DNA from: an uncultured Clostridia bacterium
Lineage (GTDB): Bacteria; Bacillota; Clostridia; Oscillospirales; Ruminococcaceae
DNA length: 42,111 nt
Reading direction: 5' to 3'
Assembly: GCA_947627875.1 (NCBI GenBank)
Contig: CANQXS010000023.1
Coordinates: 1 to 42,111, forward strand
Shown here: positions 1-42,111 of the stretch, one piece after another
Layout: each line of letters begins with the position of its first letter
Position numbering within the stretch: the first letter of the stretch is position 1
The notes under the pieces: model-generated
What the model was told of the DNA's origin: nothing
Databases searched by the model: none
What the model saw: only the letters and a program-made list of their open reading frames with translations
Translations under genes and position numbers: made by a program

Positions 1-96
1 CTTTGCCCGATTTTAGATGTCCATTGTTGAAAATTTCTTATCATCGCACTATTGACATCACACCATTAGACTTTCGGGAAGTACGGAACCGCGTTC

Positions 97-492
97 TCAC
101 CTATTAACTCCGAGCTCTTCTTTCAGCGCCTTTTGGAGCACTTCCGATATGTTTATCCCGCTCTTTTTCGCAGCCTCATTCAGCCACGAAGGGAGCGTAA
201 CGCTCCTGCGAACAGGTCTCATATCGTTCTGCCTGCGGTATTCGGCGAAATCCACGTCTACGAGCGTGACGATATCGCCGTCGTTTTCTTTCTGCACCTC
301 GTTCATAGCGGTCGGGGAAGGAAGCTGTTCTTTTCTGTCTTCAAGTTCAATGCCCACCAAACCGATTGCATCCCTTGCCATTTCAATGGCTTCGGTCAGA
401 GTGTCGCCCTCCGTGTTTATGTTAAAATCGGGGACATAAACCACATAGCCGATTTTATCCGGCATAAGAACTATCGGATATGAATTTTTCAT
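97..492 (-). CDS. HicB-like antitoxin (orphan in this window)
   Basis: A 131-residue protein with a HicB-type N-terminal half (residues 1-60, with the VPDFNINTEGDTLTEA pattern) and a C-terminal ribbon-helix-helix segment (RRSVTLPSWLNEAAKK to about residue 127). HicB proteins neutralise the HicA mRNA interferase and repress their own promoter through the RHH domain. The start ATG follows GGAGGTAACAAT. No hicA-sized frame lies upstream on the - strand between 493 and 600, and only 96 bases lie downstream, so either the toxin is outside the window or this is a solitary HicB. Family assignment is fairly confident; toxin pairing is not shown. Confidence 0.8.
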   Translation of the reverse strand: MKNSYPIVLMPDKIGYVVYVPDFNINTEGDTLTEAIEMARDAIGLVGIELEDRKEQLPSPTAMNEVQKENDGDIVTLVDVDFAEYRRQNDMRPVRRSVTLPSWLNEAAKKSGINISEVLQKALKEELGVNR

Positions 493-566
493 ATTGTTAC
501 CTCCGTGCGGAGCTTATTTGAGCCCTCTCCGCCTGATAAGGGCTTTTCAAAAATATCGGAACGAGC

Positions 567-595
567 TTGACATACTTATATCGGTATAATATAAT
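567..595 (+). promoter_or_regulatory. Sigma-A-type promoter of the small-gene operon
   Basis: TTGACA at 567-572 and TATAAT at 590-595 with a 17-base spacer, both perfect consensus. Transcription would start near 602, just upstream of the first small gene. Confidence 0.75.
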
Positions 596-609
596 ATTGT
601 CAAAAGGAT

Positions 610-765
610 GTGAACAGTCTGTTGCTGCGCGATTGGGTTGCAACCGCCTTAAACGTTTGGTCGAATATCGTAACGACCATCGCCCTGATAATAACAGTCA
701 GGGAATACAGGCGGGGCAAAAAGAAAACCGCAAGTAAATCCACGCGACGGAAGCACAAGCGGTAA
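610..765 (+). CDS. Small membrane protein (51 aa)
   Basis: GTG start preceded by AAAAGGAT, eight bases after the expected transcription start. The product has one hydrophobic helix (about residues 10-30, WVATALNVWSNIVTTIALII) followed by a very basic tail rich in Arg and Lys. It resembles small single-pass peptides of holin or toxin type, but I recognise no family. It is the first gene of a run of very short genes that probably share one transcript up to the terminator at 2381-2411. It is too short for most gene callers. Confidence 0.5.
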   Translation: MNSLLLRDWVATALNVWSNIVTTIALIITVREYRRGKKKTASKSTRRKHKR

Positions 766-773
766 TCTTCAAG

Positions 774-799
774 GGAGCGGGGTCGCAAGACCCCGCTCC
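774..799 (+). repeat. GNRA-loop hairpin A
   Basis: Perfect 11-bp arms (GGAGCGGGGTC / GACCCCGCTCC) close a GCAA tetraloop. No T-run follows, so it is not a standard terminator. Similar hairpins precede the next two gene pairs (1312-1329 and 1914-1937). Confidence 0.7.
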
Positions 800-825
800 G
801 CCCTATCACAGTATACAGCAAAGCT

Positions 826-1005
826 ATGAAAATGTCAACACTTATTTTCATCTGTCTGACAGCCGTCTTCATCTCCGTGGGCGGACTGTTCGACGACCCC
901 GCAAGAATCCTGTTGTATATCGCGTCGGCGATCTGCGCCACTGCCGCGCTTGTGTCGGCGCTGAAAGGAGCGAAAAGAAATGTCGGAAGAAAAAAGAAAG
1001 ACTAA
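826..1005 (+). CDS. Small membrane protein, module A (59 aa)
   Basis: ATG start without an obvious strong Shine-Dalgarno; the second ATG at 832 is possible. The product has two hydrophobic stretches (about residues 5-20 and 28-44) and ends in a basic KRNVGRKKKD tail. The last 26 bases overlap the start of the next gene in another frame, suggesting translational coupling. The analogous position in module B is held by the 58-aa protein at 1381-1557. Function unknown. Confidence 0.5.
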   Translation: MKMSTLIFICLTAVFISVGGLFDDPARILLYIASAICATAALVSALKGAKRNVGRKKKD

Positions 1006-1171
1006 GACTTCGGCAGCGGTCAAAAACAGGTATGCCGCCAAAACCTACGATACCGTGCGCGTCCTTGTGAAAAAGGGCGAAAAAGACCGCTACAAAGAGG
1101 CAGCCGACAAAATGGGCGTTTCGTTATCGCAGCTGTTTGTCCAGGCAGTCGAGGAATTTCTTGCAAAATAG
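980..1171 (+). CDS. Arc/ribbon-helix-helix-like small protein, module A
   Basis: A 63-residue protein starting MSEEKRKTKTSAAVKNRY, with a strong AAAGGAG site upstream of the ATG. The pattern TYDTVRVLVKKGEKDRYKEAA followed by MGVSLSQLFVQAVEEFL is a short beta strand plus two helices, as in Arc/MetJ-type DNA-binding proteins. Its paralogue at 1532-1723 shares the KRKTKTSAAVK start and the AVEEFLAK end. Likely an autoregulator or antitoxin-like protein; no toxin partner is recognised unless it is the overlapping upstream membrane peptide. Confidence 0.7.
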   Translation: MSEEKRKTKTSAAVKNRYAAKTYDTVRVLVKKGEKDRYKEAADKMGVSLSQLFVQAVEEFLAK

Positions 1172-1174
1172 ACC

Positions 1175-1206
1175 ACCTGAAAACATCACGGTCACCCGCA
1201 AGATTT
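1175..1206 (+). repeat. Conserved 3' motif, copy A
   Basis: Directly after the module A stop codon. It contains CATCACGGTCACCCGC followed by AAGATTT, and shares this core with copies at 1728-1762 and 2359-2388. It is the most diverged of the three. Confidence 0.6.
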
Positions 1207-1311
1207 CATGATAACAAAAAACCTGCCGCGCTTACCGTCGCGGAGCTCATAATCAAGGCACTCTCTGCAATAGCTACCTTGATTAGGGCAATCCGCTGGT
1301 GGTAACACCGA

Positions 1312-1329
1312 GAGGGGCGCAAGCCCCTC
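1312..1329 (+). repeat. GNRA-loop hairpin B
   Basis: GAGGGGC / GCCCCTC arms around GCAA, followed immediately by a second C-run/G-run inverted repeat (about 1327-1344). It lies upstream of module B, in the same relative place as hairpins A and C. The stretch 1207-1311 holds an open frame ending in a hydrophobic segment (LTVAELIIKALSAIATLIR) but with no usable start codon. Confidence 0.65.
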
Positions 1330-1380
1330 CCCCCCTTGGGGGGGTAAAAATATTATAGCATATCGAAAGGAGTTTTTCAA

Positions 1381-1557
1381 GTGGAAAATAAAAATAATCT
1401 GCTTTTAACGGCAGCTACCGCGCTCGTTCTGGCTTCCGGCGAAAAGCCGAGCCTTCCGGTGAGGATAGCCCTCGTCGGGCTCTCCGCCGCTCTTACAGCC
1501 GAGATAATTCTCGATATAAGGAGGCTTTTGAATGGAAGAAGCAAAGCGGAAGACTAA
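1381..1557 (+). CDS. Small hydrophobic protein, module B (58 aa)
   Basis: GTG start with GAAAGGAG eight bases upstream. The product has a moderately hydrophobic N-terminal half and a second hydrophobic helix (PVRIALVGLSAALTAEII), then a basic end. It overlaps the next gene by 26 bases in another frame, exactly as in module A, and the two pairs look like diverged duplicates. Function unknown. Confidence 0.5.
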   Translation: MENKNNLLLTAATALVLASGEKPSLPVRIALVGLSAALTAEIILDIRRLLNGRSKAED

Positions 1558-1723
1558 GACCTCGGCAGCGGTAAAAGACCGTTACAACAAGAAAGCATAC
1601 GACGTTATCCTCGCCAGAGTCCCGAAGGGAATGGGCGAAGCCTTCAAGCAAAAATGCGCCGAGCTCGGAGTCTCACAGGCTCAGGTAATCAAACAGGCAG
1701 TCGAGGAATTTCTTGCAAAATAG
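1532..1723 (+). CDS. Arc/ribbon-helix-helix-like small protein, module B
   Basis: A 63-residue paralogue of the product at 980-1171, starting MEEAKRKTKTSAAVKDRY and ending AVEEFLAK. AAGGAGG precedes the ATG. The central AYDVILARVPKGMGEAFKQK reads as the DNA-contacting strand and first helix of an RHH fold, and LGVSQAQVIKQAVEEF as the second helix. Nucleotide identity with module A is high at both ends of the gene and lower in the middle, as expected after duplication and divergence. Confidence 0.7.
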   Translation: MEEAKRKTKTSAAVKDRYNKKAYDVILARVPKGMGEAFKQKCAELGVSQAQVIKQAVEEFLAK

Positions 1724-1727
1724 AAAT

Positions 1728-1762
1728 CCCCTGCAAATATCACGGTCACCCGCGGGATTTTT
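1728..1762 (+). repeat. Conserved 3' motif, copy B
   Basis: CCCCTGCAAATATCACGG then TCACCCGCGGGATTTTT, directly after the module B stop. It is nearly identical to copy C through the CCCGCGGG palindrome and carries a short T-run, so it may act as a weak terminator or 3'-end signal. Confidence 0.65.
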
Positions 1763-1775
1763 GTCGGCTTAAAAA

Positions 1776-1901
1776 ATTGAAAAAGCCTTGCAGGAGCTGG
1801 CAAAAGCGATTGAAAGTAATCCGAGCGTTGAGACCGTAAAGATTACAATAACGCTTAAAAAGCCGAAGCCGAGCAAGGCAGAGCCCAAAGAAAACCGTTG
1901 A
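1776..1901 (+). pseudogene. Remnant of a small acidic/basic-tailed protein
   Basis: An open frame of 41 codons reads KALQELAKAIESNPSVETVK and ends in a Lys/Pro-rich tail, but has no ATG, GTG or good ribosome site. The only internal candidate is TTG at 1788, within 30 bases of copy B of the 3' motif. It looks like the back half of a gene that lost its start during the module duplications. Confidence 0.25.
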
Positions 1902-1913
1902 GTTTTCGGGGCA

Positions 1914-1937
1914 GGAGGGGCGGGAAACCGCCCCTCC
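1914..1937 (+). repeat. GNRA-loop hairpin C
   Basis: Perfect 10-bp arms GGAGGGGCGG / CCGCCCCTCC around GAAA. It is the third member of the hairpin set and lies upstream of module C. No T-run follows. Confidence 0.7.
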
Positions 1938-1990
1938 GGGCAAGCCCTATTATATCACAAATCCGCAAAAAGTCAATATGAGGGTGCAAA

Positions 1991-2170
1991 ATGGTTATCA
2001 AAAAAGGCGCAAGCGTCTATACGGTTGCAGAGGCTCCGTCGCTCTGGACGGTGAAAAAGGAAATAGGCAAAGTCTCGTTTGAAGTAAAAGTCCCGAAGGA
2101 CATTTGCCCGACATTTGAGGAGCTGCAAGCCTATGCTTTGCAGAACGATATTTTCGGAGGCAAGGAATGA
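1991..2170 (+). CDS. Small unknown protein, module C (59 aa)
   Basis: ATG preceded by GAGGGTG. The product (starting MVIKKGASVYTVAEAPSLW) has alternating strand-like segments and no membrane helix, unlike the first genes of modules A and B. Its TGA overlaps the ATG of the next gene (ATGA), so the two are translationally coupled. No family recognised. Confidence 0.55.
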   Translation: MVIKKGASVYTVAEAPSLWTVKKEIGKVSFEVKVPKDICPTFEELQAYALQNDIFGGKE

Positions 2171-2358
2171 GCAAGGAAAATCTCACGCCGCAGGAAAGAT
2201 ACGCGGCAAAGTACAAAAAACAATACTCTCTTCCCTGCTTTACCAACACGGAGCAGGATATAATTCAAAAGCTTGAATCCGTGCCCAACAAGGCGGGATA
2301 TATCAAGCAGCTCATAAGAGCCGACATCGCCGCCTCAAAGGCAAAGGAACAAGGCTAA
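2167..2358 (+). CDS. Arc/ribbon-helix-helix-like small protein, module C
   Basis: A 63-residue protein, MSKENLTPQERYAAKYKKQY at its start, with GGAGG before the ATG. A short strand (YSLPCFTNTE) then two helices (QDIIQKLESVPN and AGYIKQLIRADIAA) fit an Arc-like fold. It is more distant in sequence from modules A and B than they are from each other, yet the same 3' motif follows it. Probable autoregulatory DNA-binding protein. Confidence 0.6.
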   Translation: MSKENLTPQERYAAKYKKQYSLPCFTNTEQDIIQKLESVPNKAGYIKQLIRADIAASKAKEQG

Positions 2359-2388
2359 TCCCCTGCAAATATCAAGGTCACCCGCGGG
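2359..2388 (+). repeat. Conserved 3' motif, copy C
   Basis: TCCCCTGCAAATATCAAGG then TCACCCGCGGG, differing from copy B by one base. A partial further copy (CCCTGCAAATA) follows the terminator at about 2412. Confidence 0.65.
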
Positions 2389-2411
2389 CACCTGCACCCG
2401 CGGGATTTTTT
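2381..2411 (+). terminator. Rho-independent terminator of the small-gene operon
   Basis: Two CCCGCGGG palindromes (2381-2388 and 2397-2404) can pair across an 8-base loop and are followed by ATTTTTT. Confidence 0.7.
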
Positions 2412-2434
2412 CCCTGCAAATACAAAGAAAGCTA

Positions 2435-2953
2435 TTATTCGTCCTCTTTTATATCAAACGTTCTGCGCTCGACGTATGACATCATCGCGTTATTTACCGC
2501 CGCGGCAATAAACGGCGAGGGCAGCACTGCAAACGCCGTTACTACCGCAGCCCTGACGAGCCCCGAAAATACGAGCAGCACCAAAACGGCGTCATAAAGC
2601 AGGACGCCCGCAATTACCGCAGGCATATACCTCCTGCGCCATCGCCGCCTGAAATAATCCTGACGCTCTTTAAGCGTAAACACGGAATCCTGCCAGGCAT
2701 TCCTGACGTTTTCGTCCGCCTTTTCGCGAAATTCCGGCTCAGAAAGCCTTTCGCCGGCTATGAGCTCGTTCACCGTTACGCCGAGCTCCTTTGACAGCGC
2801 TTCAAGAGATTCTATCGGCGGCATGTAGGTTCCGGTCTCCCAGCGCGAGACGGTTTTGTTGGTCGCGCCGACGAGCTCTCCGAGCTGCTGCTGAGTGAGT
2901 CCCATTTGATGCCGAAGCTCCGCTATAAACGCTCCGGTTTTTATCATATCCAT
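2435..2953 (-). CDS. XRE-family regulator with C-terminal membrane segments
   Basis: Starting at the ATG at 2953 (AAGGAGGC eight bases upstream) the protein is 172 aa. An upstream in-frame ATG at 3046 would add an unrelated N-terminus. Residues 4-60 are a classic HTH_3 domain (LRHQMGLTQQQLGELVGATN, then KTVSRWETGTYMPP). The C-terminal half has a basic RRRWRRR stretch followed by two hydrophobic helices, so this is a membrane-tethered XRE regulator. Such proteins often sense envelope or metabolic signals; the target here is unknown. It has its own promoter and is convergent with the small-gene operon. Confidence 0.85.
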   Translation of the reverse strand: MDMIKTGAFIAELRHQMGLTQQQLGELVGATNKTVSRWETGTYMPPIESLEALSKELGVTVNELIAGERLSEPEFREKADENVRNAWQDSVFTLKERQDYFRRRWRRRYMPAVIAGVLLYDAVLVLLVFSGLVRAAVVTAFAVLPSPFIAAAVNNAMMSYVERRTFDIKEDE

Positions 2954-2974
2954 AATCCTGCCTCCTTCGGAATT

Positions 2975-3003
2975 ATTATACCGCGCCGCGCGGGATTTGT
3001 CAT
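2975..3003 (-). promoter_or_regulatory. Promoter of the XRE gene
   Basis: On the - strand, ATGACA at 3003-2998 and TATAAT at 2980-2975 with a 17-base spacer. The predicted start is close to the Shine-Dalgarno sequence, giving a very short leader. Confidence 0.6.
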
Positions 3004-3054
3004 CCCCATAAAAAGCGAATTTGGGGGAATGCGGAAATTCGGGCATTTTAAGAC

Positions 3055-3088
3055 GAAAAACGGGTCCTGCGCTTAAGGCGGGACCCGT
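3055..3088 (-). terminator. Terminator after the gene remnants
   Basis: ACGGGTCC / GGACCCGT arms (3060-3067, 3081-3088). Read on the - strand, a TTTTT run follows. Confidence 0.6.
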
Positions 3089-3104
3089 AAAATATGCTGC
3101 CGAA

Positions 3105-3206
3105 TTATTTGAATATATTCTTGACGAAGTTGTAGAATCCGCTGTTTACGGCGTTGGTGTCGTGGTCCGCTCCGGTGACGCTGTAGCAGATATGCTTTAT
3201 GCCGTC
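3105..3206 (-). pseudogene. C-terminal remnant, possibly of an alpha/beta hydrolase or esterase
   Basis: The last 33 codons of a frame read GIKHICYSVTGADHDTNAVN and on to a YNFVKNIFK end, directly before the terminator. The GADHDT pattern near a C-terminus resembles the catalytic-His end of secreted carbohydrate esterases. The rest of the gene is missing, and a serine-recombinase fragment is fused upstream. Family assignment is tentative. Confidence 0.3.
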
Positions 3207-3590
3207 TTTTCGCCGTCTTTTATAAGATGCTTGAGCATCTCCTGCTCGTCGGCTTCGCACAGCTTCGACCAGTGCTGCAATCTCGAAAGAACATAGTTGT
3301 AAAGATTGTTGTAATTGATGTAATGTATGGAGCAACTCTCTTTGCCGTACTGCGAGTAAGTCGAGCAGTTGAAATATCTCCGAACGCCGTTTTTCTTTTT
3401 TACTAAAGAATATTTCAGTGAGAATCCGCAATCTGCGCATTTTATCAAGCCGGCAAACATTTGCTGCTCGCCACTTCCGGTAGTCTTTCGCCTTGATTTA
3501 ATCATCTCCTGCACCTTGTAAAAGTCCTCGCGGGAAATGATAGGCTCATGAGTATTCTCGACCTTTATCCACTCGAAAGCTTCTTTTCGC
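3197..3590 (-). pseudogene. Serine recombinase fragment (zinc ribbon region)
   Basis: The frame reads FEWIKVENTHEPIISREDF, then the recombinase zinc-ribbon with CADCGFSLKY and a FNCSTYSQYGKESCSIHYI second half, as in large serine recombinases of mobile elements. The N-terminal catalytic and DNA-binding domains are missing. The upstream side joins the truncated IS256 transposase at about 3590 and the downstream side joins an unrelated tail at about 3200. A 105-codon piece from the ATG at 3514 could be translated but would lack catalysis. Confidence 0.75.
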
Positions 3591-4641
3591 TTCTTCTTTT
3601 TGTTTTTGAAAGAAATCTCTCTTCAATCCCGCCCTCGAGCTTTTTGGCAGCGACATTAAGTCTCATCTTCTTGAGCTTTTCGATGACCTCTCTTGCCTTT
3701 TTCCTCGCAGCTTCCTTGTTTTCCTGAGCGTGAATCGCCTTTAGCATCAATGAAAGCTGGCTTTGTTCCCAATCGGACTTCGCAATCGAAAACGATTGAT
3801 TGCTCGTCCTCTTGGACAAAGCCTCGCGTTCATATGCTACCTCGCGGAACCTGTTTCTCGGCACGCTTGACATGATATTACGGTAGAAATGCACTGTGCA
3901 ACGTTGGTATTTTGCATCGGGAAAGACTTCATGCACCGATTTACACATTCCGAGGTTCTTATCTCCGACTACGAGCTTAACGCCGTCAAGCCCTCGCGAT
4001 TTGAGCCATACAAGGAAACTTCGCCAGCTTTCTTTATCTTCTTTCATGCCCTCAGCAGCACCGATTACCTCGCGATAACCGTCTTCGTTGACACCTATCG
4101 CAACAAGTATGCTCACATTCTCAAACTCCCCGCCCCAGTTACGCTTGAGGTAAATCCCGTCGATGTAGATGTACGGATACTTGCCATGGAGTGGTCTTTG
4201 CCGCCATTCTTCAATATGTACATACGCCTTTTGATTCAAATCGCTGATAGTTGACGCTGAAACTCTGTTTCCCCATAATGCTTCACTTATATCCTCTACG
4301 CGGCGTACAGATACGCCTGCAAGATACATCTCAATCAATGCTTCCTCCACAGAGCTCTCGCGGCGGCGGTATCGTTCAATTATCGCCGTTTCAAACAGTA
4401 CTCCTTTAAGCTTAGGCACGGACAGTTTTACATTACCTGACGTAGTGGTGAGATTTCGGGTGTAATGCCCGCTACGGTAACCTTTTCGGGATTCGTTGCG
4501 TTCATACTTTGCGTCTCCGGTAAGTTCTTCTGCTTCACTGTCAAGGAGCTCGTTCAAAGTCTCCTCCACGCTTTTGCGTACCAAATCTTTCAGTTCGGTC
4601 TTGACTGCATTCTCGTTTAATGTTATAATCTTTTCAGACAT
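3565..4641 (-). pseudogene. IS256-family (mutator) transposase, 3'-truncated
   Basis: 358 residues with typical IS256 features: KGYRSGHYTRNLTTTSGNV, an acidic YIDGIYLKR (first D), VVGDKNLGM (second D) and the CTVHFYRNIMSSVPRN block. The family is normally about 400 aa and continues after the KLEGGIEE region with a FP...W...RTTN-type block, which is absent. Instead the last 15 residues (from RFLSKTKRRSEKK) read into the flanking recombinase remnant. Between REVA and MLKAIHAQEN an extra segment of about 26 residues is encoded by a palindromic insertion. Both changes suggest it is inactive. Confidence 0.8.
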
Positions 4642-4725
4642 GTTTCTACTTCCTCTCGAATGATTTGTGGTTACTTCATTCTACCAGAAGTGCGGAGACA
4701 TGTCTATTTTTTGCACTAATTTTCT
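3590..4725 (-). mobile_element. IS256-family element remnant
   Basis: The transposase gene plus its upstream end. A probable outer end lies near 4700-4725 (AGACATGTCTATTTTTTGC on the + strand). The transposase 3' end and its terminal repeat are missing at the 3590 side, so it is a one-sided remnant. Confidence 0.6.
3743..3838. repeat. Imperfect palindrome inserted in-frame in the transposase
   Basis: An imperfect inverted repeat of about 96 bases: AGCATCAATGAAAGC at the left pairs with GCGTTCATATGCT at the right, CTTTGT (3761) pairs with ACAAAG (3816-3821), and the centre is CAATCG-AAAA-CGATTG. It interrupts the conserved junction of IS256 transposases without breaking the reading frame. Confidence 0.6.
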
Positions 4726-4905
4726 TTTTGCGAAAGATATTGTACCTTATCCCACTGGAGCGCGCTCCTTATTATAGCGTGATGCTTTATAACCGAGTTG
4801 GGACTGAGCCCTCGGCAATCTCGGTATTATAATAGTCTTCTGCAATTCATTCCATTTTTATTGTATATATCACCATATAATCTCGCCTTCTATCTACAAA
4901 AAGCG
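4726..4905. other. Intergenic stretch with no recognised gene
   Basis: Between the IS256 end and the operon terminator I see no supported gene. It contains short palindromes such as GAGCGCGCTC and an imperfect CCGAG/CTCGG inverted repeat, without a clear promoter or T-run. Confidence 0.4.
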
Positions 4906-4946
4906 AAAGCGCAGGATGTCATACTATCTCAAGACCCCTGCGCTTT
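4906..4946 (-). terminator. Terminator of the dnd operon (bidirectional)
   Basis: Perfect 10-bp arms AAAGCGCAGG / CCTGCGCTTT. Read on the - strand it lies five bases after the last stop codon of the operon and is followed by a T-rich stretch (CGCTTTTTG). Confidence 0.65.
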
Positions 4947-4951
4947 TATTT

Positions 4952-5611
4952 TCACATGATATTCCTAATGTTCAAACTTACCTTATCGGCAATATTCTCA
5001 GACTGTATCCAATCCATAATAGAAGGGGTGATATCCGTGAGTGTTGCCTTTCTATCTCGAACTTTTATAAGAAAGTCCCGTATTTCATCATCAAACTTCA
5101 TCTCTTTCAGAAGCGCGTCGGCTTTCTGCCTTGCTACATTATAAGAATCAATACTTTCCTGTGTCAAAGGTAATTTTTCACACTTGCTGAGAGCGCTGAT
5201 ACAACTTCTTATAGCATTAGGCGTCGGGTGTACAAGAACAATTATATTCAGTCCCCCGATAATCTCGTTGTTTCTTGATTTATAAAACGCTTCCCATTCT
5301 TTAGCGATAGAATCCGCAAAGGTTTCTGCTTTTTTACTAAAAGATGCAGGATTCACAGCCTTAGCGTTTTCAAAGGCGTTTTTTAAGTAATTCATAATAT
5401 CTTGCAAATCAGAAGCGGTGCTTGACTGTAAAGTAAATCCGAAATTTTTCTTTGCAAGAACATATGATTTGACAAAAGGTGTGAGGTTTTTAAAGCTTTC
5501 AAAGAAGGTGTTATTTCTCCTTGCAACGTCGGCATTATCATTTTCTTTTTGCCTGTTATCAATGACATCTTCAATCAAGTTGATAGCCGTCTGTATCCTT
5601 TTATGCAGCAT
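4952..5611 (-). CDS. Small helical protein, last gene of the island (DpdI position)
   Basis: 219 residues, predominantly helical by eye, with no membrane segment, cysteine cluster or nucleotide-binding motif. It starts four bases after the stop of the large ATPase gene and ends just before the operon terminator, so it is the last gene of the transcript. The position after the ATPase corresponds to dpdI in deazaguanine DNA-modification islands, but I cannot show homology. A segment around VLVHPTPNAIRSCISALSKC is the only distinctive patch. Probably a structural or specificity partner of the ATPase. Confidence 0.6.
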   Translation of the reverse strand: MLHKRIQTAINLIEDVIDNRQKENDNADVARRNNTFFESFKNLTPFVKSYVLAKKNFGFTLQSSTASDLQDIMNYLKNAFENAKAVNPASFSKKAETFADSIAKEWEAFYKSRNNEIIGGLNIIVLVHPTPNAIRSCISALSKCEKLPLTQESIDSYNVARQKADALLKEMKFDDEIRDFLIKVRDRKATLTDITPSIMDWIQSENIADKVSLNIRNIM

Positions 5612-5615
5612 ATAC

Positions 5616-8600
5616 TCACACCTCCTTCAATTCAGCAAAAAGCGCTTCAAACGATTCTTTCTGCTGCTCAAAACGCGGATCGATATTATCGTTCCAGCTG
5701 CCGCGGCGTGTCAAAATGTTTTTTTCGTTTTTCATCTGCTCTTCCGCGATAGCTATATCCTTATCTGTTCTTTTCAGCATATCAAGGAAAGGTAAAACTA
5801 CGCCTATAGGATTTTCCGAGAAAGCACAAAGTACAGAAATATCGTCCTCGCCGGAATAATCTTTTTGAAGTACTGACATAGCTTTTGCTATCTCTGAAGC
5901 TGAATTTTTAAGCTTTTTAAGTGATACATCATCTATTATATTGATATTAATCCCTGCAGAAAAGCATCTTTGATAAAAGATTTGAATATCATTAATCATG
6001 TCGCGAATATCGCTAGCATCGAGCTCGTCCTCTATATCGAAATCAAAATAATCAAGAATATCTTTTGCGCTTTTATGAGCAAGAGCTGTTTCTCCATCGA
6101 CAACTCTATGAACTTTAGATAGCACCCTCTGCGTAAACTCGAATATCTCGCGCTTGTCTTTGACGGCCTTCTCTGTGTCGTTGATATCGTTTTCATCAAG
6201 AACATATTCCGACTTGCGTATCTCTTTCAACGCTGACTGATAAAGCGGATAATTAAGCACATAGTTATCAGTATTAATGGTCATACCTTGAATTAGATTG
6301 AAATATCTGACGGAAGCAGTGTAGGAATCAACTGCTCTGGGGTCATTATATATGAACTGGTGCAAATCATACCATTCCTGTGAGTGACCCGACGAAAATT
6401 CAGCAGCCAAGTTTTTGGAAGTATCATTGCTGAGAAAAGTCTCATCTCCGAGGCGATTTAGTTTTGTATCGCCAATTTTGCCGTTGATAATAAGCTTGTA
6501 CACTTTTCCTATCATAGCAGCCTTGATATACGCAGGAACAGCAATACCATTATCAACATTCTTTACAGCATTTACAAACCTATCCTTATTTCTTTGCAGC
6601 CATAAAGTTGCAAAATAGATCGCCGATGCCGAATCGGGGAAATTCCATGATTTGTTACCAAGATACAACCATTTTCCGAAGCACAGAAGTAGTTGATAAA
6701 TTTCATCAGTATCATTAAATATTACAATACATTTGTCGAGAGCTTGGTCCTGTCTTTCAAAGCCGACAAGTCTACCCCCGATCGAATCTTTAAATTTGTT
6801 CCTAGAATCGAGTGGTACACCCTCCTGCTGCCAGTTTATAGTATCGTAAACAAAGTTACTGATCTGATCGCGTATAGGAATAAAGCGTATTAGTTTCTCT
6901 CCGTCCCGATGCCATGAAATAACGTTTTCTCTGAAAGAATCATAGTCTTTCTGATTTTTGGGATCTATCTTAGGTTGTTCTTTTACACACGAATTAGTGG
7001 GATAAGTTTGGGACTCAGACTCAACTATTTCTTCAACTGCCTCAGTATCTGCAGAAGACTTGCTTGTAACAGTTGCAGTACTTATAAGTTTGCTTGCAAA
7101 TTCGCCGAAGCCAAGATCAAAAAATAACTCCGTTTTAATTCCTGCTATGCGACCATTGCCAGCCACGTCAAGGGTTTTATTGGTCCAAAAGCCCATAAAC
7201 ACTACAAGTCGTTTTCTGTAATCAACTTTCAGTTCTGAAGCTATCGGCATAGACTGAACTATATTTCCAATCCTGTTTTCTACAGATTCCGGAAGAGAAG
7301 AATGCCAGCCTAAGCAGAATTTCGGAAATGACGAAATATCATGCAATACTTCGTTTACAGCAGGTTCTACAATATCTCTAAGGATATATCTCGGTGTTTT
7401 GTGATCCGACATAGCCCCATAAAGGTTTACGATTGCGTTCTGAGTAAACGGGAAAAGCGATATTTGTTTTCCTGAGGCCAGCTTGAATTTATCCCAGTGA
7501 TCGTGATCAAGGTCTTCATAAACGGGCATATCCTCGGAATATGCGCCGTTTTTTACCCATTTATCAAAAGCTTCGCTGTCAAGTGAGATGGCATTAAGAT
7601 ACTTGGCGACAAACTGAACAAGGTCGCTCTTGTTATCGCCGATAACACCATCGTGTATTGTTATCTGCTTGGTGATTCGATCACGGTAATTATCTCTGAA
7701 TTGATTGTAATACTGCGTTGTAGTGCCGACAACAGAAATAAGCTTACAAAGATTATCTACGGCATTTGAACCGGTATGACCTGTTACAAGAGCATTGAGA
7801 AGCGCCTGATTGACGCCGGTAAAAGATGTTATATCCTCAACGAGCAATATTAAGTTTTTGCCTTTTCTCTTTAATTCTTGACGTATCTCTTTAAATATCT
7901 GCTGAAAGTCTCCGGGTTCTATGCCAGCACTTGTCTGGATAACCGTTTCAACGAAAGTGTTAAGATAGTCTGTTATCTTCTGAATGAATTCATCATTGCC
8001 CTCAAGGAGATCGTCAGCAAAATCCTGAGCTTTTCTATCTGCGTCATCAAGCTGATAGATAAAATCGATATCAAGAGTAAGATCGGTCTTGCTGAATTGA
8101 GCTATAAGATCAAGGTCAACGCCGGACGATGAACTTGTTATCTTACTGTAGATACGATCTATCGGACCTCCTGCGCCCATAAGTCTTTCCTGAAACACAG
8201 AATTGTTAAGCAAGGCAATAAGTTTTTTTCTTTTGATGTTTCCCAGGGTTTCACTTGTATCGTTTTCTATTTCGACTATGAATTGATGATAGATCGTCGA
8301 TTTAAATTTGCTTTCGGTAATGGTTTGATTTGCCCTGACAAGTCGCTCATAGGCTTCTTTATTTGATATTTCTTTTACTTCTTTAATTTCAAGCAGCTGT
8401 CTGATAGTTCCTTTGAGGGTGTTATCGCTTCTGCGAATAAGAAGAACAACGTCCTCCTTTTCTTCTCTGGCAGAAAGTTTAGCATACAGCCAGCGGATAA
8501 AATGCGATTTGCCCGCGCCGCTTGAACCCTCGACAATTACAAACTGATGATCGTTTTTCGTGAGAGCGTTATTAAAGAGATCCCTGTATATATCTTCTTC

Positions 8601-8756
8601 CGATTTATAGGTCTCCTCAAATTGATCTCCCGATTTTGCTGCGACGGCTATTTTGCGAAAAGGGACATGAGTTGCGAGAAAATCACTGTCGGTGCTGTCG
8701 ATAGAATCTATTCTCAAAACCTGACTGATCCTCTTTTTTGCAATATCTGTATTCAT
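5616..8756 (-). CDS. Large P-loop ATPase, DpdH-like
   Basis: 1046 residues. A Walker A motif EGSSGAGKS lies at residues 76-84 and a Walker B-type LILLVEDI at 302-309, about 220 residues later. The protein is long and mostly helical after residue 500, with no helicase motifs III-VI, so it is an ATPase or molecular switch rather than a helicase. Its start overlaps the previous stop as TAATG. Order (after SNF2, RecQ-like and a small protein) and size match DpdH of the dpd islands as I remember them; DndF/DptF-type ATPases are an alternative. Likely uses ATP to control loading of nuclease or helicase partners on unmodified DNA. Confidence 0.65.
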   Translation of the reverse strand: MNTDIAKKRISQVLRIDSIDSTDSDFLATHVPFRKIAVAAKSGDQFEETYKSEEDIYRDLFNNALTKNDHQFVIVEGSSGAGKSHFIRWLYAKLSAREEKEDVVLLIRRSDNTLKGTIRQLLEIKEVKEISNKEAYERLVRANQTITESKFKSTIYHQFIVEIENDTSETLGNIKRKKLIALLNNSVFQERLMGAGGPIDRIYSKITSSSSGVDLDLIAQFSKTDLTLDIDFIYQLDDADRKAQDFADDLLEGNDEFIQKITDYLNTFVETVIQTSAGIEPGDFQQIFKEIRQELKRKGKNLILLVEDITSFTGVNQALLNALVTGHTGSNAVDNLCKLISVVGTTTQYYNQFRDNYRDRITKQITIHDGVIGDNKSDLVQFVAKYLNAISLDSEAFDKWVKNGAYSEDMPVYEDLDHDHWDKFKLASGKQISLFPFTQNAIVNLYGAMSDHKTPRYILRDIVEPAVNEVLHDISSFPKFCLGWHSSLPESVENRIGNIVQSMPIASELKVDYRKRLVVFMGFWTNKTLDVAGNGRIAGIKTELFFDLGFGEFASKLISTATVTSKSSADTEAVEEIVESESQTYPTNSCVKEQPKIDPKNQKDYDSFRENVISWHRDGEKLIRFIPIRDQISNFVYDTINWQQEGVPLDSRNKFKDSIGGRLVGFERQDQALDKCIVIFNDTDEIYQLLLCFGKWLYLGNKSWNFPDSASAIYFATLWLQRNKDRFVNAVKNVDNGIAVPAYIKAAMIGKVYKLIINGKIGDTKLNRLGDETFLSNDTSKNLAAEFSSGHSQEWYDLHQFIYNDPRAVDSYTASVRYFNLIQGMTINTDNYVLNYPLYQSALKEIRKSEYVLDENDINDTEKAVKDKREIFEFTQRVLSKVHRVVDGETALAHKSAKDILDYFDFDIEDELDASDIRDMINDIQIFYQRCFSAGININIIDDVSLKKLKNSASEIAKAMSVLQKDYSGEDDISVLCAFSENPIGVVLPFLDMLKRTDKDIAIAEEQMKNEKNILTRRGSWNDNIDPRFEQQKESFEALFAELKEV

Positions 8757-9574
8757 TATTTCACCGCCATTTTTATAATTATATGAGTAACATCGGATGT
8801 AAACTCGTGCTCTTCATTCGGAAACAGATGCCATATTTTCTCACTGTCAAGGTGCTTTTTCAGTTCGATTTCTTTATTATCATGCAAAAGTCTGAGGGCA
8901 TTTGACATAGCAAGATTCAAAGTCAATGAAGATCCAACATTTTTTAATGCAACACTAGAACCATCATGAAGACCGTCCAAAAATTCTTCAACAGAGTATT
9001 CTTTTCCTTTTTCTAAACTGCCGAGAATCATAAAATCCTTTAACGCTGTATACATATTCGGAAGAAAGAGCTTGGTCTGTTCTTGAAAGAAACCAAATCC
9101 GAGAAAGCTGATCCAGAATCTTACGCCAAGAATTACGTCCTTTTCAAGCTTATTGGAAGATATACCTGTTTCAGCATTTATTATTCTAATGACCTCGGCC
9201 GAGGTAGTAACAGACCCATAATTCAGCCATTCATTATTCGCCTCCAGAAAAAGAGAGATTATTTTATAAAAATCGGAAGAGCTATCTTTAAATACTACCG
9301 AATTGCAGAACAAGCGGAAAGCAGTTAACGATTTTATATCATCCTTTTTTCCGATGAAAACCACTTTTTTATCTTCGTTATATCCAATAAGCTCCAACTC
9401 CTTTGCTGTTTCAAATATCGGATTGAAGTAAGAAGTCTTGGCAGTGTTCAGTTCTGACGGTATAAGGATGCTTTCTAACTCTTTTTCATCTATCGGTCCC
9501 CTATCCGCAACAATCTGACTTATTGAAAGAACGCGTTCGGGAATAGGCTCCGTTTTTATTGAACTTATAAACAT
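8756..9574 (-). CDS. DpdG-like protein of unknown function
   Basis: 272 residues with no catalytic motif that I recognise. It starts inside the stop of the RecQ-like gene (TAATG) and ends in the start of the ATPase gene (TAATG), so all three are translationally coupled and probably made in fixed ratio. N-terminal residues 10-70 (VLSISQIVADRGPIDEKELE) look like a winged-helix fold, and the C-terminal third contains the pattern LNLAMSNALRLLHDNKEIEL, also wHTH-like. Position between RecQ-like and ATPase genes is that of dpdG. A DNA-binding adaptor is my inference. Confidence 0.6.
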   Translation of the reverse strand: MFISSIKTEPIPERVLSISQIVADRGPIDEKELESILIPSELNTAKTSYFNPIFETAKELELIGYNEDKKVVFIGKKDDIKSLTAFRLFCNSVVFKDSSSDFYKIISLFLEANNEWLNYGSVTTSAEVIRIINAETGISSNKLEKDVILGVRFWISFLGFGFFQEQTKLFLPNMYTALKDFMILGSLEKGKEYSVEEFLDGLHDGSSVALKNVGSSLTLNLAMSNALRLLHDNKEIELKKHLDSEKIWHLFPNEEHEFTSDVTHIIIKMAVK

Positions 9575-12030
9575 TATATCAACTCCTTTTTTATGATATA
9601 GTCATATTTACAGGCACCGTTTACCAACTCTGATATGCGCTTATTTCTGCCGGAGATGTAAAGGTCAGAGCTTACTATATACACACGGTTGTACTCTTTA
9701 CCAGAGGCCGTACACAGAACTTTTTCAGCAAGCGAAGAGTCGTTATCTATGCAAAAAACAATAGTTCCCGAAAGATAGTAATGAATGTTCATGCGGCTGA
9801 GTTCAAAAAACTCGCCATATCCCATGCAAAACTGAGAGGGGCTGCTATTATCGGTATTGAGAAGCATTGAGGCTTCGTTCGATTCATCAGGCATTACTAT
9901 AACATCGGCTCCGGCAGAGAAAAGGTCACACATCAATGCATTAGAGCCTCTTTCACTGATAATAAGCATTTCCTTAGAGCCTGTCATAATATCAAAGAGC
10001 TTTCCCGCAGGAGATGAAACTGGGTAATATACAGGCTTTTTTAGCGGGAAGCTTTTTCTTTTATCAGCCCGTATGTTATTGTGATTGTTGCAGCCTGCGC
10101 AATATTCATCAGTAAGAAGGTAAATGTCGTTGAACATTGATGACCAACAGCTTTTTCCGACGTTGCGAAGTTTTGATACCAGGTCGTTTATGTCAGAATA
10201 AATGCTTTTACATTCATCTTCGCGGACTTTATTGAAAACGGCTGCGGTTCGATCGGTATTAAATCTGATTTGTTTATCAATAAGCTCTATGCTGAAAATG
10301 TATCTGTCATTATCATATTTGACGTCCTTAATCTGTATCAGCCCGGCTCTTCTGAGCAGGAGAATGACGTAGACGTTCCATGCAATATCTGCATTGTTGA
10401 CATCAACGTAGAAATTGTCGGTATCATTGTAATTGGGCTTAACAGATGTGTCTATCACTATTGAGTCAAGCTGTATATTTGCTTTACGGCTGTTAAGCAT
10501 ACTGAACCAACGTCCGCTCAGCTTTTCTACGGTGAGGACCTTCTGCGTCATAGACATCGCCACAGATATATCATCGTCGGTATAGAGCATAACGCTGAGA
10601 CATGGAAAACCGTCGCGCCCGCCTCGTCCGCATTCTTGATAATACTGATCAGAACCGGAGGGGACATAAGTATGAATGACTGTTCTTACGTCTTTCTTGT
10701 CTACGCCGACGCCAAAGGCGCAAGTAGCTATCATAAGATCAAATTTATCGTTTACCCATTCGTGTATGATGCGTTCGCGGTCTGAAGATCCGGTTCTTCC
10801 TGTAAAAACTCTTGTGTTGCTAAATCCACTTTCAGCTAATTCACAGTGTAGGGTTTCAGCATCGTCCGGCGAGTTGACATATATTATCATAGGTCGCGGG
10901 AGCTTGCCGGCAAGCTCTTTTATCCTGTCATGCTTTTCGGTATAGGACCGACACTTTATAACGTCGAATCTCGGTTCTTTTCTAAGCGTATCCAATCGAA
11001 TTTCTATCCAGCGGTCATTATCGGAATAGAACATTTTCAGGTTATCGACTGTTTTCTTGCTGAATGTAGCAGAAAGAAGAAAAGTTCTTAGCATAGAATT
11101 ATTACTTACAAGAAACCTTCTGAAAGAATCAAGGCACTGAAAGTCCACGCGGAAAGAAGCTCCCCATTCAATAATTATATGCGCTTCGTCTATTACAAGG
11201 TTTCTTAAATACCCTTGTGAATTGACTTTGAAAATGCTGTTTTGTATCTTTGAATTCTTGATAATCGCTTCAGGCGAAATAAACAGCATTCTGACCTGGT
11301 TTTTATCAATAGCGGAAACGAGTTCGTCGACGTTGCAGCCACTGTAATAATACATTATTTCTTTTTTATTGGCAGGATTAATTATTTTCATAGCGTTTCT
11401 TCGCTGATCAAACATGAGCGAAATAGTAGGAACGATGATAAGAGTTAAGGATTTATTAAATTGATACGAAACGGATTGAGTTACAAGGCTCTTTCCTCCT
11501 CCGGTTGACATCGCAACCATCGCAGTATAGCCGGCAGGAACCCTGAGAGCCCCCATAACAGCTAGCTGCTGCTCAATGGATTTAAATGTGCGAAATTGTC
11601 CATTGGTAAGCTTATATATGTACGGATTCACTTCTTTTATTTCATTATCATCGGCAACAGTCTGCACAGACTGATTGTCAAATACAGCTCTTACAAAGGA
11701 GTCATTAACATACTTAGGAAGGTCAAGATTAGCATATATGTGACCGTTGGCGCGGTTTATTATCAGCCCAAAACGGTTCGGCACTTTTAAATCATATTCT
11801 TTAATTGCTATGTCCGTTTTAAGAAACAATAAATAATTTCTCAGTGAACACTCAAATTCAGTCCCGTTTTCTTCGGTCTGTTGTAACCTAAAACGGTGAT
11901 AAGCGTTTATCATTCGTATAGCCACGGCAGAGTTGGGATTACTATCATTTATAAAATTTGCTATGTCTATTGCAAGATCAGGCATATCCATAAACTTCTG
12001 AACATTACAGATTATATCCTGATTTGTCAT
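9574..12030 (-). CDS. RecQ-like superfamily 2 helicase, DpdF-like
   Basis: 818 residues from the ATG at 12030, whose ATGA overlaps the stop of the SNF2 gene; an in-frame ATG at 12054 would add eight residues. Walker A is MSTGGGKS (residues 174-181), motif II DEAH (281-284), then LLSATF, and motif VI YYQECGRGGRDG of RecQ type. The 170 residues before the helicase core and the roughly 300 after it match no RecQ accessory domain that I can see (no RQC or HRDC pattern; a lone CAGC pair near residue 690). This layout and its place after a SNF2 gene match DpdF. Probably unwinds or tracks along target DNA in the restriction step. Confidence 0.8.
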   Translation of the reverse strand: MTNQDIICNVQKFMDMPDLAIDIANFINDSNPNSAVAIRMINAYHRFRLQQTEENGTEFECSLRNYLLFLKTDIAIKEYDLKVPNRFGLIINRANGHIYANLDLPKYVNDSFVRAVFDNQSVQTVADDNEIKEVNPYIYKLTNGQFRTFKSIEQQLAVMGALRVPAGYTAMVAMSTGGGKSLVTQSVSYQFNKSLTLIIVPTISLMFDQRRNAMKIINPANKKEIMYYYSGCNVDELVSAIDKNQVRMLFISPEAIIKNSKIQNSIFKVNSQGYLRNLVIDEAHIIIEWGASFRVDFQCLDSFRRFLVSNNSMLRTFLLSATFSKKTVDNLKMFYSDNDRWIEIRLDTLRKEPRFDVIKCRSYTEKHDRIKELAGKLPRPMIIYVNSPDDAETLHCELAESGFSNTRVFTGRTGSSDRERIIHEWVNDKFDLMIATCAFGVGVDKKDVRTVIHTYVPSGSDQYYQECGRGGRDGFPCLSVMLYTDDDISVAMSMTQKVLTVEKLSGRWFSMLNSRKANIQLDSIVIDTSVKPNYNDTDNFYVDVNNADIAWNVYVILLLRRAGLIQIKDVKYDNDRYIFSIELIDKQIRFNTDRTAAVFNKVREDECKSIYSDINDLVSKLRNVGKSCWSSMFNDIYLLTDEYCAGCNNHNNIRADKRKSFPLKKPVYYPVSSPAGKLFDIMTGSKEMLIISERGSNALMCDLFSAGADVIVMPDESNEASMLLNTDNSSPSQFCMGYGEFFELSRMNIHYYLSGTIVFCIDNDSSLAEKVLCTASGKEYNRVYIVSSDLYISGRNKRISELVNGACKYDYIIKKELI

Positions 12031-15000
12031 AGATTCATCATCCTCACATAACATACTGAATCAAGAATTAAATTCGGCTTGGCAAAGGCTTTAAGAATAA
12101 TATCATTTATGTGCTTCTTCTCTTCAACATCAAAATCTCTGTTGAAATATACTGAAGCGGCACATTCAGAGCAGAACTCTCTGCCAAGATTGTCTTTTAA
12201 GTCACTTAATCGTATAAGCTTTCTAAATCCCTCTATTGCCTGTTTTCTTGCTGCATCATAGCAGGCAGTAACTTGATTTGTCCATTCAGTAACAGAATGT
12301 TTTTCTCTGAACCATGACAGATTAGAAATAGCATATTTTTCTTTTATGCCGAGAAAATCCTTTGACGGAGCACGCTTGCCGAAGCTAGCAAAGTAATCTT
12401 TTAACTGGGTCACCGGTATGCTCAAGTATTTATTGAATTCGTTGATCACTCTCGAATCTGTTTCCGCTCCCACTCCGTCTATTGAAATAAATGTACTGAT
12501 AATATCCGAAGGAATGAAACCTCGATACTGATTGATCTGTTTCAAAGCAATTCCGTTTCGTAGCAAAAGAAGCTCGTCCGGAATAATGTACCAGCTAAAC
12601 ACAAAGCCCTCCCAATTGATTTGGCTTTCGAGGGCAAAGGCGGCACACCGTCCTTTATATGCAAATACAGCGTTATTCACAATGCTGTCGAAAATACCGT
12701 CACCGGGAGCAAAAAAATGCAGATAATCATTTTCTAAAGCCACACTTCGGTCAAAGGTTCCCTGAATAGAATAAATATCGTTTTGTAAAGCTTTATCACC
12801 GTTAAGCACTCTGATATGATTCTGCATCTGATTGAGTTTATCTTTTATTATTAAGTCCATATCCGGTGGAACAAACAGTGTGTTATATGCCGATTTAGGC
12901 GAGAAAGATGAAGCATTGAATCTTACTATACTGTCTGATATGAAGTTTCCTTGGAACCCGGCAAGAGAAGACCATGACATCATAGAACTGCGGAACAACT
13001 CGCTTTCGCTTTCGTTATACCGTTTCACGGTTTTCTCTATTTCCTTGTTAATATACTGATAAGTATAGGCTGCAATGTCAAAATAGCGCTCTTCTTTTAC
13101 TTGTTTTTCTGTCTTCTTAATTTCTTCGATCATATCGTCAACAATTGACGAAAGACCGTATTTGAAGTCGTTCATAACGGCTGCTTGAATCTGTTCATCA
13201 ATATCGTTCATAATGATTTCAAGCCCGCTTTGTGATTTGTTAAAGATATTAAGACCTTTATTCCATATATCAGCAAGGTCTTTTTCTACGGAATCCTGAG
13301 CATAGACTATTACTGATACTACCTCGTTAGTCTTGTCTCGACCTATTCTGTCAAGTCTGCCTATACGCTGTTCAAGCGTATTGGCGCTCCACGGAAGGTC
13401 TATACAGATGAGTTCGTCCGCTTTCTGAAAGTTTCGACCTTCACCGCCGCTTTCATCTGAAAGCATAATGCTGTAGCCCGGCTCGTTCTGAAAACGATAT
13501 GTATTAAGTTCCAGTTTATCAGGCGACATACCTTTGCAGAAAAAGGCACAGTGATCTTCTCCAAACACTTTAATCAGAAGCTGTCGATATAGCTTGTGCG
13601 TACCTGAGAAGTGAGTAAAAATCAAAACCTTTTTATCATACGCTTCCTGTTCCAAATAATCGCAAATTGTGACCATTCTTGAAAAAGAATCTAAAGGATC
13701 ATCAAGAATATTCCGTATTTTTTTGATAGTATTCAAATCCTCTGCTATCCATTTTTCAGTTAATTCCCGTACCTCGGCAGGAACGGAAGCATTCTTTTTC
13801 AGTTCATCAGAAAATGCAACTGACGAACTGAAAAAAGCACTGATCAATGGGAGGATCTTGCTGTCAAATTCTTTTTTGTCAAATTTATTTCCGGATATCC
13901 ATTCAGATAACAGCGAATATATTCTAAACTCGGTATTGTTGAACTCGGTATCCATCTCATATGATAACTCTTTAAGGGTTCTTTTATTTGTGTCCTCGGG
14001 TCTCTTTCTGTTGCGAATTACGCATCTTTCAAGCTGATATGCTTCGCAGATATACGCGACAATACGCTCAAGACGGAGCAAAGAGAAATTTTCCGATTCA
14101 TAGTCTAACTTTTCGATATCATCTTTAATTGCCTTGTCCTTCGTTTTTTCGGCTATATCCTCAAGTATTTCGACAAGCTCGTCAAAGGCTTCGCGAGTAT
14201 CTTCATTATGTTTGCTTTCAGAATCCTTTATTGCTTCCTTGTAGTCGTCAAGATATCCTACAGCAGAATGCACCTTGCGGATTATTTTGTTCTGAAGTTC
14301 AAGTAAACCGATGAATTTTTCTTCGCTCATAGCGTAATATCTTTCGGGTCGGATGAGCGAAAGAAGCTTGTGGTATTCTTCGTTGCGACTTTGAACGGGA
14401 GTGGCGCTGAGCAAGATCACATTGTCAGCATTTTGACTTAATTTTAGTACAGCATTATAGCATAGGTCATTGTTCAGAACAGAATGTACCTCGTCAACTA
14501 TAATAAAGTCATATTTTCCTTCTGAAGCAACTATCTTGCTCGTCGGGATTATGCTTATAATATTCCCGCCAGGATTTTTGCCGTTAAACAATCTGAATTT
14601 AAATGCGAGTTCGGTTCTCCACTGTTCAACAAGTGCATCGGGAACGCAGATGAGTATATTCTTGTTTTTCTTATCGGAAAGGTATACCTTGAGAATAGAC
14701 GCCGCTTCTATAGTTTTGCCGAGACCGACCTCATCGGCGATCATGTATCTGCAATTAGACTCGGAAAGACACCGCATAACGGTTTTTAATTGATAAGGCT
14801 TCAGGAAAATCTTACAGCCGGCAAGTTCTTTGAAGCCGTAGAAAGCATTGTCAATAGTATGAACCGTCCTGTTTACTGCAGTTCTTCCAAAATACCACAT
14901 GGGATTTTGAAATTCAAAATGCTTTAGCTGTGACATCGGAGATATTTCTCCCGAGTTAAATGTAGCTTCAATGTCCTTTTCACAGGCTTTTACTACCTCA

Positions 15001-15317
15001 CCTGTATCGGAGGCAAGATAGTAATAGAAGAAACTGCCGTTTTTATCGGTACAACACTGAATAATACTGTATTTGCCTCCGTTAAATCCCGCTATAGAAC
15101 CCTTGCTGATCTTACAATGCTGAAGCGTCGATAGTGGGAATTCAGCAACTCTGGGGACTTGATAATACTTATTTATTCCGAGCAGATCAAAAAACATCAC
15201 TTTTGCCGTTTCAGAAAAATCATTGACTTCAACAATTCTTCCCAAAATGAAGTCCCTCGGTTCATTTGGATATTCAACATCGATCGAACATCTGACATAC
15301 ATTCCCGTTTTCAGCAT
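12027..15317 (-). CDS. SNF2/RapA-like superfamily 2 ATPase, DpdE-like
   Basis: 1096 residues. A beta-rich N-terminal region (1-130) precedes a SNF2 core: KPYQLKTV, Walker A ADEVGLGKT (194-202), DEVH (275-278), LLSATPVQ (303-309), then the second RecA lobe with VLIFTHFSG, SGGEGRNFQ and the arginine-finger motif EQRIGRLDRIGR. A C-terminal ECAAC-type cysteine pair occurs near the end. RapA/SNF2 proteins translocate on duplex DNA without full unwinding. DISARM and Dpd systems both contain such a translocase; gene order here favours DpdE. It starts 18 bases after the preceding stop. Confidence 0.8.
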   Translation of the reverse strand: MLKTGMYVRCSIDVEYPNEPRDFILGRIVEVNDFSETAKVMFFDLLGINKYYQVPRVAEFPLSTLQHCKISKGSIAGFNGGKYSIIQCCTDKNGSFFYYYLASDTGEVVKACEKDIEATFNSGEISPMSQLKHFEFQNPMWYFGRTAVNRTVHTIDNAFYGFKELAGCKIFLKPYQLKTVMRCLSESNCRYMIADEVGLGKTIEAASILKVYLSDKKNKNILICVPDALVEQWRTELAFKFRLFNGKNPGGNIISIIPTSKIVASEGKYDFIIVDEVHSVLNNDLCYNAVLKLSQNADNVILLSATPVQSRNEEYHKLLSLIRPERYYAMSEEKFIGLLELQNKIIRKVHSAVGYLDDYKEAIKDSESKHNEDTREAFDELVEILEDIAEKTKDKAIKDDIEKLDYESENFSLLRLERIVAYICEAYQLERCVIRNRKRPEDTNKRTLKELSYEMDTEFNNTEFRIYSLLSEWISGNKFDKKEFDSKILPLISAFFSSSVAFSDELKKNASVPAEVRELTEKWIAEDLNTIKKIRNILDDPLDSFSRMVTICDYLEQEAYDKKVLIFTHFSGTHKLYRQLLIKVFGEDHCAFFCKGMSPDKLELNTYRFQNEPGYSIMLSDESGGEGRNFQKADELICIDLPWSANTLEQRIGRLDRIGRDKTNEVVSVIVYAQDSVEKDLADIWNKGLNIFNKSQSGLEIIMNDIDEQIQAAVMNDFKYGLSSIVDDMIEEIKKTEKQVKEERYFDIAAYTYQYINKEIEKTVKRYNESESELFRSSMMSWSSLAGFQGNFISDSIVRFNASSFSPKSAYNTLFVPPDMDLIIKDKLNQMQNHIRVLNGDKALQNDIYSIQGTFDRSVALENDYLHFFAPGDGIFDSIVNNAVFAYKGRCAAFALESQINWEGFVFSWYIIPDELLLLRNGIALKQINQYRGFIPSDIISTFISIDGVGAETDSRVINEFNKYLSIPVTQLKDYFASFGKRAPSKDFLGIKEKYAISNLSWFREKHSVTEWTNQVTACYDAARKQAIEGFRKLIRLSDLKDNLGREFCSECAASVYFNRDFDVEEKKHINDIILKAFAKPNLILDSVCYVRMMNL

Positions 15318-15335
15318 AACATCGCCGCCATAATT

Positions 15336-17927
15336 TTAATTTTGCACCATTCTTAAGCAAATATCTTTGCTTGAACAGTAGGTACAGTGTGCGCCCCAGT
15401 TATCCTTGTACCGTTCATCGGCATTATTTATAACAGCATCAAGGTCGACTTCGGGTGCTCTTTTTATGTATTCGTCTAACTTTAATATCAAGAAATCGTC
15501 TTTGAGTTTATCAATATCTGTGGGCTTTGTAAAACTGCCATATTTGTTAAGATTATCTGCAAGATACTTATACATTTCTGATATTATCTGAGTTTTTTCA
15601 TATTCATTTGAAATTTTGAATTTATCATCAAGTGCTTGATATTCCTTGATAATTTCGTTCCTTAGATCGTTATCGCTTAATCTGTGCCCGGCGATGTTTG
15701 AGAGAATAGCGTTCTGAAGCAATACCCTCATATAAAAAACTATTAGAAATCTTTCTCTGAAAATCGTTTTTTCCTGCACAACACTTTCCAATGCAAATCT
15801 GTATGGGCACATAGCAAATTTGATTTTATCGGTAAATTCATTAGATTTCGGATATACTTTGCAGGTCGGATTGCCGTATTCAAAATGAGAAACATAGGAA
15901 TCAACAGCGTCGCTGTGATATTTTCTGACCTTTAATCCAAGCATTTTTATCAGATGATACAACTCGTTATCTTTACGGTCAACCGTTTTAACATAACTGA
16001 GTTTGCAACCGATGCGATTGAATTCAAGCCCATAAAGAAGAGCATATCGCTTGAAGTTTTTAAATTCCATTTTTGATTTCAGGAATATCCGGTAATTCTG
16101 CTCCAAAGGCTCATAAGAATACTCAAAGAAGTTGATATCAAGTGGCCATGGAAGACGCTCGTCCTTTGCGGCACATATATCCTTGTCGCTTAGACAGCAA
16201 AAGTGATAGCAAGTTCTGTCAGCTTTTTGTTTATTGCTGCGAAGAATATCGCCGTCAATCTGTTCAAAGTCTCTTACGATCCAGTTAGCTCCACGCATTA
16301 GACTGTCGTCTTGGCTGAGATAGAACGACATGGTTTGTTTCAAACAGGTAAAAGTGCCGGTATCGGGCAAATCTATCTTATCCATACGGGCAAGCAGCTT
16401 AGCAACGACCTCCTTCATCTCTTTGTCAAGAGACTCCATATCCTGTGTCCTTTTTACAATAAAATCATGGATACGTCTATAAAAGCGATTGAAATTATCA
16501 CCTCCGGCGTTAAAATCAGTGAAGAAGCTTATTACAATACTGTTAAGCTCTTCAAGCGCCGTTCTCAATTCTTCAAGCGTGTCTATGCCGATATTGAGAT
16601 ATCCGATGCGCTGCAGCTTTTTGTCGGTCTGACGTATGGATTTTCGAAGTTTTTTGAGTGAATTGATAATGCCGACCAGCGTGGTCTCTTTTTCGATATA
16701 CGGCTCGACAGTGTTGAACGTGTTGAGAAGATCACCCGGAGCGGTTTCTTTGATTATTCCCGATTCAAAGCAATCCTTGATAAGAGACATATCGTCAACT
16801 TTGGCGCATTCGTTTTCGTTATCCCACATTTCAACAGCAGCAACAAAGAAGTGACCAATAGGATAATCAAGGAAGTGCCTTTCTCCGAACTGTTCTGGAA
16901 AATAAGCTTGCAAAATGTCGTTAACCTTACCTGAGGCAGAGTAGAGCTGTTCGGCCATATCATATAGAACCGGATTGCGAGAACCATTGCGCTTATTTTC
17001 TTTACGAGCATTTTCAAAGAGTCTGGCGCAGTAGCCCGCAAACTCAGTGATATTTTCAAATTCGATGACCTCAAGTTTGCTGAGAACACCTGTCTCAACT
17101 TTGAGCTTGCCGTTTGAAAGAGCACCTATATGGTCGGCAAGAACATTGCACGGATAACTGTCGCGCATCAAAGAGATAGGTCTAAATTCCGGCTCATCGC
17201 TGTACTTGATTCCGGTTTCAAAGAGGGAATATATATTGGTCCAGGTTTGATATATTGCTTCATATTGTTTCTGATAATTGAACAGCAATATTACATTTTT
17301 AAAGCGTGAAATATCCTCTATAGCGCACAGCATAGCGGGAGTAAACTGGTGTATGCCGTGAATAACTACGGTTCCTCTGTCGAGCTTATCATAAGGATAG
17401 TCCTTGTGCTTGTTTTTTAGTGCTTCAAGTATCTTTTCTTCTATCACATCCGCCTGAGAAGCTCTTCTAAAATCAAAGGAAGTCTTTTCTCGGTTGCAGA
17501 TGAACTTGTAAATGTCTATAAGATACTTCTGGTCTGTGTTCATTCGAGATATATCAAAGCTGTCTGCGCTAAGCCCCAGCTCTTTAAATAGGCGTATACA
17601 CTTAACAAGAGATTTGGTATTGTATTCAAGTGAACGTCTTGCATTACCGCTTTCATCTTCATCAAGAGGTATCGAGTTGATAGCATTATCAACTTCCATT
17701 ATCTGCTTAACACGTCTGTTTTCATCTTCCCAATCGGAATAAAGCGTGTTTATCAGGATACGGATAGTTGTAAGATATCCCCCTTCCTTTAGCGACGGAT
17801 AAATATCTTCAAGACCGTTTACCATCGTCTGCGAAACGCAGAAATGAGCGCAGTTCTTTATTTCATCCCAGTATGATTCACGCGAGATAGCGTAAGGATC
17901 AGAGTATGTATATATTCTCAATCCCAT
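15336..17927 (-). CDS. AddB-like protein with Fe-S cysteines and a reduced nuclease domain
   Basis: 863 residues. The first 700 resemble the non-motor helicase-like body of AddB/RexB (VVIHGIHQFTPAMLCAIEDI, like the AddB 'F.p.e..ll..l' region). The C-terminal 157 residues carry CPYRF (C707) and the terminal C848-x2-C851-x5-C857, the four-cysteine set that holds the 4Fe-4S cluster in AddB and Cas4 nucleases. I find no PD-(D/E)xK catalytic D...ExK between them, and the spacing (about 140 residues) is much shorter than in AddB, so nuclease activity may be lost while the cluster stays. Its start follows the UvrD stop by five bases, supporting a two-subunit complex. Confidence 0.6.
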   Translation of the reverse strand: MGLRIYTYSDPYAISRESYWDEIKNCAHFCVSQTMVNGLEDIYPSLKEGGYLTTIRILINTLYSDWEDENRRVKQIMEVDNAINSIPLDEDESGNARRSLEYNTKSLVKCIRLFKELGLSADSFDISRMNTDQKYLIDIYKFICNREKTSFDFRRASQADVIEEKILEALKNKHKDYPYDKLDRGTVVIHGIHQFTPAMLCAIEDISRFKNVILLFNYQKQYEAIYQTWTNIYSLFETGIKYSDEPEFRPISLMRDSYPCNVLADHIGALSNGKLKVETGVLSKLEVIEFENITEFAGYCARLFENARKENKRNGSRNPVLYDMAEQLYSASGKVNDILQAYFPEQFGERHFLDYPIGHFFVAAVEMWDNENECAKVDDMSLIKDCFESGIIKETAPGDLLNTFNTVEPYIEKETTLVGIINSLKKLRKSIRQTDKKLQRIGYLNIGIDTLEELRTALEELNSIVISFFTDFNAGGDNFNRFYRRIHDFIVKRTQDMESLDKEMKEVVAKLLARMDKIDLPDTGTFTCLKQTMSFYLSQDDSLMRGANWIVRDFEQIDGDILRSNKQKADRTCYHFCCLSDKDICAAKDERLPWPLDINFFEYSYEPLEQNYRIFLKSKMEFKNFKRYALLYGLEFNRIGCKLSYVKTVDRKDNELYHLIKMLGLKVRKYHSDAVDSYVSHFEYGNPTCKVYPKSNEFTDKIKFAMCPYRFALESVVQEKTIFRERFLIVFYMRVLLQNAILSNIAGHRLSDNDLRNEIIKEYQALDDKFKISNEYEKTQIISEMYKYLADNLNKYGSFTKPTDIDKLKDDFLILKLDEYIKRAPEVDLDAVINNADERYKDNWGAHCTYCSSKDICLRMVQN

Positions 17928-17932
17928 GTCGA

Positions 17933-20900
17933 CTACATCTCCTCATGCATTTCTATAAGCATTTTACCCCAGTTGTTGCCCTTGGAGTCAAGGTTTAAAA
18001 ACCAGATGAAATTATCTATTGCCCTTGTCATCGCAACATAGAGAATCCTCGATTCTTCCATCATCATTTCTTGTATTTCCGTCTTGGATTCATAAAAGTT
18101 ATTGCAATATTGATTTCCGTTTGCCGAAAGACAATACCCAATCTTTCCGTCAACATAGGAAACTTCTATTCCGTTCCTGTGAGGTCTATCTATTTCGTCT
18201 TCGGTATCGGGCATTATCACCGTGCCATATTCGAGACCTTTTGATTTATGGACTGTAAGCCCAACAACTCTTATATCGCCTGTATCAATGTCGATCTCTC
18301 TTGATTTTGCTTCTGTACCTGTCATTATATTGATGTAAAGCGACTTGTTAATAGACTCAAGAGTAAGATAGCTTTTCTTGTTCATTCTGGATAATTCTTC
18401 AAACACAAGTTCATAGTTTGCACGGTAGTATTCCTGCTGATATTCATCGGACGGCGAATATGCTTTCCACGGTTTTGTAGCTTCATATATCAGCCTGAGC
18501 GTTTTCAGAACCGGCTCGTTCTGGATATCACGGATAAGTTCTTTCCATGTTTTCCCTATAGTGGAACTAAAGAATTTGTCGAGGCAGTCAATGAATACTT
18601 CCGTCTTTTCCTCAGCGGTTTTACCGAGTATAGATCGAATATCAAAGGCAATGTTTACATTTCTTGAGTGGATAAGATTATACAAATAGGTTGGATTATA
18701 AGGATTACAAAGCGCTGATGTCAAGCGGCACAAATCAGTACTAGGTGCAAGCCTGTAAAGATCGCTGTTGTTATCGCTTTCTATTATAACATCTCTCTTC
18801 TTTGCTTCTTTAAGTATATCGTTTACCTGATAGTTGTTTCTGGTAAGAATTGCTATGGTGCGCTCGCTCTTTGAAAGTTCCTTCGTTTTCATCTCGGTCT
18901 TGATGCGCTGTCTCTGCTCTTCGATGGTTTTGAAAAGCATGTCATAGTATAACGTTGAATTCTTCTTGTCAGAATTATGATACGGAATTACAGCAACAAC
19001 ACGATCTTCACAGATATCATTTTCTTTTATTCCTCTGAGCGTATCGACAGCTTTCTCATATTTCAATAAATTTATGCTGTTCATATATGAGAAGGTTCTG
19101 TCAAATCTGAGCAACAATCTCTTATCGCTACGGTAGTTGATGTTCAGAGTAAACGAAAGCCATTTTTCATTGTTGCAGCCCATTTTCTCAAAAGCTGTCA
19201 TAGTTGCTCCTCGGAATCGGTAAATACTCTGTTTAAGGTCGCCAACAATGAAAAAATTAAATCCGAGTTTATTCTGCATATTTATAAAAGACGCTATCTG
19301 TGCATCGTCTGTGTCTTGGAATTCATCGATAAATACATATTTAAACTCATATAGATTTGTGTTGAACGCTTCGCTATCTATGCACTTACTGAGATGGAGC
19401 ATATACTCAGAAAGGGAAACAGCGTTATTATCTATCAGCAATTTTGAGTATTCCTTTTCGGTTGCTATGACAACCTGTTCAATTATCTTATTGAGAAAAG
19501 GCATCTCCGTAGGCGCATCTCCCCATGAACCGATATCAAGAGTTTTAATGTCACAACCTTTTTCGTATAGTTTATTGGCAATATCAAGCATCAGTTTGCG
19601 GAACTTGTCTATACTCATCGACAAACCGTTAAAAAATATAGGATCGAGTTTGTTTTCTTCCTCAAGATATGCGGTAAAAAGACGGTCCAATATCTTTTGC
19701 TTGTCATATTTTCCCACAACAGTTGTAAAGTCCGTTCCGATGCCGAGAGTTATTGCCGTATTGGAAATAATATCTTTGGCAAAGCTATGGATAGTGGAGA
19801 TACGCATTTTCTCAATGCTTGTAACCATTTCAAGGTACTGTGTATTATTGGTGAGTATGAAATAGTTCACAAAAAGCTGCTTCAGCCTTGATTTCATGTT
19901 TAGAGCCGCGTCGTCGGTAAAAGTTAGCATCGCTATCTCGGCAGCAGGGTTAAAAACGCCGGAATTTGAAGCGTAGCTGCAAAGGTACGCTATTCTTGAC
20001 ACCATGGAATATGTTTTTCCTGTTCCGGCACCGGCTTTGACCTGAATGTCACGCCCGATCTCAGCATGTTCTATATGAAATTGATCAATATTAAAATCCG
20101 TTGCTTTTGCTATATTTGAGAGGACAGCTTCCTGTTCATTTGTGAGCTTCCCATTATATGCCTTGAAAGAACTTACAGTTAAGTCTTTTATATAAACTGC
20201 TTCAAAATTGAAAACAGATATTTTGCCGTTTTTGACAGCAATAACGGTTTCATTGTTGTCGGACGAGTTTATTGCAAGATTGACGCCTTTTATAATTATG
20301 TGATTTCTTGTAAAGGATTCTGACAACTGCTTTGCTATGACTTCAAGAGCAGACGCGTCTTTGGTAAATATTATTTGTTTTGTCCCTTTAAAATAGGAGG
20401 ATATAATATCATTTATATTGGCGACGGTTATTCCCTCGGAAAAAACGGATAGGCAGGAGTAAGGGATAACATTTTGAGCCGGCGGGGTCACAATATATGC
20501 AGGCTCAAAGTGATGCCTTGCGATATCATATTTATCGCCGACCATTTTGTCAAAGCTGATCTGCCGAGAATCCCGATATATTTCTGCTATCTTGCGCGAA
20601 AACCTATTGATAGACTCAATATCTTCACTGAAAAGAGTGTATTCCGGTTCTGAAACTATGCTCAAACCAAGTTTATTATATTCGGTTTCTGAAATGAAAG
20701 GGTAGCATACCATATTCATGACAAGAGGATTGATGCCGTATTTTTCGTTCAAGATGTTCCTGAGTTTGAAAGAGTATGATCTGGCTTGCTTTTTCGGAGA
20801 AGCTTCAGTGCTTCCGTCAGTCATAATTATCTCGTCAGGGGAAACTACCTCGCTGATATGGCTTCTGTGCCATCCCTTGACTTCAATTATAACAAACCCC

Positions 20901-21055
20901 ACGTCTTTTATAAAAAGGCAAAAGTCAAATTCTCTGCCTTTTACCTCTCTGTTATAGTAACACACAATATCTTCCGGCAAATTATCCTTTATACACTGCC
21001 AAACTTTTTTCTCTCCCTCATAATTGTCAGGCTGTTTATCCTTCATTAAAGCCAT
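17933..21055 (-). CDS. NERD-domain UvrD/AddA-like superfamily 1 helicase
   Basis: 1040 residues. Residues 10-130 form a NERD nuclease-related domain (GEKKV, then REFDF at 41-45 and IIEVKGW with E58/K60). The SF1A core follows: Walker A AGAGTGKT (341-348), TIHSFAK, motif II DEFQDTDD (577-584), GDLKQSIYRFRG, NYRSDKR, TVHKSKGLEYG and motif VI LYVAMTRA. The C-terminal PD-(D/E)xK nuclease of AddA is absent, and the NERD domain may replace it. The next gene encodes an AddB-like protein, so the pair probably forms an AddAB-like resection or restriction machine. ATG is preceded by GAGGGAG. Confidence 0.85.
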   Translation of the reverse strand: MALMKDKQPDNYEGEKKVWQCIKDNLPEDIVCYYNREVKGREFDFCLFIKDVGFVIIEVKGWHRSHISEVVSPDEIIMTDGSTEASPKKQARSYSFKLRNILNEKYGINPLVMNMVCYPFISETEYNKLGLSIVSEPEYTLFSEDIESINRFSRKIAEIYRDSRQISFDKMVGDKYDIARHHFEPAYIVTPPAQNVIPYSCLSVFSEGITVANINDIISSYFKGTKQIIFTKDASALEVIAKQLSESFTRNHIIIKGVNLAINSSDNNETVIAVKNGKISVFNFEAVYIKDLTVSSFKAYNGKLTNEQEAVLSNIAKATDFNIDQFHIEHAEIGRDIQVKAGAGTGKTYSMVSRIAYLCSYASNSGVFNPAAEIAMLTFTDDAALNMKSRLKQLFVNYFILTNNTQYLEMVTSIEKMRISTIHSFAKDIISNTAITLGIGTDFTTVVGKYDKQKILDRLFTAYLEEENKLDPIFFNGLSMSIDKFRKLMLDIANKLYEKGCDIKTLDIGSWGDAPTEMPFLNKIIEQVVIATEKEYSKLLIDNNAVSLSEYMLHLSKCIDSEAFNTNLYEFKYVFIDEFQDTDDAQIASFINMQNKLGFNFFIVGDLKQSIYRFRGATMTAFEKMGCNNEKWLSFTLNINYRSDKRLLLRFDRTFSYMNSINLLKYEKAVDTLRGIKENDICEDRVVAVIPYHNSDKKNSTLYYDMLFKTIEEQRQRIKTEMKTKELSKSERTIAILTRNNYQVNDILKEAKKRDVIIESDNNSDLYRLAPSTDLCRLTSALCNPYNPTYLYNLIHSRNVNIAFDIRSILGKTAEEKTEVFIDCLDKFFSSTIGKTWKELIRDIQNEPVLKTLRLIYEATKPWKAYSPSDEYQQEYYRANYELVFEELSRMNKKSYLTLESINKSLYINIMTGTEAKSREIDIDTGDIRVVGLTVHKSKGLEYGTVIMPDTEDEIDRPHRNGIEVSYVDGKIGYCLSANGNQYCNNFYESKTEIQEMMMEESRILYVAMTRAIDNFIWFLNLDSKGNNWGKMLIEMHEEM

Positions 21056-21103
21056 AGCTACTCCCTCTGATATACTGATAAAAAATAAGATGAATGTTAT
21101 GAA

Positions 21104-21691
21104 TTATTCAAAATAATCTTCATTCAGTTTGTATAAAGCATACGTTTTTACCTTCTCTAAACCGATCCCATGTTTGATCATAAGATCGACCAAGTGTTCT
21201 CCGTCAATCAATATGATATTTTTATCTTTTTGATCATTTACAAAGTCGTTTGCGGTTTTTATGAACGAAGAAGTAGTGATAAAAACTCCTTTGTTAACGC
21301 CTTGCATCGATGCGTAGAAATTTTTAATCTGTTCTATTCCGACCTTATTTTTTGTTCCATATCTTTTAGCCTGAATATATATTTTGCTTAATCCTAGGCT
21401 ATCCTCATAGATAATTCCGTCGATACCTCCGTCATGAGATTTACTTGTGACTGTTCCCGATTGGTCATCAAAACCATAGCCCATTTTTAGCAAAAGATCG
21501 AGCACTAACTGTTCAAAGAAGCTCGGATGACAACTTAAAATTCGATTAAGCAGTTGAGCTTTAAGACTGTTTCTGTAAAGCTGATATGTTTTTTCTATCT
21601 TCTCTTCCGGAAGCAGATCTTCCTCTGTTCGCTCCGATTTGTTGGTGTTATTGGGGGCGTTTTTTATATTGGTTTCCACTAAAGCATACAA
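21104..21691 (-). CDS. Mrr-type restriction endonuclease, catalytic part
   Basis: 195 residues. Residues 55-170 are a typical Mrr_cat domain: FEQLVLDLLLKMGYGF, DGGIDGIIYED (catalytic Asp) and IYIQAKRYG (Q-x-K), then GVFITTSSF. Mrr proteins are type IV nucleases that cut modified DNA, or in Dnd contexts may respond to phosphorothioate. The frame overlaps the preceding 80-aa N-terminal domain by 13 bases. A -1 shift at 21700-21706 would join them as KIVGQKGLKELYALVET, which reads as one natural protein. Either a frameshift mutation or programmed frameshifting; alone this part lacks its DNA-reading domain. Confidence 0.75.
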   Translation of the reverse strand: MYALVETNIKNAPNNTNKSERTEEDLLPEEKIEKTYQLYRNSLKAQLLNRILSCHPSFFEQLVLDLLLKMGYGFDDQSGTVTSKSHDGGIDGIIYEDSLGLSKIYIQAKRYGTKNKVGIEQIKNFYASMQGVNKGVFITTSSFIKTANDFVNDQKDKNIILIDGEHLVDLMIKHGIGLEKVKTYALYKLNEDYFE

Positions 21692-21921
21692 TTCTTTGAG
21701 CCCTTTTGACCAACGATCTTAAAATATTTGACCGGCGACGCTCTGGGAAAATCCAAGCCTTCGCAGTGGCAACGGAGTGTGGAGTTGACCACAGATTCTG
21801 GCTGCTTTGCACCAAACTCATATAAATTCCTTTTTACTATCTCTTTGTACGCTTCTTTATGAGTAAGGCTGACATTATCTTTAAGCACTTCTCTCAGCGC
21901 ATCAACAATTCTGATCCTCAA
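21679..21921 (-). CDS. Mrr N-terminal winged-helix domain, frame-separated
   Basis: 80 residues with the Mrr_N pattern: RIVDALREVLKDN, SLTHKEAYKEIVKRNLYEFG, then ESVVNSTLRCHC and YFKIVGQKG. This domain binds DNA in Mrr proteins. The frame ends shortly after GQKG at TAG, while the catalytic domain continues in the -1 frame. It lies 16 bases after the dndA stop, so it is part of the same transcript. Whether a stand-alone 80-aa product matters is unknown. Confidence 0.65.
   Translation of the reverse strand: MRIRIVDALREVLKDNVSLTHKEAYKEIVKRNLYEFGAKQPESVVNSTLRCHCEGLDFPRASPVKYFKIVGQKGSKNCML
21700..21706 (-). other. Candidate -1 slippery heptamer A_AAG_GGC in mrr
   Basis: In the zero frame of the N-terminal part the - strand reads caA AAG GGC, which fits the X_XXY_YYZ rule. 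A -1 slip gives GGG and continues LKELYALVET into the catalytic domain. No strong downstream stem was obvious by eye. Confidence 0.4.
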
Positions 21922-21937
21922 TCTTATCTCCCCTTTC

Positions 21938-23131
21938 TCATATGCTTCTTTTCAAAACGGTAATAAATTCATCTATATCCTCTCTGTTTGAGTTCTTGCT
22001 TAAAGAGACTCTTATTATTTTACCAGTCATATCCTGAAGCCCTATTGCTTTTATTACATGCGAGGGTTCGCCAAGACTGCAAGCAGAGCCTGTGGATACC
22101 GCAACTTCATTACTTATGCGTTTGATGAATCTTTCATTATTGAAATCTGTTCTGTCAACTAAAATGCTTATGATCCCTTTTACTCTAAATTTCTCAGGAA
22201 TAACGATTTTGATATTATCAAAGTCACTTATCTTTTCAACAAGATAATCGTCCAACTCGCTTATATGCTCACGGTTGATTTCCATATCGCGCAAAGCTAT
22301 CTCTGCAGCTTTTCCGAAGCCGACTATATTATGCACTGCAAGTGTGCCGGCACGGATACCGCATTCCTGCTCACCTCCGTGGAGCAGAGCTGTTATTGGC
22401 GGTAATCCGTACTTATCGGCTTTGATATAAGCGCAGCCAATTCCTTTAGGACCGTACAGTTTATGTCCCGATGCTGAAAGAAAATCAACATCAAGTTCAC
22501 GAACGTTTATAGGGAATTTTCCCGCTGCCTGCGTTGCATCAACGTGGAGCAATACGTTATGGCGGTGAGCCGTTTTGACTAAAGCGGTTATATCGTTTAT
22601 TGTGCCGGTCTCATTATTTACATAGATAAACGAGGCAAGAGCTGCTGCTTCGTCAATGGCTCTCTCAAACTTATCTGCGGCGACATGCCCGTATTTATCA
22701 ACTTCAATAAACGTAGCGCTGTATCCTCTGTCAACTCTGTCGTTGGCTGAAAAGAGCGACATTGTAGCATCGTTGTTTGAATATATCTCGCCATTAAGGT
22801 ACTTGCAGACGTTTAAAGTGGCTTTGTGCTCAGCATTAGAAGTAATAACGCGGTTTTTTCCTCCGCAATAAAACTTAGAATAATCAAGCACTCCCTTGAT
22901 TATCATATTTGTGCTTTCGGTGGCACCGGAGGTAAATATTATTTCTTCGCTCGATGCACCAAACAGTGAGGCAACTTTTGCCCTTGCCTCTTCAACAGCC
23001 TGTTTAGCTTTATCGGCTTTACAGTAATACTTACTTGACGGATTGCCGTATTCCTCTCGTAGATACGGAATCATCGCCTCAAGCACTTCTTCATCGACCG
23101 GAGAAGTGGCTGCGTTATCAAGATATATCAT
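21938..23131 (-). CDS. dndA: Cysteine desulfurase DndA
   Basis: 397 residues, class V PLP-dependent cysteine desulfurase (NifS/IscS type): YLDNAATSPVDEEVL, TSGATESTN, HVDATQAAGK, the PLP-binding lysine in SGHKLYGPKG (K224) and the persulfide cysteine in STGSACSLGEPSH (C351). In Dnd systems it supplies sulfur to DndC. Its ATG overlaps the dndE stop (ATGA). Order C-D-E-A in one operon is unusual for bacteria, where dndA is commonly divergent or absent, and resembles the haloarchaeal dndCDEA arrangement. As a desulfurase the call is certain; as DndA it rests on context. Confidence 0.9.
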   Translation of the reverse strand: MIYLDNAATSPVDEEVLEAMIPYLREEYGNPSSKYYCKADKAKQAVEEARAKVASLFGASSEEIIFTSGATESTNMIIKGVLDYSKFYCGGKNRVITSNAEHKATLNVCKYLNGEIYSNNDATMSLFSANDRVDRGYSATFIEVDKYGHVAADKFERAIDEAAALASFIYVNNETGTINDITALVKTAHRHNVLLHVDATQAAGKFPINVRELDVDFLSASGHKLYGPKGIGCAYIKADKYGLPPITALLHGGEQECGIRAGTLAVHNIVGFGKAAEIALRDMEINREHISELDDYLVEKISDFDNIKIVIPEKFRVKGIISILVDRTDFNNERFIKRISNEVAVSTGSACSLGEPSHVIKAIGLQDMTGKIIRVSLSKNSNREDIDEFITVLKRSI

Positions 23132-23508
23132 ACTGTATCACCTACTCCGAACACCTGGAGAATATACTTGTCAACGCTCCCGGCATGATTGTACATATCC
23201 AGAAGAAGTTTGCTGCCCCGATCGATATGGGCCTTAACGTACTTGGGAAAGAACTCATCTTCTTCGAGAAAACGTCCTTCGATGAGCTCAAACATTGTTT
23301 TGAAGTACTCTTCGTTGTCGCCGGTGATGGTCTGCCTGTTGAGGTCGAGTCCATTTGAATCGGATATAAAATCCTTAACAGACGTCTTCTCAACAACGGA
23401 CCATGCAATAGCGTGTTTTACCAAAGTATATGGTTTGTAATTAGTGCGTCTTTCAAGCTCCTCAAATATATCCTGAGTTTGCTTTGACGTTTTCAGCCTG
23501 AATATCAT
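23128..23508 (-). CDS. dndE: DNA sulfur modification protein DndE
   Basis: 126 residues, the usual DndE size. An RLKTSKQTQDIFEELERRTN start, a YTLVKHAIAWSVVEK helix and the GLDLNRQTITGDNEEYFKTM block correspond to the DndE family pattern (G-E/D-L-N-R, L-x-G-D). DndE binds nicked DNA and is required for phosphorothioate modification together with DndC and DndD. It starts 11 bases after dndD and is coupled to dndA by an ATGA overlap. Confidence 0.85.
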   Translation of the reverse strand: MIFRLKTSKQTQDIFEELERRTNYKPYTLVKHAIAWSVVEKTSVKDFISDSNGLDLNRQTITGDNEEYFKTMFELIEGRFLEEDEFFPKYVKAHIDRGSKLLLDMYNHAGSVDKYILQVFGVGDTV

Positions 23509-23519
23509 AGTTTTTCACC

Positions 23520-25655
23520 CTAAAAGAAATAGCCGTTTGTTACCGTAGTTCTGTTTTCACTCTGATCGTTTCTGAGCAGATATTCCTTGGATATAAAAGG
23601 TTTAATGATCTCATGATAATCCTTTGTGACTTCTTCGTCTGTTGAAAGGATAATGACCTGACTGCTGATGTTCGGGAAGAACTTAGACGAGATCTCCTCG
23701 CGATGATTGGCGTCGATGCGTGCATAAGGAGTATCTATAACAAACGGTATCTGCTTTCCCGATATCTGAATGATTGCCCAGTACAGAGCGAGTATGAAAA
23801 TCTGTCTTTCGCCTTTGGACAACGTGTTCAGATCAATTCTCTTATAAAGCTCTATTTCCTCAAAATTATTATCGCATGAAATAACAGCGTTCTCAATGTC
23901 GTCCGCTTCGTCAAGAGAGAAATAACTGCATAGTCGCTTGATGCTTTTGTCTCCCATAACCTTTAAGAATTCTTTTATGCCGATGTTTGCGATAAGCGAC
24001 TTAAGCTCGCCCATCGTAAACTTCTGTGTCTGAAACAGGTCAAACTTAAAGTTATCCGCAATCTCGATAATTGAAATAAGGTTATCTTTGCGATATATCT
24101 TCTGCAGATTCTCTATTATTTTTTGAGAGAGCTGTTTGCGGATACTGATCATACTACGGTCAATAAGTCTTTCCATCATCAGTGAAATGCTTGTACTCAG
24201 ATCCAAAACGTGTTTGTCCTGCGTGCTGGCGCGTATCTTTTCTTTTACCGTGCTAAGCTCAGAATTAAGAGTTTGCAGCTTTGCACCAAGCTCTTTCAAT
24301 TCATTTTGCTTTTGTGAAGATTCCAGTTCCAGCAGCTCGATTCTGTGTTTCGCGGTTATGATTTCATCTGTATATTTTTTAGCGTCTTCTTCAGATAACG
24401 CATTTTTCAACCGCTGTCTGATAGATGTAATTCTCTTGACTAATTTATCTTTTTCCACAATCTTTTTAGCAAGCTTCTCAGAATCAAACGAAGCGACCGT
24501 ATCGGCAAGATGCAGTATCTGCCCCATTTCAGCTTTAGAAAGGTCAAATATCATCTCATCATATGTACCGTTAGCTACTGCTAATTTTTTTACTATAGCC
24601 ACATAAAGTACCTCTGAGAAACCGTCGTCTTTTTTCATTTTATCGGAAACTATGCTGCTGATAAACTCTTTGGAGATCATATTGGAAACATACTCTTGAA
24701 TAGAAGCCTTTTCCTCATATTTAATCTGTTGACTAAGCTGCGGTATTAAATCTTTCATTATGAAGAACGGCATAAGTTCTTCAAAAAACTCCTTTATCTC
24801 ACGAGCGATAAGTTCACGTTTTTTCTCATATTTGTTTACCTCTTCTTCAAGCAACTTAGCTTCTTCCGACGGCAATCCTCCTGACCTTAAAAATTCAGCA
24901 TTGCGCTGTTCAATGAGAGTGTGAAGCAAAGCAATCTCTTGTTCATTATCAGCAAGTGCAGTTTCGCAAGATTTTATTGATTCCTCAGCTTCGGCTATTT
25001 TGTTAAGCAAATCCTGATATTTTGAGTTGAGTTCGATTTCTTCTTCGCTTTCAATCTTGCCATTGTAGTTCTTGCAGAAATGTTGAAGAATTTGCAGATC
25101 GTCAATACCGCACATCGTAAGCAAAACGTTCTTCACATACTTGTTATATCCGTCTGAAGAAAATATTGTACCGACTTCTTCACCGTCAAACAGGAAAAAT
25201 TCAAAGAGTTCTATCGGTATTATATTGAGAATGTAGCTTTCAAACAATGCCTTTTCGGATTCATCAAGAAGTTTGCCGCCCTCATAGACATCGTATTCTT
25301 CTTCTATTTTTGAATCTATGATACTCCAGCTGCGGTTGATAGTATAATATTTGATCTCACGTTCCTGCTTTAATTTTATTTCGATGGATATACCTGAGGC
25401 GAACGGCTGCAACTGGAATGCCTTATCGTTTATAAGTCCCCTGATCTTTTTGCTGTAAAAAGTATTATTTCCGGTATATCCAAAAGCTAAAGGTCCGTAA
25501 AGAGCAATTTTTATAGCTGTGAAGATAGATGTTTTTCCAGCGCCGTTGAGCCCTCCTATCAGTATGATAGGTTTTTTTTCATCGACATTGAAATCAAACA
25601 CGGTTTTCCCTTCATATGAACTGAAATTGTCAAGCACCAGTTTCGTTATCTGCAT
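23520..25655 (-). CDS. dndD: DNA sulfur modification ATPase DndD
   Basis: 711 residues, SMC/Rad50-like. Walker A GLNGAGKT lies at residues 35-42. A long coiled-coil-rich middle (about 190-480) follows, then the ABC signature LSKGERQ and Walker B FVIDTPYARID with a STDEE H-loop-like end. DndD ATPase activity accompanies sulfur insertion, probably by handling DNA structure or nicking. It overlaps dndC by 26 bases in another frame. Confidence 0.92.
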   Translation of the reverse strand: MQITKLVLDNFSSYEGKTVFDFNVDEKKPIILIGGLNGAGKTSIFTAIKIALYGPLAFGYTGNNTFYSKKIRGLINDKAFQLQPFASGISIEIKLKQEREIKYYTINRSWSIIDSKIEEEYDVYEGGKLLDESEKALFESYILNIIPIELFEFFLFDGEEVGTIFSSDGYNKYVKNVLLTMCGIDDLQILQHFCKNYNGKIESEEEIELNSKYQDLLNKIAEAEESIKSCETALADNEQEIALLHTLIEQRNAEFLRSGGLPSEEAKLLEEEVNKYEKKRELIAREIKEFFEELMPFFIMKDLIPQLSQQIKYEEKASIQEYVSNMISKEFISSIVSDKMKKDDGFSEVLYVAIVKKLAVANGTYDEMIFDLSKAEMGQILHLADTVASFDSEKLAKKIVEKDKLVKRITSIRQRLKNALSEEDAKKYTDEIITAKHRIELLELESSQKQNELKELGAKLQTLNSELSTVKEKIRASTQDKHVLDLSTSISLMMERLIDRSMISIRKQLSQKIIENLQKIYRKDNLISIIEIADNFKFDLFQTQKFTMGELKSLIANIGIKEFLKVMGDKSIKRLCSYFSLDEADDIENAVISCDNNFEEIELYKRIDLNTLSKGERQIFILALYWAIIQISGKQIPFVIDTPYARIDANHREEISSKFFPNISSQVIILSTDEEVTKDYHEIIKPFISKEYLLRNDQSENRTTVTNGYFF

Positions 25656-27030
25656 TGTCTATCTCCTTCAGTAGATCAAAATGAAGCCACTGCTGATTCA
25701 AAAGCCTTTCGAGGTCCTTGCGCATAATCTTCGGATTTGAATAATTTTTGTTTTGGTGAACCGATAAAATAAGATTTCTTACAAGTTCGCTCGGAACGTC
25801 AAATTCTTCGCACATATCTTCTATACTGCTTACCGTGTCTGCTTTAATAAGGGGCTCTTTGTAGCTGTCCCATGGAAGTCTTTCGCCTGTGAGATCAAAA
25901 TAAAGATCGACAAGCACTCTGCGCGAAAGGTCAAGTTCCCGATCCCATATTTCATCAATGGCTCTGAGTTCATCAATAGTTATGAGCTCATAATTGATAG
26001 CCTTCTGAGTTTCGATGAGCTTGGTGAGTATCATTTTTCTTGCTTCCCAAGTGAACGGACCGTATCCTTTGTTGCCGTGTTTGTCGGCATATACTGTCCC
26101 ATCTCTGTGTTTCTTTTCACGGTATTCGTTAACGTCTCTAATACTCATGATCCATGATCTAAACTCTGCCAAAGGAATAAGTTCACGATGGCCGGCTTTG
26201 ATAAATCCGTTAAGGGATTTATCGTCCCTGACGACCGTACAACACCAACACCCAAATCGCGATTGACCGCAGCTCTGTGTTTGTCCGGAGTTTGTCATTC
26301 CGGCAAAAGGGCATTCGCCGCTGTCAGCGTCGGAGTACAAGGCTACAAGCTCACCGTTATCAGAGCCCCACGGCGTTTTGCCGTTGTTATGTTCAAGAAG
26401 GACTTTCCAAACATCGTCGGTAGTAAGCTCTACTATAGGATTGTAAACATATGCGTCCTGTATAGTCTCATGTCTGTTTAGCATCCGTGTAGCAAGCTCT
26501 CGACCTTCGATACGCCGTTTTCTTGCGATACTTTCTGCTTTGCGCACACCGAGTAGAACGATAACTTCTTTCTTCTCCTCAGCCATTATCGCTTTTATTT
26601 TATCTGCACTTGGTCTGATCTTAAGCCTATCTGTGCACCACCTGAATGTGCCATTCATTCTCGGTGTGGGAAGCCCTTTGCCGATGATGTTAGTCCAGTA
26701 TGTATTGTTAAATTCCGGAGTCACCATACAGGACTTTATAGGAAGCCCTTCTTTTGCGGCGGCACTGCCGAGCAGTTTGTTCATTTTGCTAAGATATACC
26801 TTAATCAAAGGGTTCTCAATTAAGGTGTCGGAGGAAATAATATAAACATTTTTATGTCTTTTATTTGGCGCGAGAGACTGTAGCATCTCATATACCAACT
26901 CTACTACAGTGGTCGAGTCCTTTCCACCGCTATATCCGATTATCCACGGGCGATCGTCGGACAGATATACATATCTTATTTCACCAAGTAATTCTTCATA
27001 AGAATACTCATCAAAGTAGTTATTCATCAT
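25630..27030 (-). CDS. dndC: DNA sulfurtransferase DndC (PAPS-reductase-like)
   Basis: 466 residues from the ATG at 27030; ATG at 27027 and an upstream TTG at 27048 are alternatives. The PP-loop SGGKDST is at residues 34-40. A cysteine set (FRWCTDRLKIRP, then GECPF, SCGQSRFGCWCC) fits the 4Fe-4S cluster of DndC. It adenylates the DNA backbone and transfers sulfur from DndA. It is the first gene of the operon, about 33 bases after the predicted transcription start. No dndB repressor gene precedes it. Confidence 0.95.
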   Translation of the reverse strand: MMNNYFDEYSYEELLGEIRYVYLSDDRPWIIGYSGGKDSTTVVELVYEMLQSLAPNKRHKNVYIISSDTLIENPLIKVYLSKMNKLLGSAAAKEGLPIKSCMVTPEFNNTYWTNIIGKGLPTPRMNGTFRWCTDRLKIRPSADKIKAIMAEEKKEVIVLLGVRKAESIARKRRIEGRELATRMLNRHETIQDAYVYNPIVELTTDDVWKVLLEHNNGKTPWGSDNGELVALYSDADSGECPFAGMTNSGQTQSCGQSRFGCWCCTVVRDDKSLNGFIKAGHRELIPLAEFRSWIMSIRDVNEYREKKHRDGTVYADKHGNKGYGPFTWEARKMILTKLIETQKAINYELITIDELRAIDEIWDRELDLSRRVLVDLYFDLTGERLPWDSYKEPLIKADTVSSIEDMCEEFDVPSELVRNLILSVHQNKNYSNPKIMRKDLERLLNQQWLHFDLLKEIDNADNETGA

Positions 27031-27069
27031 TATCAGCCATCTTTTCAAAATTGTATGTATATATAATTT

Positions 27070-27098
27070 ATTATATCACTTCTCTTTAAGCCTGTCAA
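27070..27098 (-). promoter_or_regulatory. Extended -10 promoter of the dnd operon
   Basis: On the - strand TTGACA (27098-27093), 17 bases, TATAAT (27075-27070), with TGA directly upstream of the -10 (extended -10). Fully consensus, so expression is probably strong and constitutive unless repressed. The IS481 flank lies six bases upstream. Confidence 0.8.
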
Positions 27099-27103
27099 TG
27101 ATA

Positions 27104-27129
27104 ACTTACTTTTGGGAGTGTCCATTTCT
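27104..27129 (+). repeat. 26-base direct repeat, left flank of IS481
   Basis: Starts AACTTACTTTTGGGAGTGTC and ends CATTTC; the identical sequence occurs at 28188-28213. Confidence 0.7.
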
Positions 27130-28194
27130 GTAAGTTTGTCAATGATCTTGTACAGTGAAAGAAAAGAATTCGGAAGGAGAGAGGAAGAGCAGCGGACGCA
27201 TAGGACGATTATTGGATCTTCTTTGGTGCGCAGCGAGCTGCGCACCAAAATCGGCGAGAGAATAAAATCTATGCGTGTCATAAAAGCGCTTTTGATCCTC
27301 TCTGTGGCTTCTCTCAACCTTGCCGTTGTGCCGCGGAGTGTAAGGACGAATAAGCTTGTGCCTTATTCCGAGCTTCTTCGCAGTAAGCTCAAATCTTGTC
27401 GGTAAGTCGCGTTTGCTGTTTGAAAATTTATTCGTAAACTCAAAGCCGTTGTCGGTCTGAACGCATTCTACCGTCACGCCCTTTCTCTTGAACCACTTGT
27501 AGACCTTCTCCAGAAAATCAGCCGATGAATATGTACTCTGTTCCGCATAAGCGCCTAAATATCTAAGCCTTGTGTATTCGTCAATCGCTGTGTACTGATA
27601 CAGCCTTTCTTCGGGATTTGCAAGACACTTCAGAGGAACCACCTTGACGTCTATCTGAACTCGTTCTCCGGGGTGCGTCATCTGCTCATAGGGCTTGGGT
27701 ATATACTTCTTCCTGACCTTTTTCTTGGGGAGCATACCGAGCTTTTGCATAACTCTGTAGAGACTCTCGGGACGGCGAGTGTAGCCTTTCTTTTTGAGCC
27801 TGTACCAAAGCTCGGTAAGACCTAAATCGGGGCTTCTGCGATGATAGCGCTTAATTAGAGCTATTTCTTCGGGAGTATGCTCGTTGGGGTGATGATGAGG
27901 TCTGCGGGACTGATTTACCAATGACGATTCCGTTCCGTCCCAGCGCGATTTCCAAAAGTAGATATATGACCGTGCCCTATTGTATTTCCTGCTTGCGCGT
28001 GATACTCCGTATTTCTCTGCATATTTCATCAGGGATTGACGATACCTTGCCTCTTGTGTTATACTGTTCATGAAGAATGTGCTTCCTTTCTTGCGGTAGT
28101 GATTTGTTTGCAACCTTATCTTACCACACTTGGCACATTCTTCTTTATTCTTTCTTTTTAATGTACAAGATGTATTGTAGTCTAACAAACTTAC
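27130..28194 (-). mobile_element. IS481-family insertion sequence
   Basis: Ends are imperfect inverted repeats: TGTAAGTTTGTCA...ATCTTGTAC at the left and GTACAAGAT...ACAAACTTAC at the right. It contains one DDE transposase on the - strand. Both flanks carry a 26-base direct repeat, longer than an ordinary target duplication, and the right flank runs into MITE-like repeats with the same GGGAGTGTCC end, so exact boundaries are uncertain. An alternative element from 27114 to 28309 has GGGAGTGTCC/GGACACTCCC ends and TTACTTTT on both sides. Confidence 0.7.
27139..28071 (-). CDS. IS481-family DDE transposase
   Basis: 310 residues from the ATG at 28071 (MNSITQEARYRQSLMKYAEK). An upstream extension to 28221 is open but reads unrelated sequence. 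An N-terminal helix-turn-helix (KYGVSRASRKYNRARSYIYF) is followed by an rve integrase core with the DDE triad in QIDVKVVP, QTDNGFEFT and KVERSHRED. It appears intact and full length for the family. AAAGGAAG lies about 12 bases before the start. Confidence 0.9.
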   Translation of the reverse strand: MNSITQEARYRQSLMKYAEKYGVSRASRKYNRARSYIYFWKSRWDGTESSLVNQSRRPHHHPNEHTPEEIALIKRYHRRSPDLGLTELWYRLKKKGYTRRPESLYRVMQKLGMLPKKKVRKKYIPKPYEQMTHPGERVQIDVKVVPLKCLANPEERLYQYTAIDEYTRLRYLGAYAEQSTYSSADFLEKVYKWFKRKGVTVECVQTDNGFEFTNKFSNSKRDLPTRFELTAKKLGIRHKLIRPYTPRHNGKVERSHREDQKRFYDTHRFYSLADFGAQLAAHQRRSNNRPMRPLLFLSPSEFFSFTVQDH

Positions 28195-28213
28195 TTTTGG
28201 GAGTGTCCATTTC
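28188..28213 (+). repeat. 26-base direct repeat, right flank of IS481
   Basis: Identical to 27104-27129. It overlaps the right IS end and the start of the first MITE-like unit. Confidence 0.7.
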
Positions 28214-28309
28214 CACCACATTATAAAATTTTTTGCCGGAAAATTCGCCGTTACTAATCACTTTCCACTTCCCACATTTCAATTAAATGTGGTCGTTTCG
28301 GACACTCCC
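28199..28309. repeat. MITE-like unit 1
   Basis: Begins GGGAGTGTCC and ends GGACACTCCC. The inverted ends extend inwards as ACCACATT / AATGTGGT with a 6-base mismatch. No coding potential. It is repeated almost exactly 120 bases downstream. Confidence 0.75.
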
Positions 28310-28319
28310 TTACTTTTAA

Positions 28320-28429
28320 GGAGTGTCCATTTCCACCACATTATAAAATTTTTTGCCGGAAAATTCGCCGTTACTAATCACTTTCCACTTCCCACATTTC
28401 AATTAAATGTGGTCGTTTCGGACACTCCC
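28320..28429. repeat. MITE-like unit 2 (tandem copy)
   Basis: A copy of unit 1 at a period of 120 bases; the interval 28321-28438 matches 28201-28318 without a visible difference. It is followed, like unit 1, by TTACTTTT. Confidence 0.75.
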
Positions 28430-28537
28430 TTACTTTTATGAGAGCATGAACGCTCATGTAATATTTTTACAATGTGGCTATAATGAAAAAATCACCGCCT
28501 TACAGATTGTTTATGGCAGTTAGGATATTATACCACT

Positions 28538-28565
28538 CTATCAGTCCGAAAGTACGGACTGATAG
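28538..28565. repeat. Perfect 11-bp inverted repeat
   Basis: CTATCAGTCCG-AAAGTA-CGGACTGATAG, with no T-run on either strand. A shorter AGTCC-AAAGATA-CGGACT version occurs at about 31370-31390 upstream of another gene. Possible operator or RNA hairpin. Confidence 0.5.
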
Positions 28566-28581
28566 TGCGGATATTGAAAAA

Positions 28582-28893
28582 TTATGATGATATGAGCTCC
28601 CGAATTTTTCCTTTCACCGGGTCATGCAGCGTATCCACCCGGAAATTTTGCTCAACTATCTCCATGAGGTTAAACTCGTTGAACGTATCTTGGTTCTTTT
28701 CCAGCTTCCGCTGATAATATCTTGCGGCAGACTTATGCCTCCTGCCGCAGAACCAGACCTCGCCGCCCAATGAAGGCGACGGCACTGCTGTTGCCCTGCC
28801 CTTTGCTGCCTCTGCGATGACTTCCTTGCGCTGGTGAGCGAGCATCGCTTCGGTCCAAGAGCGCGGATTTCCTGTTTTGTTTGTGAGTTTCAT
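28582..28893 (-). CDS. Unknown 103-aa protein under a SAM riboswitch
   Basis: Starts at the ATG at 28893, with CGGAGGAC nine bases upstream, although the frame is open to 28944. The sequence is polar and basic (MKLTNKTGNPRSWTEAMLAH, a GGEVWFCGRRHKSAARYYQR patch, one Cys), with no membrane segment. I recognise no family and no link to methionine metabolism. It is the only gene between the riboswitch terminator and the repeat region, so its control by S-adenosylmethionine is the main clue to its role. It could also be a short gene that replaced the original riboswitch target. Confidence 0.6.
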   Translation of the reverse strand: MKLTNKTGNPRSWTEAMLAHQRKEVIAEAAKGRATAVPSPSLGGEVWFCGRRHKSAARYYQRKLEKNQDTFNEFNLMEIVEQNFRVDTLHDPVKGKIRELISS

Positions 28894-28933
28894 ACTTTCG
28901 TCCTCCGAAAAATTTATTCCAGAAAGAGGCACG

Positions 28934-28956
28934 AAAAAGCCCATCGTCCGATGGGC
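28934..28956 (-). terminator. Riboswitch-controlled terminator
   Basis: On the - strand GCCCATCG-GAC-GATGGGC followed by TTTTT. It is the expression platform of the SAM-I element. Confidence 0.8.
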
Positions 28957-29052
28957 TGAAAGTCTTGTTTACCCATCGATCAGACTTTGGCACCTTGCAT
29001 TGCAGGTTGCCGGACGGTCATAGGGTCTGTCCCTCGCGTCACTCTTTATGGT
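28934..29052 (-). promoter_or_regulatory. SAM-I (S-box) riboswitch with transcription terminator
   Basis: On the - strand the conserved S-box core reads GAGTGACGCGAGGGACAGAC, then CCTATGA, CCGGCAACC, TGCAATGCA and AGGTGCCAAA in correct order. P1 can form between TACCAT and ATGGGTA. GATGGG on the 3' side of P1 can instead pair with CCCATC of the terminator hairpin (28939-28956), the expected antiterminator switch: SAM binding should stabilise P1 and terminate transcription. Assigned from memory of the S-box consensus. Confidence 0.85.
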
Positions 29053-29058
29053 AGTCAC

Positions 29059-29087
29059 ATCATAGCACATATTTCGGGAGTTGTCAA
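29059..29087 (-). promoter_or_regulatory. Promoter of the SAM riboswitch transcript
   Basis: On the - strand TTGACA (29087-29082), a 17-base spacer and TATGAT (29064-29059). The predicted start near 29052 coincides with the 5' edge of the aptamer. Confidence 0.8.
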
Positions 29088-29100
29088 GCGGTTTTGTGTG

Positions 29101-29129
29101 TTGACTTTTCCTCACAAAAGTATTATAAT
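29101..29129 (+). promoter_or_regulatory. Promoter of the structured ncRNA
   Basis: TTGACT (29101-29106), a 17-base spacer, TATAAT (29124-29129). It is back to back with the riboswitch promoter, the two -35 boxes lying 13 bases apart. Confidence 0.75.
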
Positions 29130-29134
29130 ATAAG

Positions 29135-29297
29135 CGCCACGAAATCCAATATTTTTTACAGCTAAGCGTGTATATTTTACCTTGGTAAAAATACAGGCTC
29201 CCTTATCGTATACGCTTAGCTTATATTGATATTGGATTTGCGTGGCAGCAATGAGCCATGTATTTTTCGGTGCGTGGCTTCGGCTGCGCACTTTTTA
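29135..29297 (+). ncRNA. Putative structured non-coding RNA
   Basis: About 163 bases between a consensus promoter and a terminator, with no open frame. GCCACG plus AAATCCAATAT (29136-29152) pairs with ATATTGGATTT, a bulged G, and CGTGGC (ending 29246), making a 17-bp stem. After a symmetrical internal loop, AGCTAAGCG pairs with CGCTTAGCT, and inside that TTTTACC/GGTAAAA forms an apical hairpin. A rod-like RNA of this sort recalls 6S RNA, but length and loop content do not clearly match; class unassigned. Confidence 0.6.
29270..29296 (+). terminator. Terminator of the ncRNA
   Basis: GTGCG...TTCG...CGCAC hairpin (29270-29291) followed by TTTTT. Confidence 0.7.
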
Positions 29298-29393
29298 TTT
29301 GTGAAAATATGTGCAGCCTTGCTCTATTAGTCCGGACTTCTGGACAGCTTATGTGCTAAAATGGTAGTATCTTAGATGCAGGAAGGTGACAAT

Positions 29394-30515
29394 ATGAGAA
29401 AAATTCTGAGCATTACCCTTGCTTTTTTGCTCACGCTGACGCTGTTCATCAGTCCGAACGCGACGCTTGCGGTCAATGCCGTGGAGGAGGACAGCAGCTT
29501 TGAAGTCCACTTCATCGACGTCGGGCAGGCTGACGCGGCTCTGGTTCTTTGTGATGACAGAGCAATGCTCATCGACGGAGGAAATGCCGAAGATTCAAAC
29601 CTTATCTACAGCTATCTCAAAAAGCTTAAGGTCAAGGAGCTTGACTACATCGTCTGCACTCACGCCCATGAGGATCACGTCGGCGGTCTTGCAGGTGCGC
29701 TGAATTATGCTACCGTTGACACCGCGCTATGCCCTGTCACAAGCTATGACAGCAAAGCCTTCAAGAATTTTGTCAAGTATCTTGACAAGCAGGACGTGGA
29801 GATAACCGTTCCCGAAGCAGGCGATACCTATGAGCTTGGCAGCGCCGAGTTCACGATTCTCGGTCCTATCGAGATCGACGAGGACGACCCGAATAACACT
29901 TCAATCGTCCTTAGAATCATCTACGGCGAAACGTCGTTCCTGTTTACAGGCGACGCGGGTCGCGATGAGGAAAGCGACATTCTCGACGAGGATTATGAGC
30001 TTGAAAGCACCGTTTTAAAGGTCGGTCATCACGGCAGCGACACTTCCACTTCCTACAAATTCCTCAACGAAGTCCTGCCGAAATACGCCGTCATTTCGGT
30101 CGGCGAGGGCAATTCCTACGGTCACCCGACCGAGGACACCCTGAGCCGTTTGAGGGACGCGGACGTTAAGGTCTTAAGGACGGATATGCAGGGCGACATC
30201 ATCTGCAAGAGCGACGGCGAAAAGGTCAGCTTTACGGTCGAAAAGAACGCCGACGCGGACACTTTCGGAACGCTTGAACCGAACAGTACGCAGAAAAAGT
30301 CAACGGCAGCGAAGTCCGAAAGCACCGTCAAAAAGGAAGAGCAAAAGACTTCCGGCGGCTCGTCTTATGTGCTGAACACCAACACGAAGAAGTTCCACCT
30401 GCCGAGCTGCTCAAGCGTCAAGCAGATGAAGGACAAGAACCGGCAAGACTTCACCGGCACCCGCGATGAAGTCATTCGCATGGGGTATGACCCGTGTAAA
30501 AAGTGTAATCCTTAG
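29394..30515 (+). CDS. Secreted ComEC-type metallo-beta-lactamase-fold hydrolase
   Basis: 373 residues from the ATG at 29394 (AGGAAGGTG upstream). A signal peptide (KILSITLAFLLTLTLFISPN) leads to an MBL domain: FIDVGQADAAL, the metal motif THAHEDHVGG, TGDAG and KVGHHGSDTS, as in ComEC/Rec2 C-terminal domains. A low-complexity linker (about 285-325) precedes a C-terminal Ada-type metal-binding module (FHLPSCSSV ... PCKKCNP). This MBL-linker-CxxC layout is common in Firmicutes secreted competence-like proteins, with a possible extracellular nuclease or phosphodiesterase role. A strong terminator follows. Confidence 0.85.
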   Translation: MRKILSITLAFLLTLTLFISPNATLAVNAVEEDSSFEVHFIDVGQADAALVLCDDRAMLIDGGNAEDSNLIYSYLKKLKVKELDYIVCTHAHEDHVGGLAGALNYATVDTALCPVTSYDSKAFKNFVKYLDKQDVEITVPEAGDTYELGSAEFTILGPIEIDEDDPNNTSIVLRIIYGETSFLFTGDAGRDEESDILDEDYELESTVLKVGHHGSDTSTSYKFLNEVLPKYAVISVGEGNSYGHPTEDTLSRLRDADVKVLRTDMQGDIICKSDGEKVSFTVEKNADADTFGTLEPNSTQKKSTAAKSESTVKKEEQKTSGGSSYVLNTNTKKFHLPSCSSVKQMKDKNRQDFTGTRDEVIRMGYDPCKKCNP

Positions 30516-30524
30516 AGTATCAAA

Positions 30525-30548
30525 CAAGCCCACCGAGAGGTGGGCTTG
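30525..30548. terminator. Bidirectional terminator
   Basis: CAAGCCCACC-GAGA-GGTGGGCTTG, perfect 10-bp arms between two convergent genes. Confidence 0.7.
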
Positions 30549-30586
30549 CTTAGTTTATTAGAAACGTAACTCCTGCTCTATGCTCT

Positions 30587-31324
30587 TTACAATTTCCTCC
30601 TGACCGTTTTCATCTTTTCAATCGGATAGTGCGCCGAGCTTTTGAGATACTTCCCGACGGATACAACGGTTGCGGACACCTCTTCGCCGTAGCCGACAGG
30701 CACTATTACGGTATCCCCGACTTTTACCTTCACCTTTCCGGTCAGGTAATTGTAAATCCTGTCGTCTTTGAATTTCACTCCGCAGACGGTATAAACCGTT
30801 TTGTCGGCTTTCTCTGTTTTCTGCAATGTTACAACCTCGGGATTCGGCAGAGATTTTGCCTTTTCAGCGCGGTCGCGGTTCATTTTGCCCCTCAGCTTGT
30901 CGATTCTGTCGCTCTCCTCGGCCACACCAGAAAATGCCGCTATCCAGATCGCAACTATAATGCCGATAGCCGGAACGCCGATTATAAGCTGAACGCCAGT
31001 GCCGTCCTCAACTGAAAACGCCGCCCAAGCGAATACGGCAGGGATTATGCTCAACACCGCCGCAACAACTATGCTTAAAAGGCACAAGATAACAAGACTA
31101 TTTTCGCGGCTTTTGATGTAGCTTTCGGTGATGACCTCAGGCACCTTCGGCTCGATTTTGGGCAGGGGCTCCCTGTGCTTCTTCGGGGCAGGACTGTAAT
31201 CATGCTCCGAGCTCTTCATGACTTGATCCATTATCATAAAGGATATGAATTCCTCATCGGGCGTAGTTTTGCCGTCGCCGTCAAGGTCAAACAGCGAATC
31301 AAAAAAGTCATTGTCCTTTGACAC
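30587..31324 (-). CDS. EF-hand-like membrane protein with C-terminal beta domain
   Basis: 245 residues from the GTG at 31324, eight bases after AGAGGAG. The open frame extends to 31402 but with unlikely content. An N-terminal FDLDGDGKTTPDEEF is an EF-hand/dockerin-like calcium loop. Two transmembrane helices lie at about 80-105 and 115-135 (LVILCLLSIVVAAVLSIIPA; GVQLIIGVPAIGIIVAIWI), then a basic segment and a beta-rich end (KVKVGDTVIVPVGYGEEVSA). Function unknown. Confidence 0.7.
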   Translation of the reverse strand: MSKDNDFFDSLFDLDGDGKTTPDEEFISFMIMDQVMKSSEHDYSPAPKKHREPLPKIEPKVPEVITESYIKSRENSLVILCLLSIVVAAVLSIIPAVFAWAAFSVEDGTGVQLIIGVPAIGIIVAIWIAAFSGVAEESDRIDKLRGKMNRDRAEKAKSLPNPEVVTLQKTEKADKTVYTVCGVKFKDDRIYNYLTGKVKVKVGDTVIVPVGYGEEVSATVVSVGKYLKSSAHYPIEKMKTVRRKL

Positions 31325-31447
31325 GGTATCAGCTCCTCTACTGATTTTACAACTCCATATTATCACAATATAAGTCCAAAGATACGGACTGAAAAAGTGC
31401 ATACATCAGTTTAGCGCCCAGATTCTTGTCCTCCATCACCGAATCGG

Positions 31448-31476
31448 TTGAAATTGCAGCGCGGGTATGATATAAT
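31448..31476 (+). promoter_or_regulatory. Promoter of the ADP-ribosylglycohydrolase gene
   Basis: TTGAAA (31448-31453), 17 bases, TATAAT (31471-31476). Confidence 0.65.
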
Positions 31477-31501
31477 TACAAAAACCGAAAGGAGTCAACC
31501 A

Positions 31502-32605
31502 ATGCGCGATTTAAATAAATTCAAGGGCTGCCTTATAGGCGGAGCAGTCGGCGACGCGCTCGGCTATGCGGTCGAATTTATGCCAGCCGCCTCAATATTC
31601 AAAAAATACGGTGCAGGCGGTATCACGGAATATGAGCTTCGCAACGGCGTTGCCGAAATTTCGGACGACACGCAGATGACGCTTTTTACCGCCACCGGGC
31701 TGCTGCTCGGAACGACCCGAGGAATGACCCGCGGAATTATGGGCGATTACACTGACTATATAGCCCGCGGCTACTCCGACTGGTACCGCACGCAGACCGA
31801 GAGTTACCCGCTCCCCGAGGGCTGCCACTATTCTTGGCTCGTAAATCTGCCGCAGTTGTTCAGCCGCAGAGCGCCCGGAAGCACCTGCCTTTCCGCGCTA
31901 TCTCAGGGCGGGAACGGCACGATTGAGGACCCGATCAACCAAAGCAAAGGCTGCGGCGGAATTATGCGCGTCGCGCCTATCGGATTGCATTTTTGTGATA
32001 AAGGTCTCGACCCGAGCGAGGTCGATATGATTGCTGCGAAGTCTGCTGCGCTCACCCACGGTCACGAGCTCGGATATATCCCCGCCGCAATGCTTGCGCA
32101 CATAATTCTGCGGATTGCCGAGCGCGGTGACAGCATTTCAGAGGCGGTCGGCGACGCGATGCGTGTTGTTCCGACCATCTTCCCGAACGCAGAGCATATG
32201 GGCGAGCTTTTGGAACTGATTCAACGAGCGGTCGACTTGTCTAAGCAAAACATTCCCGACCTTTATGCTATCCGTCAGCTCGGAGAGGGCTGGGTCGCTG
32301 AGGAAACGCTTGCGATTGCCGTTTACTGCGCATTGAAATATGCCGATGACTTTGAAAAGGGCGTGATCGCTGCGGTCAACCACGACGGCGACAGCGATTC
32401 GACCGGCGCGGTCGCGGGGAATATCCTCGGCGCGTCGCTTGGGTATGATATAATTCCCAAAAAATTTATTGAAAATCTGGAGTTGAAAGACACGGTTTCG
32501 GAGCTCGCGGAGGACCTCTGCAACGACTGTCAAATGACCAAATACGACCGCGACGAGATTTGGGAGAGCAAGTACATCAGAATGGATTATGGAGCGATAA
32601 AATGA
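31502..32605 (+). CDS. ADP-ribosylglycohydrolase family protein
   Basis: 367 residues; ATG at 31502 after GAAAGGAG, although the frame is open from 31448. All the family landmarks are present: GCLIGGAVGDALGYAVEF, ISDDTQMTLFTA (metal-binding acidic pair), GCGGIMRVAPIGL, HGHELGYIPA and NHDGDSDSTGAVAGNILGA (second metal site). These enzymes remove ADP-ribose from arginine or other groups. Free-standing copies occur in nucleotide salvage and phage-related settings. The substrate cannot be told from sequence. The next small gene overlaps by ATGA. Confidence 0.9.
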   Translation: MRDLNKFKGCLIGGAVGDALGYAVEFMPAASIFKKYGAGGITEYELRNGVAEISDDTQMTLFTATGLLLGTTRGMTRGIMGDYTDYIARGYSDWYRTQTESYPLPEGCHYSWLVNLPQLFSRRAPGSTCLSALSQGGNGTIEDPINQSKGCGGIMRVAPIGLHFCDKGLDPSEVDMIAAKSAALTHGHELGYIPAAMLAHIILRIAERGDSISEAVGDAMRVVPTIFPNAEHMGELLELIQRAVDLSKQNIPDLYAIRQLGEGWVAEETLAIAVYCALKYADDFEKGVIAAVNHDGDSDSTGAVAGNILGASLGYDIIPKKFIENLELKDTVSELAEDLCNDCQMTKYDRDEIWESKYIRMDYGAIK

Positions 32606-32805
32606 TGGTGACTGAGCAGGACAATTGGAGCGGGCTTTCGCCCGAAGAAAAGAAAAAGGAACTGTATTTGCGGCAAAAGCGTATCCTCGATGACTTTCTG
32701 GAGCGTGGGGCTATCACGCAGGCGCAATATGATAAAAGCTTCGGGGATCTGACCGAGAAGATGGGAAAGGGAGATTACAAAACAAATAAGCCGCCGCTTC
32801 CTTGA
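32602..32805 (+). CDS. Small helical protein coupled to the ADP-ribosylglycohydrolase
   Basis: 67 residues from the ATG at 32602, which overlaps the preceding stop (ATGA). The core, GLSPEEKKKELYLRQKRILD then DFLERGAITQAQYDKSFGDL, is a helical hairpin resembling SHOCT-type short C-terminal domains. No catalytic motif. The tight coupling suggests a partner of the hydrolase. Confidence 0.65.
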   Translation: MMVTEQDNWSGLSPEEKKKELYLRQKRILDDFLERGAITQAQYDKSFGDLTEKMGKGDYKTNKPPLP

Positions 32806-32830
32806 CATTCCCTCCCCGCCGTGCTATAAT
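32802..32830 (+). promoter_or_regulatory. Consensus promoter of an orphan leader
   Basis: TTGACA (32802-32807), 17 bases, TATAAT (32825-32830), overlapping the end of the preceding gene. Confidence 0.8.
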
Positions 32831-32836
32831 ACCCCT

Positions 32837-32925
32837 TGCCGGTTCGGAGGGCAAAACGTTCATATGAAATGTAATGCCGGATAAGACCGCAGGCTGAGAT
32901 GCCTGCCGTTTTATCCGGCTTTTTT
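32837..32925 (+). ncRNA. Leader RNA / attenuator of unknown class
   Basis: From the predicted start the RNA can form TTGCC/GGCAA, then an ACGTTCA/TGAAATGT-like stem, then a strong terminator. It is followed by GCGGAGG and an ATG, the layout of a riboswitch or attenuator. I could not match it to a known class. Confidence 0.5.
32876..32925 (+). terminator. Terminator of the leader RNA
   Basis: GCCGGATAA / TTATCCGGC enclosing GCAGGC-TGAGAT-GCCTGC, then TTTTTT. Confidence 0.75.
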
Positions 32926-32936
32926 GCGGAGGTTTT

Positions 32937-32993
32937 ATGGAAGAAAAAATTAGAAAAATGGATTTGTGTTCAGAATTTTCATATTGGTCTTGA
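32937..32993 (+). pseudogene. 18-codon stub of the leader's target gene
   Basis: ATG five bases after GCGGAGG; reads MEEKIRKMDLCSEFSYWS then TGA. Too short to identify. It probably marks where the original gene was lost by deletion, though a functional micropeptide cannot be excluded. Confidence 0.4.
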
Positions 32994-33069
32994 TGTCGTT
33001 TTCATAATCCGAAAATTCTTTTTGAGATTTAACTGCATCATACATTTTATATAAATTGCTAAAGCTCAT
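32950..33069 (-). CDS. Small protein (39 aa), unknown
   Basis: ATG at 33069, six bases after the stop of the 82-codon frame. It reads MSFSNLYKMYDAVKSQKEFS and ends NTNPFF. Acidic, helical; it overlaps the stub at 32937-32993 on the other strand. Supported only by spacing and a weak GGA upstream. Confidence 0.3.
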   Translation of the reverse strand: MSFSNLYKMYDAVKSQKEFSDYENDIKTNMKILNTNPFF

Positions 33070-33075
33070 TTTCAA

Positions 33076-33324
33076 TCATTCCATAATTTCATTGTCAAAA
33101 TAAACTGCATTCTTTTGCTTGTCCCCTCGCTCCGTCTTTCTCGCCAAAGCTAACGTCTGCTTCAACGCAGAGGCTTTATCCACACCTGCAAGCCGCAGCC
33201 TATGCGCATAGTCAAGATACTCCGAAAAGCGCTCCGACGGCTCGATTCCCGCCCCGATCAAGTCCCTGCCGGTCACAGGCTCATATACTCGCAATAAGCC
33301 TTTATTTCTTCCTGTGCTCCTCAC
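33076..33324 (-). pseudogene. C-terminal fragment resembling CCA-adding enzymes / HD-domain nucleotidyltransferases
   Basis: 82 codons. PVTGRDLIGAGIEPSERFSE, then YLDYAHRLRLAGVDKASALK, is the tail signature of tRNA nucleotidyltransferases (G-x-D-L-x-x-x-G-x-x-P). The nucleotidyltransferase head and HD domain are absent. Its ATG lies inside the 3' end of the HxlR gene, so it may still be translated by coupling. Most likely a remnant fused behind hxlR by a deletion. Confidence 0.45.
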
Positions 33325-33661
33325 CCCAAGTACACATCTGGTCTAAAATCGGCATCAAGGATTTGCCCCGTTCGGTCAGACTGTACTCCACCTTCGGCGG
33401 TATTTGCGGATATTCCTCACGATGGACGAGATCGTCAGCTTCCAATTCTTTGAGCGTTGAACTGAGCGTCTTATAGGAAATACTGCCGATAAATTTTTTC
33501 ATCTCATTGAAGCGCACGACCCCAAACCACTCCAGAGCATAGAGAATAAACATTTTGTATTTCCCGACGATGAAGAGCATCGACAAGTAAAATCCGCTGT
33601 TTATGCGCCTTTGCGGATATTTAAGCGCATTGAATACACCAGTGTTTACACCATGAGGCAT
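33302..33661 (-). CDS. HxlR-family transcriptional regulator
   Basis: 119 residues. IVGKYKMFILYALEW, VRFNEMKKFIGSISYKTLSS, LKELEADDLVHREEY, PPKVEYSLTERGKSLMPIL and W-G-E-E-H are the HxlR winged-helix landmarks in order. The usual N-terminal cysteine is replaced by a short variable lead. HxlR proteins often sense redox or electrophilic stress and control a divergent neighbour; the divergent neighbour here is the primase-like gene, with a terminator in between. Start at 33661 is not well supported by a ribosome site. Confidence 0.85.
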   Translation of the reverse strand: MPHGVNTGVFNALKYPQRRINSGFYLSMLFIVGKYKMFILYALEWFGVVRFNEMKKFIGSISYKTLSSTLKELEADDLVHREEYPQIPPKVEYSLTERGKSLMPILDQMCTWGEEHRKK

Positions 33662-33676
33662 TGAGCTATAGCTGCA

Positions 33677-33719
33677 AATAAATCACCCCCCGTTTCGTAA
33701 GAGGCGGGGGTGATTTATT
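33677..33719. terminator. Bidirectional terminator-like hairpin
   Basis: Perfect 14-bp arms AATAAATCACCCCC / GGGGGTGATTTATT, placed between the divergent HxlR and primase genes. Confidence 0.65.
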
Positions 33720-33765
33720 ATTGTTTGGCTACTTTTTTACATAATTTCTAAAAAACATCGGCATC

Positions 33766-33794
33766 TTGACACATGTATACCAAGGTGCTATAAT
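33766..33794 (+). promoter_or_regulatory. Promoter of the primase/helicase gene
   Basis: TTGACA (33766-33771), 17 bases, TATAAT (33789-33794). Confidence 0.8.
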
Positions 33795-33829
33795 TTTTTT
33801 AGAAATTTTTGAAAAAGATGTGGTGAACG

Positions 33830-35482
33830 ATGATGCCTGACCAGAACCTCCCTGCTGTGAATACGAACCAGGATATAGAGCAAGTATGCAACAATCTACC
33901 TCCAAAGGAGCTCAACGATTTTCTTTTAGAGCAGCTCTTCTATACTCGCAAACAGCTTTACTATTTAGATGGCAATCTGTATGTACGCAACGGATATCAT
34001 ATTGAGCCGGTTCCCGACGGCAAACTGGAATCTCTCGTCCTGTCAGTCCTTGACGACAAATTCAGATTAATCGGTAAGAGAAGTAGGGTGAAATCGGTCG
34101 CTGATCTGATAAGACTTCGTAATCCAAAAGATTTCATCAATATTCCTCCTGACAATAAGATTATCGCGTTTAAAAACGGGGTTTTTGATGCTGAAGCCTT
34201 TTGGTTTTATGGAGACAGCAATCCGCTTGATCTTTACTCTGATGAAACAAAAATATGCAGCAGATATGAGCTGAATATGGAAATGAATCCTGAGTGGTTC
34301 GGTCAAAAGTTTAGATTTGAATTCAGGAGCTATGAGAGAATCTCGTATAAGCAACAGATTATGCGCATTAATAGTACCGATACGTTTCCTTTTCCGGACT
34401 TTTGCAACATATATAATGCAAACATAGCACTGGTAACTCCTGTTAAAAATAACGATGGAAGTGAGATGTTTTACTATAATACCAGCGTTTCATTTCTTAT
34501 TTCTGTTTACAATACCATTTTGAATTTGCATACGCCTGTCGCTGACAAGTTCTTTTCTGATATTGCAAACGGCGACCTTAACATCGTCGAGCGCATTTAT
34601 CAGATGATAGGGTATATACTGGTTCCGGGCAATGACGCAAAGGCGTATTTCCTGCTTCAGGGTGAGAGTAACTCCGGTAAGAGTATCTTGGGAAAATTTC
34701 TCGAAGGTTACTTTCCTCCCGAGCTTGTTACCTCTCTTGATATCTCACGCCTTGGCGGGCAGTATCTTCCCGACGCCTTATCGACAAGCTGCCTGAACCT
34801 GTCGATGGATCTGCCGAACGGAAAGATGTCGGATAAATCGGTCGCGGTTCTCAAGATGTTGACCGGCGACGATATAATCACTCACGAGGTCAAATACAAG
34901 GACGCCAAGCCGTACAGGAATAAATGCAAATTTGTATTCTCCACAAACTTCCCGCTTGATATGCAGATTTATGACCAGGCGTTTTTGAACCGAACGGTTT
35001 GCATACCGTTTACCAAATCAGTTCCGTATAAAAAGCAGGATTCGAAACTGCTTGATAAGCTGAATGCTGAAAGACCTTATATCACAGCCAAAGCACTTGC
35101 GCTTTATTATGTGCTTAGAGAAAACAACTTTACGTTCTCCGGCAATGACCATTTGAAACCGAAGGTCACCTATCGAATGGATCCGAATGACATCATAAAG
35201 TTGTTCTTCACTATGCATTGTGAAACTACCGATATCGATAATGACTTTGTCAGCGCAAACGATTTGTATACCGAGTATCTCGCATTTTGCAGAGAAAACA
35301 GCATGCAGGCATTGAATTCTATGCCGGGATTTTCGCAAAGGCTGATGTACTTGTACGCTCCTGCTATTGAATCGGATAGAAAGGGCAGCCTCAACGGATA
35401 CCGAAGGCTTAAACTATACAAAGACCCTGTCGTGTTTGTAGGGTTGAAGTCAGCTGCAAGCGAAAAAACGGGTCAAGAATAG
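33830..35482 (+). CDS. Phage/plasmid P4-type primase-helicase (SF3 helicase)
   Basis: 550 residues. The N-terminal 200 residues match the D5/P4 primase C-terminal associated region (IIAFKNGVFD). The SF3 helicase core follows: LLQGESNSGKSILGKFLEGY (Walker A), NLSMDLPN (Walker B-like), VLKMLTGDDIITHEVKYKD and KFVFSTNFPL (motif C). A C-terminal DNA-binding tail (YLAFCRENSM) follows. No Toprim or AEP primase motif is visible, so it is probably helicase-only and initiates replication of an integrated element. The ribosome site GTGGTG is weak. Confidence 0.85.
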   Translation: MMPDQNLPAVNTNQDIEQVCNNLPPKELNDFLLEQLFYTRKQLYYLDGNLYVRNGYHIEPVPDGKLESLVLSVLDDKFRLIGKRSRVKSVADLIRLRNPKDFINIPPDNKIIAFKNGVFDAEAFWFYGDSNPLDLYSDETKICSRYELNMEMNPEWFGQKFRFEFRSYERISYKQQIMRINSTDTFPFPDFCNIYNANIALVTPVKNNDGSEMFYYNTSVSFLISVYNTILNLHTPVADKFFSDIANGDLNIVERIYQMIGYILVPGNDAKAYFLLQGESNSGKSILGKFLEGYFPPELVTSLDISRLGGQYLPDALSTSCLNLSMDLPNGKMSDKSVAVLKMLTGDDIITHEVKYKDAKPYRNKCKFVFSTNFPLDMQIYDQAFLNRTVCIPFTKSVPYKKQDSKLLDKLNAERPYITAKALALYYVLRENNFTFSGNDHLKPKVTYRMDPNDIIKLFFTMHCETTDIDNDFVSANDLYTEYLAFCRENSMQALNSMPGFSQRLMYLYAPAIESDRKGSLNGYRRLKLYKDPVVFVGLKSAASEKTGQE

Positions 35483-35526
35483 TCACAACACAAAGACGAT
35501 ATTTTTAAAGTTTTAAACTATATAAT

Positions 35527-35567
35527 ATCCTCCTGAAGCGTCGCTTCAATGAACACTTTAGGAGGAT
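35527..35567 (+). promoter_or_regulatory. Possible ribosome-site-sequestering stem
   Basis: ATCCTCCT (35527-35534) is an exact complement of AGGAGGAT (35560-35567), the ribosome site of the next gene, with a GAAGC-GTC-GCTTC hairpin in the loop. A -10-like TATAAT at 35521-35526 would exclude part of the upstream arm if it is used. Confidence 0.4.
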
Positions 35568-35572
35568 TTATC

Positions 35573-35941
35573 ATGTCTAAAATCACAGTTTTGGTCATCG
35601 AACCCGGCAAGAAACCCTATGCCAAAGAAATCGAGAACAACCTTAAATCACTTCAGCACGAAGTCGATGGCTACATACAAGCCGTCTATCCTTGGAAGGA
35701 GCCCGTTGCTTTGATTTGCGACGAAGAATCAAAGCTAAAGAATAAGCCTTTCAACCGAGCGCTGCGAGGTGAGGACGGCAAGATGTACGATTATATCTCC
35801 GGCACTTTTATTATTACCGGTCTCGGCGAAGAGAACTTTGCTTCGCTGTCGCCAGAGCTGGTTGCTCATTTCTCCAACCTGTTTTCAGTTCCCGAAATGC
35901 TTGTCAGCATCGACGGTCAGCTGACCGTTCTGCCCTGCTGA
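35573..35941 (+). CDS. DUF3846-type protein
   Basis: 122 residues from the ATG at 35573 after AGGAGGATTTATC. ITVLVIEPGKKPYAKEIENN, then LQHEVDGYIQAVYPW, and a later NRALRGEDGKMYDYISGTFI, are the DUF3846 landmarks. This family is widespread on conjugative and mobilizable elements and phages of Firmicutes; function unknown. Supports an element-derived origin of the 33.8-36.7 kb region. Confidence 0.8.
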   Translation: MSKITVLVIEPGKKPYAKEIENNLKSLQHEVDGYIQAVYPWKEPVALICDEESKLKNKPFNRALRGEDGKMYDYISGTFIITGLGEENFASLSPELVAHFSNLFSVPEMLVSIDGQLTVLPC

Positions 35942-36285
35942 CGGATACCCCTGCTTACTCGGCAGGGGTTATTTTTTTTGCAATATTTGCCGCCCTCACA
36001 GCGACCGGTAGTGAACAACTCGCACTCCGGGCATTTGCAGGCGCTGCTTATACCCGCAACCCGGTGCCGCTGCTTCTTGACATACATCTTCATATCATCG
36101 AGCATATTTATAATCGCCGGCTCGCTTCTCTCAAAGAAAATCGCCATCTCCGTTATCCCAACTCCGTCGTAAAACATTTCCGCAAGCTGCTTTTTCTCAT
36201 CTTTCGTCCAAGCACTCGACTGCTTCTCGGGTATGCTCTCGCGAAGTGCTAACACTTTGTCTTTAATTGCCTGAGATTTCTGCAC
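35917..36285 (-). CDS. Unknown protein with Myb-like helices and a cysteine cluster
   Basis: 122 residues from the GTG at 36285, eight bases after AAGGGG; the TTG at 36291 is too close to that site. An N-terminal segment SAWTKDEKKQLAEMFYDGVG looks like a SANT/Myb-type or sigma-like HTH (GITEMAIFFERSEPAIINML). The C-terminal CKCPECELFTTGRC...CKKNNPC is a likely zinc-binding cluster. Similar proteins occur on mobile elements. It is convergent with, and overlaps by 25 bases, the DUF3846 gene. Confidence 0.6.
   Translation of the reverse strand: MQKSQAIKDKVLALRESIPEKQSSAWTKDEKKQLAEMFYDGVGITEMAIFFERSEPAIINMLDDMKMYVKKQRHRVAGISSACKCPECELFTTGRCEGGKYCKKNNPCRVSRGIRQQGRTVS
35948..35979 (+). terminator. 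Terminator after the DUF3846 gene
   Basis: CCCCTGC-TTACTCG-GCAGGGG followed by TTATTTTTTTT. It lies within the 3' coding part of the opposing gene. Confidence 0.7.
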
Positions 36286-36303
36286 CTTCAAGTCCCCTTA
36301 AAA

Positions 36304-36427
36304 TTTATTCTTATTTCTATGTTGGATTTGTCCGTCACAAATCTTACTTTTATCTTGGATTTTTTCGCAAAATAGCAGATAAAAGTGGTGATGTTAATCC
36401 CTTATTAAAAATCCAACATAAGAATAA
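36304..36427. repeat. Nested inverted repeats between divergent genes
   Basis: TTTATTCTTAT...ATGTTGGATTT at the left pairs with AAATCCAACATAAGAATAAA at the right (36408-36427). Inside, ACTTTTATC (36346-36354) pairs with GATAAAAGT (36378-36386). TTGGATTT occurs twice in direct and once in inverted orientation. Possible operator or element origin. Confidence 0.55.
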
Positions 36428-36453
36428 ATACTTAAAAAGGAGGCGGACTGCAA

Positions 36454-36666
36454 GTGTTAGAGCAGTACGGAGCACTGATGAGCGTAGCAGATGTTCAGGA
36501 GGTTTTAGGAGTAGGGAAAAACCGCGTATATGAAATGCTGAACGACGGAACGATTTCGTCAATAAGAATCGGGCGAAGTTGGAAGATACCGACTGAGGCA
36601 GTCGAGGAATACCTCAGAAGCTGGAGGACAAATCCGGCGGTCAGAAAAGGCTCAGGGGCAAGATAG
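36454..36666 (+). CDS. Excisionase-type helix-turn-helix protein
   Basis: 70 residues from the GTG at 36454, after AAGGAGGC. LMSVADVQEVLGVGKNRVYE then MLNDGTISSIRIGRSWKIPT is the excisionase/MerR-like 'helix-turn-helix domain 17' signature. Such proteins act as recombination directionality factors or small repressors of integrated elements. No integrase is in the window. Its upstream inverted repeats are natural binding-site candidates. Confidence 0.8.
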   Translation: MLEQYGALMSVADVQEVLGVGKNRVYEMLNDGTISSIRIGRSWKIPTEAVEEYLRSWRTNPAVRKGSGAR

Positions 36667-36679
36667 CTCCTGAGCCTTT
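36649..36679 (+). terminator. Terminator overlapping the excisionase stop
   Basis: GGCTCAGG / CCTGAGCC arms (36649-36656, 36669-36676) followed by TTT; the stop codon lies in the loop. Confidence 0.55.
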
Positions 36680-36693
36680 AAGGTTATTCAATT

Positions 36694-37404
36694 TTACTCC
36701 ATATTTATAATATTGTGATAGTATTTCTCGACATCTTCGTCTATCGGCAGACCTATTTCGATGTCAAAATATGTGCGGACAGGCACGCCCGCAGCGTTCT
36801 GAGAATCGACATATGAGCTTATCAAATACACATCAAAATCATAATCGCCGATGAGGAACTCGCCCTCATAAACTATCATTTCATCGGTCAGTTTCGGATA
36901 TTTTGCGGTTGCGGGTGATAAAAGCTGCTCGTCGATTTTCTCCTGTGCAAGCCTGTAAGCCTGCTTTCGGTCGAACGACCCGACGATGGCCTCAGCATTT
37001 GAAAATAGAATAACAATTCCGCCTATGATTATAACCGCGACTATCGCGACAACGGCGATTATTTTTACAGTCTGCGCCGATACTCCGGAACTGCCGTCGC
37101 TGACCTCCTCGACAAGAAAAGATTTCAGCCCGCCTGTATGTTGTTCTTCTGCCGATACTCCGGTTTCCGCACCGCAGTAGGGGCAGGTTCTCGCGTCCTG
37201 CTTTATATTTGCACCGCATTCGCGGCACTTTACCATCGGAGAAGACGGCGACGTCGACGGCTGAGCCAGCGGCGGCTGATAATTAACAGTCGGCGTCGGC
37301 ATGGGAGCCTGATTTTGTTCAGGTTCACTGTCGAGCTTCGCTCCGCAGTTAGTGCAGAACTTTACATTGTCGGGCAGCTTATGCCCACATTCTGTGCAAA
37401 ACAC
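36694..37404 (-). CDS. Double zinc-ribbon membrane protein
   Basis: 236 residues from the GTG at 37404 (GGAGGG upstream). Zinc ribbon 1 is FCTECGHKLPDNVKFCTNCG and zinc ribbon 2 KCRECGANIKQDARTCPYCG, with a Pro/Gln-rich linker between. One transmembrane helix (VKIIAVVAIVAVIIIGGIVI) follows, then an outside domain of about 90 residues beginning with an amphipathic QAYRLAQEKIDEQL. Last gene of a four-gene operon whose genes overlap or nearly touch. Function unknown. Confidence 0.8.
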   Translation of the reverse strand: MFCTECGHKLPDNVKFCTNCGAKLDSEPEQNQAPMPTPTVNYQPPLAQPSTSPSSPMVKCRECGANIKQDARTCPYCGAETGVSAEEQHTGGLKSFLVEEVSDGSSGVSAQTVKIIAVVAIVAVIIIGGIVILFSNAEAIVGSFDRKQAYRLAQEKIDEQLLSPATAKYPKLTDEMIVYEGEFLIGDYDFDVYLISSYVDSQNAAGVPVRTYFDIEIGLPIDEDVEKYYHNIINME

Positions 37405-37406
37405 AT

Positions 37407-37757
37407 CTATCCCTCCAAGTATTTAAGTACAATTACAAGAAGCCTGATTGCGAGATTCCCGACACCGTAGCCGCATAGGAGCCCCGTTATGAGCCGCCTC
37501 AGATTCGTTGACTCGCAGACTTTAAAGAACTGTATCAGCCAGTCGGCAAGCATTACTGCACAAAAAGCCGCGCACAGCATTACAGGCGGCTTTATGAACC
37601 TGTATGACAGCAGTGCCGCGAACTCTCCGATATAAACGCCTGTACATCGGGCGCACACGGGAAACTGTTTGCCGCGTATGAAAAAGCTGCGGTCGGGGCG
37701 CTGGTGGCAAAGCGACCTGCCTATTGACATCATAGCTTTGTACAGTCTGTCCGTCAT
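37407..37757 (-). CDS. DUF2085 family membrane protein
   Basis: 116 residues. LCHQRPDRSFFIRGKQFPVC and ARCTGVYIGEF are the DUF2085 signature (CHQ...R-S-F and C-x-R-C-x-G-x-Y), suggesting a metal- or redox-linked site. Three hydrophobic helices follow. It is coupled to the upstream gene by ATGA and is two bases from the downstream start. Function of the family is unknown. Confidence 0.85.
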   Translation of the reverse strand: MTDRLYKAMMSIGRSLCHQRPDRSFFIRGKQFPVCARCTGVYIGEFAALLSYRFIKPPVMLCAAFCAVMLADWLIQFFKVCESTNLRRLITGLLCGYGVGNLAIRLLVIVLKYLEG

Positions 37758-38656
37758 ATTCCGAGAATCGCCTCAATGATCGGATACGAAACGATAACCA
37801 CTATAGCCGTCGGAATAGCGGCAATAAGAATATACTTTATAAGCGTGTTTCGGTCGATGATACTCGTCAGCGGTACACCGAGGTCGGTTTTCATATCCTT
37901 GAACATAGAACTCCACATTCCTATCGGCACCGAGATAGTAATTAAGGTAAAAATACCGTAATCATCGTTCCGAAGGAGGAACGAGAGTATCAGCGCCGCT
38001 ATAAGTGAAGACGCAAAGCAAGAATAGAAGATATTCTCTGCCTTAGTCAGCGCACTTCCGCGAGAGATGTGCTGCTTGCCGCATTTTTTGCAGTAATACC
38101 AATTTTCGTCCGTCACTTTTACGTCCTGCCCCGCGCCGCAAAGCCCGCACAAAAGTCCGAAAGGCCCCAAGCAGAGCATTCCGCAGATGCCGTCCCAAAT
38201 GTTGAAGGACTTCTGTTTTACAGTGGTATTGTTCTTTCTGAACCACTCGCACCCGCCCTGATGGCAAAACGGGCAGATGGTGTCCGCGGAATCTTCTACG
38301 AATCCCTCCGGCGGCAAAAGAGGATTTGAGCCCCTTGCTTCGCCGGCTTCGGCTCCAAAGGCTTCGGCGCCGTCGTCTTCCCAGTCAAATTCGGCTCCGC
38401 AGTTTGAGCAAAATTTCACGCCCTCGCTTATCTCGGCACCACAAGCTTGACATACGAATTTATCGGGCTTTACCGTAGAAGCAGGAAGCTGAACATTAAG
38501 CGCTGCTCCGCACTCTCGGCAGAATTTTGCACTGTCGCTGTTCTGCGCCCCGCAAGACGGGCATTTCCCGAGTTCTGGCAAAGCAACCTTCTCGCCGCAT
38601 TCAGGACAGAACTTAGCCCCGTCCTCAAACTCGGTGCCGCACTTATTACAAATCAT
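37754..38656 (-). CDS. Triple zinc-ribbon membrane protein
   Basis: 300 residues from the ATG at 38656, which overlaps the preceding TGA; an ATG at 38671 is less likely. Three CxxC...CxxC ribbons (ICNKCGTEFEDGAKFCPECG, KCPSCGAQNSDSAKFCRECG, VCQACGAEISEGVKFCSNCG) are followed by CPFCHQGGCEWF, a further cysteine pair (YYCKKCGKQ) and three C-terminal membrane helices. No catalytic motif seen. Confidence 0.8.
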   Translation of the reverse strand: MICNKCGTEFEDGAKFCPECGEKVALPELGKCPSCGAQNSDSAKFCRECGAALNVQLPASTVKPDKFVCQACGAEISEGVKFCSNCGAEFDWEDDGAEAFGAEAGEARGSNPLLPPEGFVEDSADTICPFCHQGGCEWFRKNNTTVKQKSFNIWDGICGMLCLGPFGLLCGLCGAGQDVKVTDENWYYCKKCGKQHISRGSALTKAENIFYSCFASSLIAALILSFLLRNDDYGIFTLITISVPIGMWSSMFKDMKTDLGVPLTSIIDRNTLIKYILIAAIPTAIVVIVSYPIIEAILGI

Positions 38657-39198
38657 GCCCGTCTCCCGCACATCAGCGCAAATTTTTCTGCCTCGCCCTT
38701 TTGAAGAATCCTAACCGGAATCTTAAAGCTGCTGCCGTCGTCGCATTTTATTATCACCGACTTGGTATAGCCGGTAAACAGAAACAGCGCTGTCAAAAGG
38801 AAGAAAAGCGGGTTGACGAATCCCAAAGCGACGAATATTATCGCATATATGAGATCCCAAATGTCGAACGAAGTCTTTAATTCGGCAGACAGAATCCGCG
38901 ACCTGTCGCTCTCCCAAGTCTCGGTCCTCTCTTTTCTGAATATCTTTTTGACCGACTGCGAAATCGCGATTCTGTCCCCGCTGACCGTCGCTTCGGTTAT
39001 GGTTCTTCGGTAAACGATATTCCCGATCATCTTTCCCTTTTCAAAGCTGAATTCAACCGCGTCTGCGCTTTGGTGCGCCGCAGAGCCCGCCGCCTCCGCC
39101 GCAACTTCGGCCGTCTGCTCTTCCGCTAAGTCAGCTCCGCATTCTCCGCAGAACTTAGCGCCGTCCTCAATTTCTTTTCCGCAATTAGGGCAAAACAT
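38653..39198 (-). CDS. Zinc-ribbon protein with PH-like and membrane domain
   Basis: 181 residues from the ATG at 39198 (GGGAGGTAATTCA upstream), first of the operon. One ribbon, FCPNCGKEIEDGAKFCGECG, then a beta-rich segment (VYRRTITEATVSGDRIAISQ, KKIFRKERTETWESDRSRIL) that looks PH-like, interrupted by two membrane helices (IWDLIYAIIFVALGFV; FFLLTALFLFTGY). Confidence 0.75.
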   Translation of the reverse strand: MFCPNCGKEIEDGAKFCGECGADLAEEQTAEVAAEAAGSAAHQSADAVEFSFEKGKMIGNIVYRRTITEATVSGDRIAISQSVKKIFRKERTETWESDRSRILSAELKTSFDIWDLIYAIIFVALGFVNPLFFLLTALFLFTGYTKSVIIKCDDGSSFKIPVRILQKGEAEKFALMCGRRA

Positions 39199-39261
39199 TG
39201 AATTACCTCCCAAACACTATTGATATACTATGCCTTAATAAGCAAATTATATCTATAAGAT

Positions 39262-39290
39262 AGTATACAATATTTTGCCGTTCCTGTCAA
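39262..39290 (-). promoter_or_regulatory. Promoter of the zinc-ribbon operon
   Basis: On the - strand TTGACA (39290-39285), 17 bases, TATACT (39267-39262). Confidence 0.75.
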
Positions 39291-39358
39291 GATGTATTGC
39301 AATCTGATAAAATATAAAGGAAAAGAGAACACATTTGCGGCTTGCGGAGGCAATTATC

Positions 39359-39592
39359 ATGAAAGAAGTATACGACGACAAATATTTACAAATCGGTCTG
39401 AAGATCTCATATTATCGAAAGCTTCGCGGGTTGACTCAGGAGCAGCTCGCCGAGAAAGTCGAACGCACTCCGGCGTTTATAGGCCACGTCGAGGCGCCGA
39501 ACGTAAGAAAAGCGGTTTCGCTCGACACGCTTTTTGACATTGCCGAAGCCCTCGACGTTCCGCCATATAAGTTTCTGATGTTTGATGAATAG
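39359..39592 (+). CDS. Small XRE-family regulator
   Basis: 77 residues from the ATG at 39359 (GGAGGCAATTATC upstream). A single HTH_3 domain: ISYYRKLRGLTQEQLAEKVE then TPAFIGHVEAPNVRKAVSLD and FDIAEALDVPPYKFL. No sensing domain. It is divergent from the zinc-ribbon operon and convergent with the next large zinc-ribbon gene, so either could be a target. Confidence 0.85.
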   Translation: MKEVYDDKYLQIGLKISYYRKLRGLTQEQLAEKVERTPAFIGHVEAPNVRKAVSLDTLFDIAEALDVPPYKFLMFDE

Positions 39593-39595
39593 AAA

Positions 39596-39621
39596 AAGCC
39601 TCGGGCAAACGTCCGAGGCTT
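39596..39621. terminator. Bidirectional terminator
   Basis: AAGCCTCGG / CCGAGGCTT arms between two convergent genes, T-rich on both sides. Confidence 0.7.
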
Positions 39622-39625
39622 GATT

Positions 39626-41938
39626 TTATACAAGATGGCTTATGTCGGTGTCAATGAGTTTTCTGCTGCCGTCGTCATTTAACAGATATACGTTTCCGTC
39701 TTCCTCAAAGAACGGCGATTCTTCATCGGTTTCTTCTTCAACGGACCAAAGGCTCGCATCTTCGCCGATAAATATCGGTTTTCCGTCTTTATAGCTGTAA
39801 ACGCCATCGTCTCCCTGATAGCGAAGCTCCCCTGTTTCCTCGATGAAATTATACCCTGAGTCAATGCTCATCGAATACACAAGCAGGTCTTTGTTGACGT
39901 AGAAATCTCCTTCGCCCTCCCCTGTCCATGACCACATATTCTTGAAGTAAAGTATATCCGAATCACCCACGGGACTCACTAACATATCGGCTACCTCGGT
40001 GTTGTAAATCTCAGGCTCTTCGGGAACATTGTTCTCAATGGGAACGCGGTAAAGATTTCCCGTCGGAACAGTGCTGTGATTCTCCGTGTCGTCCGGCAGA
40101 TCCTGTATGTCCGCGATAAAATAGAGCGCGTCACAGGAATTTGTAAATGTAAGCTCCGACGCGCAAGCGTCAGACACTTTATATGCCTTATCTTCAATGA
40201 CGGCGTAGGTGTCTATGAATTTGTCGAGATAAGAGGTGTCAAAAACGGCAACGTTGCCGTCTGAACCGAATTCCAGATGCGAGTGTGTCCAAGCCTCGCT
40301 CATTTTAACCTGCGGTGCAGAGGCGTCGAGCACGGTAAAGGCAAGTCCCGAGCTGTAATAATTTCTTCCTACGACGTTTTCGAGAAGTCTCGTTAATGAT
40401 GTTCCGTCATAGCAATAGAGCGAGCTTCCCGCATAATCGGGATAATCTCCGTGGAGCTGTCTTCTTAACTCCTCTCTGCGCCAGACGTTAAAGTCGCCTT
40501 CACCCTCGTAATAATACCAGTAACCTGAATCATCTTCATATTCTTCAGCTATCGGTCTGTCCTGCTCTGCCAAGTCGTCGACGATAAAATTGTCAAGCGA
40601 TAAAGAACTGTCCTCAGAAATCAGATAATATACTTCTCCGCTTTCGCTTACGGAAATAACATCGCCAAAGTCGGAAGTCACTAACTCTTCTCCTTCTCCG
40701 ACGGTGAACTTATAAAGACTGCGGCTGTCACCGCTTTCGTCAGTATAATAGTAAACCTTGGAATCTTCAGACTCATAAACGGAGTTTCCCTTGTAATGCG
40801 CTCCCATTTTTTCTGTCGGTCCGCCGTCGCTGACGATGTAGTAGTCATCTCCCGACAAGAACCTGACTGTTTTACCGTCGTCCGAAACATGAAATCTTGT
40901 GACATTCTCAGAAATTAGGGTTTTATCTATCTCAAGTGTATCTGAAACAGGCGAGGCCGAATAGAAATTCCCGTTTCCGTCAATGAAGTATACCTTTGAA
41001 TAACCGTCGGCGAACTTATAATCCGCTAAATCCTTACCGATTCTCAGCGTTCTGTCCGCGGTCAAATCATATGTATATACCGTACTGTCGGTGGACGTAT
41101 AGACAACAAGTTTTCCGTTATCGCTCAGCGAGTAGCTAATGACATCGGACGCAATCTTTACAGGCGAAGCGTTTTTTGCACCGAGTCGATAATAGCAAAG
41201 ATTGAAGGATTCAAGAGCGGAATATCTGTCAAAAGGCGCTGAACCGTCGGTGGGAAGAAGCCTTATCAGCAAAAACTCGATTTTATCGGGGTATAGCTGT
41301 ATGCCCGCGCTGTTATCCGCTTTGCAAAGCGCTTTTATCACATTGTCTATATCGCGCTTGTCGTCTTCATACGGCACGCAGTCGGAATATTCATAATTGC
41401 CGTAGCTCTCAGTGTAACTTTCCGCGTCATAGTTATACCAGCCCTCTCCCCTATCCGAAGGCGTTGCCTCACATTCCCTCTTCAGTGACATTCCGAAAAA
41501 GTCATCCGTCAGTTTTATCGGTTCGTTCTCGGCATCAGCGAGGTAAAGCTCGTTGTCCTTGATATACAGCGAATAGTCAATATCCGCTGACGATTTGGAT
41601 TTCATGAACTTTGTAAATACCCCCGCGCCAATCGCTCCAACTACAACCACCGCAACCACCGCCGCGATTATTCCGATCGCGGCTTTATTTTTGCCTGTTT
41701 TCACAGGTGCAGGATCTGCATATCTGACTTGCTCGGTCTTGACCGGAGTAGGTTGCGCCTGTGGAGCCGGGTTTTTAAATGTATTGACCGCCGCCCCGCA
41801 CTCCCTGCAAAACTTCGCGCCATCTTTTATCGGCTTGCCGCAATTAGGGCAAATCCGTTGCACCTCGACCTTTTCGCCGCATACAGTACAGAATTTTGCC
41901 CCTAATTTAAGCTCGGCACCGCATTTATCACATTTCAT
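39626..41938 (-). CDS. Large zinc-ribbon, membrane-anchored propeller-like protein
   Basis: 770 residues from the ATG at 41938 (AAAGGGGGTATAAAA upstream). Two zinc ribbons (KCDKCGAELKLGAKFCTVCG, ICPNCGKPIKDGAKFCRECG) and a linker lead to one transmembrane helix (AAIGIIAAVVAVVVVGAIGA). The outside part of about 640 residues has repeated short strands of the kind SDNGKLVVYTSTDSTVYTYD and DGNGNFYSAS, like TolB/DPP-type beta-propellers. Many Asp, Glu and Tyr. It may be an envelope sensor or scaffold; no enzyme motif seen. Confidence 0.75.
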   Translation of the reverse strand: MKCDKCGAELKLGAKFCTVCGEKVEVQRICPNCGKPIKDGAKFCRECGAAVNTFKNPAPQAQPTPVKTEQVRYADPAPVKTGKNKAAIGIIAAVVAVVVVGAIGAGVFTKFMKSKSSADIDYSLYIKDNELYLADAENEPIKLTDDFFGMSLKRECEATPSDRGEGWYNYDAESYTESYGNYEYSDCVPYEDDKRDIDNVIKALCKADNSAGIQLYPDKIEFLLIRLLPTDGSAPFDRYSALESFNLCYYRLGAKNASPVKIASDVISYSLSDNGKLVVYTSTDSTVYTYDLTADRTLRIGKDLADYKFADGYSKVYFIDGNGNFYSASPVSDTLEIDKTLISENVTRFHVSDDGKTVRFLSGDDYYIVSDGGPTEKMGAHYKGNSVYESEDSKVYYYTDESGDSRSLYKFTVGEGEELVTSDFGDVISVSESGEVYYLISEDSSLSLDNFIVDDLAEQDRPIAEEYEDDSGYWYYYEGEGDFNVWRREELRRQLHGDYPDYAGSSLYCYDGTSLTRLLENVVGRNYYSSGLAFTVLDASAPQVKMSEAWTHSHLEFGSDGNVAVFDTSYLDKFIDTYAVIEDKAYKVSDACASELTFTNSCDALYFIADIQDLPDDTENHSTVPTGNLYRVPIENNVPEEPEIYNTEVADMLVSPVGDSDILYFKNMWSWTGEGEGDFYVNKDLLVYSMSIDSGYNFIEETGELRYQGDDGVYSYKDGKPIFIGEDASLWSVEEETDEESPFFEEDGNVYLLNDDGSRKLIDTDISHLV

Positions 41939-41967
41939 TTTTATACCCCCTTTTGTATTTAACAGAT

Positions 41968-41996
41968 AGTATACCATATTTTGATGAGATAGTCAA
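41968..41996 (-). promoter_or_regulatory. Promoter of the large zinc-ribbon gene
   Basis: On the - strand TTGACT (41996-41991), 17 bases, TATACT (41973-41968). Confidence 0.7.
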
Positions 41997-42090
41997 CCGA
42001 TATAGGCGTAAATTTCAGCTGTATATTATCTTCGTGTAGCACGGGGCGACGCACCCCGGAACATAAAAAATCTACATGGAGGTAAATATC

Positions 42091-42111
42091 ATGTCAAATC
42101 AAAAAGCACCC
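42091..42111 (+). CDS. Start of a gene cut by the window edge
   Basis: ATG preceded by ATGGAGGTAAATATC; only MSNQKAP is visible. A CGGGG/CCCCG hairpin lies upstream at about 42038-42056. Confidence 0.5.

Follow-up and report, generated by a model that had tools for sequence, protein, structure and literature searches.

A Dnd operon linked to a DpdEFGHI-type module: a candidate phosphorothioate-based restriction-modification system in Clostridia

Introduction

Which restriction module accompanies the Dnd genes in a stretch of 42,111 nucleotides from an uncultured, gut-type Clostridia bacterium (hereafter the window), and would it act on DNA that lacks phosphorothioate? The original prediction was that DndCDEA is joined here to a module of the kind found in 7-deazaguanine (Dpd) islands, and it called for a profile search of the tail proteins against DpdE-I, PbeA-D and DndF-H and for a survey of the same junction in other genomes.

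Results

Organization of the operon

The genes form a minus-strand operon of about 22 kb (27048-4952), all co-directional, with gaps between adjacent open reading frames of -28 to +48 bp, so the predicted single operon of overlapping or nearly touching genes holds. It encodes DndC-D-E-A, a broken HARE-Mrr gene, a NERD-UvrD helicase-nuclease, an AddB-like protein and homologues of DpdE-F-G-H-I. The nine genes named originally are confirmed, but the list skipped some 6.6 kb separating dndA from dpdE, which hold the HARE-HTH and Mrr reading frames (21921-21104), the NERD-UvrD gene (21055-17933) and the AddB-like gene (17927-15336). Directly upstream of dndC is a predicted sigma-70 promoter (TTGACA-17-TATAAT with a TG before the -10 box; 27070..27098, minus strand, 12/12 match). 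Pattern matching found a similar promoter at the same place in four of the five related loci inspected (L008, L009, L010 and L040), and L007 has a poorer one upstream of dndC, judged by eye. Transposases lie on the flanks of the operon. When the flanks were compared by blastn with seven related loci, most of which hold short flanks only, there was no match.

The Dnd genes

Both dndC (25630..27048, minus strand), a PP-loop sulfurtransferase with an SGGKDS motif and a cysteine cluster, and dndD (23520..25655, minus strand), a coiled-coil ABC ATPase with GLNGAGKT, LSKGE and FVIDT motifs, exceed the curated Dnd cut-offs (TIGR03183, 397 bits, cut-off 290; TIGR03185, 385 bits, cut-off 246). For dndC, an ATG start at 27030 or 27027 is likelier than the TTG at 27048. 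The dndE gene (23128..23508, minus strand) matches PF08870 (E 4e-22, 79 vs 25 bits) and scores 35 bits on TIGR03184, below the cut-off of 72. The cysteine desulfurase gene dndA (21938..23131, minus strand) has TGSAC, HVDATQ and SGHK motifs and matches the PADLOC SspA/DndA models at 394/393 bits; because it scores 340 on TIGR03235, below the cut-off of 480, it is inseparable from IscS/NifS by score. Dnd is rare, with 4 of 391 genomes of the class over the DndC cut-off.

The Dpd-type tail

The dpdE homologue (12027..15317, minus strand) encodes an SNF2-family ATPase with DEVGLGKT, DEVH and QRIGRLDR motifs (NF041062, E 1e-101, 341 bits, cut-off 500), and the dpdF homologue (9574..12054, minus strand) a RecQ-like helicase with TGGGKS, DEAH and QECGRGGRD motifs (NF041063, E 5e-137, 459 bits, cut-off 550). 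They are followed by a dpdG homologue of 272 aa (8756..9574, minus strand), which has a weak match to NF041064 (E 7e-8, 32 bits, cut-off 80) and a BLAST match (E 1e-20) to the positionally equivalent Paenibacillus protein, and by a dpdH homologue (5616..8756, minus strand), a P-loop ATPase with a GSSGAGKS motif (NF041065, E 4e-83, 280 bits, cut-off 450). The N-terminus of the DpdG structure model (mean pLDDT 64) looks winged-helix-like, which hints at a possible winged-helix protein; Foldseek returned a best E of 0.21 for this model and nothing at 0.001 or below. The last gene, a dpdI homologue of 219 aa (4952..5611, minus strand), was identified by blastp (E 1e-11 to the positionally equivalent protein of the Paenibacillus Dpd island) and by profile-profile comparison without shared rows (95.7%, E 9e-9). 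DpdE-H of the operon are homologous to Dpd proteins, all below the NCBI equivalog cut-offs. This agrees with the original reading of the SNF2-RecQ-small-ATPase-small order as dpdE-F-G-H-I.

The absence of a dpdA transglycosylase at this locus was also called correctly. PF01702 (the TGT family) has no match on the operon's contig, and its one match in the genome (512 bits, contig C9) sits on another contig and is taken as the housekeeping TGT. No DpdK was found for the operon proteins among the PADLOC and NCBIfam matches listed, DpdJ has only a 15-bit partial match on the DpdF protein, and neither DpdD nor queC/D/E was named in scans of the operon's proteins.

The two other candidate identities for the tail were rejected on profiles, for which the NCBIfam lists for the tail proteins were complete: no DndF, G or H (DptFGH) is among the NCBIfam matches or the PADLOC matches listed (the best 25 for four of the proteins), and for PbeABCD, DpdF draws a 31-bit match to the model of PbeA (HKD + SF2) and a 16-bit match to TIGR04095. 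The one protein in the window that a PbeC query picks up is DndD, itself a PbeC homologue. In a related locus (L010), a PbeA query has one match of 22% identity (E 1e-4) inside the AddB-like gene, taken as chance.

The genes between dndA and dpdE

The broken HARE-Mrr gene consists of an N-terminal HARE-HTH part (21679..21921, minus strand; PF05066, E 0.002, 18.9 bits, cut-off of 25.9 not reached) and a C-terminal Mrr-type endonuclease part in another frame (21104..21691, minus strand; PF04471, E 3e-31). L008 has it as one 271-aa reading frame, L007 has it broken as in the window, and L009 lacks it; where it is broken or lacking, the genes for NERD-UvrD and the AddB-like protein remain open. 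The 1040-aa NERD-UvrD protein (17933..21055, minus strand) is a NERD nuclease domain fused to a UvrD helicase (PF08378, E 8e-8; PF00580, E 4e-39), with D...ExK and the helicase motifs present.

For the 863-aa protein (15336..17927, minus strand), kinship with AddB is weak and the AddB-like identity no more than suggestive. It has an Fe-S-type cysteine pattern, CPYRF...CxxCx5C, which we take to be that of AddB; its hhalign value with AddB is 56% vs 38% for an unrelated control; and when its HMM was run against 491 proteins, the best non-member was a housekeeping AddB (E 0.012). Inspection by eye found no nuclease motif, and of seven matches from a PDB sequence search none was convincing, with a designed coil ranking first (E 0.008). 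An AlphaFold2 model was set aside at a mean pLDDT of 44. Like AddAB and other RecB-type helicase-nucleases, the operon has a UvrD helicase adjoining a partner with these cysteines, but here the nuclease is the N-terminal NERD domain and the partner has no such motif that the eye could pick out.

Recurrence of the junction

Nine loci besides the window were found using the AddB-like protein, rather than dnd, as the query. In these ten loci, dndC is on the same contig in eight and dndA in the other two, and the same Dnd/Dpd-type junction is conserved in three layouts, with dnd upstream, dnd downstream or convergent, which is the outcome that the neighborhood survey was meant to look for. The NERD-UvrD and AddB-like genes are present in all ten (in pieces in L013). 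That the window is a chance neighborhood or a chimeric assembly is very improbable: MAGs make up the majority of the named loci and the window operon is flanked by transposases, but ten loci in three layouts contradict it, including one from the strain record Sellimonas caecigallum SW451 (L012), whose proteins from NERD-UvrD through DpdH are 29-39% identical to those of the window. An assembly artefact is excluded because the gene order recurs in other assemblies.

The system is rare. The AddB-like protein was found in 2 of 396 genomes of the family, and DpdH matches (E up to 0.001) occurred in 1/99 relatives, 6/391 genomes of the class and 3/398 of the phylum, the window's own match being the sole strong one in each set. 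Viral contigs scanned with the AddB-like and DpdH profiles held no relative. Most hosts of the hybrid are recorded under Ruminococcus and other members of the Clostridia.

A different interpretation is that the operon holds two separate defenses, with Dnd serving its own purpose and NERD-UvrD, the AddB-like protein and DpdEFGHI forming a free-standing anti-phage machine that ignores phosphorothioate and senses, for example, unusual structures or ends of DNA. In favor of that interpretation, plasmids of Geobacillus and Exiguobacterium carry AddB-like/UvrD pairs with no annotated dnd close by, and in Paenibacillus an AddB-like/UvrD pair adjoins a complete Dpd island. A further fragment with NERD-UvrD and AddB-like genes (L014) would suit it too, but is too short for judging dnd linkage. 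NERD is present on the UvrD protein in all three layouts and in L014, and was not found on the UvrD of the Paenibacillus, Geobacillus or Exiguobacterium pairs. Against two separate defenses, dnd genes (at least dndA) share the contig in 10/10 NERD-type loci though Dnd is rare, and the linkage arose with different Dnd lineages, as described below; we regard it as unlikely, if still the most serious competitor.

Histories of the two halves

DpdE, DpdF and DpdH of the hybrids fall into a single clade (100/99) next to a Dpd island of Paenibacillus, with the order (A,B),C for the three layouts and the grouping of B with C rejected (p 3e-13), while hybrid DndC is not one clade (AU p 4e-42) and the corresponding p for DndD is 1e-65, in trees that contain long-branched and compositionally odd rows. 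In the DndC tree, a Pbe-linked Dnd falls together with layouts B and C, and the DndC of layouts A and B adjoin Dnd loci carrying Pbe genes. The DndD of layout C, encoded between dndC and dndA, has PbeC as its best PADLOC model (741 bits, against 491 for the best DndD model) and no CxC motif by eye. Since the tail is one clade and DndC is not, one Dpd-type module was joined to different Dnd lineages. Across these comparisons, the linkage between a single DpdEFGHI-type module and Dnd genes from different lineages is conserved, in keeping with a restriction module of Dpd type having been recruited to phosphorothioate DNA.

The kinship with PbeABCD suggested originally needs dividing: for the tail it is not supported (the PbeA model reaches 31 bits, and PbeC matches DndD instead), but in layouts A and B the closest relatives of the Dnd halves are Pbe-adjacent Dnd genes.

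Discussion

The operon shares the DndC-D-E-A order with Dnd systems linked to PbeABCD (CxC ABC ATPase systems), and the window's DndC has that of G171 and G248, both Pbe-linked loci, beside it in the tree, but the operon has no second ABC ATPase and its PbeA likeness is limited to that match on DpdF. With Dnd-DndFGH it shares phosphorothioate genes and a multi-gene restriction module (predicted here), but not DndF, G or H among the matches listed. With the dpdA-K islands it shares DpdE-F-G-H-I homologues in identical order, but dnd stands in dpdA's place and NERD-UvrD in place of DpdJ/DpdK. Among six Dpd loci compared, that of Paenibacillus sp. 37 pART37 is the closest, and it too carries an AddB-like/UvrD pair. 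BRC and BRIGADE are also hybrids with parts taken from Dpd; as far as the available portions of those reports describe them (PMC12839542, PMC12458937), their TGT or 7-deazaguanine genes are combined with YprA helicases or parts of BREX and not with Dnd. We found no report of Dnd paired with a Dpd-type module among the papers listed in the literature searches, supplements aside.

We believe that the operon is probably a phosphorothioate-based restriction-modification system of new composition. DndA and DndC would make the sulfur available and DndD-DndE would insert it, so that host DNA is labeled as self. The SNF2 motor DpdE, RecQ-like DpdF, DpdG, the ATPase DpdH and DpdI may form a surveillance complex that engages target sites without the mark, and the NERD-UvrD/AddB-like pair could be a helicase-nuclease of AddAB type, unwinding the captured DNA and degrading it in place of the helicase and PLD nuclease (DpdJ/DpdK) that 7-deazaguanine islands encode. 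HARE-Mrr would be an optional extra nuclease. The recurring pairing suggests a novel means of controlling invading DNA that lacks the mark. The weak points of this explanation are the AddB assignment, incidental defense-island linkage and rarity. Other points against it are that Pfam scans of the tail named no domain for sulfur binding, though Pfam may hold no such model, that the tail proteins fall short of NCBI's Dpd cut-offs, that the layout C DndD has PbeC as its best model, and that the trees contain the atypical rows noted above. Defense genes cluster in genomes anyway, so linkage is no proof of joint action.

The tail could instead be an effector that phosphorothioate in the host's DNA activates or guides, as opposed to one that responds to the lack of the mark. 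Phosphorothioate-sensing partners are known from the SspE and DndI systems, to judge from the accessible parts of those papers (PMC9646914, PMC11662687), and these are the precedents for such an effector. Against such an effector, those Pfam scans named no sulfur-binding domain in the tail, and the mark in DpdA islands is thought, in the part of the source available, to separate self from non-self (PMC11888242). On balance, activation by the mark seems distinctly improbable.

Under the preferred reading, restriction of unmarked DNA, we tentatively consider that DpdEFGHI could be a modification-agnostic surveillance machine, enforcing the 7-deazaguanine mark in DpdA islands and the phosphorothioate mark in this operon, although we would stop short of favoring this. 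Such a machine would sense the absence of any blocking mark, or obey the cognate modification complex, and would be pluggable onto new marks and new nucleases.

A 2025 review, in the portion available, describes the restriction activity associated with Dpd as not further explored (PMC12707154). In the hybrids, the mark would have been swapped naturally under one restriction module, a base change for a backbone change, and the swap brings the question of how Dpd discriminates marked from unmarked DNA within direct experimental reach. Either the module is indifferent to the chemistry of the mark, or its specificity sits in the exchanged parts (NERD-UvrD and the AddB-like protein) or the poorly conserved ones (DpdG and DpdI). 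If our explanation is true, Dnd would have a further restriction partner beside DndFGH, PbeABCD and DndI.

Operon structure

The window, an entire contig of 42,111 bases from a 2.57-Mb genome, carries a run of minus-strand ORFs that begins at 27048 and ends at 4952, neighbouring ORFs being -28 to +48 bp apart. Transcription passes first through dndC, dndD, dndE and dndA and then through two ORFs that lie in different frames, one HARE-HTH and one for an Mrr endonuclease. Next come the gene for a 1040-aa protein, which joins a NERD nuclease domain at its N-terminus to a UvrD helicase, the gene for an 863-aa protein, and homologues of DpdE, DpdF, DpdG, DpdH and DpdI. We refer to the genes from NERD-UvrD onwards as the tail. 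The original prediction missed the HARE-Mrr, NERD-UvrD and 863-aa genes and listed the other genes correctly.

The operon is directly bordered on both sides (3565-4641 and 27139-28221) by transposase genes, which belong to two distinct families (IS256 and IS481-like). Blastn matched the window flanks in none of seven related loci, whose own flanks are mostly short. Between 29376 and 32605 we noted a ComEC-like metallo-beta-lactamase-fold protein (PADLOC LmuA, 82 bits; RTasMBL, 68 bits), a 271-aa unknown protein and an ADP-ribosylglycohydrolase, perhaps another defence gene group. A P4-type primase-like protein at 33830-35482 is a sign of a mobile element.

Identity of the proteins

In profile searches, the window DndC and DndD exceeded the NCBI cut-offs and DndE scored above the Pfam cut-off and below the NCBI one, while the score of DndA does not separate it from other cysteine desulfurases. 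DpdE (E 1e-101), DpdF (E 5e-137) and DpdH (E 4e-83) all fell below NCBI equivalog cut-offs. DpdG matched its NCBI profile weakly, but the protein in the corresponding position of a Dpd island from Paenibacillus matched it at E 1e-20; the 219-aa DpdI homologue matched its counterpart in that island at E 1e-11. When a DpdI profile of the hybrid loci, which have both dnd and tail, was aligned with a profile of five further loci that shared no rows with it, the match reached 95.7% (E 9e-9). The proteins carry the PP-loop, Walker, helicase, desulfurase and NERD motifs.

The 863-aa gene adjoins the UvrD gene, downstream of it, and its product contains the CPYRF ... CxxCx5C pattern of AddB; three of the cysteines in the pattern are invariant across eight homologues (alignment A5). 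Profile comparison with AddB gave 56%, against 38% for an unrelated control. Its top outside match among 491 sequences was a housekeeping AddB (E 0.012), and inspection by eye showed no nuclease motif. The similarities are no more than suggestive, and we call the protein AddB-like.

Related loci and their layouts

Scanning genome contigs with the 863-aa protein gave eight related loci and a family search gave one more (G1143), for ten with the window. Eight of the ten have dndC on the same contig as the 863-aa gene (the window, L007-L012 and G1143). In L006, 705 bases of contig precede dndA, and dndC-E are on a separate contig; the L013 contig carries dndA together with the end of dndE, and its assembly gave no DndC match. 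The dpd genes of L010 are unseen because its contig ends within the 863-aa gene, dpdF is frameshifted in L009, and L013 has internal gaps. A search for PF01702 (TGT) in nine of the ten genomes (G1143 left out) gave a single match in eight, on a different contig from the window in the window's own genome, and two partial matches in genome G101, both at contig ends.

We observed three layouts. In layout A (the window, L006-L010 and L013), dndCDEA is upstream of the tail, within what each contig shows. In layout B, found in Candidatus Ruminococcus intestinipullorum (L011) and Sellimonas caecigallum (L012), the tail is followed on the same strand by dndB-C-D-E-A and then an HNH-domain protein; the dnd models were run on the L011 copy, and L012 was assigned by ORFs of matching lengths. 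In layout C (G1143), the tail is convergent with dndC, dndD, a DndE-like ORF identified by eye, and dndA. The top PADLOC model for the layout C DndD is one named PbeC (741 bits, versus 491 for the best DndD model). By eye this DndD has no CxC motif, and its gene neighbours are dndC and dndA. From NERD-UvrD to DpdH, layouts B and C share 28-39% identity with the window; DpdI is less similar, at 23-24% identity in layout B and with a match of just 44 residues in layout C.

Candidate nucleases

HARE-Mrr is a single 271-aa gene in L008 and is broken in the window and L007. It had no match in L006, L009, L010 or L013, where dndA adjoins NERD-UvrD, and the HARE call is below the Pfam cut-off. A relative adjoins dnd and Pbe genes in another genome of the class, G171. 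HARE-Mrr is unlikely to be the essential nuclease. The NERD domain is present on the UvrD protein in layouts A, B and C and in a human-gut scaffold (L014), but was not found on the UvrD relatives of Paenibacillus, Geobacillus and Exiguobacterium, so NERD is the best candidate for the putative nuclease of the system.

That scaffold (MT836883, 607-8363), human-faecal and filed as phage, has NERD-UvrD and AddB-like genes and a 326-aa protein of WYL-type look by eye, and it may be bacterial instead. A full Dpd island, with dpdA, queC/E, two dpdJ and dpdK, lies on the Paenibacillus plasmid pART37 (L101, 5936-48350) and terminates in an AddB-like/UvrD pair. Such pairs also occur on Geobacillus and Exiguobacterium plasmids (L015, 11927-17238; L102, 9095-14822), with no dnd or dpd genes in the annotation nearby. 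On the Skermanella plasmid pSR-1 (L100, 13914-21370), genes resembling DpdF-G-H-I stand in a row, and the stretch examined gave no match to DpdE.

Different histories of the two halves

DndC was above the cut-off in 4/391 class genomes: the window's genome, G325, G248 and G171. The last three have PbeA homologues near DndC (just a frame of 380 aa in the case of G248), and G325 and G171 additionally have a PbeC homologue. In the DndC tree (22 rows), layout A groups with G171 (89/85) and G248 (100/98), layout B groups with G325 (100/100), and the B group also takes in layout C (91/86). Forcing all hybrids into one group was rejected for DndC (log-likelihood 252 lower, p 4e-42) and for DndD (21 rows; 147 lower, p 1e-65). 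In the concatenated DpdE-F-H tree (14 rows), the hybrids form one clade (100/99) with Paenibacillus next and the order (A,B),C within it; a B+C grouping was rejected (p 3e-13). The rows of these trees were hand-picked, several are long-branched or of unlike composition (a tool warning), and companion labels are based on the stretches and annotation seen. Two unlabelled rows, Chlorohelix and Priestia, have DEAD-helicase and AAA genes nearby that may be Pbe. Given that the DndC and DndD trees split the hybrids and the DpdE-F-H tree unites them, the phylogeny argues that the Dnd half has been exchanged beneath a tail of single origin.

Proposed system

Among the matches listed in the full-text literature, we recognised no description of Dnd and Dpd restriction genes together, although supplements may list the arrangement. 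The main text of PMC10853773 does not use the term "Dpd"; the literature covered also includes passages of PMC12839542, PMC12458937, PMC12707154, PMC11888242 and PMC11931770. The main rival explanation is that the tail is a free-standing module merely travelling with dnd. The direct evidence consists of gene content, motifs, linkage and phylogeny. We favour a restriction system in which phosphorothioate would be the self mark, DpdEFGHI would restrict DNA without the mark, and the NERD-UvrD/AddB-like pair would act with it as the degrading engine.
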